NCBI GenBank assembly: GCA_021234155.1
Contig: JAJEKV010000020.1
Location: 3,025,275-3,089,274, forward strand
Reading direction: 5' to 3'
DNA length: 64,000 bases
DNA from: Isoetes taiwanensis
Lineage: Eukaryota > Streptophyta > Lycopodiopsida > Isoetales > Isoetaceae
Of this stretch, positions 1-64,000 are shown piece after piece. The position numbers and the translations under genes are program-made. Positions within the stretch are counted from its first letter, which is position 1, and the number at the start of each line of letters is the position of its first letter. The notes beneath the pieces are model-generated. The model ran no database searches. It saw only the letters and a program-made list of their open reading frames with translations, and was not told the DNA's origin.

Positions 1-77
1 GAAAAAAGGGATCGAGAATAGCAAACAAAGCAAAACGAGACAAAATGGCTGAGGACACAAAATGGAAATAACTGAAG

Positions 78-840
78 GCCCTCAAAGGCACTAATGAGAC
101 ACTAAGAATCTATGACAAAGAGCGAGTATAGGCCCCCATAAGGGCATCCATGAGAACCACTGAGAACATATGAGAATATTGAAGTAAAAGAACAAGTAGA
201 GCAACAACAATAAATAGCAAGGACTAAAATTCATGAATGTATACCCACATACATCACTGATCCAAGCGAATTTTCAACGTAGAAACAACGATAGGGACCT
301 TGAGATTCAAGAACAATCCAGAGAACTGGACCAAAGAACCCATTATGGTGAGAGAAAGATGGAGAAAGATGGGTGCTATATGACATCGTCGGAAGAAGCA
401 GAGTGAAGAGAACAACTCGGTGAACAACATGCAAATTTGGTTGACGAGGGTAACCCGATCACTGAGACCAACAAGAATAAAAAAGGCTAAGCAACTGTGT
501 CAACATAGTAAAACGACATAATGATTGGACACCGCCAGGGCAAAAAAGCACTATGATGAGACAAGAGGCGGGCAAAGGAGGGAGTCAAGACAATAGAAGA
601 GCCAAGACATTTCAAGAGATAAAATGAACAAACAAAGAGGAAAGGGACAATATGCAAAATGAAAAAAGAGAGGAATGCGAGATTATAATGAAATGGATGG
701 AATAAGGGAAGGAGCTAAGGCCACAAATGCAAATAAAGCCCTCGAAGGCATTCACGAGAAACTAAGAATCAATGGTAAAAGAGAAGAGTATGGGCCCTCA
801 TAAGGGCATCCAAAGAACAATTGAGAACATATGAGAAACA
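78..840 (+). repeat. Pair of diverged direct repeats (about 78-175 and 738-840)
   Basis: Both blocks read 'ccctc(a/g)aaggca ... actaagaatc ... gggccc ... cataagggcatcca ... ttgagaacatatgagaa' in the same order. The copies are about 660 bp apart and differ by many substitutions and small indels, so the duplication is old. Nothing suggests a coding function. Confidence 0.6.
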
Positions 841-2883
841 AGCATGCACTTATCTACCTATACATACATCTAGAAACAAAGCTCAAGAATCTTAGAGCAA
901 AAAAAGGGAAGCAAAGCAAATGAAATGGATGGAGAAATGGGATAAAGAAAAGAGGCACTAGAAAACCGCTCTGAAATGGAAAGGCGAGGGAAATAAACTG
1001 GGCAATCGAACAAACTACAACTGAAAAGACCAGGGAAAAAATACGAGTGAGAGGATGTGCAAGTGAACAAATTACTGCTGAGAAATCATGAGACAAGAAT
1101 GCTAAGAGCAATCAGACAGATGGGACAACTCAGGACAACTCGGACAAGCAGAGCAGTGTAACGACGTATGGAAGCAACTCAAGCACAACCCGGACACCAT
1201 AAGAGCTCAACGAGACAAATGGAACAAAAGTCAACAAAAAGGGAATAATGGACGTCATGTAGTAAAGACAACGAGTAAAGGCAGTGGAAAGAAGCCAATG
1301 AACCAAAAGAATTGAAGGGGCACATGGCTCGGTGGTCATCACAAGTACAAGGAACTAGCCACATAAAGGAATATAAAAGAAATTTGCAACTAAATGTCAC
1401 AAGCACCAATGCAGCAAGAATGCAATAGCTCAACCCATACAAAATACAAACTGAGATATGGCACTGGCAAAAACCATGCATAAATGAGCCAAATGATTCT
1501 AGCAAATACCACCAATTGTAAAACTCCTGCAAAACGATCAAATGCAAGCGACCACCATAAATGGTACCAATAGACCAACGACGGGGAAATCTGAGATCCT
1601 AAGCAAAAAAGGACCACATCTAAGTATGGAAGCAAAGCGCATTAAAAGGACTAATTGCGGTAGAAAATAGACGTTATGGACCACAACCATGTCTACGAGA
1701 TAGAAAGTGTTGAGAATAACCAAAAGCAACCTGGCATGAACTAACATGAATCACCAACTCATAACGAATGCAGCTATGGAAAAGTTCAAGAGTAGAAAAA
1801 ATGCTAGACTATCCCAAATGGAGAAGGTTATATACAAGATACTGGAAATACCTGACTCGCCTGACAACTCGTGCTAAAGTCCTTAGGTCGAGTGCCAAAA
1901 TGTCAACAAAAAGGGGGCAACCGGCATGTGTTGATTAAATACAGGATATAAGTGAGAAATTGCCAAAAATGCAATGAAGCAACTAAAATGCAAAACTGAC
2001 TTGGCGTAAAAAAGCAACATACAAAGTAGTTAGCACCTTGTTGAACTATGTGGACAAAGAGTTGACAACGATCCCCATCAATGCCCCCTAGAGATGGCAG
2101 CACCCCTTCGTAATGACAAGACGAAAAATACCAAGAAGCCAGTCTGACATTGACCCCTCTAGTCGCCAAGTCAAAAAATGATTCTTATCAGCATCTACTC
2201 GAGATGCCCTCCCCAACCAAACCATAGCTCGAATCTCTCCACACCAAGAACCCTGCAACTAAAACCAACGAAGGCTATAAACTGTCAACATTCGCAAAAA
2301 GAGGGAACCATACATGGGCAGGCCACCAAAGGAAAAAACCATCAACTCTGACAAATATACTAATCTAAACATCAACTGGCCCAAGGGAACCTGACAAAAC
2401 CAACATCTAACAACCCTATTTTTACTCACTACGTAACTTACAAAACAAGACGGGGTTCCAAACCTTCAAATCCGAAAGCGAGAGCAAAAAGGACATAAAA
2501 TAGACCACTAAAGAGAGAACCTATCACTCAGACGAACATACTCACTCAAACACGCCAATCACCACTAAAGACTAGTAGGACTAGTCAATTTTAAATGAAG
2601 GTAAACAAGAAATAAGATAGGCGACAAGAAGATACAGCAAGAAAGGAAACAGAAGCAAATGAAATGGATGGAGAAATGTGATTAAGACAAAAGGACCAGA
2701 GCACAACAAATCAGAAGATATCGAGGAATCAAAAACCAAACGAAGGGGACATCGTGAGATACATGGAGTAAGAACAAATAGAGCAATGGGTACCACCAAT
2801 GCAGCCAAGGTTGAATGGGACGAGACATTCATGCAAAAGGGAAGGAAGAAGGAGGGAAAGTCATGAGGTAAGAGGAAGAAGGA

Positions 2884-2930
2884 ATGAATGAAAGAAAGAA
2901 AGAATGAAAGAAAGAAAGGAAGAAAGAAAT
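2884..2930 (+). repeat. GAAA/GAAT-type microsatellite
   Basis: An imperfect tetranucleotide tract (gaatgaatgaaagaaag and so on). It produces a Phe/Leu/Ser-rich shadow frame on the other strand. Confidence 0.8.
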
Positions 2931-4030
2931 AGAGCAAGCATCAAGAGTACCAAATGAAACTAAAGGCCGGAGAGAATGGAGAGAAATGAGCCACTTCTAA
3001 CTAAACCAATGAACCATGTAATCGCATAAATAAATTAGTGATGATGGGGAACCCCATAACCTGCAGAAAGAGATCAACAAATTCCAAGAAGAGAACAATG
3101 TAAAATGGACAAACAAATGAGCATCCCTCAACTAAGAAACCTATGATGCCAAGGATGCTACCCTACACTGCAAAGATAGAAATACATGGAATACCCAAGC
3201 AAAGAATTAAACATACGACTGAAGTCACTTTATGCCCAAATGGATGCTCCCACCCTCAAGTCAAACTAAATGAAGGCGGACAAGGAAAAAGATCAGCAAC
3301 AAGGAGTAGATAAGCCGCCAAATGACAACAAACAACCACAACAATTATAGTTAGCCAAATGCAAACCGACTCAAGGAAAAGAACTAAACGACTCCGCAAA
3401 AACGAGCAATGATCCATAATTTATACACCAACGAATACATACAAGTAAGAAAGCAAAAAAGTATGTGGACACATAAGAGGGTCAATCTAGGGACTGCAAC
3501 ATAGAAACTACGAGGTTGGGCATCATAAAAACGACCGCCCTAAAAAACTGAAAAATGAATAAATAACACGCAGGCCATTGATGGAAAAAAAAATGACAAT
3601 ACGACAACTATCCACCCAACTAAAGATTGACCCAAAAAATGAAACCCAATGAAACACGAAAGACAATCCCAAGGTTGAGTCGGAGGCACACCAAACAAAA
3701 GCTGGAAAAAATGCGACCCCAACTCCAAAAATACAACAACACTACAAGCTAAAAGGACGCACCAAACCAAAACAAGCACCGGTAAACCAACCACGAACCC
3801 CTAGACGACAACGCATCATACATCCAAGCAACACATCGACCAACCGAACAAAAACCAGAAAAGCAACCAAAGAGTACTATGCACCGAACCTAACATGACC
3901 CCTGCAGAAACTAGACATCCAAGGGAACGACAAAGCAAAACAAGGACCGACTCTAGACCCCAAACACCAACGAAAAAGACGCCAGAAACAACAAAGAAAA
4001 AGGAAGAGGGAGGGAAGGGACCAATCTATG

Positions 4031-4390
4031 CACAAGAACTTTTGTTATGAATGTTTAATAAAATACGCATAATGTTTTTAGCACGAGGTTTAATGTTTGT
4101 AATATAAGGGGGCACAAACGACCTATGTGTGGTGTCAAACAACAAGGGAAAGATGAGACAAGAACTCGACTGACCAATCTTAACACCGAAACATAACCAT
4201 GCACAGGGTTCGACCTATGTAAGGACCTTTTACGATTAATGTTTAATAAATTATGCACAAGATCCTTTGTTATAATGTTTAGAACCCGTGATTTAAGGTT
4301 TATAACATAAGGGGGCATAAACGACCTATGCATAGCGTCAAACAACAAGGGAAAGACGAGGCAAGGACTAGACTGCCAAACTCAACATAT
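4031..4390 (+). repeat. Imperfect tandem duplication, unit about 190-200 bp
   Basis: Two consecutive blocks, from about 4031 and about 4221, share 'aatgtttaataaa', 'ataagggggca(c/t)aaacgacctatg' and 'gtcaaacaacaagggaaaga' in the same order. No coding capacity is recognised. The unit could be the remnant of a satellite or a decayed LTR. Confidence 0.7.
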
Positions 4391-5239
4391 GAATTATTCT
4401 AACCATACAAATAAGACCCCGGACATAACCAAACCAAGCCCAGGCACAACCTCTAAGAAACACCATAATTCGACCTAAAACAATACAAACATAAAGCTAC
4501 AACTTTTTAAATCTAGAATTAAGGGATATCGGGAGTCGGAAACCCCATGCAATTTATAGCCCAAAAAATTTGGCGGGGAAACCAGACCCCGGTAACCCCA
4601 AAAAGCAAATCAGCACAGGTCATCATGCGGACGAATCAACGACGACCGACCTCAGATCGATCTGCCCAGATAGCCAATCCCATGTCGATTTTTTCAGTTG
4701 GGTGATGCTAGGGCAGTCGGATGGGTTAGATGCGAGAGAGGCGGGGGCTTGTGATGAAAAAAGAAAGGCAAGACAAAGCGAGAGGTTATAGGCTGGCTAG
4801 GGCACGAAGCGAAAGAGCATGATCTTTGGAAAAAAAAATATATCATAATCGGGCGAAAGCGGGCGACCACAAACATGCACATCCGAGCGAAAAGCATCTG
4901 GGAAAAAACATATTTTAACTGTGGCAGAGAGCGAGGCGACCACCAACATGCACAGACGAGAGGAACAGAGAGCAAGTAAGATTTCACTTTCATTCAGGAT
5001 CGGTTTTTCAAGAAGCACCATCGATTCCATGAGGAAGCGATCATAACTTGAGCCCAATCCACCGACCACAACCAAGGGACCAGATTGCACACAGAGCCAA
5101 AACCTCTCGGTCGAAATTAAAATGATCAATCACAACAAACACGGAGAAGCGAGACGCAATAATTGAGTAGAAGAAATCGAGCGGGGCCACAATGCTAACA
5201 ACACAAATCCAAAGAACGTCCACATATGAATGCGGCGGC
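4391..5239. other. No recognisable gene
   Basis: I see only weak internal repetition: a 'gcgaccac(a/c)aacatgcacag' phrase occurs near 4862 and 4938. The short frames on both strands have no recognisable domains. Confidence 0.4.
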
Positions 5240-5535
5240 ACCACGAGGATATCATTGGAAAAGCATCTTTGAGATCAAAAGCAAAAAGATCTAGAACGAA
5301 TTAACATCAAAGGTGAGAGCCCGCGGATGAATGCAGCACACCACGCAGGCGATATCATTGGAAAAGCATCTTTGAGATCAAAAGTAAAAAGATCTAGAAC
5401 GGAATTAGCATCAAAGGTGAGAGCCACACATGAATGCAGCAGCACCACAGAGGATATCATTGGAAAAGCATGCTGAGATCAAAAGCAAAAGATCTAGAAC
5501 AGAATTAGCATCAAAGGTAAGAGCCAAGCCATGAC
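5240..5535 (+). repeat. Three-copy tandem repeat, unit about 104 bp
   Basis: Copies begin near 5249, 5351 and 5454 with 'gatatcattggaaaagcat', followed by 'gagatcaaaag', 'aaagatctagaac', 'aattagcatcaaaggt' and 'gagcc'. The third copy is slightly shortened. There is no reading frame conserved across all copies, so this looks like a minisatellite. Confidence 0.85.
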
Positions 5536-5655
5536 ACAATTATGTTCTGGGACCAGATCCTCAGGTAGCACCATCGATCCTAAAGCGCAAGTGCCCCCAG
5601 ACCAATCCATCCTATGCATAATCAAGAAGCAGCACCAGTGTAGGAATCAATGTAG

Positions 5656-6546
5656 GGAAAACTCCGTACAACAACAAGATTCAGCTCATAGGAAACGCTG
5701 ATGAGGAATGTAGAAAGACACAAGGCTTTTATGGGAGAAAAGGCCAAAGAAAGCCTGTGCTATAGCAGGCTTTTGCCAAAGAAAGCTTGGATCCAAAGCA
5801 GAGCTGGCGCCAAAACTGGCGTCCCTTTCCCTAGAATGATGGTTCTCTTCTATATAAGAAGAGAACCATTGCAAACGTGGGAGCAGTAGCCATTCTACGG
5901 ATAGGGATCCCCGGAAACCACGAGGCTACGCCGAGATAGGGAAATCTAGGCTCGACCCAGATGCATAAAGAAAGCAGGTTCATGCATATCAGTGAGCTCC
6001 AAACTGCAAGACCGAACCATATGCGATTATCAAATGTGTTAGAAGCCATTCACGGGCCAAAAGTCAGCAAACTATGAAGTCGGAATAGAAATACAAGAGC
6101 ATAATATTGCAAATTGAAGAGATGATCCATAATGATCCTCGGAAGCCACGGGGCTACGCCGAGATAAGAAAAATATATATGTATATATGTAGGCCCGACC
6201 CAGGGGGGCTTCCCCTTGGTGCCCTCCAGAAGCGCCATGTGCTACGCTGGGAAAAAATGCAAAAGCCCATCGGCCAACACTGAACAAAAAGTAAAACCCA
6301 TATAGGAGAGTGAGAGGTGGGAGGGGGGGGAACTCAGTACAACAACAAGATTCAGCTCAGAGGAAACGCCGATGAGGAATGTAGGAAGACACAAGGCTTT
6401 TATGGGAGAAAAGGCCAAAGAAAGCCTGCGCTATAGCAGGCTTGTGCCAAAGAAAGCTTGGATCCAAAAGCAGAGCTGGCGCCAAAACTGGCGTCCCTTT
6501 CCCTAGAATGATGGTTCTCTTCTATATAAGAAGAGAACCATTGCAT
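5656..6546 (+). mobile_element. TRIM-like element: about 216-bp direct repeats flanking about 457 bp
   Basis: Two highly similar blocks (about 5656-5873 and 6331-6546) run from 'gtacaacaacaagattcagctc' type sequence to 'gaagagaaccattgca'. Each contains a TATA-like 'tctatataag' near its end, as an LTR would. A purine-rich run (gagaggtgggaggggggg) lies directly before the second copy, as a polypurine tract would lie before a 3' LTR. The 457-bp middle has no coding potential. I do not see a convincing primer binding site or target duplication, so a plain segmental duplication remains possible. Confidence 0.45.
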
Positions 6547-6558
6547 TCTAGGGAAAGG
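6496..6558. repeat. Inverted repeat hairpin
   Basis: The arms CCTTTCCCTAGAA (6496-6508) and TTCTAGGGAAAGG (6546-6558) are exact reverse complements. The inner parts (ggttctcttc / gaagagaacc) also pair around TATATAA. The right arm is also the left arm of the palindrome that was split by the downstream retrotransposon array. Confidence 0.85.
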
Positions 6559-6561
6559 TCC

Positions 6562-8230
6562 TGTGACGGGCCTGGCCAGTTAACCTTTATGGTAACTGGA
6601 GATCCCATCAATCTCGACCATTGGATCTACTTAAGCTTAAAAACTTAAGAAATTAACTCATGCATCTGCAACAATAACACTTAGGTAAAGAATTTAATCT
6701 TTGTACATATTCTAAGGTTCCAAACATGTACTTGCCCATTACTCAGCAATATCCCCGCACACTATGAATGATCTTAATAATTGTAACTTCAAGCCCATAT
6801 ATAATAATAATAATAGTAATAATAATCAAGTTTATTGAATAGCAATCCACACACTTCCACTCTCGCCTTTCCGAAGCTTGGCTACTTTCCGGAGCATCTC
6901 ACACCTCTGCTTACACCATCAACCACGGGGTTAGTCACATGGACTAAGTGGGGATCGGGGATCTAGGATATATCTTAAAACAATCACCACAAAGCCTTAA
7001 CTTAGATCAATAACTTAGCCTTCACGTGTAGCCTCGCCCACGCAACCTAGGTTACTTAGTCCAACAAGCATAATCACAATGCATAATTACACCAAGCATG
7101 ACCATTGCAACTTAATTCCAACATTAAAACACATATACAATAACCAAGCAATCATAGCATCAACATTGCAACCAATATTCCTCACGGGTGCGAGCAAGGT
7201 CAACTTCGGTACGTCGGGCCGGTGACATAGAGGCGGGGTAACCACGTGTGTACACACCCATCCACGCTGCGTCCAGCATTGGAGGACCACTTAACTGTGC
7301 ATGACGTTGTACCATATGGTACCAACGCCCGATGTTCAAATAATACCATAGCACTGTGCAATAACCACGAGTCTAGACCATCGCACCTAGACTCCGGCCC
7401 CAGAGGTCTATATCAAAGAATTATACTACACATAGATCACAATACTATGAATTCCACCCAATATCAATTAGGCACATTTCCATATCAAATTTACCTTAGA
7501 AATTCCATAATTTACACCTCATGCAACAAAGGAAATCCTCATATAAACATTACTATCTCTACCATGCAACATGCAATGCAGTGCTTAAGCAAAATACAAC
7601 CTTCACTAATATCTTATTACTTTTAACTAGATCAACTTCCTTCAAATTACTACTTATAACCTTAATGACGGTGGCTTCCATAACCCTGCTAACTAGTTTA
7701 TTGAATTGGTTAATATGCTCGCTATCCATTAACCATGCATGCCTATTCTATTCTATTCATGACCATGCTCATATGATTTAACTCCAAGTTTATACTACGT
7801 TCAAAGCAATCATTATTAAATCAACACAGCTATACAAACACTAGAAAACCCCAGGTGTAAGGCTTGATCCCCACGGAATCCCGCTTTTGCTTCCTCCTGC
7901 TCCCAAAGAACGCCTCCCAGATCTCTGCACACAACTCGCTCCTTCAACAATCCATCTGCAATCTATCTCCTTCCAAATGCTTCACCATCACATAAAAGAC
8001 TTCTTTCCCCATGGAAAACTCCTTCCCCCTAAGAAATCAAGAATAATATTGTTGCACTTATATAACCTAGCAATGCCCTTGCATGCATGCATGCATACAC
8101 TTGCATGCATGGACACATTGCATGCATGTATTCCTAGCACATAATCATTTATTTTACCTTGAAAATGCACTCTTATATAATGGCAACGTTACTTACATCT
8201 CAATGTTGGTGCTAGGTTGCTAGGTCCGTT
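6562..8230 (-). repeat. LTR 1 of the array (3' LTR in element orientation)
   Basis: Runs from TGTGACGGGCC to GGTCCGTT on the plus strand. It carries an ATA/ATAATA microsatellite near 6799 and a CATG/GCAT run near 8083. Its last few bases (TACA in the third LTR) are replaced by CTGA next to the purine tract (minus strand GGAGGAGAGATCAGA) that would prime plus-strand synthesis. Confidence 0.8.
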
Positions 8231-10379
8231 CTGATCTCTCCTCCAAAAATTCAACCCATGTCCTCATGGGTGCATCTTAGAACACTCATGAAAAATCTAG
8301 TTTGTATCTCCCTTTGTGACATCTTCATTGGAACAAACTCAACCATTGATCTAAAAAATTTTTTTTTTATAGTCTGCCTCCTTAATTACTCGGGTCTCTT
8401 CCCTTTATGCTTTCACATCTTAATCCTCAATTCAACATACTCCCAAATGAATACAATTTTGTCCCTTAGAACTGACCCATCCTTGTCAAACACAATTGCT
8501 TAGCCTTCCAATCCAAGATGATGCATCTCCAAACTTGAAAATTCAAAGCTAGCTTCATACAAGTAATTTAAGCTAAAGGAAAGATACATATTAGATAGCT
8601 CCAATGCACGACCCTTCTAACTTTCAATTTAACATACCGCCAAGTCTAGAACTAACTCAAATATTATGAGTATACTACATATCCAATTCAATATAATAAA
8701 CATAATGCAGTTAACGCAACTTTTCATAAAGAAGGTACGTGCCATAGAAAAAAAACCCACCATTCCAAAGAGATACTCAGGTCGAACTAGATATGTAATC
8801 TCTTGAGACTTCTTGGGTGGCCAAATCCAAAAAGTAACAAGCAAAATGCATAATCAAGTCCCCCAGTCTGGGTATCTTATAGCTAGGTAACATACTTAAG
8901 TTGATACAAGGGATCCCATAAGAATTATAACCCATGGTACAGAGAATTCCTCTACGAGTTCATCCAATGACATTGAAGTATCCTAGGCTATACACTTGGC
9001 CTCTATATTTAGCCTACTTCCATACATATTACCCCATCACACTGGTTAGTCTTTCAACAAGATTTTATAGGCATCAATTGCCATGAATCTCTTACTTCAT
9101 GTATTTCGTTCACAACTTCAATCCTTTGACTGCATCTTTAATCAAATAATGCAATCACCATCCCTCCATTAATTTACAATCACTTCTAGCATGCCAAATA
9201 ATTACAATACATGGAAGCACCATTACTAGATGTGCTTACAACTCTTTTATTACATTCCAAGATTTTCAAAAATGGCACTTCCCCATGTCTATACATTCCC
9301 CTCTGCCTTTATCTCATGTCTGGGCCTTATCTGACAACTCTTTCGTTCAATTTCATGGTTCACCTACTACCACGATTAAATATGTTATTCCTCTATTCAT
9401 CGTCTTCTTCTTCCTTATCCATAAGATAGATAACATTGTTCAATCTTGGCCAATCAATTCTTCAATCTGCCATAATTTAAGTGTATATCATTCTCTAAAT
9501 ATAAATGCGTAACCTGACCACTTTGTTCCATTAAGCGCTTTCTTATACTTCAAGAAGTTTTTTCAAGGCCAAGAACTTTTTCAAGGCTATCACCGACTAT
9601 TCTAGCCATAACCCTAAGGCCAACAACTTTATAGACCTCAAGTAGGACCATGATGTAACCACGACATTTCCTTCTATGTCACACATCTGCTATTTACACA
9701 TGAGCTTCAATCTGACTATCATGCCAATCTTATTTTATAACCATATCTAAGCTTTCTCAAAACTTGTCTTACAACCACCGTGTTGTAACCTTATCCAACC
9801 ATAGCCTGAATGCTATCAACTTAGCAACTTATTGTTATTTTACCACTAGATAGCAATATATAGATGCTGCCTGGTTTTCTCAATTTTTAGCTTCAAAAGG
9901 ATGCACCTAACATCACATCAAGAATCTTATTCATCCGATATGGTGAGATAAACCTTCCCTGAATATCATAGGCATTATATATCATGCACTGCTTATTCTA
10001 AATTTTTCTTGCCACCAGAGTATGCTACTACGAGATCACATCTACATTATAAGAAGTGGTTACCAAAGTGAAACGCAATACCTGTAACTTAATCTCCCTC
10101 AAGCATCACTTCCATGCTATGCGCACATTGGCAATCCTAAATCAAAGTTAGCCCCTTGATGAAGTACATTTTTCTAGCTTATCTGCTTTGCAGGATAGAA
10201 AATCAACCAAGATTATAGAAATACCATGTAATCAATTTCACATACCTTCATAAAACAATTTGTCACGCCTCCTCTAAGGCCATCATCTCCACATATATTC
10301 AATTGAATACTATTAGCATAATCCAACAACCTCAACTTGAATCTAGACTTTGCTATCATACATCCAAGGATCCAACTAT
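8231..10379 (-). other. Internal region 1 of the non-autonomous element
   Basis: About 2.15 kb between LTR 1 and the primer binding site. The short frames here recur almost unchanged in the next copy only because the DNA is duplicated. None shows gag, protease, reverse transcriptase or integrase motifs. Confidence 0.75.
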
Positions 10380-10391
10380 GCTCTGATACCA
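10380..10391 (-). other. Primer binding site (initiator tRNA-Met type)
   Basis: The plus strand reads gctctgatacca; the minus strand is TGGTATCAGAGC, the usual plant copia-type tRNA-Met(i) complement. It lies 2 bp from the LTR end at 10394. An identical site is at 14224-14235 before LTR 3. Confidence 0.85.
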
Positions 10392-10393
10392 AC

Positions 10394-12062
10394 TGTGACG
10401 GGCCTGGCCAGTTAACCTTTATGGTAACTGGAGATCCCATCAATCTCGACCATTGGATCTACTTAAGCTTAAAAACTTAAGAAATTAACTCATGCATCTG
10501 CAACAATAACACTTAGGTAAAGAATTTAATCTTTGTACATATTCTAAGGTTCCAAACATGTACTTGCCCATTACTCAGCAATATCCCCGCACACTATGAA
10601 TGATCTTAATAATTGTAACTTCAAGCCCATATATAATAATAATAATAGTAATAATAATCAAGTTTATTGAATAGCAATCCACACACTTCCACTCTCGCCT
10701 TTCCGAAGCTTGGCTACTTTCCGGAGCATCTCACACCTCTGCTTACACCATCAACCACGGGGTTAGTCACATGGACTAAGTGGGGATCGGGGATCTAGGA
10801 TATATCTTAAAACAATCACCACAAAGCCTTAACTTAGATCAATAACTTAGCCTTACCGTAGCCTCGCCCCTGCAACCTAGGTTACTTAGTCCAACAAGCA
10901 TAATCACAATGCATAATTACACCAAGCATGACCATTGCAACTTAATTCCAACATTAAAAACACATATACAATAACCAAGCAATCATAGCATCAACATTGC
11001 AACCAATATTCCTCTGGGTCTGAGCAAGGTCAACTCGGCTGATCAGGCCAGTGACATAGAGGCGGGGTAACCACGTGTGTACACACCCATCCACGCTGCG
11101 TCCAGCATTGGAGGACCACTTAACTGTGCATGACGTTGTACCATATGGTACCAACGCCCGATGTTCAAATAATACCATAGCATTGTGCAATAACCGCGAG
11201 TCTAGACCATCGCACCTAGACTCCGGCCCCAGAGGTCTATATCAAAGAATTATACTACACATAGATCACAATACTATGAATTCCACCCAATATCAATTAG
11301 GCACATTTCCATATCAAATTTACCTTAGAAATTCCATAATTTACACCTCATGCAACAAAGGAAATCCTCATATAAACATTACTATCTCTACCATGCAACA
11401 TGCAATGCCCTAATGCTTAAGCAAAATACAACCTTCACTAATATCTTATTACTTTTAACTAGATCAACTTCCTTCAAATTACTACTTATAACCTTAATGA
11501 CGGTGGCTTCCATAACCCTGCTAACTAGTTTATTGAATTGGTTAATATGCTCGCTATCCATTAACCATGCATGCCTATTCTATTCTATTCATGACCATGC
11601 TCATATGATTTAACTCCAAGTTTATACTACGTTCAAAGCAATCATTATTAAATCAACACAGCTATACAAACACTAGAAAACCCCAGGTGTAAGGCTTGAT
11701 CCCCACCTGGAATCCCGCTTGCTTCCTCTGTGCTCCCAGCAACGCTCCCAGATCTCTGCACACAACTCGCTCCTTCAACAATCCATCTGCAATCTATCTC
11801 CTTCCAAATGCTTCACCATCACATAAAAGACTTCTTTCCCCATGGAAAACTCCTTCCCCCCCTAAGAAATCAAGAATAATATTGTTGCACTTATATAACC
11901 TAGCAATGCCCTTGCATGCATGCATGCATACACTGCATGCATGGACACATTGCATGCATGTATTCCTAGCACATAATCATTTATTTTACCTTGAAAATGC
12001 ACTCTTATATAATGGCAACGTTACTTACATCTCAATGTTGGTGCTAGGTTGCTAGGTCCGTT
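10394..12062 (-). repeat. LTR 2 of the array
   Basis: A near copy of LTR 1, serving both as the 5' LTR of the left unit and the 3' LTR of the right unit. Differences from LTR 1 are mostly small clustered replacements and one-base indels. Confidence 0.8.
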
Positions 12063-14223
12063 CTCTGATCTCTCCTCCAAAAATTCAACCCATGTCCTCA
12101 TGGGTGCATCTTAGAAACACTCATGAAAAAAATCTAGTTTGTATCTCCCTTTGTGACATCTTCATTGGAACAAACTCAACCATTGATCTAAATTTTTTTT
12201 TTTTTTATAGTCTGCCTCCTTAATTACTCGGGTCTCTTCCCTTTATGCTTTCACATCTTAATCCTCAATTCAACATACTCCCAAATGAATACAATTTTGT
12301 CCCTTAGAACTGACCCATCCTTGTCAAACACAATTGCTTAGCCTTCCAATCCAAGATGATGCATCTCCAAACTTGAAAATTCAAAGCTAGCTTCATACAA
12401 GTAATTTAAGCTAAAGGAAAGATACATATTAGATAGCTCCAATGCACGACCCTTCTAACTTTCAATTTAACATACCGCCAAGTCTAGAACTAACTCAAAT
12501 ATTATGAGTATACTACATATCCAATTCAATATAATAAACATAATGCAGTTAACGCAACTTTTCATAAAGAAGGTACGTGCCATAGAAAAAAACCCACCAT
12601 TCCAAAGAGATACTTTCGAACGAACTAGATATGTAATCTCTTGAGACTTCTTGGGTGGCCAAATCCAAAAAGTAACAAGCAAAATGCATAATCAAGTCCC
12701 CCAGTCTGGGTATCTTATAGCTAGGTAACATACTTAAGTTGATACAAGGGATCCCATAAGAATTATAACCCATGGTACAAAGAATTCCTCTACGAGTTCA
12801 TCCAATGACATTGAAGTATCCTAGGCTATACACTTGGCCTCTATATTTAGCCTACTTCCATACATATTACCCCATCACACTGGTTAGTCTTTCAACAAGA
12901 TTTTATAGGCATCAATTGCCATGAATCTCTTACTTCATGTATTTCGTTCACAACTTCAATCCTTTGACTGCATCTTTAATCAAGTAATGCAATCACCATC
13001 CCTCCATTAATTTACAATCACTTCTAGCATGCCAAATAATTACAATACATGGAAGCACCATTACTAGATGTGCTTACAACTCTTTTATTACATTCCAAGA
13101 TTTTCAAAAATGGCACTTCCCCATGTCTATACATTCCCCTCTGCCTTTATCTCATGTCTGGGCCTTATCTGACAACTCTTTCGTTCAATTTCATGGTTCA
13201 CCTACTACCACGATTAAATATGTTATTCCTCTATTCATCGTCTTCTTCTTCCTTATCCATAAGATAGATAACATTGTTCAATCTTGGCCAATCAATTCTT
13301 CAATCTGCCATAATTTAAGTGTATATCATTCTCTAAATATAAATCGTAACGACGACCACTTTGTTCCATTAAATGCTTTCTTATACTTCAAGAAGTTTTT
13401 TCAAGGCCAAGAACTTTTTCAAGGCTATCACCGACTATTCTAGCCATAACCCTAAGGCCAACAACTTTATAGACCTCAAGTAGGACCATGATGTAACCAC
13501 GACATTTCCTTCTATGTCACACATCACGCTATTTACACATGAGCTTCAATCGACTATCATGCCAATCTTATTTTATAACCATATCTAAGCTTTCTCAAAA
13601 CTTGTCTTACAACCACCGTGTTTGTAACCTTATCCAACCATAGCCTGAATGCTATCAACTTAGCAACTTATTGTTATTTTACCACTAGATAGCAATATAT
13701 AGATCTTTGCACCGTTTTTTCTCAATTTTTAGCTTCAAAAGGATGCACCTAACATCACATCAAGAATCTTATTCATCCGATATGGTGAGATAAACCTTCC
13801 CCTGAATATCATAGGCATTATATATCATGCCTTTGCTTATTCTAAATTTTTCTTGCCACCAGAGTATGCTACTACGAGATCACATCTACATTATAAGAAG
13901 TGGTTACCAAAGTGAAACGCAATACCTGTAACTTAATCTCCCTCAAGCATCACTTCCATGCTATGCGCACATTGGCAACCCTAAATCAAAGTTAGCCCCT
14001 TGATGAAGTACATTTTTCTAGCTTATCTGCTTTGCAGGATAGAAAATCAACCAAGATTATAGAAATACCATGTAATCAATTTCACATACCTTCATAAAAC
14101 AATTTGTCACGCCTCCTCTAAGGCCATCATCTCCACATATATTCAATTGAATACTATTAGCATAATCCAACAACCTCAACTTGAATCTAGACTTTGCTAT
14201 CATACATCCAAGGATCCAACTAT
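12063..14223 (-). other. Internal region 2 of the non-autonomous element
   Basis: A near-identical copy of internal region 1, ending at the primer binding site at 14224-14235. It has no coding domains. Confidence 0.75.
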
Positions 14224-14237
14224 GCTCTGATACCAAG

Positions 14238-15910
14238 CGTGGATTCGGGCTGGCGATTAACCTTTATGGTAACGGAGATCCCATCAATCTCGACCATTGG
14301 ATCTACTTAAGCTTAAAAACTTAAGAAATTAACTCATGCATCTGCAACAATAACACTTAGGTAAAGAATTTAATCTTTGTACATATTCTAAGGTTCCAAA
14401 CATGTACTTGCCCATTACTCAGCAATATCCCCACACACTATGAATGATCTTAATAATTGTAACTTCAAGCCCATATATAATAATAATAATAGTAATAATA
14501 ATCAAGTTTATTGAATAGCAATCCACACACTTCCACTCTCGCCTTTACGAGCTTGGCTACTTTTCCAGAGCATCTCACACCTCTGCTTACACCATCAACC
14601 ACGGGGTTAGTCACATGGACTAAGTGGGGATCGGGGATCTAGGATATATCTTAAAACAATCACCACAAAGCCTTAACTTAGATCAATAACTTAGCCTTAC
14701 CGTAGCCTCGCCCCTGCAACCTAGGTTACTTAGTCCAACAAGCATAATCACAATGCATAATTACACCAAGCATGACCATTGCAACTTAATTCCAACATTA
14801 AAAACACATATACAATAACCAAGCAATCATAGCATCAACATTGCAACCAATATTCCTCTGGGTCTGAGCAAGGTCAACTCGGCTGATCAGGCCAGTGACA
14901 TAGAGGCGGGATAACCACGTGTGTACACACCCATCCACGCCAAGCGTCCGGCATTGGAGGACCACTTAACTGTACATGACGTTGTACCATATGGTACCAA
15001 CGCCCGATGTTCAAATAATACCATAGCACTGTGCAATAACCGCGAGTCTAGACCATCGCACCTAGACTCCGGCCCCAGAGGTCTATATCAAAGAATTATA
15101 CTACACATAGATCACAATACTATGAATTCCACCCAATATCAATTAGGCACATTTCCATATCAAATTTACCTTAGAAATTCCATAATTTACACCTCATGCA
15201 ACAAAGGAAATCCTCATATAAACATTACTATCTCTACCATGCAACATGCAATGCCCTGTGCTTAAGCAAAAAATACAACCTTCACTAATATCTTATTACT
15301 TTTAACTAGATCAACTTCCTTCAAATTACTACTTATAACCTTAATGACGGTGGCTTCCATAACCCTGCTAACTAGTTTATTGAATTGGTTAATATGCTCG
15401 CTATCCATTAACCATGCATGCCTATTCTATTCTATTCATGACCATGCTCATATGATTTAACTCCAAGTTTATACTACGTTCAAAGCAATCATTATTAAAT
15501 CAACACAGCTATACAAACACTAGAAAACCCCAGGTGTAAGGCTTGATCCCCACCTGGAATCCCGCTTGCTTCCTCTGTGCTCCCAGCAACGCTCCCAGAT
15601 CTCTGCACACAACTCGCTCCTTCAACAATCCATCTGCAATCTATCTCCTTCCAAATGCTTCACCATCACATAAAAGACTTCTTTCCCCATGGAAAACTCC
15701 TTCCCCCTAAGAAATCAAGAATAATATTGTTGCACTTATATAACCTAGCAATGCCCTTGCATGCATGCATGCATACACTGCATGCATGGACACATTGCAT
15801 GCATGTATTCCTAGCACATAATCATTTATTTTACCTTGAAAATGCACTCTTATATAATGGCAACGTTACTTACATCTCAATGTTGGTGCTAGGTTGCTAG
15901 GTCCGTTACA
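14238..15910 (-). repeat. LTR 3 of the array (5' LTR in element orientation)
   Basis: Matches LTRs 1 and 2 throughout. Its first about 25 bases are altered (gcgtggattcgggctggcg where the others have ctgtgacgggcctggcc). Its end is intact (GGTCCGTTACA) and is followed by the flanking GGTTC. Confidence 0.8.
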
Positions 15911-15980
15911 GGTTCTTATGCACAAATATCAACATCCGATCGGATGTTGATATTTGTGCATAAGGACCTTTCCCTAGAAA
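15911..15980. repeat. Right part of an 80-bp palindrome split by the LTR array
   Basis: Positions 15916-15939 and 15940-15963 are exact reverse complements (48-bp perfect palindrome centred on gatc). The sequence continues with GGACCTTTCCCTAGAA, the exact reverse complement of TTCTAGGGAAAGGTCC at 6546-6561, left of the array. Removing the array and one 5-bp duplication restores a palindrome with 40-bp arms. Confidence 0.9.
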
Positions 15981-16399
15981 GATCCAGCTTGGTTAATTCT
16001 CACCAAAAAATCAAGCCACCATGAACACACTATAATTGGTTTAAAGATGTGATGAAAACATATAGTACCCTCTCTACCTTCATTGTCTTTGGAGCTTCTT
16101 AAAAAACTACTCTGAATGTACCCATGTTGAGAATCCCCGCCCCCTCCCCCCCCCCCCTCCTCCCCAAAATGAGGGGAAAAAAATGAAGATAACCTCTTTA
16201 TGAGGAGTCAGAGATGAACAGGTTCCCAACCTATACCCAGCAACGCTGGGCACCATTACTAGTACAATGTTAAGGTTCTGGTATACCCAATTGCAGCTAA
16301 CCAACTCCCATGTCTAGATTTTGACAAATTTGTATCAGGCATATACATAGCTGTGGATAAGTCTACGCTAGCCTTCATATAATTTTCCTATCTACTTAC

Positions 16400-16698
16400 T
16401 CTATGATGCCACCATGCTAGCCATGAGGACAAAGAGTTTACATCACTTGGTGAAGCCTTGCCATGCCACCAATCTATGATCGATTGATACATCTTCTCAG
16501 CATCATCTATTATTTGACAGTCTCTCCACTTTCTACAAAGCTTGAGATGTTCTGGTCTATATTCTAGATGTATAAGACTGTTAGTATGGTGTTGTAGACA
16601 TTGTTCAAAATGGAAATCACAAGATCTTTTCTTTTCAGGATATATTTGGCCATTATAAAAGACTTCTCTAATTGCCGTCCCATTGGCCTGGGCCTCAT
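16400..16698 (-). pseudogene. Internal exon of a MULE-like transposase gene (probable)
   Basis: The minus strand has an open stretch of about 99 codons with no stop, bordered by a good acceptor (ctaacAG, 16700-16699) and a strong donor (GTAAGT, from 16399). The protein contains REVFYNGQIYPEKKRSCDFH, then FEQCLQHH and WRDCQIIDDAEKMYQSIIDW. A Cys-Asp-Phe-His-Phe-x5-Leu arrangement is typical of the region after the catalytic domain in MULE-type transposases (from family knowledge). No start codon belongs to it, so it is an internal exon; flanking exons are not clearly preserved. Confidence 0.5.
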
Positions 16699-16796
16699 CT
16701 GTTAGTGATGCAAATGGGTACCATCACCTTCACAAAATGTAATGTTTTAAAATAGCAATTTCGATTGATTGTAAAAACATAACTTTCAAGTATGAT

Positions 16797-16955
16797 TTAA
16801 GCCACCTCAACCTCCGGCCATGGAGGGCAACCCTCCGTGCGCAGCACCTTGTTTTCTTTTCCAATAACTATAATACGGTCATAATCAGCATCATGAAGTG
16901 CTTGTGCACCATGTTTGCATCTATTTCTGCAAATGCTAAATTCAACAATAGATCA
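16797..16955 (-). pseudogene. Minus-strand coding fragment upstream of the MULE-like exon
   Basis: A readable frame ends at a TAA (16799-16797) and contains CRNRCKHGAQALHDADYDRI then VIGKENKVLR and PPWPEVEVA. I do not recognise the family. The phrase looks like real protein rather than noise, and the same strand as the exon at 16400-16698 suggests the same decayed gene. Confidence 0.35.
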
Positions 16956-18779
16956 CTTGTCCAAGAGAAGGAGTTTCACGTGCATTTCACAATGTTGAAA
17001 CAACCTTAAAGATGGAGAATATGAAATGGTATAGTTATGGATGAGATATTTTTCATCTTCACGATCATTACACTGCAAAATGTCGTCGTGTGATAATTCT
17101 TGCAAAATTCAAATGGCCGTTCATCAAACAGAAAATACATCAGCAACACATAAAAGTTGAGTTAATGGCCAAATTCCACATGCGGCAATGGTACCTCTCT
17201 CTTAACTCAACTTCTAGGTCCCTTTTTTTAGAGCTACAACTCTGTGATTCCATTGCGGCAGTTACATTATGAAGCCAATTCAAAATAGTTTAAGACATAT
17301 TATTGCGCAAATCTACGGCAAAATTTGTCTGGCACTTCATTCAATTTTTAAAAATCAAGGATCAACCCTGCCAATTAATCGAATGTTTGGGAGTTAAAGT
17401 GGTAGCGTTTTTTGTTTTAGGAGGAGTATTTTGGTAACTGTTGCATGGAATTAGACGGCAAGTGGTAGTTACGACGTGCCACTATAAAAATGGTTCACTC
17501 TCATCTAATTCAGTCGAATCTGGCTCTAATGAGCTCATCTTGCTATGAACAATAATAATCTTCTTTCTATGATAGAAATTTAGCTTTCCTTTCTAGTGAG
17601 AAATAAAAGTATTAAACATATCTTTTAAAAAATTTCTATCTCTAAACTTCTTCAAGCAAGCTGCCAAAGATAATGCCATACCTTTTCGATGCACTAGGAG
17701 TCATGCAGCTAGAAAATGTTGTAATATAAAGGGTTGGGGGGGGGGGGGGGCAGATGCATGTAGAAAATAACTAGTCAACTTGCAATCCTCAAGCATAGAG
17801 AAGATAAGGAATGCAGTATGGGACCCAAGAAGAGAACAAATGCGTTAAATCTTGTTCTAAGCATGAGCATCATCAAGATCAGATGTAAATACTTCATCTG
17901 TGTGTGTATCCCTTCCAAATATATTGTTCATCAGGTATGCCAAGTCCCTGGCTTTGCCTCTTTCATTCCCTAAAATAGACTGTCTTGCATGTTCAGTGTT
18001 AATGTCATTGAAGGGCACATTTGACTCAAGTGTCCCGCCTCTGTATCTGGCTTTTGGCTTGGAGTTTCTAATAAGTTTGTCATTCTTCTAAAAAAAAAAA
18101 GAAATTGACTCAAGTGTCTTGAACAAAATATTTCCACACTCAAAGTGGGACATTCATCCTTCAATATAATCATGAAACCTACCTTCAAACAGATGCTCGA
18201 AAAAGGATTTCATTACTTCGATCATATTCCTCTGCTTTAAGGCAGTACATCCTAAATGCTTCAAGTGCCAAATTAATAGAAATCTTCAGTAAATTCTAGT
18301 CCCTCTGCCATAATTACTATTTATCCAAGCTCATTCTTGTGTATATGAAATGTTGCTATGATGTCTAAACTGGATACAATTCTCTTGGGTTACAACGTTT
18401 GTTAGAACTGATGATCCAAATTAAAAAACCGTAAGCAATCGCCTGCTCATGGATGATCAGTCTAAGCTGAAAGCTTTGAAGACTGTTGCAACTTCTACGT
18501 CTTCTACATTTAAATCAGATATATGGTGTCTTTTGAGCTTTAATCACATTTTGCAAAAAAAAAAAAAAAGGTTCTATGGTCATAAAAGCGGGGATTCTAG
18601 CCAGCGCTGGAGCTCCACAACATTTAGGTGATCCCCATTAATAACTCAACATGAATTGGGAATCAAGAGAATGTTCTTAGCTCCCCCACACGACACCATC
18701 AAACAAGGGTTTGCCCTTTCAAGCAACCCAAAAATAATTATACCTATAGTGGTCTGGTAACGATTAGTTATAATACCTA

Positions 18780-19192
18780 TTTCCAAACTTATGAGTAACC
18801 ACTAAATTGACCATAATCCAATTTTTAATAAATCAATGTTGTAATAGAAAAACCAACATGAATAATCACTATGAAATTTAAAATAGTATTAAAAACTCCC
18901 ACAATTGAAACCAATGTGAATAACCATCATCACATTGCTAACAATATTGAAAAAATCTTACGACAAGCCACTACCAATTCGATAAACCATGGTATATTAA
19001 AAAACCATAATGAATTACCATATTACATTAAAAACCATATCAAAAACCATTATCAACTCAAATAAACCATGCTTCAACAAAAAACCAATATAATTAACTA
19101 TGTACTAATTATAAAAACCACAATAATATGTGGTTTTTATTAAGGATAAAAAAATCTGCATAGAAAACCACACCAATAGTGGTTTTTTAGTG
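18780..19192 (-). mobile_element. Possible CACTA-type transposon terminus with subterminal repeats
   Basis: Read from 19192 on the minus strand the sequence starts CACTAAAAAACCACTATTGG, a CACTA-like end. It is followed by repeated, inverted aaaaccac / gtggtttt blocks (19113-19139, 19164-19187) and many 'aaaaccat' motifs back to about 18840, resembling CACTA subterminal arrays. I do not find the matching left end or a 3-bp target duplication, so the element is unconfirmed. Confidence 0.45.
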
Positions 19193-19206
19193 GTAAATTA
19201 TAGTAG

Positions 19207-19869
19207 TTAATTTTTTGGGTGCCTTGTGTCACCCTGAAGGGAGGCAAAGATATTCCCTAAGTTCGCCGCGATCACAGTACTTTGAGCAGCCACTTTAGCA
19301 GCTATTTGTTCATTATTGCTTTCCTTATCAGGCTGCTGATTACTAGTTCCCTCACTAGAACCATCGTCCACTTTTGAATTGGACAAGTCTACGAGACTTT
19401 TGATTGCTGAAGATTTCAGGTTGCCATAAGGGCCTTTAGGAGATTTGGCAAGCACATGCATGAGGAATGGTTCAAGAAAGTCTTTCGCCTGCTCATCACT
19501 CACAAAACAGTGACATCTTCTAACACCCATAAGAGCCTCTCGGGCAATATAACCTCCAACATGAAGCTCCAAGCAGGTTGTATCAATTGGAGCAAATGCC
19601 GGGGGAAATCCATTTTTATTTAAGGGGCCCTTCTCCTTAGTTTGTAGCTCGTACTTGATTTCCCCACTTAGGAGGGGGTCCCGATCCTCATCCTCTTCTG
19701 ACTCATCCTGTTCTGACTGATCCTGATCCGTATGATAGAATATAGTTCTTAAGTCTGGATCATCTAGAAGAAAACATTCCCATGCACTGCTATTGTCACC
19801 CTTGGCCTTAGCAATATCATATTCCTCGTCTGACAGCATGGCTATCATAATAAAGATCACATGTGCCAT
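19207..19869 (-). CDS. Locus A, C-terminal exon (220 codons)
   Basis: An open minus-strand frame with an acidic stretch (EQDESEEDEDRD) and a compact middle (LELHVGGYIAREALMGVRRC), ending in a polar tail with KVAAQSTVIAANLGNIFA. It lies on the same strand directly downstream of the other locus A exons and ends next to the possible CACTA terminus. It could be the last exon of the DGQH gene or a separate small gene. I recognise no family. Confidence 0.45.
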   Translation of the reverse strand: MAHVIFIMIAMLSDEEYDIAKAKGDNSSAWECFLLDDPDLRTIFYHTDQDQSEQDESEEDEDRDPLLSGEIKYELQTKEKGPLNKNGFPPAFAPIDTTCLELHVGGYIAREALMGVRRCHCFVSDEQAKDFLEPFLMHVLAKSPKGPYGNLKSSAIKSLVDLSNSKVDDGSSEGTSNQQPDKESNNEQIAAKVAAQSTVIAANLGNIFASLQGDTRHPKN

Positions 19870-20049
19870 CTTCCGTTCTGTTCGCAGCTCATTATCCTTA
19901 ACATCATATATTAGGCATCCCTCCCTAATAACTTTGAGGCACTCGGATCATGAGCGTGAGAGATAGTGCATCTTGAGATGTGACTCACCAAGGACAAACG
20001 ATGACAATAGTGAAGGACCTCTCGGTTGTCAATCCTATCTGAGATGGTA

Positions 20050-20224
20050 AAGAAGTCATTTGTAGTCCTTCCGGTTCATGCCCATATCTCCTCTCCCACC
20101 CCTGCTGTCCAACACAAAGAGTGATATATTTTTAAGGCCAGAAGTTGATTCTGGCAAGAGACCTTTGTACCCAATGGAGACTGAATACTGGACAGCACTC
20201 AACGAAGGACATTCTATCCTTAGT
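20050..20224 (-). pseudogene. Locus A, coding continuation after exon 3
   Basis: The minus strand reads IECPSLSAVQYSVSIGYKGL then LPESTSGLKNISLFVLDS and GDMGMNRKDYK before a TGA. The corresponding place in locus B has a similar 'LRCPAF' start. Probably a further exon or frameshifted part of the same gene. The borders are uncertain. Confidence 0.4.
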
Positions 20225-20296
20225 GAAAGCACTCTTCTTGTATAAGACTTCCTTCTTTAAGCACTGGTCTAAAACCCAAATGGTCTCAAAGATCGC

Positions 20297-20696
20297 CTAG
20301 CCCCCTCGAGTCTTTCTCATCTCTGTCACATTCAAGTCAAAGATGCTTACATCAACAGGAGGCACCCTACCCATAGTATCTGGCAGCTTCCTTTGTGCAT
20401 AAGCGTCCCAGAATTCATTCCACTTTTGCCATACTGCCTCCTTACAAAAGACAATCTTATACGAGTCTGTTGGACCTGACCTGCTAGATGAGCTTTCAGA
20501 AGGATCTGCAATGTCATCACCACCTTTTTTCTTTGATTTTCTTGTAGTTTTCTTCTTCTCCTGTATAATTGTCTGCGACAGAGTCCGCTCCAGCAGCTTG
20601 AAAGCCTCAGACTTTGACCCGCCCTGTCTGGTGGGTAATGGGCAGCCATATTCCACCCACTGTTGACGGGCGTGGCGCAGTTGCTCCACGTATGGA
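20297..20696 (-). CDS. Locus A, exon 3 of the DGQH gene
   Basis: Starts after the acceptor with PYVEQLRHARQQWVEYG, followed by a Lys-rich stretch (EKKKTTRKSKKKGG), a Ser-rich linker and YKIVFCKEAVWQKWNEFWDA. Locus B has the same order: PYTDQRIHAR, a KKKKPIKK stretch, then YDLLLCNEKIWQKWTEIWAL. The conserved W-Q-K-W block suggests a structured domain. A TAG (20299-20297) ends the frame after MRKTRGG, but the next codons (AIFETIWVLDQCLKKEV) still look like protein, so the stop may be a mutation. Function unknown. Confidence 0.6.
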
Positions 20697-21119
20697 CTGC
20701 CAAAAGTACAGGCATTGAATCAGTATCAGAGACAAGAAACACGCCGGGCGCGATTTCAATAGAAAAGAACAACCTCAAAGCACGCCTGGCGTGAAATGAA
20801 TTAAATACCAATGCAATTCACGCCAGGCGTGCTTTCGAATCGGTTGAATTTACGCCAGGCGTGCTTTCGAATCGGTTGAATTCACGCCAGGCGTGATTTC
20901 AAATGAATTGAAATCACGCCAGGCGTGCTTTCAAATCAAATCAATTCACGCCAGGCGTGCTTTAACATTTCACGCCTGGCGTGAATTGGTTTGATTTGAA
21001 AGCACGCCTGGCGTGATTTGGTTTCATTACAGGAAATCACGCCTGGCGTGAATTGGTTTCATTTGAATGAACGCCTGGCGTGAATATGAAAGTGCTAACA
21101 TCCTAATACAGTTAGTTAC
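20697..21119 (-). other. Locus A, intron 2 (423 bp), occupied by a palindrome array
   Basis: Donor GTAACT (21119) and acceptor TTTTGGCAG (ending 20697) define a phase-2 intron: AG plus T makes Ser, followed by Pro-Tyr. The paralogous gene in locus B has the same phase and the same Ser-Pro-Tyr junction. About 80 percent of the intron is the CACGCCWGGCGTG array. Confidence 0.7.
20740..21082. repeat. Intronic array of 11 palindromes CACGCCWGGCGTG, mostly 32-bp spaced
   Basis: Sites start at 20740 (variant), 20781, 20819, 20851 (first base t), 20883, 20915, 20947, 20971, 21003, 21038 and 21070 (first base a). Intervals are 41, 38, 32, 32, 32, 32, 24, 32, 35 and 32. Sites 20819-20947 carry A as the central base with spacers like ctttcaaatcaaatcaatt; sites 20971-21070 carry T with the reverse-complement spacers. 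The array therefore also folds on itself around about 20965. Thirty-two bp is close to three helical turns, so all sites would face one side of the helix. A DNA-binding or recombination role is inferred. Confidence 0.9.
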
Positions 21120-22260
21120 CTTTTGTATAGAAATGTCTTCCCCATTTCATTCAAAGTTGCACTAATCTCAGCCAAATCTGCAGGTGAAGTATTGGCATCC
21201 AAGATACGACACCTCCTATACGTATAGTGATTGTAGAACGCATTTTGGCATGTTTGTTCTGCCTTCCTGATAAGGGCCTTCTGTGCCTCAACAGAATGCT
21301 GCCCGTCGATGACGACGAATTTAATGTTCTCCTTTAACATTATATCCTCGAAGTTCGTCCACTCAGCGGGCTTGTTCGAGATCATATCCCAAGGTAACAC
21401 ATCCGCTGGCATAGGCATTTGACCTGGATTACTAATCATGCTCTGAACAATCTCCATGTCATGTGCTGGATCATATCTTCTGCTAACATAAATGGAGCTT
21501 GGTGAACGGATGAGGGACTTCACATGGATCGCAAAAGTTTCCTTAAGACCCAATGGATAATGGTCAGAGTATTTATTCAGCTTGTTCAAGGCCTCTAGCT
21601 GCGCCACCCTGTCCTGTTCATTCTCAAAAATAGAAGCCTCCATGCCTTCGACAACTGCAGGTTGAACATCCTTCCCTAGATCTAGGACCCTCCTAGAAGC
21701 TTTCAAGTCAGCTAATTCCCTAGCTTGCTGCAAATAGTGACTTGCTGTCAGTTTAGTGAACATGCCTCTACGCACAGCTGTTACCCCTTGGCAAATAGAT
21801 ATTGGCGTAACTGCTACATTGGTTGGCCAACCATACTTAAAACATGTCTCACCGTTCACATCTGTCTTCATGAACGTATCCTTGTATGCAGTAGCTCTAC
21901 AATGAGTAAGTCTGAGCAGATCTTTCTTTTGCTTATGTGTAATCTCCAAGAGCAATTTGCAGTTGGTGTCATCCTCTTCCTCACAAGAGATTAGGATCCC
22001 TTGTTTGATCATCTTGTCTGCTTCCTTTTTCCTCGAGAAGAGAGTTAAGTCGAGCTTGCCATTTGTCTTGGCAAGGTCAACGTACTACTCGGCACCCTCA
22101 TCCATTTTCTCTTCAGGGAAGGCAGGGTCAGTGGTTGCTATAAGAATCGGCCCTTCATCATCTAAGGTGAGATCATATGGTACTGTATCTGGGTCGTCTA
22201 CCTTTGCTTTCTTGGCAGGATTAGAACCCGAATTATTAGGGGTTTTCTTCCTCTTGGGCA
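21120..22260 (-). CDS. Locus A, exon 2: DGQH-motif protein (possibly ParB/sulfiredoxin-like fold)
   Basis: About 380 codons on the minus strand. They start with a basic stretch (PKRKKTP, then PAKKAKVDD, a likely nuclear signal) and an acidic segment. The C-terminal part holds KFVVIDGQHSVEAQKAL near 21325-21275. A hydrophobic strand followed by DGQH and an Ala-rich helix resembles the signature of ParB/Srx-fold and DGQHR proteins of bacteria (family knowledge, no search run). One in-frame TAG (22087-22085) interrupts an otherwise open frame that reads on as YVDLAKTNGKLDL, so this copy is mutated or the stop is read through. Locus B carries a clear homologue (MPADLIPF, VIDGQHPVRAAQVL, CRVLSADTPPIELASIS against MPADVLPW, VIDGQHSVEAQKAL, CRILDANTSPADLAEIS). 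The exon ends AAAAG then GTAACT, phase 2. Confidence 0.6.
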
Positions 22261-22499
22261 CTGCATTGAACATTGCTATCTCCAACTGTCTAACACTGCT
22301 ATATTCTATAAAACAGAGCAAAATTATGTTCTACAAAATGGACAATCAGAGCATTAACTGATGGTAATACTTAAAATTCATGCAAAGCATAATAACTCAA
22401 ACTCATGCAAAGCATATTAACTGAAGGCAAGGAACTATCTCAAATTCATGCAAGCATAATACTCTCCACACAGTGTGTATTCTGTGGCAAATTAAATAC

Positions 22500-22635
22500 C
22501 TTGAATAGGGTTCTGTGTATTCTGTGTATTCTGATCAACGTCCTCTGAAGCTTGAGAAGTGCCAGGTTTTGAGATCCCTCTTCCACCGCTTCCTCTGCCC
22601 CATCCGCCTCGACCTCCTCTCGTTTTAGAAGACAT
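22500..22635 (-). CDS. Locus A, exon 1: Gly/Arg-rich N-terminus of the DGQH protein
   Basis: The minus-strand ATG at 22635-22633 opens a frame coding MSSKTRGGRGGWGRGSGGRG followed by a Ser/Thr/Gln-rich stretch. A donor (CAAG then GTATTT) ends the exon at 22500 in phase 1. The acceptor AATGCAG at 22261 continues in phase 1 into PKRKKTP, giving a sensible protein, so the intron is 22499-22261. The RGG-like N-terminus plus the following Lys/Arg cluster suggest nucleic-acid binding and nuclear import. The divergent 'VAWP' gene starts on the other strand about 0.5 kb away. Confidence 0.55.
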
Positions 22636-23148
22636 CTCCGGAGTCGCCTAGTAACAGAGTCGGAAGGTCGCTCGGATACGCGCTCGAGCTGCTCGAAGAA
22701 ATAGCTTTTTCTACCTGTACGAGAAATAGCGTTTTCTACCTGCACGAGGGAAATTTGAATCTCAAGAAAACACAAAATGCAGTTTCGAAATATTCTTGAC
22801 ACATATATAAAAATAATAATGACGAAGATTCACTTTCAAAAAAAAAAAAAGAACCCGTCCGCCGACTTCTTTCATTGAGTTTTTAAAAACCAATCTACCG
22901 TGTTCTTTCATTGATTACATTTATCCCGCCAAAATGTAATTAACCTAAGCTTTCTTGTAACTCGAATTTTTCCCGACCGCCTGCGTTTCCATAGCGCCTG
23001 TGATTTCGAGAACTCGAATCGGCTTCTCAAGTTCTGGTAAGCATCTCATTCCTATAGCTTGTATAATAATTTCCAGTAAAGGTGTCTGAATAGGCAATTG
23101 TCTGCAGTGTCGAAGATGAATGTTTCATGTTAACTACAAATCAGAAAA

Positions 23149-23351
23149 GGAAAGTAGGATTATGCAAGATCGACTCCATCGATCCGACTGCAAACTGTCA
23201 TGGAATTCCGCTCGGGGATAAGTATGTCCGAAAGTTCTGATGATTAATCTTTGCTATGGATGAAGCTTTACCTCGCAGACACCCCAAAGGGGATACGGTT
23301 GGAGAAAGTGTTGGAACATTTGTTGCATGGCCAAGAAACCGCTTAAAAAAG
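23149..23351 (+). pseudogene. Divergent gene next to locus A: CACTA-associated 'VAWP' domain fragment
   Basis: The plus strand reads CKIDSIDPTANCHGIPLGDK then YVRKF and two stops. After a frame change MDEALPRRHPKGDTVGESVG and TFVAWPRNRLKK follow, before a donor (GTATGT). The series 'DP...CHG.PLG...VRV ... GTFVAWPR' matches a domain commonly attached to plant CACTA transposon proteins (I recall it as DUF8039; not verified). The stop and frameshift show decay. It is transcribed away from the DGQH gene; locus B has the same arrangement at 39171-39420. Confidence 0.55.
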
Positions 23352-23579
23352 GTATGTAACATGTATTACATTGTAGAAATATAGAAGTAGACAAAATTTG
23401 TTGTATTCATTGGAAAAAGTTTACAATTGTATATAATCTGGAGAAACTGGATAAACCATACAAAATCCCGATTCTTTGTTTCAAGCCCGGGTCCATTGAG
23501 TAGCTGGGCTATCGATACTCCCATTTCCATTGCAGGGCATAGTGAATTCTTCTGGTAAAACCCCAGCAAAAACACCATG

Positions 23580-23700
23580 CTCTAGCTCCACCTCCCCCGC
23601 CTGCTTCACCTCCACCACCTGGTCCACCTCCTGCTCCTCCTCCTGCTCCATTGGTTGAGCCATCTCCATTGCATCATTATCTGCTTTGTGGTAGTGGTTA
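23580..23700 (+). pseudogene. Proline-rich segment, probably a later exon of the divergent gene
   Basis: The plus strand encodes LAPPPPPASPPPPGPPPAPP followed by APLVEPSPLHHYLLCGSG and a stop. Proline-rich tails are common after the 'VAWP' domain in such plant TE proteins. The 23780-24100 stretch that follows has no recognisable coding content. Confidence 0.35.
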
Positions 23701-24123
23701 GTGTTGGGTCATCCGGGGCATAGAGGCTAACCACTAAGAAACACAGCTCCTCATTTTGAATCTCGAAATGACAGATCACGAGATTCACTCTCGATCAATG
23801 CATGTACCGCATTCTCCGAGTGATTAGATAAGAGGGCCACCCTCCGATGCGATTGCAAGGGACTCGAGCCCGGATCTATCATTGCCCCGCACTCTGCTTT
23901 GCCATCATCATTACTTGATCCAAGTACTCCGGGGGTTGCAAGACCGGTGCTCCAGCCCGGTGGTGCTCGGCCGCGGTTCAACCGGGTTGGAGATTGGAGC
24001 CGAACACGAGCTGGGGTCGTGTGATTGCTGGCCCAAATGTAATTCCAATGCATCTTCGTCACCAACCGGGTGATTAATGTAACTTGGCATCTATCAATAG
24101 GAAGTGAGCGGAGTATCAGTATT

Positions 24124-24446
24124 CACGCCTGGCGTGTTATGTTTATTTATTTATAAACTTAGAAACTAAGAGACACGCCCGGCGTGTTTAGCTTAAAAGT
24201 TGAAACTAGGGATAAAATTGTTTGCACGCTCAGCGTGTAAACTGCTATATAGGAAAAACTATACACGCTCGGCGTGCATTCAGCAGAGAGAGAGAGAGAA
24301 AAAAAACCTGTACAGATAGATAAGTAAATAGATAAAGGCCAGGCAATTATCTACAGCGTGTAGATAATTGCCTGGCCTTTATCTATTTACTTATCTATCT
24401 GTACAATTTTTTTTTCTCCCTCTCTGCTGAATGCACGCCGAGCGTG
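24124..24446. repeat. Upstream array of A-type palindromes (about 50-bp spacing)
   Basis: Sites at 24124-24136 (CACGCCTGGCGTG), 24174-24186 (CACGCCCGGCGTG), 24225-24237 (CACGCTCAGCGTG), 24264-24276 (CACGCTCGGCGTG) and 24434-24446 (CACGCCGAGCGTG). The motif is that of the intronic array with centre variants. The last two sites are the outer ends of the large hairpin. Together with the intronic array it brackets the 5' exons and the divergent gene, about 3.0 kb. Confidence 0.85.
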
Positions 24447-24448
24447 TA
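24262..24448. repeat. 187-bp near-perfect inverted repeat (hairpin)
   Basis: Positions 24309-24355 and 24359-24405 are exact 47-bp reverse complements separated by GCG. Outside this the arms continue through an A-run/T-run and agagag/ctctct, then tgcattcagcagag / ctctgctgaatgca, and end in the palindromes at 24264 and 24434. Transcribed from either strand it would fold into a stem of about 90 bp. A foldback MITE or a small-RNA (MIR or hpRNA) precursor are both possible. Confidence 0.9.
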
Positions 24449-25020
24449 TTCATGTTGAAGGCTAAGGTTAGCATAAATATTATCTTTCAGATTTTTCTAA
24501 TGCTTTCTACTACACTTATTCATAATAGAAACTTGCATGCAATAGCATAATTAATTCAGGAAGAGAAACTCAAGAATTTACTCGAAACAAAAAGAAGCAG
24601 ATGAAGTTTATAAAAAACTATTCTGGTTTTCATAAACATCATCTGCTTCCTCTGCCTCGTGCAAATGCAAAAGCTTGTCTTCTTGGATTAAACCTGCCAT
24701 TGAGATGCAGCTTAAAACTAAATGAAAACTAACCTTGAGTTCTGAGTTCTGCTTTTGGATTTAATTCCGAGGCTTTCGGATTCGCAGACCTTAGTCCTCT
24801 GCTTCTGGTTTTAATTCCGATGTCCTCTGCTACAGATGCTACAGAACAAAAGGCGGAGTCTTTTAGTAAGTTAGGAATTGCCGAAACCAAACATCTAACA
24901 TTGCTGAAAATAAATCGGCTCACCAAGATTTTAGGAGGGCGGATCTAAACACAGCAGAAGCGCAACCGGCAAATCGTATGAAGGAAGGAAGAAAATGTAG
25001 GAACTTTGAGAGCGTGAAAT
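24449..25020 (-). other. Putative minus-strand transcript region between promoter and hairpin
   Basis: Downstream of the TATA box near 25027 the minus strand has no convincing start codon or long frame. A donor-like CTTG/GTGAGCC occurs near 24930. A short tandem repeat (ctgcttttggatttaattccga / ctgcttctggttttaattccga) lies at about 24748-24830. The transcript, if made, may be non-coding and would run into the 187-bp hairpin. Confidence 0.35.
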
Positions 25021-25023
25021 GGA

Positions 25024-25093
25024 TTTATATAGGCATAATTAGAAATAAGTTAGCGTGAATAATTGATTGCTTGAATTAACACGCCTGGCGTAC
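25024..25093 (-). promoter_or_regulatory. TATA promoter with an A-type palindrome box
   Basis: On the minus strand the box CACGCC(W)GGCGTG-like sequence (plus 25080-25093, CACGCCTGGCGTAC) lies about 50 bp upstream of TATATAAATCC (plus about 25023-25032). The block ggatttatatagg ... aattagaaat ... agcgtgaataattgattgc matches 31721-31790 upstream of the acidic-protein gene almost base for base. The conserved block supports real promoter use; regulation by the DGQH system is inference. Confidence 0.6.
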
Positions 25094-25094
25094 G

Positions 25095-25512
25095 GTCTTC
25101 CCGCCAGACATGACATGTATATGATGTATATGGTATATATGGAGAATATTGCATTTTATGCAATAAATTCTCACGACATTTTATTCCATTTATTGCATTC
25201 GAAAAAATAGAATTTAGAAATTTTATATAGGCTAAATTATAAATGATTTTAAAGGCAAAATTATCAAGGCTAAAAAATGACTTGTAGGGTTGGGGACTTG
25301 TTTTAGGTCGTATAGGAAAATTTCCCTATGGTTACTGTGATGAATCAGAGATTTTTCATGTGGTTGATTTATAGTGTTCCGGAGACTTTGTTGAGACAAA
25401 TGCAGAGACAAAACTTTAGAGAAAACAGCAGACGAACAGGAGACAAAATAATTGGAGAAAACAGTTGGATTTAATTCAAATAATTTTATGTACAGAAAAA
25501 CTGTTCGAAGAA
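25095..25512. other. Non-coding flank left of the copia insertion
   Basis: AT-rich. 25125-25185 resembles 31810-31850 (aataaattctcacg), extending the promoter duplication. The end (25430-25512) resembles the sequence right of the copia element (gaagaaaactttatg ... ttatatgtacag), so the insertion site lies in a short duplicated 3'-region. No gene seen. Confidence 0.4.
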
Positions 25513-26111
25513 TGTTGAAATCTGGAATCATGTGATATTTGTAAGTTTGAATGGTTGTTGAAGATTTACAGATATGCATTCCATGGTTAAACAGGTTATA
25601 CAATTAAGCTAAGGTATAAGGGGATTAGGGACCATATTTTGGCTCCCCTTATTCAAGCTGTGTTGTGAAGAATCTATGGTTATAGTTATGTGATTGAATT
25701 TGAATATTCAAAGAAAGATGAGGTTCAATGGTTCGGGTAGCCGAATTTTTAACCCAGGCCTGTGGGATATATGGGTGTACACAGTTTTCACAGAAGGCAA
25801 GTCTATCTGGCTCCATAACCGCCGGATCGACTGTATATAGAATGGAAAACTTGATATAATATATACACTGAGATTGATGAAGGCGGTAATGCAGATTATA
25901 CAGTGTTCTTGAGCTATCAGCAGGAAACAAGTCAAAGCCCGAGCTACCTTAACATATTGAATGACTATTGTTGATATTTAATGGTTAAGTTGTATTCTAG
26001 AAATTTATTGAAGGTGAATTTGCTTAAGGGGGAAATTAATCTATGACTTTAAATTGAAGTGCTTAAGGCATAGATTAAAGTTAAGTCATTAGATCTGCTA
26101 AAAAAACCACA
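25513..26111 (+). repeat. 5' LTR of the copia element
   Basis: Starts TGTTGAAATCTGG, ends CTAAAAAAACCACA. It contains TATA-like 'ctgtatatagaatgg' near 25830. It is 599 bp, the same length as the 3' LTR. Confidence 0.95.
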
Positions 26112-26125
26112 ATGGTATCAGAGCT
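26112..26125 (+). other. Primer binding site (initiator tRNA-Met)
   Basis: ATGGTATCAGAGCT directly follows the LTR; TGGTATCAGAGC is the canonical complement of the tRNA-Met(i) 3' end in plant copia elements. Confidence 0.92.
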
Positions 26126-26130
26126 CAGGT

Positions 26131-26895
26131 TTGGTAATCATGACAACAAGGTTTGGAGCAAATTTGCTGAATTCAATTGAAATCTTCAAAGGGGATGGAG
26201 GATTTCAAATCTGGAAGGAGGGCATTAGAAGCGTGCTTGAATTTGAAAAACTTTGGTATCTAATTAATGGCAGTTCAGTTGTGAGTGCAGGGGCATCCAG
26301 CTCAGGTGGTTCAAGTCCTGCTGCTAGTTCTAATACTCAATCTGAAGAAGGTTCAGCAACTGCAAGGGTGTCTCAGGCAGGGGGAACACCTGCTAGTGCT
26401 AGTGCTGAAGGTGAAGAAGCTAAAATTATGGAAGCTCAAGCCATAATTATGTGCAAAGTAGGAACTCCTTTAAAGCTGAAGCTTCGAGGCATGAAGCCTA
26501 AGGAAATGTGGGAGTATCTGGTTAAACATTATGAACAGAAGAGTTCCTCACAGATAGATATGTTAGAGAAGGAGTTAAGGAAGATGAAGCTTGTTGAAAA
26601 AGATAACCTAACTAACTTCTTAGAAAGGTTTGATTCTATTATTGCAGATCTTGAGGGAGCTGGCAATATCTTGAGTGAGCAGTATCAAATCTTGGCCTTA
26701 GCAAGGGCAGTTTCCCATAATAGTCATTTGGCAACCTTGCTCAGAAATGTAGCCAGTTCTAAGGAACATGCCATTAGAATGATGAATTTGAACAATCCAG
26801 TGTTGTACAAGATGAGGCAGAACAATCTGCAGAAGTATTGTACACTGGTAAGGCTAAAAAAGTTGGTTTTAAAAAATTTTCAAAAGGACAAATAG
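26131..26895 (+). CDS. Copia gag (capsid part)
   Basis: A frame of 254 codons beginning MVIMTTRFGANLLNSIEIFK, followed by a typical capsid core (WKEGIRSVLEFEKLWYLING, a Ser/Ala-rich loop, then EYLVKHYEQKSSSQIDMLEK and FLERFDSIIADLEGAG). This is the UBN2/gag pattern of Ty1/copia elements. The capsid packages the element RNA in virus-like particles in the cytoplasm. The frame ends early; the zinc knuckles continue in another frame after about 26800, so a one-base indel probably split an originally continuous gag-pol frame. Confidence 0.88.
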   Translation: MVIMTTRFGANLLNSIEIFKGDGGFQIWKEGIRSVLEFEKLWYLINGSSVVSAGASSSGGSSPAASSNTQSEEGSATARVSQAGGTPASASAEGEEAKIMEAQAIIMCKVGTPLKLKLRGMKPKEMWEYLVKHYEQKSSSQIDMLEKELRKMKLVEKDNLTNFLERFDSIIADLEGAGNILSEQYQILALARAVSHNSHLATLLRNVASSKEHAIRMMNLNNPVLYKMRQNNLQKYCTLVRLKKLVLKNFQKDK

Positions 26896-29800
26896 GGCCT
26901 TGCTATATATGCAACCAATATGGTCATCTGAAGAGTGAATGTCCAAGTAATACTGAAAAAGAGTTGAGATGCTTTAATTGTGAAGGAAAAGGTCATTTTG
27001 CTTTTAATTGCTCAAGTCCAAAAAAGGGAAGAGGTCGAGGGAGATCTGGCAGCTACAGAGAAGGCAGAGGCAGGGGAAGTTTCAGAGGTGGAGCAAGTGT
27101 CAATATAGTTGAGAAACATGAGAGTAGTGAAGGAGAAATTGAAGATGACACTATAGAGGTTTCTGTATCTCAAAATACAAATGATAAGCAGTTTGTTGTG
27201 TTAGATTCAGGAGCAGAAAAAAGTGTGATATGTGAGTCACATATGCTAAAAAATAAAGAAAAAAAGGAAGGATATGTCAAGCTTGGAGATGGAGGCTTGA
27301 AGAAAATTGAAGATTCTGGTGTTTTGGAGTTGTTTGATCTAAATGGGAAAGTGGTTAAGCTAAGAGATGTTTTGTGTGTACCTGGTCTTGTAAGAAACCT
27401 TATTTCTGTATGTCAGCTAGTGGATTTGGGTTATAAGGTGTTGTTTGAACAAATCCAATGTAAAGTTTTCTTGAATAATGAATTGAAGTTTATTGGTAAA
27501 CGAGTTGGGAATTTGTTTGGATTGAATGTGGATCATTTTCAAGAAGTCAATCTTATTGAATACCCGGATGTAAAACTGTGGCATAACAGATTATGTCATG
27601 TAAATTCTACAATAATTACAGCACTAAAGAAGAAAGGACTCATCTCAGCAAAGTTGGAAAAAGAAGAGAAATTCTTATGTGGAGGATGTCAACTTGGAAA
27701 ACAATCAAGATTGGCTTTTAAAAGATCTAAGAAAAGAGCAAAGGGTATTTTAGATTTGGTACACACAGATTTATGTGGGCCCATAAATGTTACTAGCTTG
27801 AGTGGACACAGGTATTTCATGAGCTTTATTGATGATTTCAGCAGAAAGACCAAATGCTATATTCTTAAGACAAAAGATCAAGCTAGTAAAGCCTTAAAAT
27901 TATTTGCTGCTGAGACTGAACTGGAAACTGGGAGAAAAATAAAATGTATAAGATCAGATAGAGGTGGAGAGTACATCTCTGGTGAATTTAAAACATTTTG
28001 TGCAAGTAAGGGTATTAAAAGACAACTAACATGCAGATATTCACCACAACAGAATGGAGTTGCTGAAAGGAAGAATAGAACTTTACTTGATGCTGTGAGG
28101 TCAATGTTGAAATACTCTGGATTACCTAATTTTTTGTGGGATGAAGCCTTGAAGACAGCAGTCTATATTCAGAATTTATTACCATCCTCCAGTATCAAAG
28201 GTGCCATTCCAGAAATGCTATGGTCTGGTAAGTTTCCATCATATGATAGTTTAAAGGCATATGGATGTTTGTGCTTTGTTCATGTTCCTGAGGAATTAAG
28301 AAAAAAATTGGATGATAGGGCATATATAGCATATCTTGTTGGATATGATCTAAACTCAAAGGCCTTTAGACTATATGATCCTGCAAGGAGAAAAATTATA
28401 ATTAGTAGAGATGTCATTTTTAATGAAAGAGAATTCTACAGGAAACTTCCAAAAATAAATTCAGATGATCCAGCTGGAAATAAGCAAAGTGATACAGTTG
28501 AAGAGTGCAAACAACAAATAAATGAAGGTATTGAAGAAGCAAATGTTGGAAAATTTGAGCAAACGTATGTAAGTGAGTCAGATAATGAATCAGAGGTAGC
28601 TCCAGATAATTTTATGGAACCAGCAATGGAGCATGAACCTGAAGATGGAAATGTCCATCAGGAAACAGAAATTGTTGACCATATCAGAACGAAAAGAAAA
28701 ACAAAAAGGACAGAAGCTCAAATTTTAGCAGATGAAGCTAAACATAATTTGGAATCACATGGTAGGACTGAAGGTGGAAGAAGCAAGAGACTGAGGTCTG
28801 AAGTAGGTGAAATAAATACACTGTTTGATATTCTTATTCTTGAGACAGATAAAACACCTCAAAACTATGCTGAAGCTATTTTGAACTGCAATGCAACAAA
28901 CTGGCATCATGCAATGGAAGAAGAAATGGGATCTTTTAGAAGAACAAATACATACACAGTGGTAGATGCTCCTATAAATAAGAATATAGTGGGCAGCAAA
29001 TGGATATACCGTATAAAACCAGGAATTGACAAGAAAACAAAGAAGTTTAAAGCCAGACTTGTGGCTCAAGGGTTTACACAAAAAAGAGGTGAAGATTTTG
29101 ATGAAACTTTTTCACCATTAGTGAAAATAAATAGTTTGAGAATGTTACTAGCTATTGCAAATGCTTGCAATTTTGAGATACATCATATGGATGTAAGTAC
29201 AGCATTTTTAAATGCTAAATTAGAAGAAGAGATATATTTGAGACCTGCTCCTGGTTTTGAAGAAGAAAAGGATAAGGTCTGGAAACTAAATAGAGCAGTA
29301 TATGGCCTTAAACAATCTCCCAGAGAATGGTATAAGTGTATGGATGGATATTTATTAGAACAATGTTTTGAAAAACTTAATAATGATGGGAACATCTACA
29401 GATTTAAAATGGGAGATAAATGGTGTATAATTGCTCTATATGTGGATGACAACATTATAGTATCAAATGATGAGGGAATACTAGGCCATTGTAAAAATAT
29501 TCTAAAGAAACGGTTCCAAATGAGTGATCTTGGTGAACTCAAAAGATTTTTGGGTATTGATGTACACAGAGACAGGAATAACAGAATATTGGTCTTAAGT
29601 CAGCAAGGACACATTGAAAATATGCTGAAGAAATTTCATATGGAAGAATGTCATGAAGCATGCACTCCTATAGTTCCAGGTCACAAGATATCTGCAGAAA
29701 TGAGCCCAAGAAATGAAAGTGAAACTAAACAAATGGAGAGGATACCATACAGAAGCTTGATTGGCTGTTTGTCATATGTAGCAAATTCTACTAGGCCTGA

Positions 29801-30020
29801 TATTGCTTTTGCAGTTAATATTTTGAGCAGGTACAATAATAAACCAGGGAAAGCACACTGGAATGCAGCAAAACGAATTTTGAAATATCTGAAGGGTACA
29901 ATGCATGTTGGCATTTTGTTTAATGAAACTAATTTGCAGTTACAGGCTTTCTGTGATGCTGACTTGGGGGGGGAGATTTGGATAAAAGGAAGTCCACTTC
30001 AGGATACATCATTTTGTTAG
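26838..30020 (+). CDS. Copia pol: zinc knuckles, protease, integrase, reverse transcriptase
   Basis: 1060 codons. Two CX2CX4HX4C knuckles come first (CYICNQYGHLKSEC, CFNCEGKGHFAFNC), then an aspartic protease active site (VVLDSGAEKS, near 27198). Next are the integrase zinc region (LWHNRLCHV ... CGGCQLGK) and the integrase core, with HTDLCGP, RSDRGGEY and NGVAERKNR carrying the D, D and E positions. Reverse transcriptase follows with the YVDD box near 29440 and an upstream FKARLVAQGFTQKRGEDFDE block. The listed start is only where the open frame begins; the protein would normally be made as part of gag-pol. The frame is lost in a G-run at about 29967-29974 just before RNase H. Confidence 0.93.
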   Translation: MYTGKAKKVGFKKFSKGQIGPCYICNQYGHLKSECPSNTEKELRCFNCEGKGHFAFNCSSPKKGRGRGRSGSYREGRGRGSFRGGASVNIVEKHESSEGEIEDDTIEVSVSQNTNDKQFVVLDSGAEKSVICESHMLKNKEKKEGYVKLGDGGLKKIEDSGVLELFDLNGKVVKLRDVLCVPGLVRNLISVCQLVDLGYKVLFEQIQCKVFLNNELKFIGKRVGNLFGLNVDHFQEVNLIEYPDVKLWHNRLCHVNSTIITALKKKGLISAKLEKEEKFLCGGCQLGKQSRLAFKRSKKRAKGILDLVHTDLCGPINVTSLSGHRYFMSFIDDFSRKTKCYILKTKDQASKALKLFAAETELETGRKIKCIRSDRGGEYISGEFKTFCASKGIKRQLTCRYSPQQNGVAERKNRTLLDAVRSMLKYSGLPNFLWDEALKTAVYIQNLLPSSSIKGAIPEMLWSGKFPSYDSLKAYGCLCFVHVPEELRKKLDDRAYIAYLVGYDLNSKAFRLYDPARRKIIISRDVIFNEREFYRKLPKINSDDPAGNKQSDTVEECKQQINEGIEEANVGKFEQTYVSESDNESEVAPDNFMEPAMEHEPEDGNVHQETEIVDHIRTKRKTKRTEAQILADEAKHNLESHGRTEGGRSKRLRSEVGEINTLFDILILETDKTPQNYAEAILNCNATNWHHAMEEEMGSFRRTNTYTVVDAPINKNIVGSKWIYRIKPGIDKKTKKFKARLVAQGFTQKRGEDFDETFSPLVKINSLRMLLAIANACNFEIHHMDVSTAFLNAKLEEEIYLRPAPGFEEEKDKVWKLNRAVYGLKQSPREWYKCMDGYLLEQCFEKLNNDGNIYRFKMGDKWCIIALYVDDNIIVSNDEGILGHCKNILKKRFQMSDLGELKRFLGIDVHRDRNNRILVLSQQGHIENMLKKFHMEECHEACTPIVPGHKISAEMSPRNESETKQMERIPYRSLIGCLSYVANSTRPDIAFAVNILSRYNNKPGKAHWNAAKRILKYLKGTMHVGILFNETNLQLQAFCDADLGGEIWIKGSPLQDTSFC

Positions 30021-30433
30021 GTGGTGCTCCAGTGGCCTGGAAATGCAAAAAACAGGGAAGTATTGCACTCTCTAGTGCAGAAGCTGAGTACAATTCAGCA
30101 GCCTTGCTGACAAAGGAGGTAATTTGGGAAAGGAGACTCATGAAAGAATTAGGGTTTGATCAAATAGGACCAACTATTATTTATTGTGACAATACAAGTT
30201 GTATTGCCATGACAAAAAATCCGATTCTACATGAAAGATCTAAACATATTGACATGGAGGTTCACTTTATTAGAGATATGGTAAAGAAAAATCAAGTTCA
30301 TTTGACATATGTCAGTACTGCAGATCAGAGAGCAGATATTCTTACCAAGGCATTGCCAACATCTAGGTTTCAGGAGTTGAGAACACTGTTACAGTGTAAT
30401 GATGTGAAATATCACATGAAGGGGGAATGTTGA
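29978..30433 (+). CDS. Copia RNase H (frameshifted 3' part of pol)
   Basis: Contains DKRKSTSGYIILLGGAPVAW, SSAEAEYNSAALLTKEVIW, YCDNTSCIAMTKNP, HERSKHIDMEVHFIRD and DQRADILTKAL, the standard Ty1/copia RNase H series with the catalytic acidic residues. It overlaps the end of the preceding frame and is out of frame with it. The upstream G-run (gacttgggggggggag) is the likely site of a one-base slip, real or sequencing-derived. Confidence 0.93.
   Translation: MDKRKSTSGYIILLGGAPVAWKCKKQGSIALSSAEAEYNSAALLTKEVIWERRLMKELGFDQIGPTIIYCDNTSCIAMTKNPILHERSKHIDMEVHFIRDMVKKNQVHLTYVSTADQRADILTKALPTSRFQELRTLLQCNDVKYHMKGEC
30418..30427 (+). other. Polypurine tract of the copia element
   Basis: GAAGGGGGAA lies immediately before the TG of the 3' LTR and would prime plus-strand DNA synthesis. 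Confidence 0.85.
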
Positions 30434-31026
30434 AATCTGGAATCATGTGATATTTGTAAGTTTGAATGGTTGTTGAAGATTTACAGATATGCATTCCATG
30501 GTTAAACAGGTTATACAATTAAGCTAAGGTATAAGGGGATTAGGGACCATATTTTGGCTCCCCTTATTCAAGCTGTGTTGTGAAGAACTTATGGTTATAG
30601 TTATGTGATTGAATTTGAATATTCAAAGAAAGATAAGGTTCAATGGTTCGGGTAGCCGAAATTTTAACCCAGGCCTGTGGGATATGTGGGTGTACACAGT
30701 TTTCACGGAAGGCAAGTCTATCTGGCTCCATAACCGCCGGATCGGCTGTATATAGAATGGAAAACTTGATATAATATATACACTGAGATTGATGAAGGCG
30801 GTAATGCAGATTATACAGTGTTCTTGAGCTATCAGCAGGAAACAAGTCAAAGCCCGAGCTACCTTAACATATTGAATGACTATTGTTGATATTTAATGGT
30901 TAAGTTGTATTCTAGAAATTTATTGAAGGTGAATTTGCTTAAGGGGGAAATTAATCTATGACTTTAAATTGAAGTGCTTAAGGCATAGATTAAAGTTAAG
31001 TCATTAGATCTGCTAAAAAAACCACA
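30428..31026 (+). repeat. 3' LTR of the copia element
   Basis: 599 bp, near identical to the 5' LTR. Followed by the target duplication AAGAA at 31027-31031. Confidence 0.95.
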
Positions 31027-31213
31027 AAGAACATTGTTTGAAGAAAACTTTATGAAAACTGTTTGATTTCATTCATAAAAGTTATATGTACAGCTGCCCG
31101 AAGGCTTGTAAGCAGGTGCCCGAAGGCTTTTCACAAAATTACAGGAAAAAAATGCCCGGAGGCGTGTCCAAAGCTTCTGTAGAAAAAAAAAAGGGGGCCG
31201 CCCGGGATCTGCA

Positions 31214-31667
31214 TCATTGATCTTCCACGTCTGCAACAAAGAAGAAAGAAAGGTGTTAGAAAAGAAAGAAAGGTGAAAGAAATAAAATAAAAGCAGACAT
31301 GCAAACCTGGTTTATCTCTCAACCATTCTAAAAATTGGTCGAATTGTCGATTTTCTTCCGAATCTTCTTCCTCCGCCTCCTCCTCCTCCTCCTCCTCCTC
31401 CTCCTCCGACTCTTCAGAGATTTTATTCTCTGTTTCAGGGTCAAGCCAACCCTGAAGCAGAGCGGTCATGTGTTCTTGAGAGGACATCTCCTCCTCTTCC
31501 TCCAACTCCTCCTCTTCCTCCTCTTCATCCTCTGAATCGGAATCAGAGGAGAATTGGGAAAGAAAATCTATGAAGGGGGGGAATTGAGCGGGTTCTTCAA
31601 CCCGACGTCTCTTTGAAGAGACCTCGGGTTCTTCATGAAGCTCGAGCGCTGAGGCTGAACGCTTCAT
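31214..31667 (-). CDS. Small acidic nuclear-type protein, two exons (about 125 aa)
   Basis: The minus-strand ATG is at 31667. Exon 1 (31667-31307) encodes MKRSASALELHEEPEVSSKR with a KRRR cluster, FIDFLSQFSSDSDSED, two long Glu runs and FDQFLEWLRDKP. A donor (CCAG then GTTTGC, 31306) and acceptor (TTTGTTGCAG, ending 31231) join in phase 1 to exon 2, DVEDQ and TGA (31214). A TATA box lies about 55 bp upstream of the ATG. The basic cluster plus strongly acidic body resembles chromatin-associated or activation-type proteins, but the Glu runs are low complexity and I assign no function. Its promoter shares the A-type palindrome. Confidence 0.6.
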
Positions 31668-31718
31668 GACGGGCAGAAAAAAAAAATTTGGACAGAATGG
31701 AGGTCTTGAGAGTGTGAA

Positions 31719-31790
31719 CCGGATTTATATAGGGTTAATTAGAAATGAGCGTGAATAATTGATTGCCTCAAATAACACGCCAGGCGTACG
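31719..31790 (-). promoter_or_regulatory. Promoter of the acidic-protein gene with an A-type palindrome box
   Basis: On the minus strand CGTACGCCTGGCGTG (plus 31776-31790, CACGCCAGGCGTACG) lies about 50 bp upstream of TATATAAATCC (plus 31721-31731), and the ATG follows about 55 bp further on. The block is nearly the same as 25024-25093. The palindrome half-sites match the arrays in locus A. Confidence 0.65.
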
Positions 31791-32143
31791 AAATTCCTGC
31801 CCTCTATATCATCTAGGGTATATTATTATATGGATAATAAATTCTCACGTCTATCAGTTATATATGTCTTTTCGTAATCATGTATCCAAATTTTCGATAA
31901 TTAAAATTTGGATATATTTATATAAATGTCATTTCCTTGTTGTTGCCACAAAAATTCTTGTTTTAAATGATTTCGTTTACACCCATTGTTATTATTATAT
32001 TAAACCTATTTCCAAGGAATTTCTTGCTTTTAAAAAATTGGATTTACCTCTACATATTCCATAAATGTACGTACTTTTTTTTATCTTATATGGTGTAATA
32101 ATTTTTTCCTACTCATTGACTAAAAAGGGTGCAATTTGCCTAG
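31791..32143 (+). other. AT-rich sequence before the DUF7869-like gene
   Basis: No domain is visible. The end (taaaaagggtgcaatttgcctag) is a plausible intron 3' end, so an upstream exon of the next gene may lie in or before this stretch. Confidence 0.35.
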
Positions 32144-33953
32144 GTCAATGGTGCCTCTCCAACTCAAGATGGTGTGCAACATATTGAAAAGAGCAATATC
32201 AAGGAAAAACCAACTCCTAGCAAGAATGTTGAAGAAAAACAATTAATCCTCTATAGTAGGGTGCAATGGAGGAACAAGAAGGTGAGAATCATGCACAAGT
32301 GCAACAAGGAAATAGTAGGCCAAGGAGTCATTGTGCTAGCAGATCCTGGTCAAGCTGTTAATGATGAAAGGCTAGGGGACAATATTGGTATTGCAATTTT
32401 GATGTTGGAAGACAACTGGAAAGGTAAAGGTTTGGGTGACAAGGAATGTTTTGGTTGTGTCAAGCAATTGGAGGTTCCTTGCATCATGGCATGGCCTATA
32501 AGTAGTGTTCAATTTGTGGAGGATTATATTTTTCCAGAGCCTGAGGTTGTTGGGGACAATGATTGTCTTGATATTGATCCATTGGCAGTTGGAACTCTAA
32601 ACCTAGGCAAAAGGGGAGAAGTATCAGTTGCCAGACATTATCCTAGCAAAAGAGCCAAGTTGATTAGTGACACCAAACGTGAGACAATGGTGAAGGTTAG
32701 GGGCTCAGATTGTTGTTGGAGTGCTTGTATGCAATTCTTTACAATAGAACAATTGGTGGAAGCAAGAGCCACTTTTCAAGAGTACACTGTTGATGAGAGG
32801 AGGACCTACATGTACACAATCTTCGAGCATGCACTTCAGGATGAAAGAAACCCAAACAGAAAAAGATGCCCTTTGCTAGGCAAATGGATATGTGCAAAAG
32901 CATGGCAGACTATCCATGCAATTCCAACTTCTTCATGGCATAATTGGCAAAAAAAAAAGGCAGAGGGGAACAGGATTGCTTTACATGGAAATAATGGTTT
33001 GTTGAGACCAACAGCTAGGACCTTGGCTGCCAGGGAGATATTTGAAAAATATATTGATTTCAATGCAGAGTCTATGCCACACAAAAGCAGAAGGGATGAA
33101 AAGGGAAGAGCAGTTGTTGAGAAAAGGTTGCCATCACATTGTACTCAAAAGAGTATTTTGGAAGAAGTGAATTCCCTACTTCGAGAATTGGGAATTCTTC
33201 CAATATCCCAACCTAGCTTTAGTAGGTTATGGAAGAAGCATTTCAATCATGTCACCATAGCAACTTCAAACAACTTTGCAAAGTGCAATTTATGTGCTAA
33301 GTTGAAGGAGACTCTTGATAAGACTGTGCAACCTAGTCAAAGGGCTAGGATAAGGGAGCATATGAAGGACCATATGACTGACCAACTATCATGTAGATCA
33401 TGTTATTGGATGTGGAGGACTTTATCTGCATTGGAACCCAATAACTATTTATACATTATACATGACAAGATGGACCAGCAAAAGACTTGTCTTCCACAAT
33501 TCAAGTACATACCAAAGTCATGTGGAAGATCATACCCTTTACAGATCTCAATGACTAGGGCAATCTTGCATGGGCAGACTCAAACCTACTATGGCCATTT
33601 TAGTTTGGAATTGTGGAGTGATGGTCCAGATTTTCATATTGAGAGTATCATGAGGTGTTTGAGAAACTATGAAAATGGATATGATGGTCACCTCCAGGAC
33701 CCTACAGCTAGCCAAGCACTACATAGAGCATTGTTAGATGGAAACCCTAACAATATTGAAAAGTTCAGCAAGGCAAGGTTTAGGAAGCATGGGTCTAATG
33801 AACATGTTGGAGCTTCAACTTCACGTGCTAGACCTCAAGATCTACCCAAAAGGTTTCTCTTGCAACTTGATAATTGTGCTGGCCAAAATAAGAACAGGTG
33901 GATGTTTTCTTTCCTATCCTACTTAACAGCTGTGGGGATATTTAGGGTTTCTT
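32144..33953 (+). pseudogene. Transposase-like gene with DNCAGQNKNRW motif (DUF7869-type), 5' part
   Basis: Open for about 600 codons after an acceptor-like tttgcctAG (32142-32143); no good ATG is near, so an upstream exon is likely. After a variable N-terminal part come a Cys-containing segment (CNLCAKLKETLDK, CRSCYWMWRTLSA), a conserved core (YIIHDKMDQQKTCLPQF) and LLQLDNCAGQNKNRWMFSFL. From family knowledge, D-N-C-x-G-Q-N-K-N-R followed by G-H-T-H-E-D-V-D marks a widespread eukaryotic TE-derived domain with an RNase-H-like look (I recall it as DUF7869; unverified). The frame breaks at about 33945-33955, just before GHTHEDVDALF. Confidence 0.7.
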
Positions 33954-34727
33954 ATGCCCGGGCATACCCATGAGGATGTGGATGCATTATTTGGCAAATA
34001 TAGTTGTATACTGAAGCAGCAGACAGTGACCAACTTTCCTAGGCTAATGGAAATCTTGCATGAATGCACTACTCCAAACCCTATAGCTTCTCTCATAGAA
34101 GAAGTGCCCAATTGGAAGAGCTTTGTGGATGGTTATACATTGGACCTTGAAGGTCATTCCAGGCCTCTGCAGTTCACTTTTTGGGTGAGAGATGGGATTC
34201 CAATCTTCCAATGGAAGATGAGACCTTTAGAGGATGAGTGGAGAGGAGGGGAGGAAATATGGCGTAGAGATGAGAATGGCAAGCCTATGGTACCTCCAGG
34301 TCAACCAAAAGCTCTAAAACCTACTGAAGAAGTGAAGCAATTGGGATTGACTAAGGAAGGAATCCAGGACTATATAAAGCATTGGCAAACCAATCCAGAT
34401 GACACCAACCGTGCCTTGGTGGCTTACTGGAAGAAGGTGATTAACCTGTTGGGGGAGATAGACATATCCTCAGATGAATTGAAAGAAGGGTGGTTGCCTA
34501 AAACTAGGTGGAAGACCTTAGCAGGTGCTGAGGATGTTGATGACACTGTAAGTAGCATTCGCAAGCAATATGCTCCTCCTCCTTCTGACAAACACTATGT
34601 TGGTCCTAAGAACAATAGGCCAAAGTTTCTAGGTATGGATGCTTATGAACCTTCCACTGACTTGGAATGCCACCAATTTGTGGTAGTAAAGCCAGCAGAT
34701 TTAGATACATATCCAGTGTGGTTATGA
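33954..34727 (+). pseudogene. DUF7869-type gene, middle part after a frameshift
   Basis: Begins MPGHTHEDVDALFGKYSCIL, the second conserved block of the same domain, in a frame shifted relative to the upstream part. A one-base indel near 33950 explains the break. It continues with PLQFTFWVRDGIPIFQWKMR and LGLTKEGIQDYIKHW and ends at a stop created by the 79-bp duplication. Confidence 0.75.
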
Positions 34728-34800
34728 ACCTTCCACTGACTTGGAATGCCACCAATTTGTGGTAGTAAAGCCAGCAGATTTAGATACATATCCAGTGTGG
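34643..34800 (+). repeat. Exact 79-bp tandem duplication inside the DUF7869-type gene
   Basis: The sequence from ttatgaaccttccactg to ccagtgtgg occurs twice in direct succession (from 34643 and from 34722). Seventy-nine is not a multiple of three, so it shifts the frame and introduces TGA at 34725-34727. The copies look identical, so the event is recent. Confidence 0.9.
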
Positions 34801-35103
34801 TTGGGGTTCACTATTTCTGATATTTGCAAAGAAGAAGGTAATATTAACTTCAACCATGTGCGGGTGGAATGGTGGTGTCCAGTGCATCAGTTGACCAATG
34901 TATCGGATAAAGAAAGGTACTCAGATTGTTGGACAAAGAGATGGAGGAGAAATCCGAGTGATCCTGATATTTGGCTAGACTATGAAAGTGTTTTGTACTC
35001 ATGGACTCCAAACACTATTCCAGCTAGAAATGCGAGAATTACAATACCTCGGGATGTCAGGAAGAAGGCTATGATATCATTGGGGGTACTTGAAGAAAGT
35101 TGA
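34801..35103 (+). pseudogene. DUF7869-type gene, 3' part
   Basis: Continues the same protein after the duplication: GFTISDICKEEGNINFNHVR, VEWWCPVHQL and WLDYESVLYSWTPNTIP, stopping at TGA 35101-35103. The preserved codon sense on both sides of the duplication shows the gene was open until recently. Confidence 0.7.
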
Positions 35104-35526
35104 ATAACTATGTAAATTTTTGTTATCACGTTTTTATGATATGGTGCTATATTGTGAAATATTGACTATTTTGTAAATAACATGATATTACGTTTTCATA
35201 ATTTTTAGGTGAAATGTGAATTTGAATATGCTACTAAAAACATGCAATATGAAATTTGTCCCAAAATTAAGACATAATCCCAATTTAATTGAATGATGGT
35301 TTTCTTGATTTTTCTCGGAGCCTGCTTCCTGATTTTTCTCAGAGTCTACTTCCTGATTTTTCTCAGAGTGGTGTTCCTGACTTTTTTCAGAGTCATATTC
35401 CTGAATTCGTCATGGGAACGATGAAACATGATCAGACAACTCTGATAGTAACACCAAGGATGATAAAACTGGGTGAGCTGTTTGAGCGAATTTCCTGAAA
35501 TGATGCTAGTTACCAATGTTAATGAG
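35104..35526 (+). other. AT-rich flank with a 24-bp tandem repeat (35303-35405)
   Basis: No gene is recognised. A four-copy degenerate repeat (ttcctgatttttctcagag) encodes a repeated PDFSQS phrase in one frame; I regard it as a minisatellite. Confidence 0.5.
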
Positions 35527-35550
35527 GTTCTCGACTCGCGAGTTGAGAAC
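35527..35550. repeat. Isolated B-type palindrome in the 3' flank of locus B
   Basis: GTTCTCGACTCGCGAGTTGA plus GAAC, a 24-bp palindrome with one mismatched pair. It has the same core (CTCGACTCGCGAG) as the arrays at 37.8-38.1 and 41.3-41.4 kb. Confidence 0.8.
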
Positions 35551-35812
35551 CAGGGCATCCAATGAAAATATGGTAAGTGTGCTCATCTCTCTCTTATTCT
35601 TTCCAGCACTTGCTCCGCCGCCTAGTCTCCCATGCCTATCAAAAGATCCTCTGGGTTATCTTGGTTGTTGCCCACCTGCTCCTCTGTTTTTTCATCCTCA
35701 ATTGTTGACTCATTCTTTTTATTCACAAAGTGGTCCATGTATGACTTTATCGGGTCAACAAGGGCTTTGTCACCAACTATTGATATTGGCTTCATTCCAT
35801 ATAATATAGCCC
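35551..35812 (+). other. No recognisable gene
   Basis: Short chance frames only; pyrimidine-rich patches. Confidence 0.3.
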
Positions 35813-37733
35813 CTTAGGAGAAAACTCGGTTCATGTACCACTCACACACGATCTGATCATCTTCGACCAAACTCGTAACAAATTACTTGATAACCTGGGA
35901 CATATTGATATCTTGTGGATAGCACTTGTGCTGCCATCCGTGCTTACCTTGTCAAAAGATAACACATCCTCCATGGATTTCCCGCCCTTCCAGAGATCCA
36001 GATTCTCGTTCGAGGCGATGAACTTGTCCATATATGGGAATCCGCGAGACAGTAAAACCAATATAATGTTGGCAAAACTTGATATCTTTGAAAGACCGAC
36101 TCTGCACTCACATTCTAACTCATATATGGAATAAACGATTCTCTTGTGGAAGTTAATATCTGCTGCCCATTGCAAACTACTGTCGTCTGATTGCCAGACA
36201 TGTAGAAGATAAGGAAACTGAAATTATACAGTTCTGTCATATCCAAATAGGTCTTGTACCACTGGTCTAGATCAGCCTTCTCATAGAATAAAGTCGGATT
36301 TTCAATCATATTCATGAAAAATAAGGACACAGACCATCTGCAAGTTTCTCTGGATCCCTCCCCAGTGCCCGGTACTATGGATCCTATAACTCCTAATGAC
36401 CAGGTACTTTGCCACTCCTTAAACATATCTTACTATACACCTTATTGACATTGGCATTTACCGAGACGAAATGCCCTTCACCTCGAATGGTAGGTGTTAT
36501 CGAATTATGAGCCCTTTTCGAACAAATAAGTGTTTTTTCAATTTGAAGAATCTCTGAAGAATCCTTGAAAATGGATATCCAATGGCCCATATATGCATGT
36601 GTATTCGGCGATGATCTCAGAATAACCAAACTAGACTTTGCTCCAGTTTTATCATCGAAGGCCGGGCACCGAAGCTTGACTCGTTGACGAAGTGATCCTC
36701 TCGGTCCCCCTCCTGAGTGGCCATCCCATGTAATGGTTGGGCAGCGAGGGGGCTGCGTCCGACGGAAGTTAGATTGGTCGATTTCACTCTTCGAAATGTA
36801 CACAGGTGTCGAACCCCCCATTTCCGCCTAAGATACGTGACCGATTAGGTCATTAGATCACATCACATTGTTTGCTTTCCCCTCTCCTTAGCCAGTTCAG
36901 TTCGGGACTTGTATTGCATGCAGTTAGTTGCCAGAGGCTAGTTCCAATCCACCAAACCATTGTGACCTAATGCCACCAAGTACGGTGGAGAGCTCGAATC
37001 TACTTTGAAAGGCACGATGCCGAAACCCAGCTTGCATTTGAGAAGTACTTGAGCACGCTCTGGAAACAGTTATGTTTTGACACTTCCATACAGTTTGATG
37101 TTGATGTATGGTTGGCACAATCGTTTTAGCTCCTTCATGACCATCCTCAAGCTTGGCCTTTTCCTTGAAGTACTCAAAATCCTGGCTCTCGTTGCAGGCA
37201 ACGTTGTAGAATTCTGCGATGTCGTTCTCTAATGCATGCGTCCTCTTTAGCACCATGGCATAGTCCTTTTCATTTTGCATCTTTGAGCTTCTTATTTTCC
37301 TCAGCAATATTGAGCCATCCAGTATTTTGCTTTGCAAATCTAGCGTTCTCTTTTCCTCAAGCCGTGTATCCTCTTCATGAATTTTTGTCAAAGCGTTTTG
37401 GACCTGGTCTCTGTGGCAACTCTTTATTACTGTCCTTCAGAATACCCCTTTGCACAAAGCCCAGATCTCAGTCCACTTTTGCCAGATTTTTTCATTGCAC
37501 AGTAACAGGTCGTATTGGTCTGATAGCGATTCCCTACCTTTTTTATAGGTTTTTTTTTCTTTCCACCTTCATCATCGGCTTCATCGTCTTGGTGGTGCTC
37601 TGTAAGTACAAACCTGCACAGCCTCTCAAAAATCTTCCATTTTTTGGAAGGCGCCTTGTTTCCTCTGGGCTGTTGCAGACATCTCAATGCCTTCCATTGC
37701 TACCTTGCATGTATTCTTTGGTCAGTATAGGGG
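35813..37733 (-). pseudogene. Locus B, 3' half of a DGQH-gene paralogue (exon 3 and downstream)
   Basis: The acceptor CTGCAG (37739-37734) is followed by PYTDQRIHAR, TAG, QWKALRCLQQPRGNK, ERLC, a KKKKPIKK stretch and, in a shifted frame, YDLLLCNEKIWQKWTEIWAL. This matches locus A exon 3 in order and content. Downstream come a coiled-coil-like part (EKRTLDLQSKILDGSILLRK, 37391-37150), 'LRCPAFDDKTGAKSSLVILR' near 36660 and further fragments to about 35.8 kb. Stops and frame changes show it is broken. The 5' half lies inverted at 39.7-40.95 kb. Confidence 0.6.
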
Positions 37734-37762
37734 CTGCAGATGTAAGATTCAAGTTAGTTGAG

Positions 37763-38160
37763 TGATGCTATGATGCCTCTGGGTTATATAAGACTAGACA
37801 TGAGGACTTTCTCGTCTCACGAGTCGAGAAAGTGCCCTCTAGGGTATAAAAGACTAGATATGAGGAGTCAAAAAAGTGCCCTCTGGATTATAAAACACTA
37901 CATGAGGACTTTCTCAACTCACGAGTCAAGAATGTGCCCTCTAGGTTATAAAATACTAGACATGAGGACTTTCTCGATTCGCGAGTCGAGATAGTATCCT
38001 TTGGGTTATAAATGACTAGACATGAGGACTTTCGCGACTCGCGAGTCAAGCCCCTTGAGGTTCGAAGGAATTGAACTTGGACACTTTCTCGACGTAGCGA
38101 AAGTGCCCTCTGAGTTATAAAAGACTAGACATGAGGACCTTCTTAACTCATGGGTAGATA
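37763..38160. repeat. Locus B, left array of B-type palindromes, 60-bp unit
   Basis: The unit reads catgaggactttctcgac ... tcgagaaagtgccctct ... ggttataaaagactaga. Palindromes TCTCGACTCGCGAGTCGAGA (with variants) lie at 37809-37830, 37911-37932, 37971-37992 and 38031-38052, with a half-deleted copy near 37866 and degenerate copies near 38095 and 38140. It sits directly upstream of the exon 3 acceptor, where locus A has its array. The unit is the reverse complement of the unit at 41.3-41.46 kb. Confidence 0.9.
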
Positions 38161-38714
38161 GAACTGCGTCAGCTTTGAAGGCGAGGTATGACGAAGCAAG
38201 TGGCAGCTATAGTGCCAATAAGGCTGGGTCTGGCGGTTATGAGAGTACTAATAAGCTATTTGTAGTATAAATTTGGTTTATAATTTAGGTTCTCACATTG
38301 AATACTAACATTAGTTTTGGATGCTCATGCTCAACAGAGGGCATTGTTCAAGAGTGGTAAAGCTGAACGCGAAAGAGCCTTCATTTGTATTTTGTAATGT
38401 GCAAATTATATCGTGAAATATATTAATTCAATTTTCTGTAAATTTTTTATGCTTAGTTTCTAATTTTTGGGATTTTTTTTAATAATTAGTTGATCTTCCT
38501 ATGATTATTTAATTTAAAATTTTTATACTCAATTCTAATTTTCTAATTTTCTTTATTATAAATGTGATTTATTTTTGGATTTTTTTATTTATTTTATTAA
38601 TATTTATTTAATATTAAATATTAAATATTAATGCTTATTTAATATTATATTGAATATAATATTTAATCAGTATTTTTCTTTTATTTTTCTAACTTTTCTT
38701 TTTTTTCTTCATAA
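38161..38714. other. AT-rich non-coding stretch
   Basis: Includes taatattaaatattaaatatt-type runs near 38600-38670. No gene seen. It lies inside the inverted segment, on the upstream side of the divergent gene. Confidence 0.4.
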
Positions 38715-39170
38715 TCTGGGCGACGTCGTAATGTCACGTGGATGCAACGTGGCAGCCACGCCAGCAGATCTGGGCGAAGACACGTGGCACGTGTTCAACG
38801 ACGCGACACATGTTTAATACGTGGCCCCTATTCATCGTTGAACGACGTGGCCAGCATGTCCGCCACACCAGCGTCCGCGCGAGCAAGCGTCGCGCTGGCA
38901 CTGGCACGGTGGCAGTCCACGTGTCCGGAGCATTGTTGGACGACGTTGCCAGCATGTCCGCCATGCAAGCATCCGCACTGGCAACTATTGTGCTGGACGT
39001 ACCAACGCGTGGCAAGGCCACGTGTCGTAACAGTCGTTAAACGACGTATTGGCGTCGTTTAACAACGCCGCGATTGCGACGTGCTTAATGATGTGTTTAA
39101 CGATTGTGACGTATTTAACACGATGTGAAAATGTCGTTATAGGTGTCGTTTAACGACGTTTTAACGATGA
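38715..39170. promoter_or_regulatory. ACGT/CACGTG-dense region
   Basis: Has many ACGT cores (CACGTGG, ACGTGGC, GACGTC, CGACGT) and repeated cgtttaacgacg / ttaacgat phrases, in sharp contrast to the AT-rich DNA to its left. Three overlapping chance frames exist here but none looks like protein. It may be a G-box-type regulatory or subterminal repeat region of the locus B element; function is unproven. Confidence 0.4.
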
Positions 39171-39420
39171 CTAAATGACATCCAGACCTCGATATGGCAC
39201 AATATTTTTGTAGTGCTTTCCAAGTGCATTTGCTTCCGCGGTCGGCTTCATCAACAAGGCATCGGGTTGAATGACTTGAATCAGCGCGATTCGTGTACAT
39301 CCTTTCTCCATGACAGTGCAGTGAAGAAGGCCCATGGACTCGAGCTCATCCCCCACTACTATCTTATTTCCGCAGGCCATCGAGCAAATCGTCTGAATAT
39401 ACCACAAGCCTATGTCAAAA
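39171..39420 (-). pseudogene. Divergent gene of locus B: CACTA-associated 'VAWP'-type domain
   Basis: The minus strand reads GNKIVVGDELESMGLLHCTV, MEKGCTRIALIQVIQPDALL and MKPTAEANALGKHYKNIVPY. The pattern 'H..(P)LG.GC.R(V/I)A...VI.PDALL.KPT.EAN.LG...' corresponds to the same plant CACTA-associated domain as at 23149-23351; the terminal VAWPR has become IVPYR. It is transcribed away from the DGQH 5' half, as in locus A. Confidence 0.55.
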
Positions 39421-39699
39421 CAACCCTACCCAAATGCAAGCCTGAATCATGCACAAATGCAAGCTCATAGGTTTGTGTGCATTTGAAGCGCCTGTGCCTA
39501 TTGTTAGTGGAAGGTCTAGTGGGAGTCGAATGTGCGATCTTTGAGGCTTCATGATACCTCCTGCTCCGGTCAAATTGAGGCCCGCTCTTCCATCAATATT
39601 TTAAAATATGCGTTTAGGCAGGCTAAGGATGCCCGTGATGTACCCAGCAACCTCTTGCGTGCGTTCAATGATTGCAGATATTATTTGAAAATTTAAGAT

Positions 39700-40949
39700 A
39701 ACTTCCTTTGTGTGCAGTCCTCAACTCACAAAATCCTCACGGCAGAAGAGCACTTCTGGAGGTGCAACTTCTAGCACCAAGCGTCGAACGTCGGAGTATG
39801 TCGGCTCCATCAAATAAGTGCTCTTCCAAAAAAGATCGTTCATCGGTCAGCGCAAAGAAGAGAAGGCTTGCAAAGCCAGGTAATATCTCAATTATGATGT
39901 CTTTCTAGAGCGGGTCCAATTAACATCTGTTTTTATTAGGTTTTTCTTCCTTTCTTCGTCATAGAAGGGCCGCAGACACAACAGCTTGATGAGACCTCGA
40001 TGGATTGTTGGTGGTATAAGGAAGTGACAATGTCCAGAAAAGAGAAAGATCGATAAGAAAGGTTCCACAAAACAAGAAGGGCCGATTTGTGTTGTCTATC
40101 GTTGCTCCAGATGATTAGCATCTGACCTTATACATTGAAGATATGTCGAAGGGCAAGTTCTACCATACCAAAAAATTATCGGTGCTGAATTACTCCTCTT
40201 CTTCCATGAGCAAAGCCAAGGGAACGGACAAAAAGGTTGCACATGTGAATTGCTAGAGTCTGGGATGGAAAGATCTGGAAGGCATGAAAGAGGAATGCAC
40301 TCTAACTTCTAGGGAGCTAGGCATGGAAATCTCCAGGGGCCTTCACATCCAATGTGTTGAAGAGTATAACACACTCTGCGGTCAACTAAGTCGTGGTTCA
40401 AAGTGAGGACAAGAAACAGAGTGAAACATGGATGATGAGTCAAAGGATGAGGAGGACATTGACTCCCAGTTTTTGGACCCAAACAAGAAAATGAAGCTGA
40501 TGCAGAGGGACGCTCAGAAAATTGAAAGATTGGCCCAGGACTATCCATTAGAGATCGATCACAAAATGAAAATTGATATAAGAAGACTCAAGGTATGCAC
40601 TGGCAATGCCGTCTTGTTTAACCACAAAGAGTTCAATCCAACCCATATATTGGAGATCCTGAATTTAATGATACATCATCCTATATATGGTAGATCCGAT
40701 GCCAGCCGACTTGATTCCTTTTAAGAAGAAAACTAGTGAATTATTCAGTTGGAGCACGGAAGAGAAACTGAAGAGTAAAGATGTGAGGTTCTAGGTTATA
40801 GATGGCCAGCATCCAGTGAGAGCAGCACAGGTGTTGCAGACGGAGAAGGATGTCCCCTGCAGAGTGTTGTCAGCGGACACTCCACCCATTGAGCTAGCCA
40901 GCATCAGTCACTGCCAGAATACCATCGCTGCAAGTGAAAGCTACATCAG
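39700..40949 (+). pseudogene. Locus B, 5' half of a DGQH-gene paralogue (inverted relative to its 3' half)
   Basis: Plus-strand pieces: SSKKDRSSVSAKKRRLAKPG before a donor (CCAG then GTAATATC, near 39879); a stretch near 39965-40050; MKEECTLTSRELGMEISRGL (near 40283); ERLAQDYPLEIDHKMKIDIR and LFNHKEFNPTHILEILNLMI (40530-40670). After a frame change come MPADLIPFKKKTSELFSW and, past one TAG (40793-40795), VIDGQHPVRAAQVLQTEKDV and CRVLSADTPPIELASIS. Each block aligns with locus A exon 2 in order. It ends ATCAG then GTACTG at 40949/40950 in phase 2, the same splice position as locus A. In-frame stops and one frameshift mark it as a pseudogene. Confidence 0.65.
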
Positions 40950-41324
40950 GTACTGAATATTACCATCTCCGAAATTTAGAACTTAAAGTGGTCCTCATGT
41001 GCAGTCCTTTATAACCAGTGATGACTTTATCATCCTCTAGCTGCTTCTAAACTATAGAAATAGTGGCGATTGTTTCCTATTTTTCCAACATTTTTATAGA
41101 AAAGAATTTAGTAGAATTGGATGTTTTACCATAAAATTGAGGTTTTTACTGTAAAATCTTCATTAATTTGGCGAATATATTATAATTGGGATGCAATGTT
41201 ATCAAATTTTGGCGATTTTATGAAGTATGCATCCCAGTAAACCATCGAATCCATATTTTAAGAAATGGTAAAATATAGCAACTTTACGAAGTTTCACACC
41301 TTAAAGTCATCACTGTTTATAACC
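40950..41324 (+). other. 5' part of the split intron of locus B
   Basis: Follows the donor GTACTG. AT-rich, with no coding content, leading into the right palindrome array. Its natural acceptor is now at 37734 on the opposite strand. Confidence 0.55.
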
Positions 41325-41455
41325 CAGAGGGCACTTTCTCGACTCGCGAGTCGAGAAGATCCTCATGTCTAGTCGTTTATAACCCGAAGGGCACTTTCTT
41401 GACTCGTGAGTTGAGAAGATCTTCATATCTAGTCATTTATAATACGGAGGGCACG
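41325..41455. repeat. Locus B, right array of B-type palindromes
   Basis: Two palindromes (41336-41357, perfect over 22 bp; 41396-41417 with variants) lie in 60-bp units reading tttataacccagagggcac ... gatcctcatgtctagtcg. This is the reverse complement of the unit in the left array. A third partial unit ends at about 41455, where similarity stops abruptly. Confidence 0.9.
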
Positions 41456-42430
41456 ACCACAATGTTTTACAACCTCCCTCCATGATATGTCTCATGACTT
41501 AAGCTTAGGATAATCTTCTTCTAATGTCGCTTTGATCGCCTCTTTTTTCGCGTCAAAGCATCATGAGTTACATTTACCCTTATGGACGTTCTGGCAAATG
41601 TTATTCGTGATAGTATTAATATAAGACCAAAAAAGCTTGCCATCTTCAGTAGTCTTGCGCGACGTCTTCGTGGAAGGACTACACTCAACTACAGGGTTAA
41701 GACATATGAATATGTGGTAGTGAACAAAAAATGGCATAATTCAAGATGAACTCACTTATACTCAAAGACATGCTGACGTGCAGGTGGTGCACGATCTTTA
41801 ATAGAGCTTGAAGAGGAAAGGCGTCCATAGGAATGTGAACGACGGTCGGTGCTCTTTCACCGAGGTACTATCTCTTCCTCCTCGGGAACGGGCCTAAGAT
41901 ATTCCGAAAGAGTGTATGAGCTATGCCAAGTAGGTTCATAGTCGTGTCTCATCCTACTTCGTTGAACGGCTCTTTTCGCAACCTCCCATTCTTCTTCAAG
42001 CGTCATCGTGCTTTGCAATTCATTCCACCTATCTTCAGGGTGGGTGCCTTGATGATATCTAGGAGTTCCCTGCTCTTCGTCTTGCTCGTCGACTGAACGA
42101 TTTCTTCTTCTTCTAGAAGAAGACCCGCCCATAGCCACAAGGACGAACACCACGCATATGAAAAAAAAGACTATGCCGCATTTACACGTCACATTTAAAA
42201 ACATTTATTAGAATGTTAAAAATAAATGGCTAGCTTACATCTTATCCTAGAAAATAATCCATACCAAATCCGCACAATAGTGGAGGTGGCGGTGGTGGCG
42301 AGCTATGCTCAAACAACCAACCTTGCCTCTTAAGGGCTTTCGCAGGTTTAGGGCCATCCATAAGGCTGCCAATCCACCAAAGAAACAGGTTTGGAAACCC
42401 AACATAGGCCATCACGCTGTAGTCCATGAT
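41456..42430 (-). pseudogene. Decayed minus-strand coding region, family not recognised
   Basis: Two frames look partly protein-like. One is MGGSSSRRRRNRSVDEQDEE with QSTMTLEEEWEVAKRAVQRS (42136-41857). The other is MDYSVMAYVGFPNLFLWWIG with KALKRQGWLFEHSS and a Pro run (42427-42242). A third stretch near 41620-41480 (KLFWSYINTITNNICQN, KKEAIKATLEEDYPKLKS) is interrupted by stops. They may be exons of a TE gene, but I cannot assign a family. Confidence 0.3.
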
Positions 42431-42674
42431 TGCTAGATATGTGTAAAAACTTTTAAGTTATTTATATGGAGTGTGATGAATGACATATTAGAAAAGCAAG
42501 AAATTTAGCAACATGGGAAGTTCATTACACATTTCACAAACTTATGACAAAATAAAAATTTCAAGGTATTGGAAGTTGTATAGTTAAAAGTGTCTTTACA
42601 TATTTGGTTATTAGACAATTAACAAAAATTACTATTCTTAAACATGGCAAGATATACAATTTTTCATTTATTCT

Positions 42675-44134
42675 TTGAGTTGTGACAACAACAGTTTTGA
42701 CATCTCCAAGGCATCCATGCACTTCATGTGTCGTCTTTATCTCGCAACCATGGTGGAAGATATCCCAATACCTTGTAAGGCTTCAATAACTTCAGAAGCT
42801 TTGGGCCGTTTCGAGAATACGTCTTCACGTGGGCATATCATTCTCGTTTTTTTCTCCAACTTGTCAAGACGTCGTTGGTACATATGGATTGGATTAATCC
42901 ATTGGGCATTGTTGTTATTGTTAAACCACTCCATTCATCACATAGCTTGCAGGAAATCAAGAAGCATCTCATAAATATATCCCAATACATAGATATCATG
43001 AATTTTGTGTCCCCATACACAATCATTATCTTTTGATTTCTCAAGTACCCAAGGTCACGGGTTCAACGCCTTGTTGTGAAAGTGGCCATGCAATGTAAAG
43101 TTGGTGGGGGAAGGACCCACTTCAGCAATGTAAAGTGGTGGGGGCAGGACCCATCTGGGTGTGTTGTAAAGTGTCACATGTCCGATAGGACGTTGCCTTG
43201 TGGCGTGACGTTAAAATCTTCTTCTTCTTCTTCTTCTTCTTCTTCTTCTTCTTCTTCTTCTTCTTCTTCTTCTTCTTCTTCTTCTTCTTCTTCTTCTTCT
43301 TCTTCTTCTTCTTCTTCTTCTTCTTCTTCTTCTTCTTCTTCTTCTTCTTCTTCTTCTTCTTCTTCTTCTTCTTCTTCTTCTTCTTCTTCTTCTTCTTCTT
43401 CTTCTTCTTCTTCTTCTTCTAACCATGGATATTTTGCTTGTCCATCCGAGAGTAAGTACCAACACTTCAACAAGAAATGACGCTCCTTGGCGTAAAAATG
43501 TATTGCATTGTCCCAATCACCAATGGCCACCCACGCATTTTGGTACTCGTCGTCAAAATATAATTTGACTCTCTTGCAATGAGCTTTGTGTGAGTGAAGT
43601 GGCCTTTGTGGATCTCAACGACACCTTCTGCTAGGGCAAGAGCTATCTCTAACATATTGATATACAACTCTCATTTTACTCCTAACTTATGTGTTTGTCA
43701 GTTCTTCTTGGTGCTCTAGCAATTGCATTTGACTATCTCCTAAGACGTGAGAGGTTATTAGGTAAATAGCCAAACAAGTGTGCAAGTGTCTCTCCATCCA
43801 TGAATGGTAGAATCACCATTGGCCCTATAGTATCCCAACTAGAGCTAGCAACTTCATATGCAAGTCCAATGGATGTAGCCAAAGTCGGATGCAGGCTCTT
43901 GAAGCGTATGTATCTTTGAGCCATGTCATACGTCATGGCTCTATCTTCGCCCTTGAAAACCCATCCACTATATAGCTCATCTTCTTGGAAGTGTTGTGTT
44001 CCGTTGATGTTGATTTGATACGTGCGATGAGTTGGTTTCTCTTTAATAAGGCGTATCACATCCACAGCCCCTACGGGTATGGGTTCAACGAAGATTGATG
44101 TGTTCATGTGATTATCCAAAGAAAAGTGGGGCAT
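42675..44134 (-). pseudogene. Protein-kinase-like gene, probably inactive
   Basis: Minus-strand pieces in order: MNTSIFVEPIPVGAVDVIRL with MVILPFMDGETLAHLFGYLP (44134-43733, resembling the N-lobe and hinge 'LVxEYMxxGxLxxxL'); MLEIALALAEGVVEIHKGHF then THTKLIARESNYI and VAIGDWDNAIHF (43655-43480, resembling the A-x-G-x-x-x-H helix, HRD loop and DFG); and CPREDVFSKRPKASEVIEAL (about 42830-42770, resembling the C-terminal 'RPxAxEVxxxL'). The HRD position reads HTK and DFG reads DWD, so catalysis is unlikely. Frame changes separate the pieces. The assignment rests on pattern likeness only. Confidence 0.4.
43217..43420 (+). repeat. TTC/GAA microsatellite, 204 bp, about 68 pure units
   Basis: Uninterrupted (TCT)n on plus, (GAA)n on minus. 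On the minus strand it follows KYPWL in frame as poly-Glu within the kinase-like gene. The other frames give only homopolymer shadows. Confidence 0.98.
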
Positions 44135-44159
44135 GCTAGGCCCTGCTCCACTAGAGCTT

Positions 44160-44830
44160 CTGATACGGAGTCATAGCACGGGGGAGTGGTCCACGGCGCC
44201 AGGGTTATGGGGCATGGCAAAATATGGCAAAGTTATGGAACTATGGCAAGGTTGTGATATCTAGGATGGGGTCGAGAACCATTGGTTGGAGAGATATCAA
44301 GGGGAATCAATGATCAAGCAAAAGGGCGGACTATTTTGCTCAAAAGGGCCATAGATAATATCCATATGATAATTCATATAATCTAATTAAAGGCAAGGAG
44401 ATATTTTGAGAAAAAAGGCAACTGCATGCTAAAAAGGGCTAAAGTCGCAGAGAGATCTATAAATAGAACCTAAACTTCAGTTGGACATATCTCGGCAACC
44501 AGAGATCGGATTGCAGTGACCTTTACCTCGTTAGAACCGGCTCGGAATCTAGTTTCCGAATTAGGGTAGCACATATCCTAGTTCATCTGTATGAGGGAGT
44601 AATGGCTGAAAAGGTGACAGGGGGTCACAAATTACTGCCATAGCGACTTCACAGAACTGCAATTGCTTTTGTGATGTGTGGCTACGTGGAGTAGTTAGAC
44701 TAGCCTGGAGGGCCAATAAGCCAGATATTGTCTTTGCCCAATGGTCTACGCGGAGTAGCCAGATATTGTTTGCTCATGGTCTACGCGGAGTAGCCAGATA
44801 TTGTTTGGCAAACCATTTGCACTGCCATAA
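44160..44830 (+). repeat. LTR-like sequence with TATA box and 35-bp tandem repeat
   Basis: Non-coding. It contains CTATAAATAG at about 44458 followed about 30 bp on by the kind of sequence seen in LTR leaders. From 44741 there are two copies (a third, diverged, near 44684) of ggtctacgcggagtagccag. It separates minus-strand coding pieces on both sides, so a solo LTR or other insertion is plausible. Ends not determined. Confidence 0.35.
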
Positions 44831-44999
44831 CCTTGTGGACCGGTTGGGTGGTTAAACGTGCTCATCAATGTATTTGTCTGTGATATATGATGTCTTGGAT
44901 CTTGATCTTCAAACAAGATGCTGTTGTTCAGTAGTTTAGCTTCCCATAGGTCTTTGAATCGTATCAGCTTCCCCCTGATGCAAAGCATTTTTTATTACC

Positions 45000-45390
45000 T
45001 CCAATTGCATTGAGATCCACAATGATGTTCTTGTGATCTGCACATCGCTTCTTTGAGGAATTCCATGAAGCTACCCATTCCTTCACACGAGCCTCGGCAT
45101 TGGGACTTTTAAGCTATACTGGATGCTTCAAACATATCTTGAGTTCGTCCATGGGGTTTTCAATTATTGACTTTACATGTGTGTCAAGGAGAGAAGTCAA
45201 CATTTCCTTCTGGCCTAGCCATTTTGGTGCTAACTCAAATTGGCACTTCCTTTTGACATGTCTGACAAAATGGTCGACACATTGACCAGTTTGCATTTCT
45301 CGATTGGGACTTTCGTTGGCACATATCTCATTTATGAGCACGCGTCTAATCTCACTAAGCATTTGTGTCTTGACATTCGGGGCCATACCT
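45000..45390 (-). pseudogene. Minus-strand open frame, family not recognised
   Basis: Codes MAPNVKTQMLSEIRRVLINE, CVDHFVRHVKRKCQFELAPK and SLLDTHVKSIIENPMDELKI before a TAG. The codons after the stop (VKEWVASWNSSKKRCADHKN) still look like protein. It may be the 5' end of the gene at 42.7-44.1 kb, split by the LTR-like insertion. No function assigned. Confidence 0.35.
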
Positions 45391-45706
45391 ACAAACCAAT
45401 TTAGATTGATTAATCGTGCTTTGTGACTTTTTTCAAACCTTCATAAAGAATCTTTACCTACTTTCTTAATAGTTAATTTCCCTCTTCAATTTATTTTAAA
45501 AACCAATTACTGAAATCTTTTCTTGTACTTAACCACCCCACATTAGTGTTTCTTTGACATCCCTAACATTTTAAAAAAATAACACTCTTAACTAGGAACC
45601 CTAAAATCAATAATGTGATTTTTCCGAAACCCTAACTAACCCAGCCTTTTTATTTTTCCTTTTTGTTTAAAATTTGACGAAACAAACAAGATATAAAGAA
45701 GGAGGT
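45391..45706. other. No recognisable gene
   Basis: AT-rich, non-coding stretch between the minus-strand frame and the 94-bp direct repeat. Confidence 0.35.
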
Positions 45707-45868
45707 GCTATGGACCCGATACACCCGGTCCTCTCCACTCAAGGTGGAGCCAATCATGCCCTTGTCCAAGCCAGTTGGTGAAGGTAATGAATTAAATAGA
45801 GAATGGACCCAGTACACCAAGTCCTCTCCACTCAAGGTGGAGCCGACCATGCCCTTGTCCAATCCCGT
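45707..45868 (+). repeat. Direct repeat, two copies about 94 bp apart
   Basis: atggaccc(g/a) ... cctctccactcaaggtggag ... catgcccttgtccaa occurs at about 45710 and 45804. Each copy contains a small hairpin (ctccactcaaggtggag). It lies just before the gypsy-1 gag start and may be leader sequence. Confidence 0.75.
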
Positions 45869-45946
45869 AAAGATTCCTATTTATTAATACACTAGTAAAT
45901 GTCACCGCTGCCAGGTCTGATCCTTCTTTCTTTCTTTCTTCTCAAT

Positions 45947-47157
45947 ATGTCTGCTCGTGCTTTCACTCCCGAAGAACTCCTTTGCCAAACGGCCGTGTGA
46001 TTGGAGCGCCATTAGCGTCGAGAAGTTGCTTGTGACATGTACGACACTGATTATGATATTGAGGGGGCCGTGTCCGCTCAAGAGCACAGTCGACACCGCC
46101 CACTCCTCGTGTCCATTTTTGCCCAGGGTCTCCCCCTGTGTGTAAACATTGCTCTCAACCCCAGTCACCACACCATACACTGGTACAACCCACTCCTCAT
46201 TACTTTCAAACTCCCGAAAGCACCTATATTCATATCCCCTCGGGTCATACTCCCTTGCCTTCGCAACCTTCCTCTCCTCCTGCCGGGATGGGATATCCTC
46301 ATGTCTCTTTCGGCCCTCCCCATGTCCATCAATATCAGTCCTCCTCATCCTTTCAGCAGCACGCACTCCCTGTCTACAATCTCACTGATCTGAAGCTTAT
46401 TGAGGATGGCTCCCATGGTCCTTCGCCACCGGATGCTCTTCTCGCTGGCCCTCCAGGTTTTTCTGTTTATGTGACGCCTTGTTCCCAGCCCACGGCTGTG
46501 CCACACAGCTATATTCCAGCTTATGCTCCACCTGTCTATGCGCAAGGTCCGCCTCCATCGCCTGTTCAAAATCTTAAGCTGACGTATCCCACCTTCGGGA
46601 ATACTAAAGGCAAGCCTCTTGATCAAAGTGCACAAGCTCACATGAAAGAATTTGAGGCGTTGGCTCTCCTCAACGGCCACGCTCAACCTCAATTCAAGTT
46701 CCACATCTTTTCCACCACGCTGCGTGGAGCCCCTCATCAGTGGCTCATGGCCAACAAAAGCCATTAGAAACAAAATTGGCAAGAGATGAAGACCGCGTTT
46801 CTCTCTCATTATGGCACCACGGACGATAATCAACAACTTCTGAAGCAACTCAATGATCTTCAGCAACAGCCCATGGAGTCTGCCCGCGATTTTGCGGATC
46901 ACCTTCACATCTTGATCAGCAAGCTCAAGGAGTACCCCATGCAAAGCCAGATTCTTGTCTGGTTTCTGCAGGGTCTTCCTCCTGCCATTCGTCTCGTGAC
47001 TGAGTACCTGCATCCCAAAACCTTGGAGCAGGCCATTGAACCAGTCAACCACTCAGTCAATGTCTCCTCGCATGGTGTTGCACTCACAGAGCTTCCCTTC
47101 ATGCCTCCTGTCATGGTTCCTCAGAATGCAGTTCAGCCACAACAATCTGCCCCTTAA
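45947..47157 (+). pseudogene. Gypsy-1 gag
   Basis: ATG at 45947 opens MSARAFTPEELLCQTAV and soon meets stops. A long Pro-rich part (46138-46560) is followed by the capsid-type core: MKEFEALALLNGHAQPQFKF, RGAPHQWLMANKSH, TAG, then MKTAFLSHYGTTDDNQQLLK and ARDFADHLHILISKLKEYPM, LPPAIRLVTEYLHPKTLEQA. The layout is that of a plant Ty3/gypsy capsid. A TAG (46765-46767) and other breaks make it non-functional. Confidence 0.8.
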
Positions 47158-47637
47158 TGCAGCCAAATTTGGTGTCACATTTGTAAATACCAAGGTCACC
47201 TTGCCAATGAGTGCAATTCCACCAATGGTCCTCCTTATTGTAAACGATGCAACATGTGCAATCACGCCACTGAAGAGTGTACTCGTTCACATCCCACACC
47301 CTTCAGGCAGAAAATGGTCTTCCAGGTGCAGACCACGCCACAGCAACAACAATCGTATCCACCTCAGCAATATCAACCAGCTCAGCAACGTCAACAATCC
47401 AGGGGTCAAGGCCCCCGTCAACCTTTTGATCCTTCCAAAGCTCAGTGCTATCACTGTCAAGAATGGGGTCATACCACCACGGTATGTCCTCAGCTCCCTC
47501 AAGTCCAAGTTCAACTTCCTGGTACCAATCAAACCGCATCAGTCAGACTTATGGCCTATCAGTTATGGGTCGCCAATGGCAAACAAGGACCATGCCCTGT
47601 TCTGAAAAAGCCACCTCGGCCACCTCAACAACAATGA
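47158..47637 (+). pseudogene. Gypsy-1 nucleocapsid with zinc knuckles
   Basis: A Cys-rich segment (ECNS ... YCKRCNMCNH) and a clear knuckle CYHCQEWGHTTTVC (near 47449-47490) lie within Gln/Pro-rich sequence. It binds element RNA in the particle. It is in a different frame from the capsid part. Confidence 0.8.
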
Positions 47638-48284
47638 CCTCAGCAAGCAGCCTCGTCCTCTACTTCTCTGGATCAACAAGCTCAACAAGAAGTTTATCAG
47701 GCTCTCAATCCTCCGGTGTAGCAGTCCAATTGGGTTGGTTTGGTTTCTTGCTAGACCAAGGCCTCATGTCCCTTGATGATCGTACCTCACGACACGCAAC
47801 CTGTGTTTGCTGTCGACACCATTCCACATGAGGACACAAAAAAGGTCCATTTCGCCCCAGATCTGGATAAACTCATGCCCCATGTCATGCCAAAGGTGAG
47901 GCAAAGTATTCTTCGACAGCTCATGCAAGCTGCCGAAGGTCGCATGCTTGCAAATGTTCATGCCATCACGCGCGCTCAGCAGCGTCAGGACGCACCTTCC
48001 TCGTCCAAAAGCCCACGCCCTCAGCCGTATCCTAGGTTGAGCTTCTCAAGGAGGTTTCGGCTTCCTTGCCTCAGACTCCTGCCCCTTTGGATCCTGTTGA
48101 TCCATTTTCTCATGTTTCTTTGGAACTCCAAGAAGAGCTGGCCAAATTCAAGATTCCCTTGAGTCTTGCAACTATTCTCAAACTCTGTCCTGCTCTCAAA
48201 GAACAGTTGCCCCTACCCATTGTTTTGGTAGGGCGGTAGCTACTTCAACCCCCACGGTGCACGCCACAGTGGACAATCAACAGA

Positions 48285-48755
48285 TCAATCATGTGCAAAT
48301 TGATGAAAGTAAGTGCTGTCAACCTCATTACAGACAAGCTTTGGAAGCAGTTGGGCATCAAGCAACTCTATCGTGCCCCCTATGACATCAAGCTGGCTAA
48401 CGGCCACATCACGCGCCCTCAAGGTGTTACCCCTCTTCTCCACATCAGTATTGGTGATCTCAAGTTCTCGCTGGAATTTGGTGTTTGGAAAGCTGGTGAA
48501 GATCTGGGTGACTATGAAATGCTGATTGGACGCCCCTTCCTCTGCCAGGCTAAGAGCATTCATTATTGGGCAACGGATCAACTGGTCATCACTGATGGCA
48601 CTCTCAATGCCACTATGGATTTGGAAACGGGAAAATTTCTGTTGAACACGCTGAACCCTCGCTTTCTGATAGCGATTCCGAAGATGTTCAAAATACTTAT
48701 CAGGTCCAGGCTCCACCTGCGAGTCTTTCTCTCTCCTCTTACCCTGAGTATGTAG
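48285..48755 (+). pseudogene. Gypsy-1 aspartic protease region
   Basis: Contains LITDKLWKQLGIKQLYRAPY, DIKLANGHITRPQGVTPLLH, ISIGDLKFSLEFGVWK and DYEMLIGRPFLCQAKSIHYW. This is a retropepsin pattern (substrate-binding strands and the 'IGRPFL' C-terminal part). The catalytic Asp motif upstream is not clearly kept. Confidence 0.65.
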
Positions 48756-48759
48756 ATCC

Positions 48760-49329
48760 TTGGGTGAGATGACCCTTGATCAGGACCAGGCCGTGGCGGC
48801 TCTGCTTGACCCATACCTGGCTCCTTGCAATCGTATTCAACGAGTTGATCATTTTCCCAACACGAAAGCTCCTTCTGATGTTGTAGATATCCATGCTGTC
48901 ATAAATCAACCCTTGCTTGATGATAATCAGCAGCCTCTTTTCTTTACTCCTGCTCATGTTGTTAAGGACACAGAAGTTGTTCCACGCATTCAAACTCCAG
49001 ATGTGGAAGTAGTGGATCTTGGTGAAAATCAACCGGTTCGCTTGGCTGCAAATCTTCTGCCAACTTACAAAGCTCGCGCTATCACTTTATTCAAAAAGTT
49101 CAAACACGTCTTTGCATGGAGCTATAAAGATCTTCGGGGTATCAAAAAAGAGTTAGGGGAACTGACAATTCCCACCAAACCTGATGCACGCCCAATCTAG
49201 CAACGACAGTACCGGCTCAACCCCAACTATCGTGACCGCATCAAAGCTGAAATTGACAAACTTCTTGCTGCTGGCTTGATTTATGAGGTCAAACATTCAG
49301 AGTGGGTGAACCCAATTGTCATTACTCTC
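48760..49329 (+). pseudogene. Gypsy-1 linker and start of reverse transcriptase
   Basis: Reads FKKFKHVFAWSYKDLRGIKK and ELTIPTKPDARPI, TAG, QRQYRLNPNYRDRIKAEIDK, LLAAGLIYEVKHSEWVNPIV, the standard N-terminal part of gypsy reverse transcriptase. The YVDD part is missing because another element starts at 49330. Confidence 0.85.
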
Positions 49330-51812
49330 TGTTGCCCCTTTTTGGGCAACATGGACCATCATGATACCTAGAGTTTCAAGATTGGAAGATACTTGTCAGA
49401 GTTTGGAAGACTTGTGGTTTCTTTTGAGGTTTCATCTTAAGTTACTTTCCTATTACTCATATGGTAAGAGTTAGTGTTATTTTGATCCTGCTAGAGTTTG
49501 GAAGAAATTGGCTCAAGTTTGGAAGACCCTTGGGATCTTGGTTGTATAGCCTAATTCTTTCCTTTGAGGAAATTTTCTAGTTACATTCTTATTTCTTGAA
49601 GACCAGGCAAAGGATATAGCAAGCTATACAAGGAGTTATAAGCATGTTGCTCATATTCACTCATATGGAGCTAAATGGAGTTGCACCAATGGTTTGGAAG
49701 TCACACCTATGAAGATGTCACTTTAAAGGTGAATTTTGCTCTTGTTTAGGCCTTGAAGATTGGAAGACCTTTTTAGAAGTTTGGAAGACCCTAGGGCCTT
49801 GAGCAAAGTTATGAGGTATGATTTGAGCTTTGGAGATAAGATCATGTGCTACTGGGGGTTTCCATCCTTTATCCATTTCATCCATTCCATATCCACTTTC
49901 CTTTCATCTTTTTATACCCCATTTCCACCTTGTCATGCCTTCTTTCATTACTTCACTACCTATATTTTTATTGGCCTCACCTCCACTTGTGAATTGCTCT
50001 CAAGAGATCATGAAAAACTTCAAGAGCAAGGAGGCTTGAATTTTACTTTCATCTTATTTCCCTAAATCCTGCCATAGCCTTTTTTTTCCTATCTTTTCAC
50101 CCTCTTCCTATGATTTTTTCACCATTCCCAAGGTTGAAAACTCATTGACCATGGTCAAAATGGGCAAAATTTCAAGTATCTCAATTTGACTTGAAAACAC
50201 TCTAGATTTGGAGCTTGGCAAAAAATAGCTATGTTGGCCTTTCCAAAATTCAAAAAAGACCTTGGAAAATTCCTCAAATATTATTTCTTGGGATGCGTGC
50301 CAAAAAAATAAAAAAAAAATAGCAAAAAAAAACCTATTCTAGCCTATCTACCCTATTTTTCTATTTTCCACCTCAGCCTAAATTCCACCTCAGCCCCCCC
50401 CCATTGGTCCACGTGGCGTGGCGGGCGGGGCCTCGAACACGAGGTGGCACAAACCCTTCAAGGTGGCACGCAAAATTCAACATGCTTGACTTCGGATTAT
50501 TCAATTTATATCCTTATCTTCCGAGAATCATTCAGGCCTGTGGGATATATCGAGCTTTGAAAAAAACCTAAACTTCGAGGCACCTTCAACGGCAAATTAG
50601 TTGCCCAAATCGATTGAATCCAGCCCTTTTGCTCCCCAAATCATCTCCCGAACCTTCTCCGAGACCTCTGGAACCCCCACAGGGCACTTGATTCAAGGGA
50701 ATTTGCTCAAATTAAGCCTAAAATCACTCAACCGAGCTGGTTTTGGGAGGGACAGTTTTATCCAAGAATGGACATCATTTTCTTCACCCCCTGAGATATA
50801 CCTCTCGATCTGGGCGCTTTCTATATCTTTGATATTTTATTGATCTGTTCTACTCCAAATTCAGCTAATCCCCGCTCGAGATTGAAGATTGACCAGTATT
50901 TTGATCGAAGACCGACTGTGTTGTGACCTACCTGACACCAAAACTTCTCCTGCAATTCAAAATTCCTTATTACTTTCTCTTCCAGACAATTTCTAGATTA
51001 TCAGAAGCTTACTATGCTTTGGGAGTTACTCTCAAGCATCATTTTGGATATTTTCTCCTGAGATTTCTGAACTCCTGTGATATTTTATGATCTTAATGCA
51101 TATTCTTTGCCTGGAAAAATAGTGTTGCCATCTTCTCAAGTTATAAATCTGTTAATGCCTGTCTAGACCAATAGAAATCAGATATTTTAAGTTGAATCCC
51201 AGCTAAATAGTTGTGTCCCAGCCTTAAATAGGATTGAGTATTGTTTATATGCAAAGAAAACAAAGAAAAAATAGTTTTTTTTCATATCCTGTCCACAAAT
51301 CGTGATGACAGAATTCAAGACTTTGGTCTGTCTCAGTAAATATCATAGTGTTTGCTTGTCAAGAAAACCCTATGCACGTGATTTAGAGTTCATTCTGAGG
51401 TCATTTGCACAAATTCCAACTCAAAATTCATCACCAAACTCCATTTGCAAATTTTGGCTCTCTGTTTTGGCATTGACCAATTTTTGACTGAACTTTGACA
51501 TTGATTTTCTTGGTCTTCCCCTATCCAAATCGAGACAGACTTTCACCAGTAGTTCCCTCTACTTGTCTATAACTCATACCAAAAACCAAAACTCAAAAAT
51601 CTTAAAGGGTGTGACTGCAAGATTGATTTTTGTTCTGACAGTTTTTTCTCGCTTCGGGATCAGTAGTGATTTTGACAAAACCAAAGATTTGAAATTGAGT
51701 TCTTTTGCTTTATATGATTAAGGATTGATCACCCTAAGTGATCTGGAGGTCCTGACCAGTTTGTTTACACTTCCTTTGAGGTTAGGCTAAAATTCCAGGT
51801 TTTAGGCTAACA
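49330..51812 (+). repeat. Gypsy-3 5' LTR (about 2.48 kb)
   Basis: Starts TGTTGCCCCTTTTTGGGCAA (an 8-bp-arm hairpin) and ends TTTAGGCTAACA; the ends are near inverted complements (TGTTGCC against TGTTAGCC). The 3' end is fixed by the primer binding site 3 bp further on. The LTR contains low-complexity tracts near 50305-50330 and no gene. Confidence 0.65.
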
Positions 51813-51815
51813 TTT

Positions 51816-51833
51816 TGGAGGTCCTACCGAGAT
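51816..51833 (+). other. Primer binding site, tRNA-Gln type
   Basis: TGGAGGTCCTACCGAGAT is complementary to the 3' end of plant cytosolic tRNA-Gln (CCA plus acceptor and T-stem) as I know it. It is well placed between LTR and gag. Confidence 0.75.
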
Positions 51834-51856
51834 CTTTACCTGGAAATTGAACTCAA

Positions 51857-52774
51857 ATGGGGCCAAAGAAGCATGCTGAGCCTGCTGAACCACCTGAGGA
51901 GACAAATCAACCAGAATTAGTAGGAGTAAGCATGAGAGTGGCTACCAGATCTATAACCAATGCCACAAACACTCCCAATGTGCCTATTCCTCCACAAGCT
52001 CCTCTCTATCAGTCTACCAATGTTACAAATATTTCTACCTTGCCCTCGTCTTCACAAGTTCAAAATCTTTTGGAGCCAACTCCTCCACCAGCCCCTTATC
52101 ATTTTGAGCTAACTGTACCTGTTTCTCCTCCTTATTATGATTCTTCCATGAATGCCAACCATTTTTTGAAGAATTTTGAAGAATACTATGAGGAGCATGG
52201 GAGAAAAAAAGGCTCCAGATTTTCTGAGTTCACCAAGTGCATGAAGGGTGATGAGGCCAGGTCTTGGTTGGATTTTGAGCTCTCCATTGGTACTAAGTGG
52301 GATGAATTGGAACAAAAGTTTCTATCAAGGTTTGGTAAGACTACTTCGCCTCAGGATCTTGTTTTTGAACTCAATTCTTTCTCTATTAGACCTGGTGAAA
52401 GTGTGAAGCAGTATGTGGAAAGATTTAACTCTTATTTGCTAGTTTGTAACAGGAACCAAGTCTCTCACCCAACTTTGCATTTGGTTGCTTCTTTTATCAA
52501 AGGTTTGATGCCCAGACCCAGGATTTATAGGAAATTGCTAAAACTTCAGAGATTTGGTGAACTAGATTCTATTCATAAAGCATTTGTAAAGGCTGTGGAT
52601 TTAGTAGAATTGCTAAGCTATTTGCCTGATGAAGAAATCCGAGACCCATTCTATCCTTCTCATCATGATTCTGAGCATGAGCTACACTATACTAATGCTG
52701 TTCCTGTATATGCAGTTCAGAAAGAAAAGAAAAAGCCAAAAGTTGAGGAATTAAACCCTCGGGTTTTGAGATGA
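51857..52774 (+). CDS. Gypsy-3 gag
   Basis: 305 codons from MGPKKHAEPAEPPEETNQPE. A Pro-rich N-terminus is followed by a capsid core: FLKNFEEYYEEHGRKKGSRF, ARSWLDFELSIGTKWDELEQ, KFLSRFGKTTSPQDLVFELN, SFSIRPGESVKQYVERFNSY, LVASFIKGLMPRPRIYRKLL. This is the Retrotrans_gag pattern. The ATG is the first in the open frame after the primer binding site. Confidence 0.85.
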   Translation: MGPKKHAEPAEPPEETNQPELVGVSMRVATRSITNATNTPNVPIPPQAPLYQSTNVTNISTLPSSSQVQNLLEPTPPPAPYHFELTVPVSPPYYDSSMNANHFLKNFEEYYEEHGRKKGSRFSEFTKCMKGDEARSWLDFELSIGTKWDELEQKFLSRFGKTTSPQDLVFELNSFSIRPGESVKQYVERFNSYLLVCNRNQVSHPTLHLVASFIKGLMPRPRIYRKLLKLQRFGELDSIHKAFVKAVDLVELLSYLPDEEIRDPFYPSHHDSEHELHYTNAVPVYAVQKEKKKPKVEELNPRVLR

Positions 52775-52789
52775 AATCGAGATAAGTAA

Positions 52790-53262
52790 AAATATCCTGA
52801 AGCTCTTTTAGAGGTGACTAAACAACTCATGGAGTTGAAAAATGGAAATGGTACTTCTTCTTCTAGCTCGCCTCACCCGATTGTACAAACCGGTGGTAAG
52901 CCTTTTCATAGGGCTGAGAATTGTTATGCTAGGCCTTGTCCTAAATGCAACAGAAAGGCCATTTTGGTAGAGAATGTCCCAATCTGTCTGCTCCTTTTGT
53001 AAAGAGGTAGGTCATGATGACAGTTCTCGCAGTTGTCAAGAATTACTTTGCAAGACAAGAAAAGGATAAACAGTGTCAAATGTTAGTTTTATTGAGACTT
53101 GTGCGGGGGGACAAGAGGAGCAAGATGTTATGGTTGTGCGTACACACGTGCGTGCCTTATTCAGGTAACCCTCACAGTTCTATTCCACCAACTACACCCC
53201 ATAAGGTAACATTTCAACCAGATCCCCGTAGTATAGCCCCTCCTCCCCGTCCAAAGGTATAA
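52790..53262 (+). pseudogene. Gypsy-3 nucleocapsid region, frameshifted
   Basis: CPKCNRK then, in a shifted frame, HFGREC-like codons near 52940-52985 make one broken CX2CX4HX4C knuckle. The rest is disrupted. Confidence 0.5.
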
Positions 53263-53499
53263 ACGTATGGATTCTAACTTGATGAATTTGAATTGCTCAT
53301 GAAAAACTCCAAAGTTATCAGAGACTTATTAACTCTGTGAGAATTGCACCATCTTATAGGGAAAAGCTTATCAAGAGCACTCAAAATGTTGAAGAAATCA
53401 AGCGAGACTTGTCACAATATTTCTCAAGCCCTACCCGAAAGCAAACCGAAGATCCGTGTGTGCTTTTACTTGTAATGCCACCATAGGTACTTTCCATCC

Positions 53500-53840
53500 G
53501 GATAAGGTTTTTTGCTAGATGGAGGTTCCTCTCTAAATGTCATGCCTTACCATGTCATGAAAGCATTGGATCTCAAGGTAGAAGACAATACTTCTATTGT
53601 TCTAAAATCTTTTCCAATGCTAAGGTAGTGCCAAAGGGAATTGTGAGGAATGTGTCCAATATCACGGAGGTATTATTGTGCTAGCTACATTTGTGGTTGT
53701 TGATTTTGAGAATGTTCATCATTCTAACATTTATGATTTATTATTGGGAAGAAGATGGATGAAAACAGTAGATGCTAGGCCGATATGGTCTGAAGGCATC
53801 TGCACTATTTCAAATGGAGCAACCTCCATTAAATTGGTAA
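53500..53840 (+). pseudogene. Gypsy-3 aspartic protease
   Basis: LLDGGSSLNVMPYHVMKALD carries the D-G-(G)-S active-site type of plant gypsy proteases. Further on are TFVVVDFENVHHSNIYDLLL and GRRWMKTVDA (the 'LLGRPW'-like C-terminal part). A frameshift near 53620-53680 separates the two parts. Confidence 0.7.
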
Positions 53841-54580
53841 ACAAGACTGATCCCTCTGCTAATATTAGGTTCATAGATGTGGATATTTTGCAGGAAGAGG
53901 AGCCAGGAATTTATAGTTTAGGTCTGGATGTTGGTATAAAAGAAGAAGTGGTCAACTTTGCTCATGCTGAATCTTCTGATCTGGAAGGAAATAAGGCCTA
54001 CCTTTGGTTTGATGGAGGTATGTCCAAAAAATTAGGAATTGCTTCTTCTGCTGCTATTCTAAAGGATACAAATTTAAAACTAATGACCAAAATAGGGAGA
54101 ATTCATCCTAATATTTCCTCTAATGCAGCAGAATATAGAGCCCTCATTGCAGGCCTACAGGAAGCAAAATTCATGAATATTTCCTATATTATTATTTATG
54201 GAGACTCACAGCTGGTTTGCAGACAGATTTTGGGAGAATACCAAACAAAGCATCATGAGATGGAGGATTTGAACACTCAAGCTCGAGATTTGTTAACTTT
54301 TTTTGATCATTGGGAGATTCATCATATTCCAAGATCTAAAAACTTTGAGGCTGATTTATTGTGCAGGGAAACATTATTGGAGCACTTATCTGAAGGAGCT
54401 ATCCAAGAAGACTTCTTAGATGAAGACGAGCTTTCTCAACTTCATCCTATCTTAACTATAAACTTAGCCCAAGAAGAATCATACAAGGAGCTTAAAGTGA
54501 ATAAAGAAGGTGTGCCTAGGACTTTGCAAATGGGAGACCTATATGAAGAGTGTTTGGGGTCCGGGCTCGGGATCGCCTGA
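53678..54580 (+). CDS. Gypsy-3 RNase H domain (archaeal-type, Tat-like)
   Basis: After the protease end the open frame runs into AYLWFDGGMSKKLGIASSAA, NAAEYRALIAGLQEAKFMNI, IIYGDSQLVCRQILGEYQTK, HHEMEDLNTQARDLLTFFDH and IHHIPRSKNFEADLL. The acidic residues D, E, D and D and the 'GDSQLV ... GEYxxK' phrase fit the extra RNase H of plant Tat-lineage gypsy elements. The expected reverse transcriptase is absent between protease and this domain. The last about 30 bases of the frame belong to the gypsy-2 LTR. Confidence 0.8.
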   Translation: MLATFVVVDFENVHHSNIYDLLLGRRWMKTVDARPIWSEGICTISNGATSIKLVNKTDPSANIRFIDVDILQEEEPGIYSLGLDVGIKEEVVNFAHAESSDLEGNKAYLWFDGGMSKKLGIASSAAILKDTNLKLMTKIGRIHPNISSNAAEYRALIAGLQEAKFMNISYIIIYGDSQLVCRQILGEYQTKHHEMEDLNTQARDLLTFFDHWEIHHIPRSKNFEADLLCRETLLEHLSEGAIQEDFLDEDELSQLHPILTINLAQEESYKELKVNKEGVPRTLQMGDLYEECLGSGLGIA

Positions 54581-55154
54581 GGGACAGATCTCTGTGAGAT
54601 CCGTGAAGTCCGGCAGGGCAAATCCTGAGACACTCTTGTCACGCGGGATTTTTGCTAACAGAGGAAAGAACAAGAAAAACTCAGATAAAACAGCAATGGC
54701 AATACACAATGAAACACACAAGACACTTGTGGAGAACACGGCAATCCATTGATCAAAACAAGTGTACAATGAAGGCTCAAAAGAAGCACAGCGACCAGAC
54801 GGCATGTCGCTCTGTAGTGACACAAAAAGAACACTCACAACCCTCTTTTGAAGGAGCAAAATGCTACAATATATAGGAACACGAGGTGGCCTACGGGCCC
54901 GAATCGATCCTCATCATGACAACGCGTGCTCCACTACTTGGGCACTTTCGAGCAGAATCTGAGGCTGTCGCGGCCCGGTGCTAACAGACAAGTAGTGGCC
55001 AGCCCCGTGGGTCCTACCTTTGGGTCTTCGCTTCTTGGAGGAGCTTTGACCCGGCCAGTGGCTCCTTGTGGATCCCTCTTCTTGGACACTGTGGCGGTGG
55101 GGCCTCGCCCTCATGCAAAAGTATAGACACTGTGTGCCTGCCCTGGGGCTAACA
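54551..55154 (-). repeat. Gypsy-2 3' LTR (604 bp)
   Basis: On the plus strand TGTTTGGGGTCC ... GGGGCTAACA, so on the minus strand TGTTAGCCCC ... CCCCAAACA. A TATA box (minus TATATATTG) lies near 54875. The purine tract next to 55155 fixes the U3 end. The 5-bp left flank is AAGAG. Confidence 0.75.
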
Positions 55155-55166
55155 CTCCCCCCTACC
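55155..55166 (-). other. Polypurine tract of gypsy-2
   Basis: The minus strand reads GGTAGGGGGGAG directly before the LTR start TGTTAG. Confidence 0.75.
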
Positions 55167-58100
55167 AAACTACACTTATTGGCTAGAAAAGGGGCATGAA
55201 TTCGAGGGTGGGAATCCTCGTTCCTCTTTTCGATCTTGAACATAGAGATGAGGGAGGCTCACCACTTTGTATTCAGCGAGTGTTGTTCGCCTCTTTTCGT
55301 GATTTGCTTGAGTCCCTGATGCCAAACATTCGGCTGCTCCTATGAGAAAAGCCTTCAGAAATCATGTTCTCCAGCGTGGCGTGGATCTCGATGGAAGATT
55401 TGTGATCTCCATGTATAAGACAAGGTCCAACCCGAACTTTCCAAAGATTTGCATTGGGGTTGCAAAATGGATCGGCACTTTATGCTTTACGCATACTGCG
55501 GAGTATGGTCATGAGTGCTTTGCAATTCCTCTTGCGAAAATCTGAGATGGATCAGCTGAAGTTTTGGCCTTGGCAAGGAAGGTTACAAGACCAGAAATTG
55601 CATTACAGTCTTTCCACCAACACGCATTGGGCATGTATATCCGGTTGTTGGTGTTGTCCAAAGTTTCATCCTCCGCCCATTTGCGTCTGGATGAAGCGTG
55701 GGTCCCAACGTTTGTCTGCGCCGCAGAATTGCGTGGGTGTCCAATCTGCATGTTCTTTGACTTGAGTAGTCCGTAATTCTTGTCTCCATCTTTGGGGAAT
55801 TGACCTTGATCGAGGTGGGCATCCAAAGCTTGCTAGTGTACTCGGGTTGTTTGGGGGTTGGTGCGGTCATCCCGTGATCTGCTCTTGGAATTCCAATAAT
55901 ATCTTCTCGTAGTTGTTTGGTAAATCGCTCCCATGCACCGGAATGTACATGTCTTTATCCGCAGTCTGGTCCCACTCATCGTGGAGGACGCTCGCTTTCA
56001 GCTCGCGTGTGCATCCGCGTAAGGAAGCATAATGTTGTAAGAACAACCGCGTGCAAGGTCGAAGTTCTTGTTCGGAAGTTGTATAGTGTCCGAAGGAGCG
56101 TGCCAAGTTCAGCTAGCCATAGCTCCACTTCTTTCGTAGAAGAGGCATGTATTCCGAGGTAACAGTTTGCGAAATTTTGTGTCTTGGAGGTACTTGTTCT
56201 TCTTGGTCAAAAGAACACGCCGCGGTATCTCTCCTTTAAAGTTCTCGCGGTCGCTTATCCGATGAGCCCGAGAGTAACATGTGCCGTAGAAGTCGCATGA
56301 CATAAGCCGGGGGCTATGGTGCCGGAGCCCGAAATGGTCGAGATCTCAACCCCGTAGGATATCAAAATTGACGAGAGCACAAAGTGTGCCTCGCTTCATG
56401 GACATGAAGGGCCATTGTCGCTTCGATATCAGCTACTGGTCCAGGACTTGTGGTATCACCCTTGTTTCTGTGCCAGAATAAAAAGAAAAGTGTTTTCCTT
56501 GCTTGCACATAGTCATGGTAACTGGCTTCCGGATAGTCCAGGGAATAAGCGTAAGCAAGCTGATAGGTTTGTTCTCGCTTTTCTTAAGATCATCTGGCAT
56601 TGCCCGCTCAAATATCGGAAAGCGTATCTTGTAATCTGCAATGATATCTTGTTGCTCTGAGAGACCGGTCCGCAGCCCGTGACTTTGCGGTGAGGTGTCC
56701 GGACTTGTCTGAGAAGTTGGGAATCGAGAGGAGCTTGAAGTCCGGAGTGGCTTGCAAGTCCTGCTTTGAGTGCAAACTATTTCAAGAGCATCTGCAGTGT
56801 GTTGCCGCGGAGCTGGTCTAACTTGCCTTGGAGAGATGCTGGTGAGCATCCTTATTCTCGCAAGGTGGTTTTGAAAGTCGCGACCTTGGACTCAAGTATC
56901 AAGTTGGCTATGCTAAGTGTCTTTGTTCTCGGTCGAGTAGCATTATTCGTGGACGACCGAGATTGTTGTAGCGCGTGTCTCAAGATCGAGTGTACTTGGT
57001 GTCGCTTTTGTTTGAGGGACTCCTTGAGTTCCTTGACAATTTGTGGGATTGATGAAGGGTTTCTCGATGGATCATGAATTGATTGTGCAAGGCTTCTTCT
57101 CGGCCTCACAAATACCAAATCAGTCTTGATTAGATGACTTCGCTTGAGTTGGTCCACGGACTCGTGTCGCGGCCCCTCGTGGCTGCTATGAAGTTCTGGT
57201 GATGATCACGGAGGGCATCAAGGCACCGAGGGCGCCTTCATCAGAGGTATCCACGATGTGAGGAGGTGGATGGGATGGCTTTGATCTGTCACCCTTGTTT
57301 ATAGATCCTTGGTCATTGCTGTGAGTGTCCTTGTGAGTACTCGTGAGATCAATGGGAGTTTTGTTGTGCTGCTGCTGTTGTTTTTGCTGGTGCTGTTGAG
57401 TCTGAAAGTGGAATTGTTGCACAAGGTTAACTGGTGGTTGTTCCCGGTGGTTGGTTATCAACGGAAGAATAGGTTTTAGAGAATTGGAATTTACGGGGAG
57501 GTGGAGACGGTGGTTGTGAAATATTTCGTCCGAGTTGGTCGACGAGATTGACGGTCGAGAAGGAGGAGAGTTTGGTTGAAGACCTTTCAAAGCATCAATA
57601 AGGTCGATGTTGGCTTGGTGGAGAAGGGGCATGATGGCGGCGGGGTCTGATGATTAATGAAAGCCCGGAAGTGGGCTCCCATGGGGGGCGACCGAGGAAG
57701 AGTTAGGATTTTTTTCTGAGTCTGTCAAGTTCCCCTGTTGAAATCTCGATACGTGAGTTGAGTCCAATTGATTGTTTGAGGGTGTTGGTGAGGATATAGT
57801 ACGATGGTAGAAAACATCGTTAATAGAGGTATTCTTCATGGAGTAACCCAAAAAATTTCCTCCAAAGAAACTTGGTAAAGGCATCATGTTGCTTTGGAAA
57901 GGTGGACAGACTTGGTTTGTGCAGCATTATAAGGAATAGAGCGTAATTTGGAAATATCATATTTACCAATGTCAAGGTAAGACAAGGCATTGGGCGGATT
58001 GGGTAGAGAAAGGCGCGAGGCTATGGTTTGAGGGTTTAGGAGTATAGGGTTTCCATCGACTTGGGAGGCATATCCATCTTCTCGCCTTCACTCGTGTTAG

Positions 58101-58440
58101 CCACAAATTGCTCAGAATTTGTTCTTGTTGGGAGCCGGAGTTCTGTTGCGAGAAAATGAAACAATCCGAACTCACCGGGAGGTTATAGGTGATGCCGGAT
58201 GTGGGGAGCTGGTGCGCAGATGAAGAAACGAACTTGATATTTTCGGAATTCTTTTATCCATTGGTGCGATCGCTGTTGAGTGTTGAGTTCTTGGAGGTAG
58301 AAGCCATCTTGAAGGTCGAGGTCGCGAGTAAATGAAGTCGGAAGGACGGAGGGAGTATGAGCGAAAAGTGAGGAGTGGAAGTGACGGTTGGGAAGGGTTT
58401 TTTTTTTTTTTTTTTTTTTTTTCGAGTCGGGGAGACACGT
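55167..58440 (-). pseudogene. Extra coding region between integrase and 3' LTR of gypsy-2
   Basis: Minus-strand open pieces include IMPLLHQANIDLIDALKGLQ with a Gln/His-rich tail (57632-57186), MMPLPSFFGGNFLGYSMKNT (57887), RLSEQQDIIADYKIRFPIFE-type sequence then MPDDLKKSENKPISLLTLIP and VTMTMCKQGKHFSFYSGTET (56700-56433), and MYIPVHGSDLPNNYEKILLE (about 55960). They are in different frames and interrupted. Some plant gypsy lineages carry an additional open frame here; whether this is one is inference. A poly-T run lies at 58400-58422. Confidence 0.4.
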
Positions 58441-59030
58441 GGTCGAAAGATCGTGGACGATTGAGAATCTCAAGAGACGACCTTCAGACCAAGATGCGGG
58501 AGAGTTCCCCGGCGGAGAATAAAACTTTAATGGCGGACGGGATTAATCACCGGGTATTGTCGTATTAAAAAGAGGAGTCGAAAAGTTTGCGGTACAAAAA
58601 TATCGCTGGGGAATGATTACGGAATATCCGTGAGGTGACCTGTCGTCAAGAACAAAATTGCTAGGGTTGGTATTCGCCCATAAATTGGAAGTTGGGTTCG
58701 CCGAGAAGAACCAAAATTCGTGAAGATGGAGAACTCGATAACAAATGGGTCCGGTGAGCTTCCGCGACCGATTACATGCAAGATGGACGACGCCGACCGC
58801 GGGCGTCTCGTGGGAATCGCCGGATCCCTATGGATCCTTGGTTGGAGGCACCGCCCGCCAACCCGGAGATAAACTCGATCGCCCCGGGAGGTGATCGTTC
58901 AGCTGGAGTGGTCGCAGCTGTGGGGCTTCCGCATCCTCCGAGTGGAGTGCCCCCCAGAGTAAAGGGCGAGTAGCAGCATGATAGGGGTTTTCCCAATTTT
59001 TGTTTAGTTTAGGACTGTTCGGTGATAAAT
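58441..59030 (-). other. Spacer within gypsy-2, no recognised domain
   Basis: Short frames in all registers without motifs; G/C-rich near 58780-58970. Confidence 0.35.
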
Positions 59031-59530
59031 CCCACAAATGAATTGTAGCCTTCGGGCAATTTTGTACATAATAGAAAAGTGTTTCTCATAAATTTGTACA
59101 AGTGGTATCTTGTTGTAAATTTTGTTCTTGAGCTAAGGATGCTGCAGCAGGGGTTTGAAATTTCTTGAGTCGAAATCCATTGACTAATGTAGGAAATGGA
59201 GTGCCATTCAATTCTTGTAATTGTAAAACTCCGTGATGTGGTATCTCGAAATTTTGTATGGTCCCAAACCATCCGAGCTTGAGTTTGCCGTGATGTTGTT
59301 GATATCTCGAGTCGTTAGAAAGAAGAACTAAGTCGCCAATTTGAAAAGTTTTGTTTTTGATGTGTTTGTCATGCCATTGTTTTTGTAGTTGTTTGCCTTG
59401 TTGAAGTCTAAGAAAAGCATCTCTTCAAGTTCATCCAAATTGTTCCAAATTGATAAACTCGTTCTTGCAAAGTCTGCTGATGGATTATGTTACTGTTGCT
59501 AATCGAAATTTGAGTGAGGGTAAAATGAAC

Positions 59531-60310
59531 TCAAAAGGCATAAGAGCCTCTTGGCCATACACAAGTCGAAAAGGTGTTTGACCGGGTTGCTACTTTGTAT
59601 GTTGTATTGTAAGCCCATAAAACCAGAGGTAACTTATCTTGCCAATCTTTTCTTGTAGGATCACAAATCTTCTTCTCGTAATGTGGATAAGCACCTTTGT
59701 TTGTGCTTTCAGCCAAGCCATTACCACGGGGATAGTAAGGCGGCTTTTTCCGTGATGAATGTGCGAGATAGTTAGTGAGTTCAAAGAATAGTGTGATTGA
59801 TGAAATGAACTCCACGATCACTAACTAATTCTAAGGGACATCCAAATCGCGTGATGATGTTCTTGTAGAGAACCTTAGCTGTACTAGCAGCCGTGTTGTC
59901 AGGTAGAGCACACGCTTCAGCCCATTTGGTTGCATAGTCCGTGAAGACTAGAATGTAGCGTGCCCTAGTGTTGATTGCAGGTGGGTCCATGGGACCAACA
60001 AAATCCATACCCCATTTGGCAAAGGGGAGAGGCGTGGCTATTGGCGTGAGCGGCAGAGCGTCACGGGCCGTGGGTCTACTAAGCCTCGACAAACATCACA
60101 CGTCGTGTGTATTTGTGAGCATCTTTGAAAAGCGTGGGCCAGAATACCCAAAGAAGGAGGAGTTTCCTTCTTTGTGTTGTCTCCGCTGAAATGACCACTG
60201 CCAAGTCCTTCGTGGGCTTGTTTGACTAGATCAGGGACTTCGTGAGGAAGAACACATCGTCGGAGCACATTGTCTTTGCCACATTTATAGAGATGGCCAG
60301 CAACCATCGT
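59531..60310 (-). pseudogene. Gypsy-2 integrase
   Basis: Minus strand: VAGHLYKCGKDNVLRRCVLP and HEGLGSGHFSGDNT (zinc-binding N-terminal part, 60307-60180), then PLPFAKWGMDFVGPMDPPAI, YILVFTDYATKWAEACALPD, IITRFGCPLELVSDRGVHFI (core with D and D, 60050-59785) and, in a shifted frame, a PYYPRGNGLAESTNKG block carrying the E (about 59745). A weaker C-terminal part reaches about 59030. Stops and frameshifts are present. Confidence 0.85.
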
Positions 60311-60499
60311 ATAATCTCGTACTTCGCGAAGGAATTGTTGTTTATGCAGAAGTTGTCTTTCTGGAGAGAGCGTGGGGTCACTTGACGGGAGTGCGCCCGT
60401 GAGGAGAAAGCGTTGATAGTCGTGGTACCAATGAGGCGTGGCAGTGACCAGGAACAGTTGAGCATCCGGAAGGGCATCGTGAACTCCTTCCGAGGGATC

Positions 60500-60783
60500 A
60501 TCCGTGTGTATGCGTGAAAGATAGTCGGGGACCGTGTGAGCCGTCCCTTCTTGTGAATAATGTCAAAAGGGGCAAACTCTTGCAATATCAATATCCATCG
60601 AGCAATTCGGCCCGTGGGGTTTGGCTTATTGATTAAATATAGAAGAGCTTGATGATCCACATAAAAGCGAATTTGACTACCAAGAAGATAGTGTCGAAAG
60701 CGCTTGTACACAAAAGATAAGGCCAAGGGCTTCCCTTTCCGTGGCCGAATAGTTGCGCCGCCAGATTGAGTTTTCAAGCTCAT
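60500..60783 (-). pseudogene. Gypsy-2 RNase H
   Basis: Reads LSFVYKRFRHYLLGSQIRFY, VDHQALLYLINKPNPTGRIA and WILILQEFAPFDIIHKKG, the standard gypsy RNase H series ('K..HYLLG..F.v.TDHqaL.yl...'). Confidence 0.85.
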
Positions 60784-60908
60784 GATGGGATGGGCTTGTC
60801 CCGATTTGGTGCATACTCTTGAGCTAGAAACGGCTCAATCGCAAAGCTGAAAACATCAACATGGACATGAAATGGTTTGTCCCATTGAGGTGGTACTAGC
60901 ACGGGGGC

Positions 60909-61730
60909 TTACGTGAGCTTGACTTTGAGTTCTTTAAAAGCTTGATTTGCATCGGATGTCCAAGTCCATGTGTATGGATTTCCGTCGGTTTGTGAATTGG
61001 ATGGCAATGGGTGCCAATTTGGAATAAAGGTGGCATAGAAGTTGACTTTGCCAAGAAAGGAACGCGTGTGTCCTTGATATTCGCCGCAGTGGATATGCTC
61101 GATGACACAGCTGATTTTGGTAGGTCCGTTGTAATGCCGTGTCGACTCACGACATGTCCTAGAAGTACACCCGAGGTGACACGAAGGTGCACTTTTCCTG
61201 ATTGAGGCTAATTCCGATTCATCACAGCGTTGAAAAACTAGTTCAAGTTTTACCAAATGGTCCATAACGTGGGTGTAAGTGGAGAAGTCATCCCGAAAAG
61301 ACTTGCGAGAAGGGATGAACTTGCATGTACTCTTGAAAAACAAAAGCATAATGCGTTGAAATGTGGATGGTGAGTTTGACAATCCAAAAGGAACGACTTT
61401 GTAAGCAAAGGTACCCCATGGAGTAGTGAAGGTAGTCTTTAGTTGATCTTCTTCTCGAATGGATATTTGATTATAACCTGAGAAGCCGTCCATGAAGGAG
61501 TACATCTCGTGGGCTGCTACATTTTCCAACACTTGATCCGGGGAAGGGGAGAGGGAAATGATCCCGGTCCGTGGCTTGATTGAGTTTTCTATAATCCACA
61601 CAAACGCCAATTTTTCCATTATGTTTGAGGGCAATAACAATAGGACTTACCCATTCTCAATGTTTGACCTCGTAGATAAGTCCAAATGCGTCAAAAGCTT
61701 GTCAATTTCGGCTTTAACCTTTTTCCGGTA
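60909..61730 (-). pseudogene. Gypsy-2 reverse transcriptase, multiply frameshifted
   Basis: Pieces in different frames: the 'IGVCVDYRKLNQAT' region (about 61610), MYSFMDGFSGYNQISIREED and LKTTFTTPWGTFAYKVVPFG with LSNSPSTFQRIM (61510-61340), and YTHVMDHLVKLELVFQRCDE (about 61275). The catalytic 'F.DD' block reads FRDDFSTYT near 61290. Recognisable but clearly non-functional. Confidence 0.85.
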
Positions 61731-63139
61731 GTTTGGGTTAAGCGATGCAGATCGTTAACTAGATGGGTCTAGCATCCGGCTTGGTGGGAATCGAGAGTTG
61801 TCCCAATTCTTTCTTGATACCTCGGGAGGTCTTTGTAGCTCCAAGCAAAGATGTGCTTGAAACGTTTGAATAGCACAATGGCTTGCTCCCCTGAATCTTT
61901 GGCGGTGAGGTCGTGCCAATCGGATTGGTTGATTTGTTCCAATATCAATTATGTCTACTGCAGGAGTTTGAATGTGTGGAATGACTTGATCATCCCCGAA
62001 CGATTAATGGGCTGGCTCACGCGGTAGGACAGGATGTTCATGTTGACCAATTTTGAAAAATAGTGGCGTGCCACTAGGAGTTGGTGTGGTGTCTTCTTGA
62101 AATGGGAGGAGGAGTCAGGGTACCGTCTCCTCATGTGGAACCAATGTGACATTGTTACAAGGTGTCAAATAGGGGTCAACCAGTCATGCTATGCCTTTAT
62201 CAATATCCATGTCTTCCCATGGTTGATTGTATTCTCGGTAAGCCGTGAGTGGCAAACCCTTGGTCGGTAAATCGATAGGTGTTGCAAACTTGTTCGAGTC
62301 ACCGCCTGCGATTCAAAGGATCTACGTAAATGATCCGCCCGTGGTCGATCCATCGCGGGGCGATGAGCTTGCCATCCGGTGATAACAAGTTGATCGCGGG
62401 CCCAAGAGGTGAATGCTTTTAGCTTGTCTCAAAAAAGGGTCGCCCTACTAACATTTCATAATCTCCTGGATCTTCTCCTCGCTCTCCAAACACCGAATTC
62501 CATGGTAAATTGTAGATCTCCAATATTGACCGGTATTGGTTGTGTAACTCCTTGTGGTCGCGTGATATGGCCATTCGCAAGCTTGATGTCATAAGGGGCG
62601 TGGAGCTCCCTTATGCCCAATTGTCGCCCCGAGATTATCTGTAATAAGATTGATCATACCGCCACCATCGATCCGGAACATGGTGAACAGCTTTTTTGGC
62701 CCACGTGTGCATGCACCGTGGGTGTTGATGTGGCGACTGCGTTAACAGTAATATCTGGTTTTTTGTAAAATGTGCTCGAGTGCTGGACATAGTTGTAGGA
62801 TAGTCGTAAGGTCGAGGAGGAATTTTGATTTTAGCAAGTTCTTGTTGAAGTTCGGAGGGATTGCGGTGGTTGTGGTGGATCCGGTGGGTTGTTGTTGCTC
62901 AGCAATAGATGTCGCTACCTTGTTGAGGAGGCCCACTTCAGCAAAGAATGTTGAGTGGTGGTGTTGCGCATGTCGCGGGCATTGAGTGGTCGGCCCTCCC
63001 GATCGTGTGGTAGCATTGATGCCTTGAGTGCCTTACCTTACGCACGTTCGCTGAGTTGAAGCAGACTTTTGCGGTTTAGGTTGAACATGAGGAAGTAGTT
63101 GATCCGTTGGGTGCAAAATGAACAGATTTGGTTGATGGC
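61731..63139 (-). pseudogene. Gypsy-2 protease and linker region
   Basis: Near 62640-62440 the minus strand keeps codons for the same blocks as gypsy-1 (a 'DIKLANGHITRPQGVTQPI'-like stretch, then 'DPGDYEMLVGRPF'), interrupted by frame changes. The rest is a poorly preserved linker. Confidence 0.55.
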
Positions 63140-64000
63140 TCACCGGTACAGAAATCGGTGCAAAAAACTTGGTGCAGGGGTGGTGCTTATGGCGTGGGGA
63201 ATGAGGAGAACCTCAATCCGGTTGGAGGATTCAAGGCTGGTGTTGATTGCATGGTAAATTTCTTCTTGGAGTTGATCATCCAATTGTGTTTGAGTTGTTT
63301 GCCGTTGGCGTGGTTGTTGTTGTGGTGGCCGTGGTGGCCGTTTTGAGCAATCGGGCGGGGGCCTTGCCTTCCCTTGGCTTCCCATACTTGAAAAAGGTGT
63401 AAGACGACCGCCGTGGTTTGATTGGTGCCGAGGAATTTGTATTTGAACTTGAGGAAGTTGAGGACAAATCTGCAGACCGATGACCCCATTGGTCACGATT
63501 GAAACATTGGGACTTGCTTGGATCAAAAGTGGACGAGGAGGTCCACGCTGTGGTTGCCGTTGTTGCTTGGGGTTGTTGTTGTTGTCGGGTGCCTGTGTGG
63601 TTCCGCGTGGTTGAGTTTGCGTGGGTACCTTCTCGCACTTGGTGAACAAGACGTTGTCGATATGGTTTGGTCGTGGATTTGTACATTCTTCGCTGGTGTG
63701 GTTCTCGCATGTTGCGCCGTTTGCAATGGATCATGCTATCCACGGAGTTACACTCATTCGCCAGATGTCCCGAGTAATCGCAAATAGTACACCAAATGTT
63801 ATTTCTTGGGAACCGCCGTGGAGGCGCTCGAGGTGCGATGGGTGTAGCCGAGGGAAATGGGAGTATCGTGGCTTGATCACCGCGTGAGGAAACATGAACA
63901 GTGATTGACTAATTCAATGGCTTCTTGTAATGTCTTGGGGCGCAAATACTCACATAAATCGGATGTGAGAGGGTAAGCCTTGAAGAAACCACACTAGAAT
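63140..64000 (-). pseudogene. Gypsy-2 gag C-terminal part and nucleocapsid
   Basis: The minus strand reads LCEYLRPKTLQEAIELVNH (about 63950), ECNSVDSMIHCKRRNM (about 63740), SQCFNRDQWGH (about 63510), then CPQLPQVQIQIP and KRPPRPPQQQ. These blocks follow gypsy-1 gag in order, so both are one family. The knuckle has lost a Cys. Cut by the window end. Confidence 0.75.

Follow-up and report, generated by a model that had tools for sequence, protein, structure and literature searches.

The 64,000-nucleotide stretch of Isoetes taiwanensis DNA analyzed here (the window) contains two loci, A and B, with related genes and with short palindromes that differ between them, and the question is whether protein and palindrome belong together. 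We find that the two loci represent two multicopy families that are homologous and have divergent genes; A is a TIR DNA transposon. Each family has its own palindromic motif in noncoding arrays of both genes, array type tracks protein type, and each family has more than a hundred matches in the host genome, with graded divergence.

The family A element is a DNA transposon of ~13.7 kb whose 31-bp TIR begins AACCATCAT. A TIR scan, made for family A only, located this TIR at both ends of copy C1027 (1 mismatch each), and TATT flanks C1027 on both sides, a putative 4-bp TSD seen once, C1027 being the sole copy whose two ends were read. A single TIR end each was located in C1029 and C1018 (left) and in the window copy and C1049 (right), the opposite ends not being found in the stretches read. 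The window copy is missing its left end at ~19223, has an intact right TIR, and is split by a copia element, at which the flanks overlap by 5 bp in the A/C1027 alignment; of the 713 matches to the copia RT stretch, none of the 120 listed exceeds 46% identity. The preliminary description's view of a selfish module is supported by multicopy elements with TIRs. The features of locus A are as follows.

19223..35301, unstranded: locus A, copy of the TIR DNA transposon (blastn to the G000:C1027 copy and TIR scan)
19223..19947, minus strand: later exon of gene 1 (LELHVGGYIAREAL block), truncated (ORFs and blastn to C1027)
20297..20693, minus strand: gene 1 exon 3, PYVEQLRHAR ... WQKW (sequence and ORF reading)
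20694..21117, minus strand: gene 1 intron separating exons 2 and 3; contains the A palindromes in an array of 11 sites, 8 exact (motif scan)
21118..22273, minus strand: gene 1 exon 2, DGQH motif (limits by eye)
22504..22634, minus strand: putative gene 1 exon 1, MSSKTRGG... (3′ limit by eye)
23259..23351, plus strand: gene 2 exon, VAWP motif (the L045 counterpart matches Pfam TNP1, PF03017, below cut-off)
24124..24446, plus strand: cluster of 5 A sites (2 mismatches or fewer) within the intron of gene 2
25512..31026, plus strand: Ty1/copia retrotransposon inside element A (ORFs; breaks in the A/C1027 alignment at 25512 and 31027)
32147..35103, plus strand: gene 2 DUF7869 (transposase-like) region, frameshifted (ORFs and Pfam)
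35271..35301, minus strand: right TIR, identical to the reverse complement of AACCATCATTCAATTAAATTGGGATTATGTC (TIR scan)

The two genes of the element are divergent. Gene 1 runs from the DGQH exon (exon 2, with one in-frame TAG in the window's A copy) through the array intron and further exons to a NIF-phosphatase domain, and gene 2 from a VAWP/TNP1-like exon to a DUF7869 transposase-like domain. The match of the L045 VAWP exon to TNP1 (E 9e-4) is below cut-off; DUF7869 (PF25273) was found in gene 2 of copy C1018 at E 8.5e-24, and its best seven homologues have identities of 31-69% across the region aligned. A DNA-methyltransferase reading of the HVGGY block was dropped, as Pfam and NCBIfam gave it no support.

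The locus A intron (~20694-21117) has 11 sites of CACGCCNGGCGTG at no more than 1 mismatch, 8 of them exact, and the spacing is 32 bp in 6/10 intervals. It contains 8 perfect palindromes of at least 13 bp, against a mean of 0.24 and a maximum of 3 in 1000 dinucleotide shuffles. The window's A array is inverted, with complementary spacers, and among the A sites of the gene 2 intron lies an inverted repeat with 67-nt arms (24289-24425). Genome-wide, CACGCCWGGCGTG occurs 1771 times and its reversed control once. C1027 has 15 A sites (up to 2 mismatches, 14 kb scanned), all outside blocks assigned as exons, and A1 copies have from 1 to 15 array sites each.

Locus B, a copy of the second family that has decayed and been rearranged, has the same gene order as A. 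It is broken, such that the part from exon 3 to the 3′ end is on the minus strand (~35.8-38.2 kb) and the DGQH exon, which contains stops, is on the opposite, plus strand (~40.4-40.95 kb).

35529..35548, unstranded: lone B site with 1 mismatch, a short way beyond the right end of element A (motif scan)
35831..37765, minus strand: exon 3 of B gene 1 (SPYTDQRIHARQ ... WQKW), followed by remnants of further coding sequence (tblastn WQKW block, acceptor region; parts beyond these read by eye against L064)
37810..38051, minus strand: B palindromes before exon 3, 4 sites with 1-3 mismatches (motif scan)
39215..39385, minus strand: B gene 2 first-exon remnant (by-eye match to L092:425-724)
40432..40951, plus strand: DGQH exon remnant with stops (protein search)
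41337..41416, plus strand: B palindromes after the DGQH exon, one exact and one with 3 mismatches (motif scan)

A KDZ transposase was considered for locus B and dropped; the one Pfam match, in ORF window 36927-37436, scored 20.2 bits against a cut-off of 26.6.

Both loci had been described as having regularly spaced perfect palindromes, and this holds for A but not for B. Among the 7 B sites between 35.3 and 42.3 kb the 20-mer at 41337 alone is perfect, the other 6 having 1-3 mismatches, and the perfect palindromes of at least 10 bp, 2 in each array, are not clearly above shuffles (mean 0.9, maximum 6, for the first array; mean 0.34, maximum 3, for the second). Only in other copies does the B motif recur at regular intervals, mostly as perfect sites; TCTCGACTCGCGAGTCGAGA occurs 3786 times in the genome, its reversed control not at all. 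Nor are the arrays confined to one and the same intron, as had been thought: in both families they occupy noncoding sequence of both genes, several introns included, and the B positions match those of A (after the DGQH exon; before the NIF exon, in L064; in the gene 2 intron, in L092).

Of the protein blocks said to be shared, the DGQH exon (35-37% identity over ~100 aa, best E 8e-13) and the WQKW block (44% identity across 25 aa, tblastn E 4e-5) are homologous between A and B; compared family to family, the DGQH exons have an identity of 24-28%. The claim of a VAWP gene in both loci stands for the gene 2 exon of A (23322), but the literal VAWP occurs once, only in A; B in the window has a decayed minus-strand stretch (39.2-39.4 kb) that by eye corresponds to the gene 2 exon of L092, which reads QWP at this motif. 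For the DGQH exon, dN/dS came to 0.17-0.29 in five B pairs and 0.36-0.79 in four A1 pairs, these being the pairs tried. A third lineage, with protein 54-57% identical to A, has a related but asymmetric motif; in all, two motif families are clearly distinct and a third type is intermediate.

Array type was compared with protein type at loci chosen by protein match, not by motif. In 20 B loci, taken from 150-odd listed protein matches, the B palindrome (up to 4 mismatches) was present in 20/20 and the A motif (up to 1 mismatch) in 0/20, and the A motif was present in 42 of 48 A-side loci, a count that left out L068, or 42/49 with it. B-like sites among A loci were seen only in L037, 1.2-1.3 kb from the exon end, and none beside the gene. 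The association has a Fisher p of 2.8e-12 (48 A-side loci), which is nominal as the copies are related. The exact A motif is in 28/29 of the A1 introns with the exon end found (30 A1 loci). The expectation that protein and palindrome diverge together is supported between the two families and, more mildly, in the third lineage. Family members lacking arrays, which had been named as what would speak against such a pairing, amount to a few copies only: L035 (one degenerate site, then unrelated sequence), L053 (one poor site), the decayed L058 with no array site, and L068.

Among eight loci picked by the B palindrome, a DGQH gene was seen in L064 only (1/8). The others (L005-L008 and L061-L063) resemble the B gene loci in little beyond the arrays, and our first impression was that L005-L008 were a different element. 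This was revised: L005, L006, L007 and L062 have the terminus AAGTCGTATTTAATTAAAGTGGG in common, L008 has most of it, and since AAGTCGTATTTAATTAAAGTGGG resembles the A TIR, these five loci are probably B-type element ends.

Between subfamilies, the motif is almost the only intron sequence in common, and the spacers differ. All 13-base words of the L066 and L067 introns (protein 75% identical) were sought at up to 1 mismatch in 29 A1 introns; 80/369 words of L066 and 73/339 of L067 recur in at least half of them, and these sit at palindrome sites, except for one stretch in L066, the median word recurring in none. The word test replaces an earlier measure of A1 versus A1b (core 0.75-0.97 except 0.35 at the centre; the four bases beside the core 0.40-0.75, further out 0.23-0.40), which is biased because sites were chosen by their core. 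Decay of B sites is mainly by CpG transitions (0.064 versus 0.018 per position), as if the sites had been methylated while silent.

The best explanation, to which we give an even chance, is that an element protein and the palindrome arrays of its own family form a private anti-silencing or activation pair like that of VANDAL/VANC. The element-made protein, most likely the gene 1 DGQH protein (or the gene 2 TNP1-like exon), would bind the family palindrome as a dimer; we infer palindrome binding by the DGQH protein. Once bound it would coat the introns around the shared promoter of its own family only, and so counteract host silencing or raise expression. Own-family binding would let the families avoid cross-activation, and new motifs could spread within an array by repeat turnover, with the protein following. 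In its favor are the agreement of array type with protein type, the motif kept amid diverging spacers, the position of the C1027 sites outside assigned exons, the corresponding array positions in B, the dN/dS values, the CpG decay of B sites and the VANC precedent. Counted against it are L068, which is 70% identical to A1 and has no array within ~600 bp, the 1/8 among palindrome-picked loci, the weak CpG bias of A1 (0.073 versus 0.054), the small number of distinct motif types, the high stability of the arrays when folded as RNA, and the consideration that a protein and an array in linkage would diverge in step through common descent, whether or not they interact.

The DGQH region itself has weak resemblances to known proteins. 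No homologue of the exon was found among 5.8 billion proteins at E 0.001 or better (3459 candidates), NCBIfam gave no match, and PDB none at E up to 1. DndB (PF14072) matched, below cut-off, 9/15 members of alignment A1 (best E 0.0024) and 0/6 B DGQH exons; DUF6742 did better (13/15, best E 8.7e-4); ParB-like PHROG 1033 matched 8/16 members of alignment A3 weakly (best E 0.036); and the best PADLOC match was PD-T4-4_A (E 0.0025, in 2/16). The R of the GxxR P motif is absent from the DGQH proteins, with S (QHS) in 16/16 rows of alignment A3 and P at this position in the window's B copy. An AlphaFold2 model of exon 2 was rejected at a pLDDT of 36.5.

These resemblances bear on two further readings. 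It is possible, though unlikely given the better DUF6742 match and the lack of DndB matches in B exons, that a ParB/DndB-superfamily protein was taken up by a eukaryotic transposon, with the palindromes as parS-like loading sites from which a dimer would spread and keep chromatin open, giving a private code per family; if so, a ParB-like protein may be at work in a eukaryotic transposon. We are more doubtful of autoregulation, in which the DGQH protein would be a repressor on palindromes near the divergent promoter, limiting expression and copy number like DndB. The likeness to DndB and PHROG 1033 and the flanking of the divergent promoter by arrays are in its favor, and DndB is an ATP-dependent repressor of its own dnd operon according to PMC12704722, but the scores are as weak as given above and the many sites over several introns exceed the needs of a simple operator.

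Less probable again is an RNA function, with inverted palindromes folding into hairpins within introns that assist in splicing or give rise to small RNAs. Each of the 11 introns folded greatly exceeds its shuffles in stability (z -9 to -23), and the inverted window array with its complementary spacers would suit this, but such folding is expected of any palindrome array, L065 (spacers run one way), L048, L073 and L076 reach only z -9 to -10.5, and it is the primary sequence of the motif that is kept between subfamilies, the spacers not. We rank below this the idea that the gene 2 product (TNP1-like/VAWP plus DUF7869) binds the palindromes inside the element for transposition, as TnpA does the subterminal repeats of En/Spm. 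Least probable is that the arrays are functionless satellites spreading by unequal exchange and gene conversion and carried along with each family; the range of site numbers in A1 copies fits this and concerted repeats may mimic conservation, but the motif is kept while spacers diverge between subfamilies, array positions match in both families despite the low identity of their exons, and each family's motif has dyad symmetry.

Returning to the proposed anti-silencing or activation pair, several known systems offer comparison. In En/Spm the TnpA binding sites are subterminal, whereas the sites here are intronic, the transposase-like domain is DUF7869, and the TIR does not start with CACTA; the TNP1-like exon in gene 2 of element A is a point of likeness. 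TnpA activates its own element, with demethylation, according to PMC10398659. DGQHR domains are described with a later conserved N in PMC4619093, and by eye the DGQH protein has both the (I/V)(I/V)DGQH motif and a later conserved N in common with DndB/DGQHR; it differs from DndB and ParB in belonging to a eukaryotic transposon, in the replaced R of GxxR and in its sub-threshold profile scores. DUF7869 proteins, for example of Riccia sorocarpa, have that domain in common with gene 2.

VANDALs are Mutator-like, whereas the elements here are of the DUF7869 type, with a DGQH protein and palindromes. DUF1985 and DUF287 had no Pfam match at E up to 1 among the exons scanned, DUF7869 and NIF being found instead. 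According to PMC5735166 and PMC10398659, the Arabidopsis elements VANDAL21 and VANDAL6 combine intronic motif arrays with VANC, an anti-silencing protein that diverges fast; DUF1985 and DUF287 are the domains of VANC proteins, and the site bound by VANC21 is YAGTATTAY (PMC5735166). The likeness lies in short motifs, tandemly repeated within introns and elsewhere in noncoding sequence, that differ between related families and vary in copy number; family-specific arrays in noncoding regions are present in families A and B. The preliminary description knew of no such system, and VANDAL/VANC has the same logic. Loss of DNA methylation is shown for VANC; for the elements here it would be a prediction. 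A literature search, covering mostly top-ranked matches and largely non-subscription papers, did not find DUF7869 transposons or DGQH palindrome arrays.

If the binding is real, this would be an independent, unrelated case, outside VANDAL, of an element protein co-diverging with motif arrays; the idea that host silencing drives private codes would gain comparative testability, and a possible source of new sequence-specific tools would be at hand. The system would work like VANDAL/VANC without being a member of that family. The principle of a fast-evolving anti-silencing protein with intronic motif arrays is already known from VANDAL/VANC; new relative to it would be the type of element, the palindromic site, and a protein that appears weakly like the ParB/DndB superfamily.

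Locus A of the window aligns to a copy at C1027:2637690-2651403 (13,714 bases) elsewhere in the 1.66 Gb genome, and this copy carries a 31-bp terminal inverted repeat (TIR) at both ends, with TATT flanking each side. Locus A as delimited in the preliminary description is real. By this alignment it makes up just the left part of a larger element, to which the DUF7869 gene also belongs.

Features of element A in the window
about 19223: left end lost (window aligned to C1027)
25512-31026: copia element inside locus A
32.1-35.1 kb: DUF7869 gene
35271-35301: intact right TIR

We class the A elements as a DUF7869-bearing family of TIR DNA transposons, to which the B family is homologous. The DUF7869 gene contains a short tandem duplication (34640-34800), and the gene 2 intron array of this element an inverted repeat whose 67-nt arms match at 96% complementarity across a gap of 3 nt (24289-24425). 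Other features of the window are three direct repeats of ~3.83 kb each with the same ORFs (7231-15900; palindromes at 7246, 11075 and 14919), a 50-bp perfect palindrome close to the end of the third (15915-15964), a (TTC)n run of ~200 bp (43216-43420), and a very strong AT skew, that is, strand-asymmetric composition, over 1-6000 (0.32 to 0.52).

The DGQH exon (exon 2 of gene 1) has at least 126 genome matches in its A form (124 of 5543 candidates scored), at least 120 in that of A2, a third lineage (108 of 5069 scored; A1 copies are among them), and at least 162 in its B form (150 of 2016 scored). Identity is 54-57% between A1 and A2 exons, and 24-28% between exons of these two groups and one B exon. 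A long open frame is present in all 10 B exons fetched whole, which were picked for long open frames. The exon bears the signature of purifying selection, with dN/dS of 0.17-0.29 for B (five pairs tried) and 0.36-0.79 for A1 (four pairs tried); both A1-A2 pairs are saturated.

Array type follows protein type in loci picked by protein match, without regard to motif (the 30 best A1 matches, 13 on the A2 side, six others by choice, and 20 of the 150-odd B matches listed). The exon end was located in 29 of the 30 A1 loci, and the next intron has the exact A motif in 28 of these; the exception, L035, has a single degenerate site and then unrelated sequence. A CGCCNGGCG-like site (≤1 mismatch) occurs in 11 of 13 A2 introns, whereas L053 and L058 lack one at this threshold, L053 having one poor longer match; the A2 repeat unit, GAATACACGCCAGGCGCGAATTG, is an imperfect palindrome with a core in common with the A motif. 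Arrays are present in L065, L066, L067, L070 and L071, and none was found in L068, an A-side locus among the six others. The B palindrome (≤4 mismatches) is present in 20/20 B loci, at 1 to 8 sites per locus (97 sites; 102 at ≤5 mismatches). Scanned over whole loci (0.9-4 kb each), the A motif is absent from all 20 B loci, and B-like sites occur among A loci in L037 alone, where they lie at 160-300 and thus 1.2-1.3 kb away from the end of the exon. The A motif is found in 42 A-side loci, out of 48 without L068 and 49 with it; the six other misses all lie on the A2 side, where the motif is a different one. The proposal that protein and array diverge together thus survives on protein-chosen loci, which show linkage and co-divergence of the two at the sequence level.

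It is the motif, not the spacer, that is conserved, as judged from the recurrence of all 13-base words of an intron (≤1 mismatch, either strand) among 29 A1 introns. Of the 369 words of L066, 80 are each present in at least half of these introns, as are 73 of the 339 of L067; the recurring words are stretches on palindrome sites, save one stretch in L066, and the median word of both introns is found in no A1 intron. L065 is closer to A1 (90 of 269 words, median 0.10), with some spacer also in common. A1 introns have 1-15 sites, most frequently at an interval of 32 bp (115 times; 254 sites, 30 copies), which would be about three helical turns; B sites are most frequently 59-62 bp apart (39 of 82 intervals). 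A 38-bp perfect palindrome in the L054 intron array suggests inverted duplication as a step in array growth. That the arrays are intronic RNA hairpins, serving splicing or small-RNA production, seems quite improbable: all 11 introns folded are more stable than their shuffles (z -9 to -23; 40 shuffles each), but such stability is partly automatic for any palindrome array, and L065, L048, L073 and L076 reach just z -9 to -10.5.

The arrays are not limited to one same intron, as first described, but lie in several introns and noncoding parts of both genes. The C1027 copy (14 kb scanned, ≤2 mismatches) has 15 A sites. They lie before the NIF ORF, within the introns that separate exons 2 and 3 and exons 1 and 2 (taking exon 2 to start near KRKK), and in the noncoding part of gene 2, with none inside blocks assigned as exons. 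In the B locus L064, whose NIF exon matches PF03031 below cut-off (E 0.002), two sites lie between this exon and the coding block that comes next; in L092, also B, the gene 2 exon (...TLGEAAGSVIQWPKELLGEE) is followed by nine sites (≤5 mismatches). From these locations, A and B arrays occupy matching positions. Gene 2 exons of A2 and B have a short, weak BLASTP link (E 0.005, one comparison).

Of the loci retrieved through a palindrome, L001-L004, which represent three places, all lie within A elements. Since L064 is the only one of eight B-palindrome loci assigned a B gene, part of the 3786 B palindromes has no tie to a gene copy in these data. Four loci (L005, L006, L007, L062) have a common terminus, AAGTCGTATTTAATTAAAGTGGG, the inner part of which resembles the A TIR AATTAAATTGGGA; L008 has most of it, and L061 and L062 have 526 bp in common at 87%. 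The remaining locus, L063, could be assigned to neither group. At L008:465-603 two B-type termini stand face to face across ~100 bp, an arrangement that looks like two adjoining element ends.

The boldest reading that the evidence leaves, and a rather doubtful one, is that the DGQH protein may be ParB-like. Passages of PMC4619093 place the DGQHR domain in the ParB/Srx fold, and DndB is described in part of PMC12704722 as a ParB-like repressor binding ATP and GTP. Pfam DndB is matched by 9 of 15 members of the A1 exon alignment (best E 0.0024) and by none of six B exons; it is outscored by DUF6742 (13 of 15, best E 8.7e-4), both below cut-off. In the 16-member A+B alignment, PHROG 1033 (ParB-like partition protein) matches eight members (best E 0.036) and PADLOC PD-T4-4_A two (best E 0.0025), again below cut-off; the PHROG 1033 match in the B member shown covers residues 329-359, with DGQH within. 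Against this reading count the replacement of R by S at the GxxR position in 16/16 rows and the lack of an NCBIfam match or a PDB match at E≤1 for the exon. AlphaFold2 gives exon 2 a pLDDT of 36.5, and no homologues of the exon were found at E≤0.001 among 3459 candidates from 5.8 billion proteins.

In the mechanism that we prefer, a protein encoded by the element, most likely the DGQH protein, would bind its family's palindrome as a dimer, and the bound protein may have a part in the element's expression or in anti-silencing. Decay of B sites is chiefly by CpG transitions (0.064 per position vs 0.018 elsewhere; 149 sites), a hint that silent B arrays may be methylated; A1 sites have hardly any CpG bias (0.073 vs 0.054; 386 sites). 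The preliminary description held that no such system had been described, but the VANC system is a precedent. According to portions of three accounts (PMC5735166, PMC10398659, PMC12859917), motif arrays lie in the VANC21 and VANB21 introns and upstream of VANA21, array turnover is fast and targets are family-specific; a passage of PMC12859917 also reports unpublished results on how the structure of VANC and its target co-evolve. The A and B elements are not members of VANDAL/VANC, but by analogy they may work like them.
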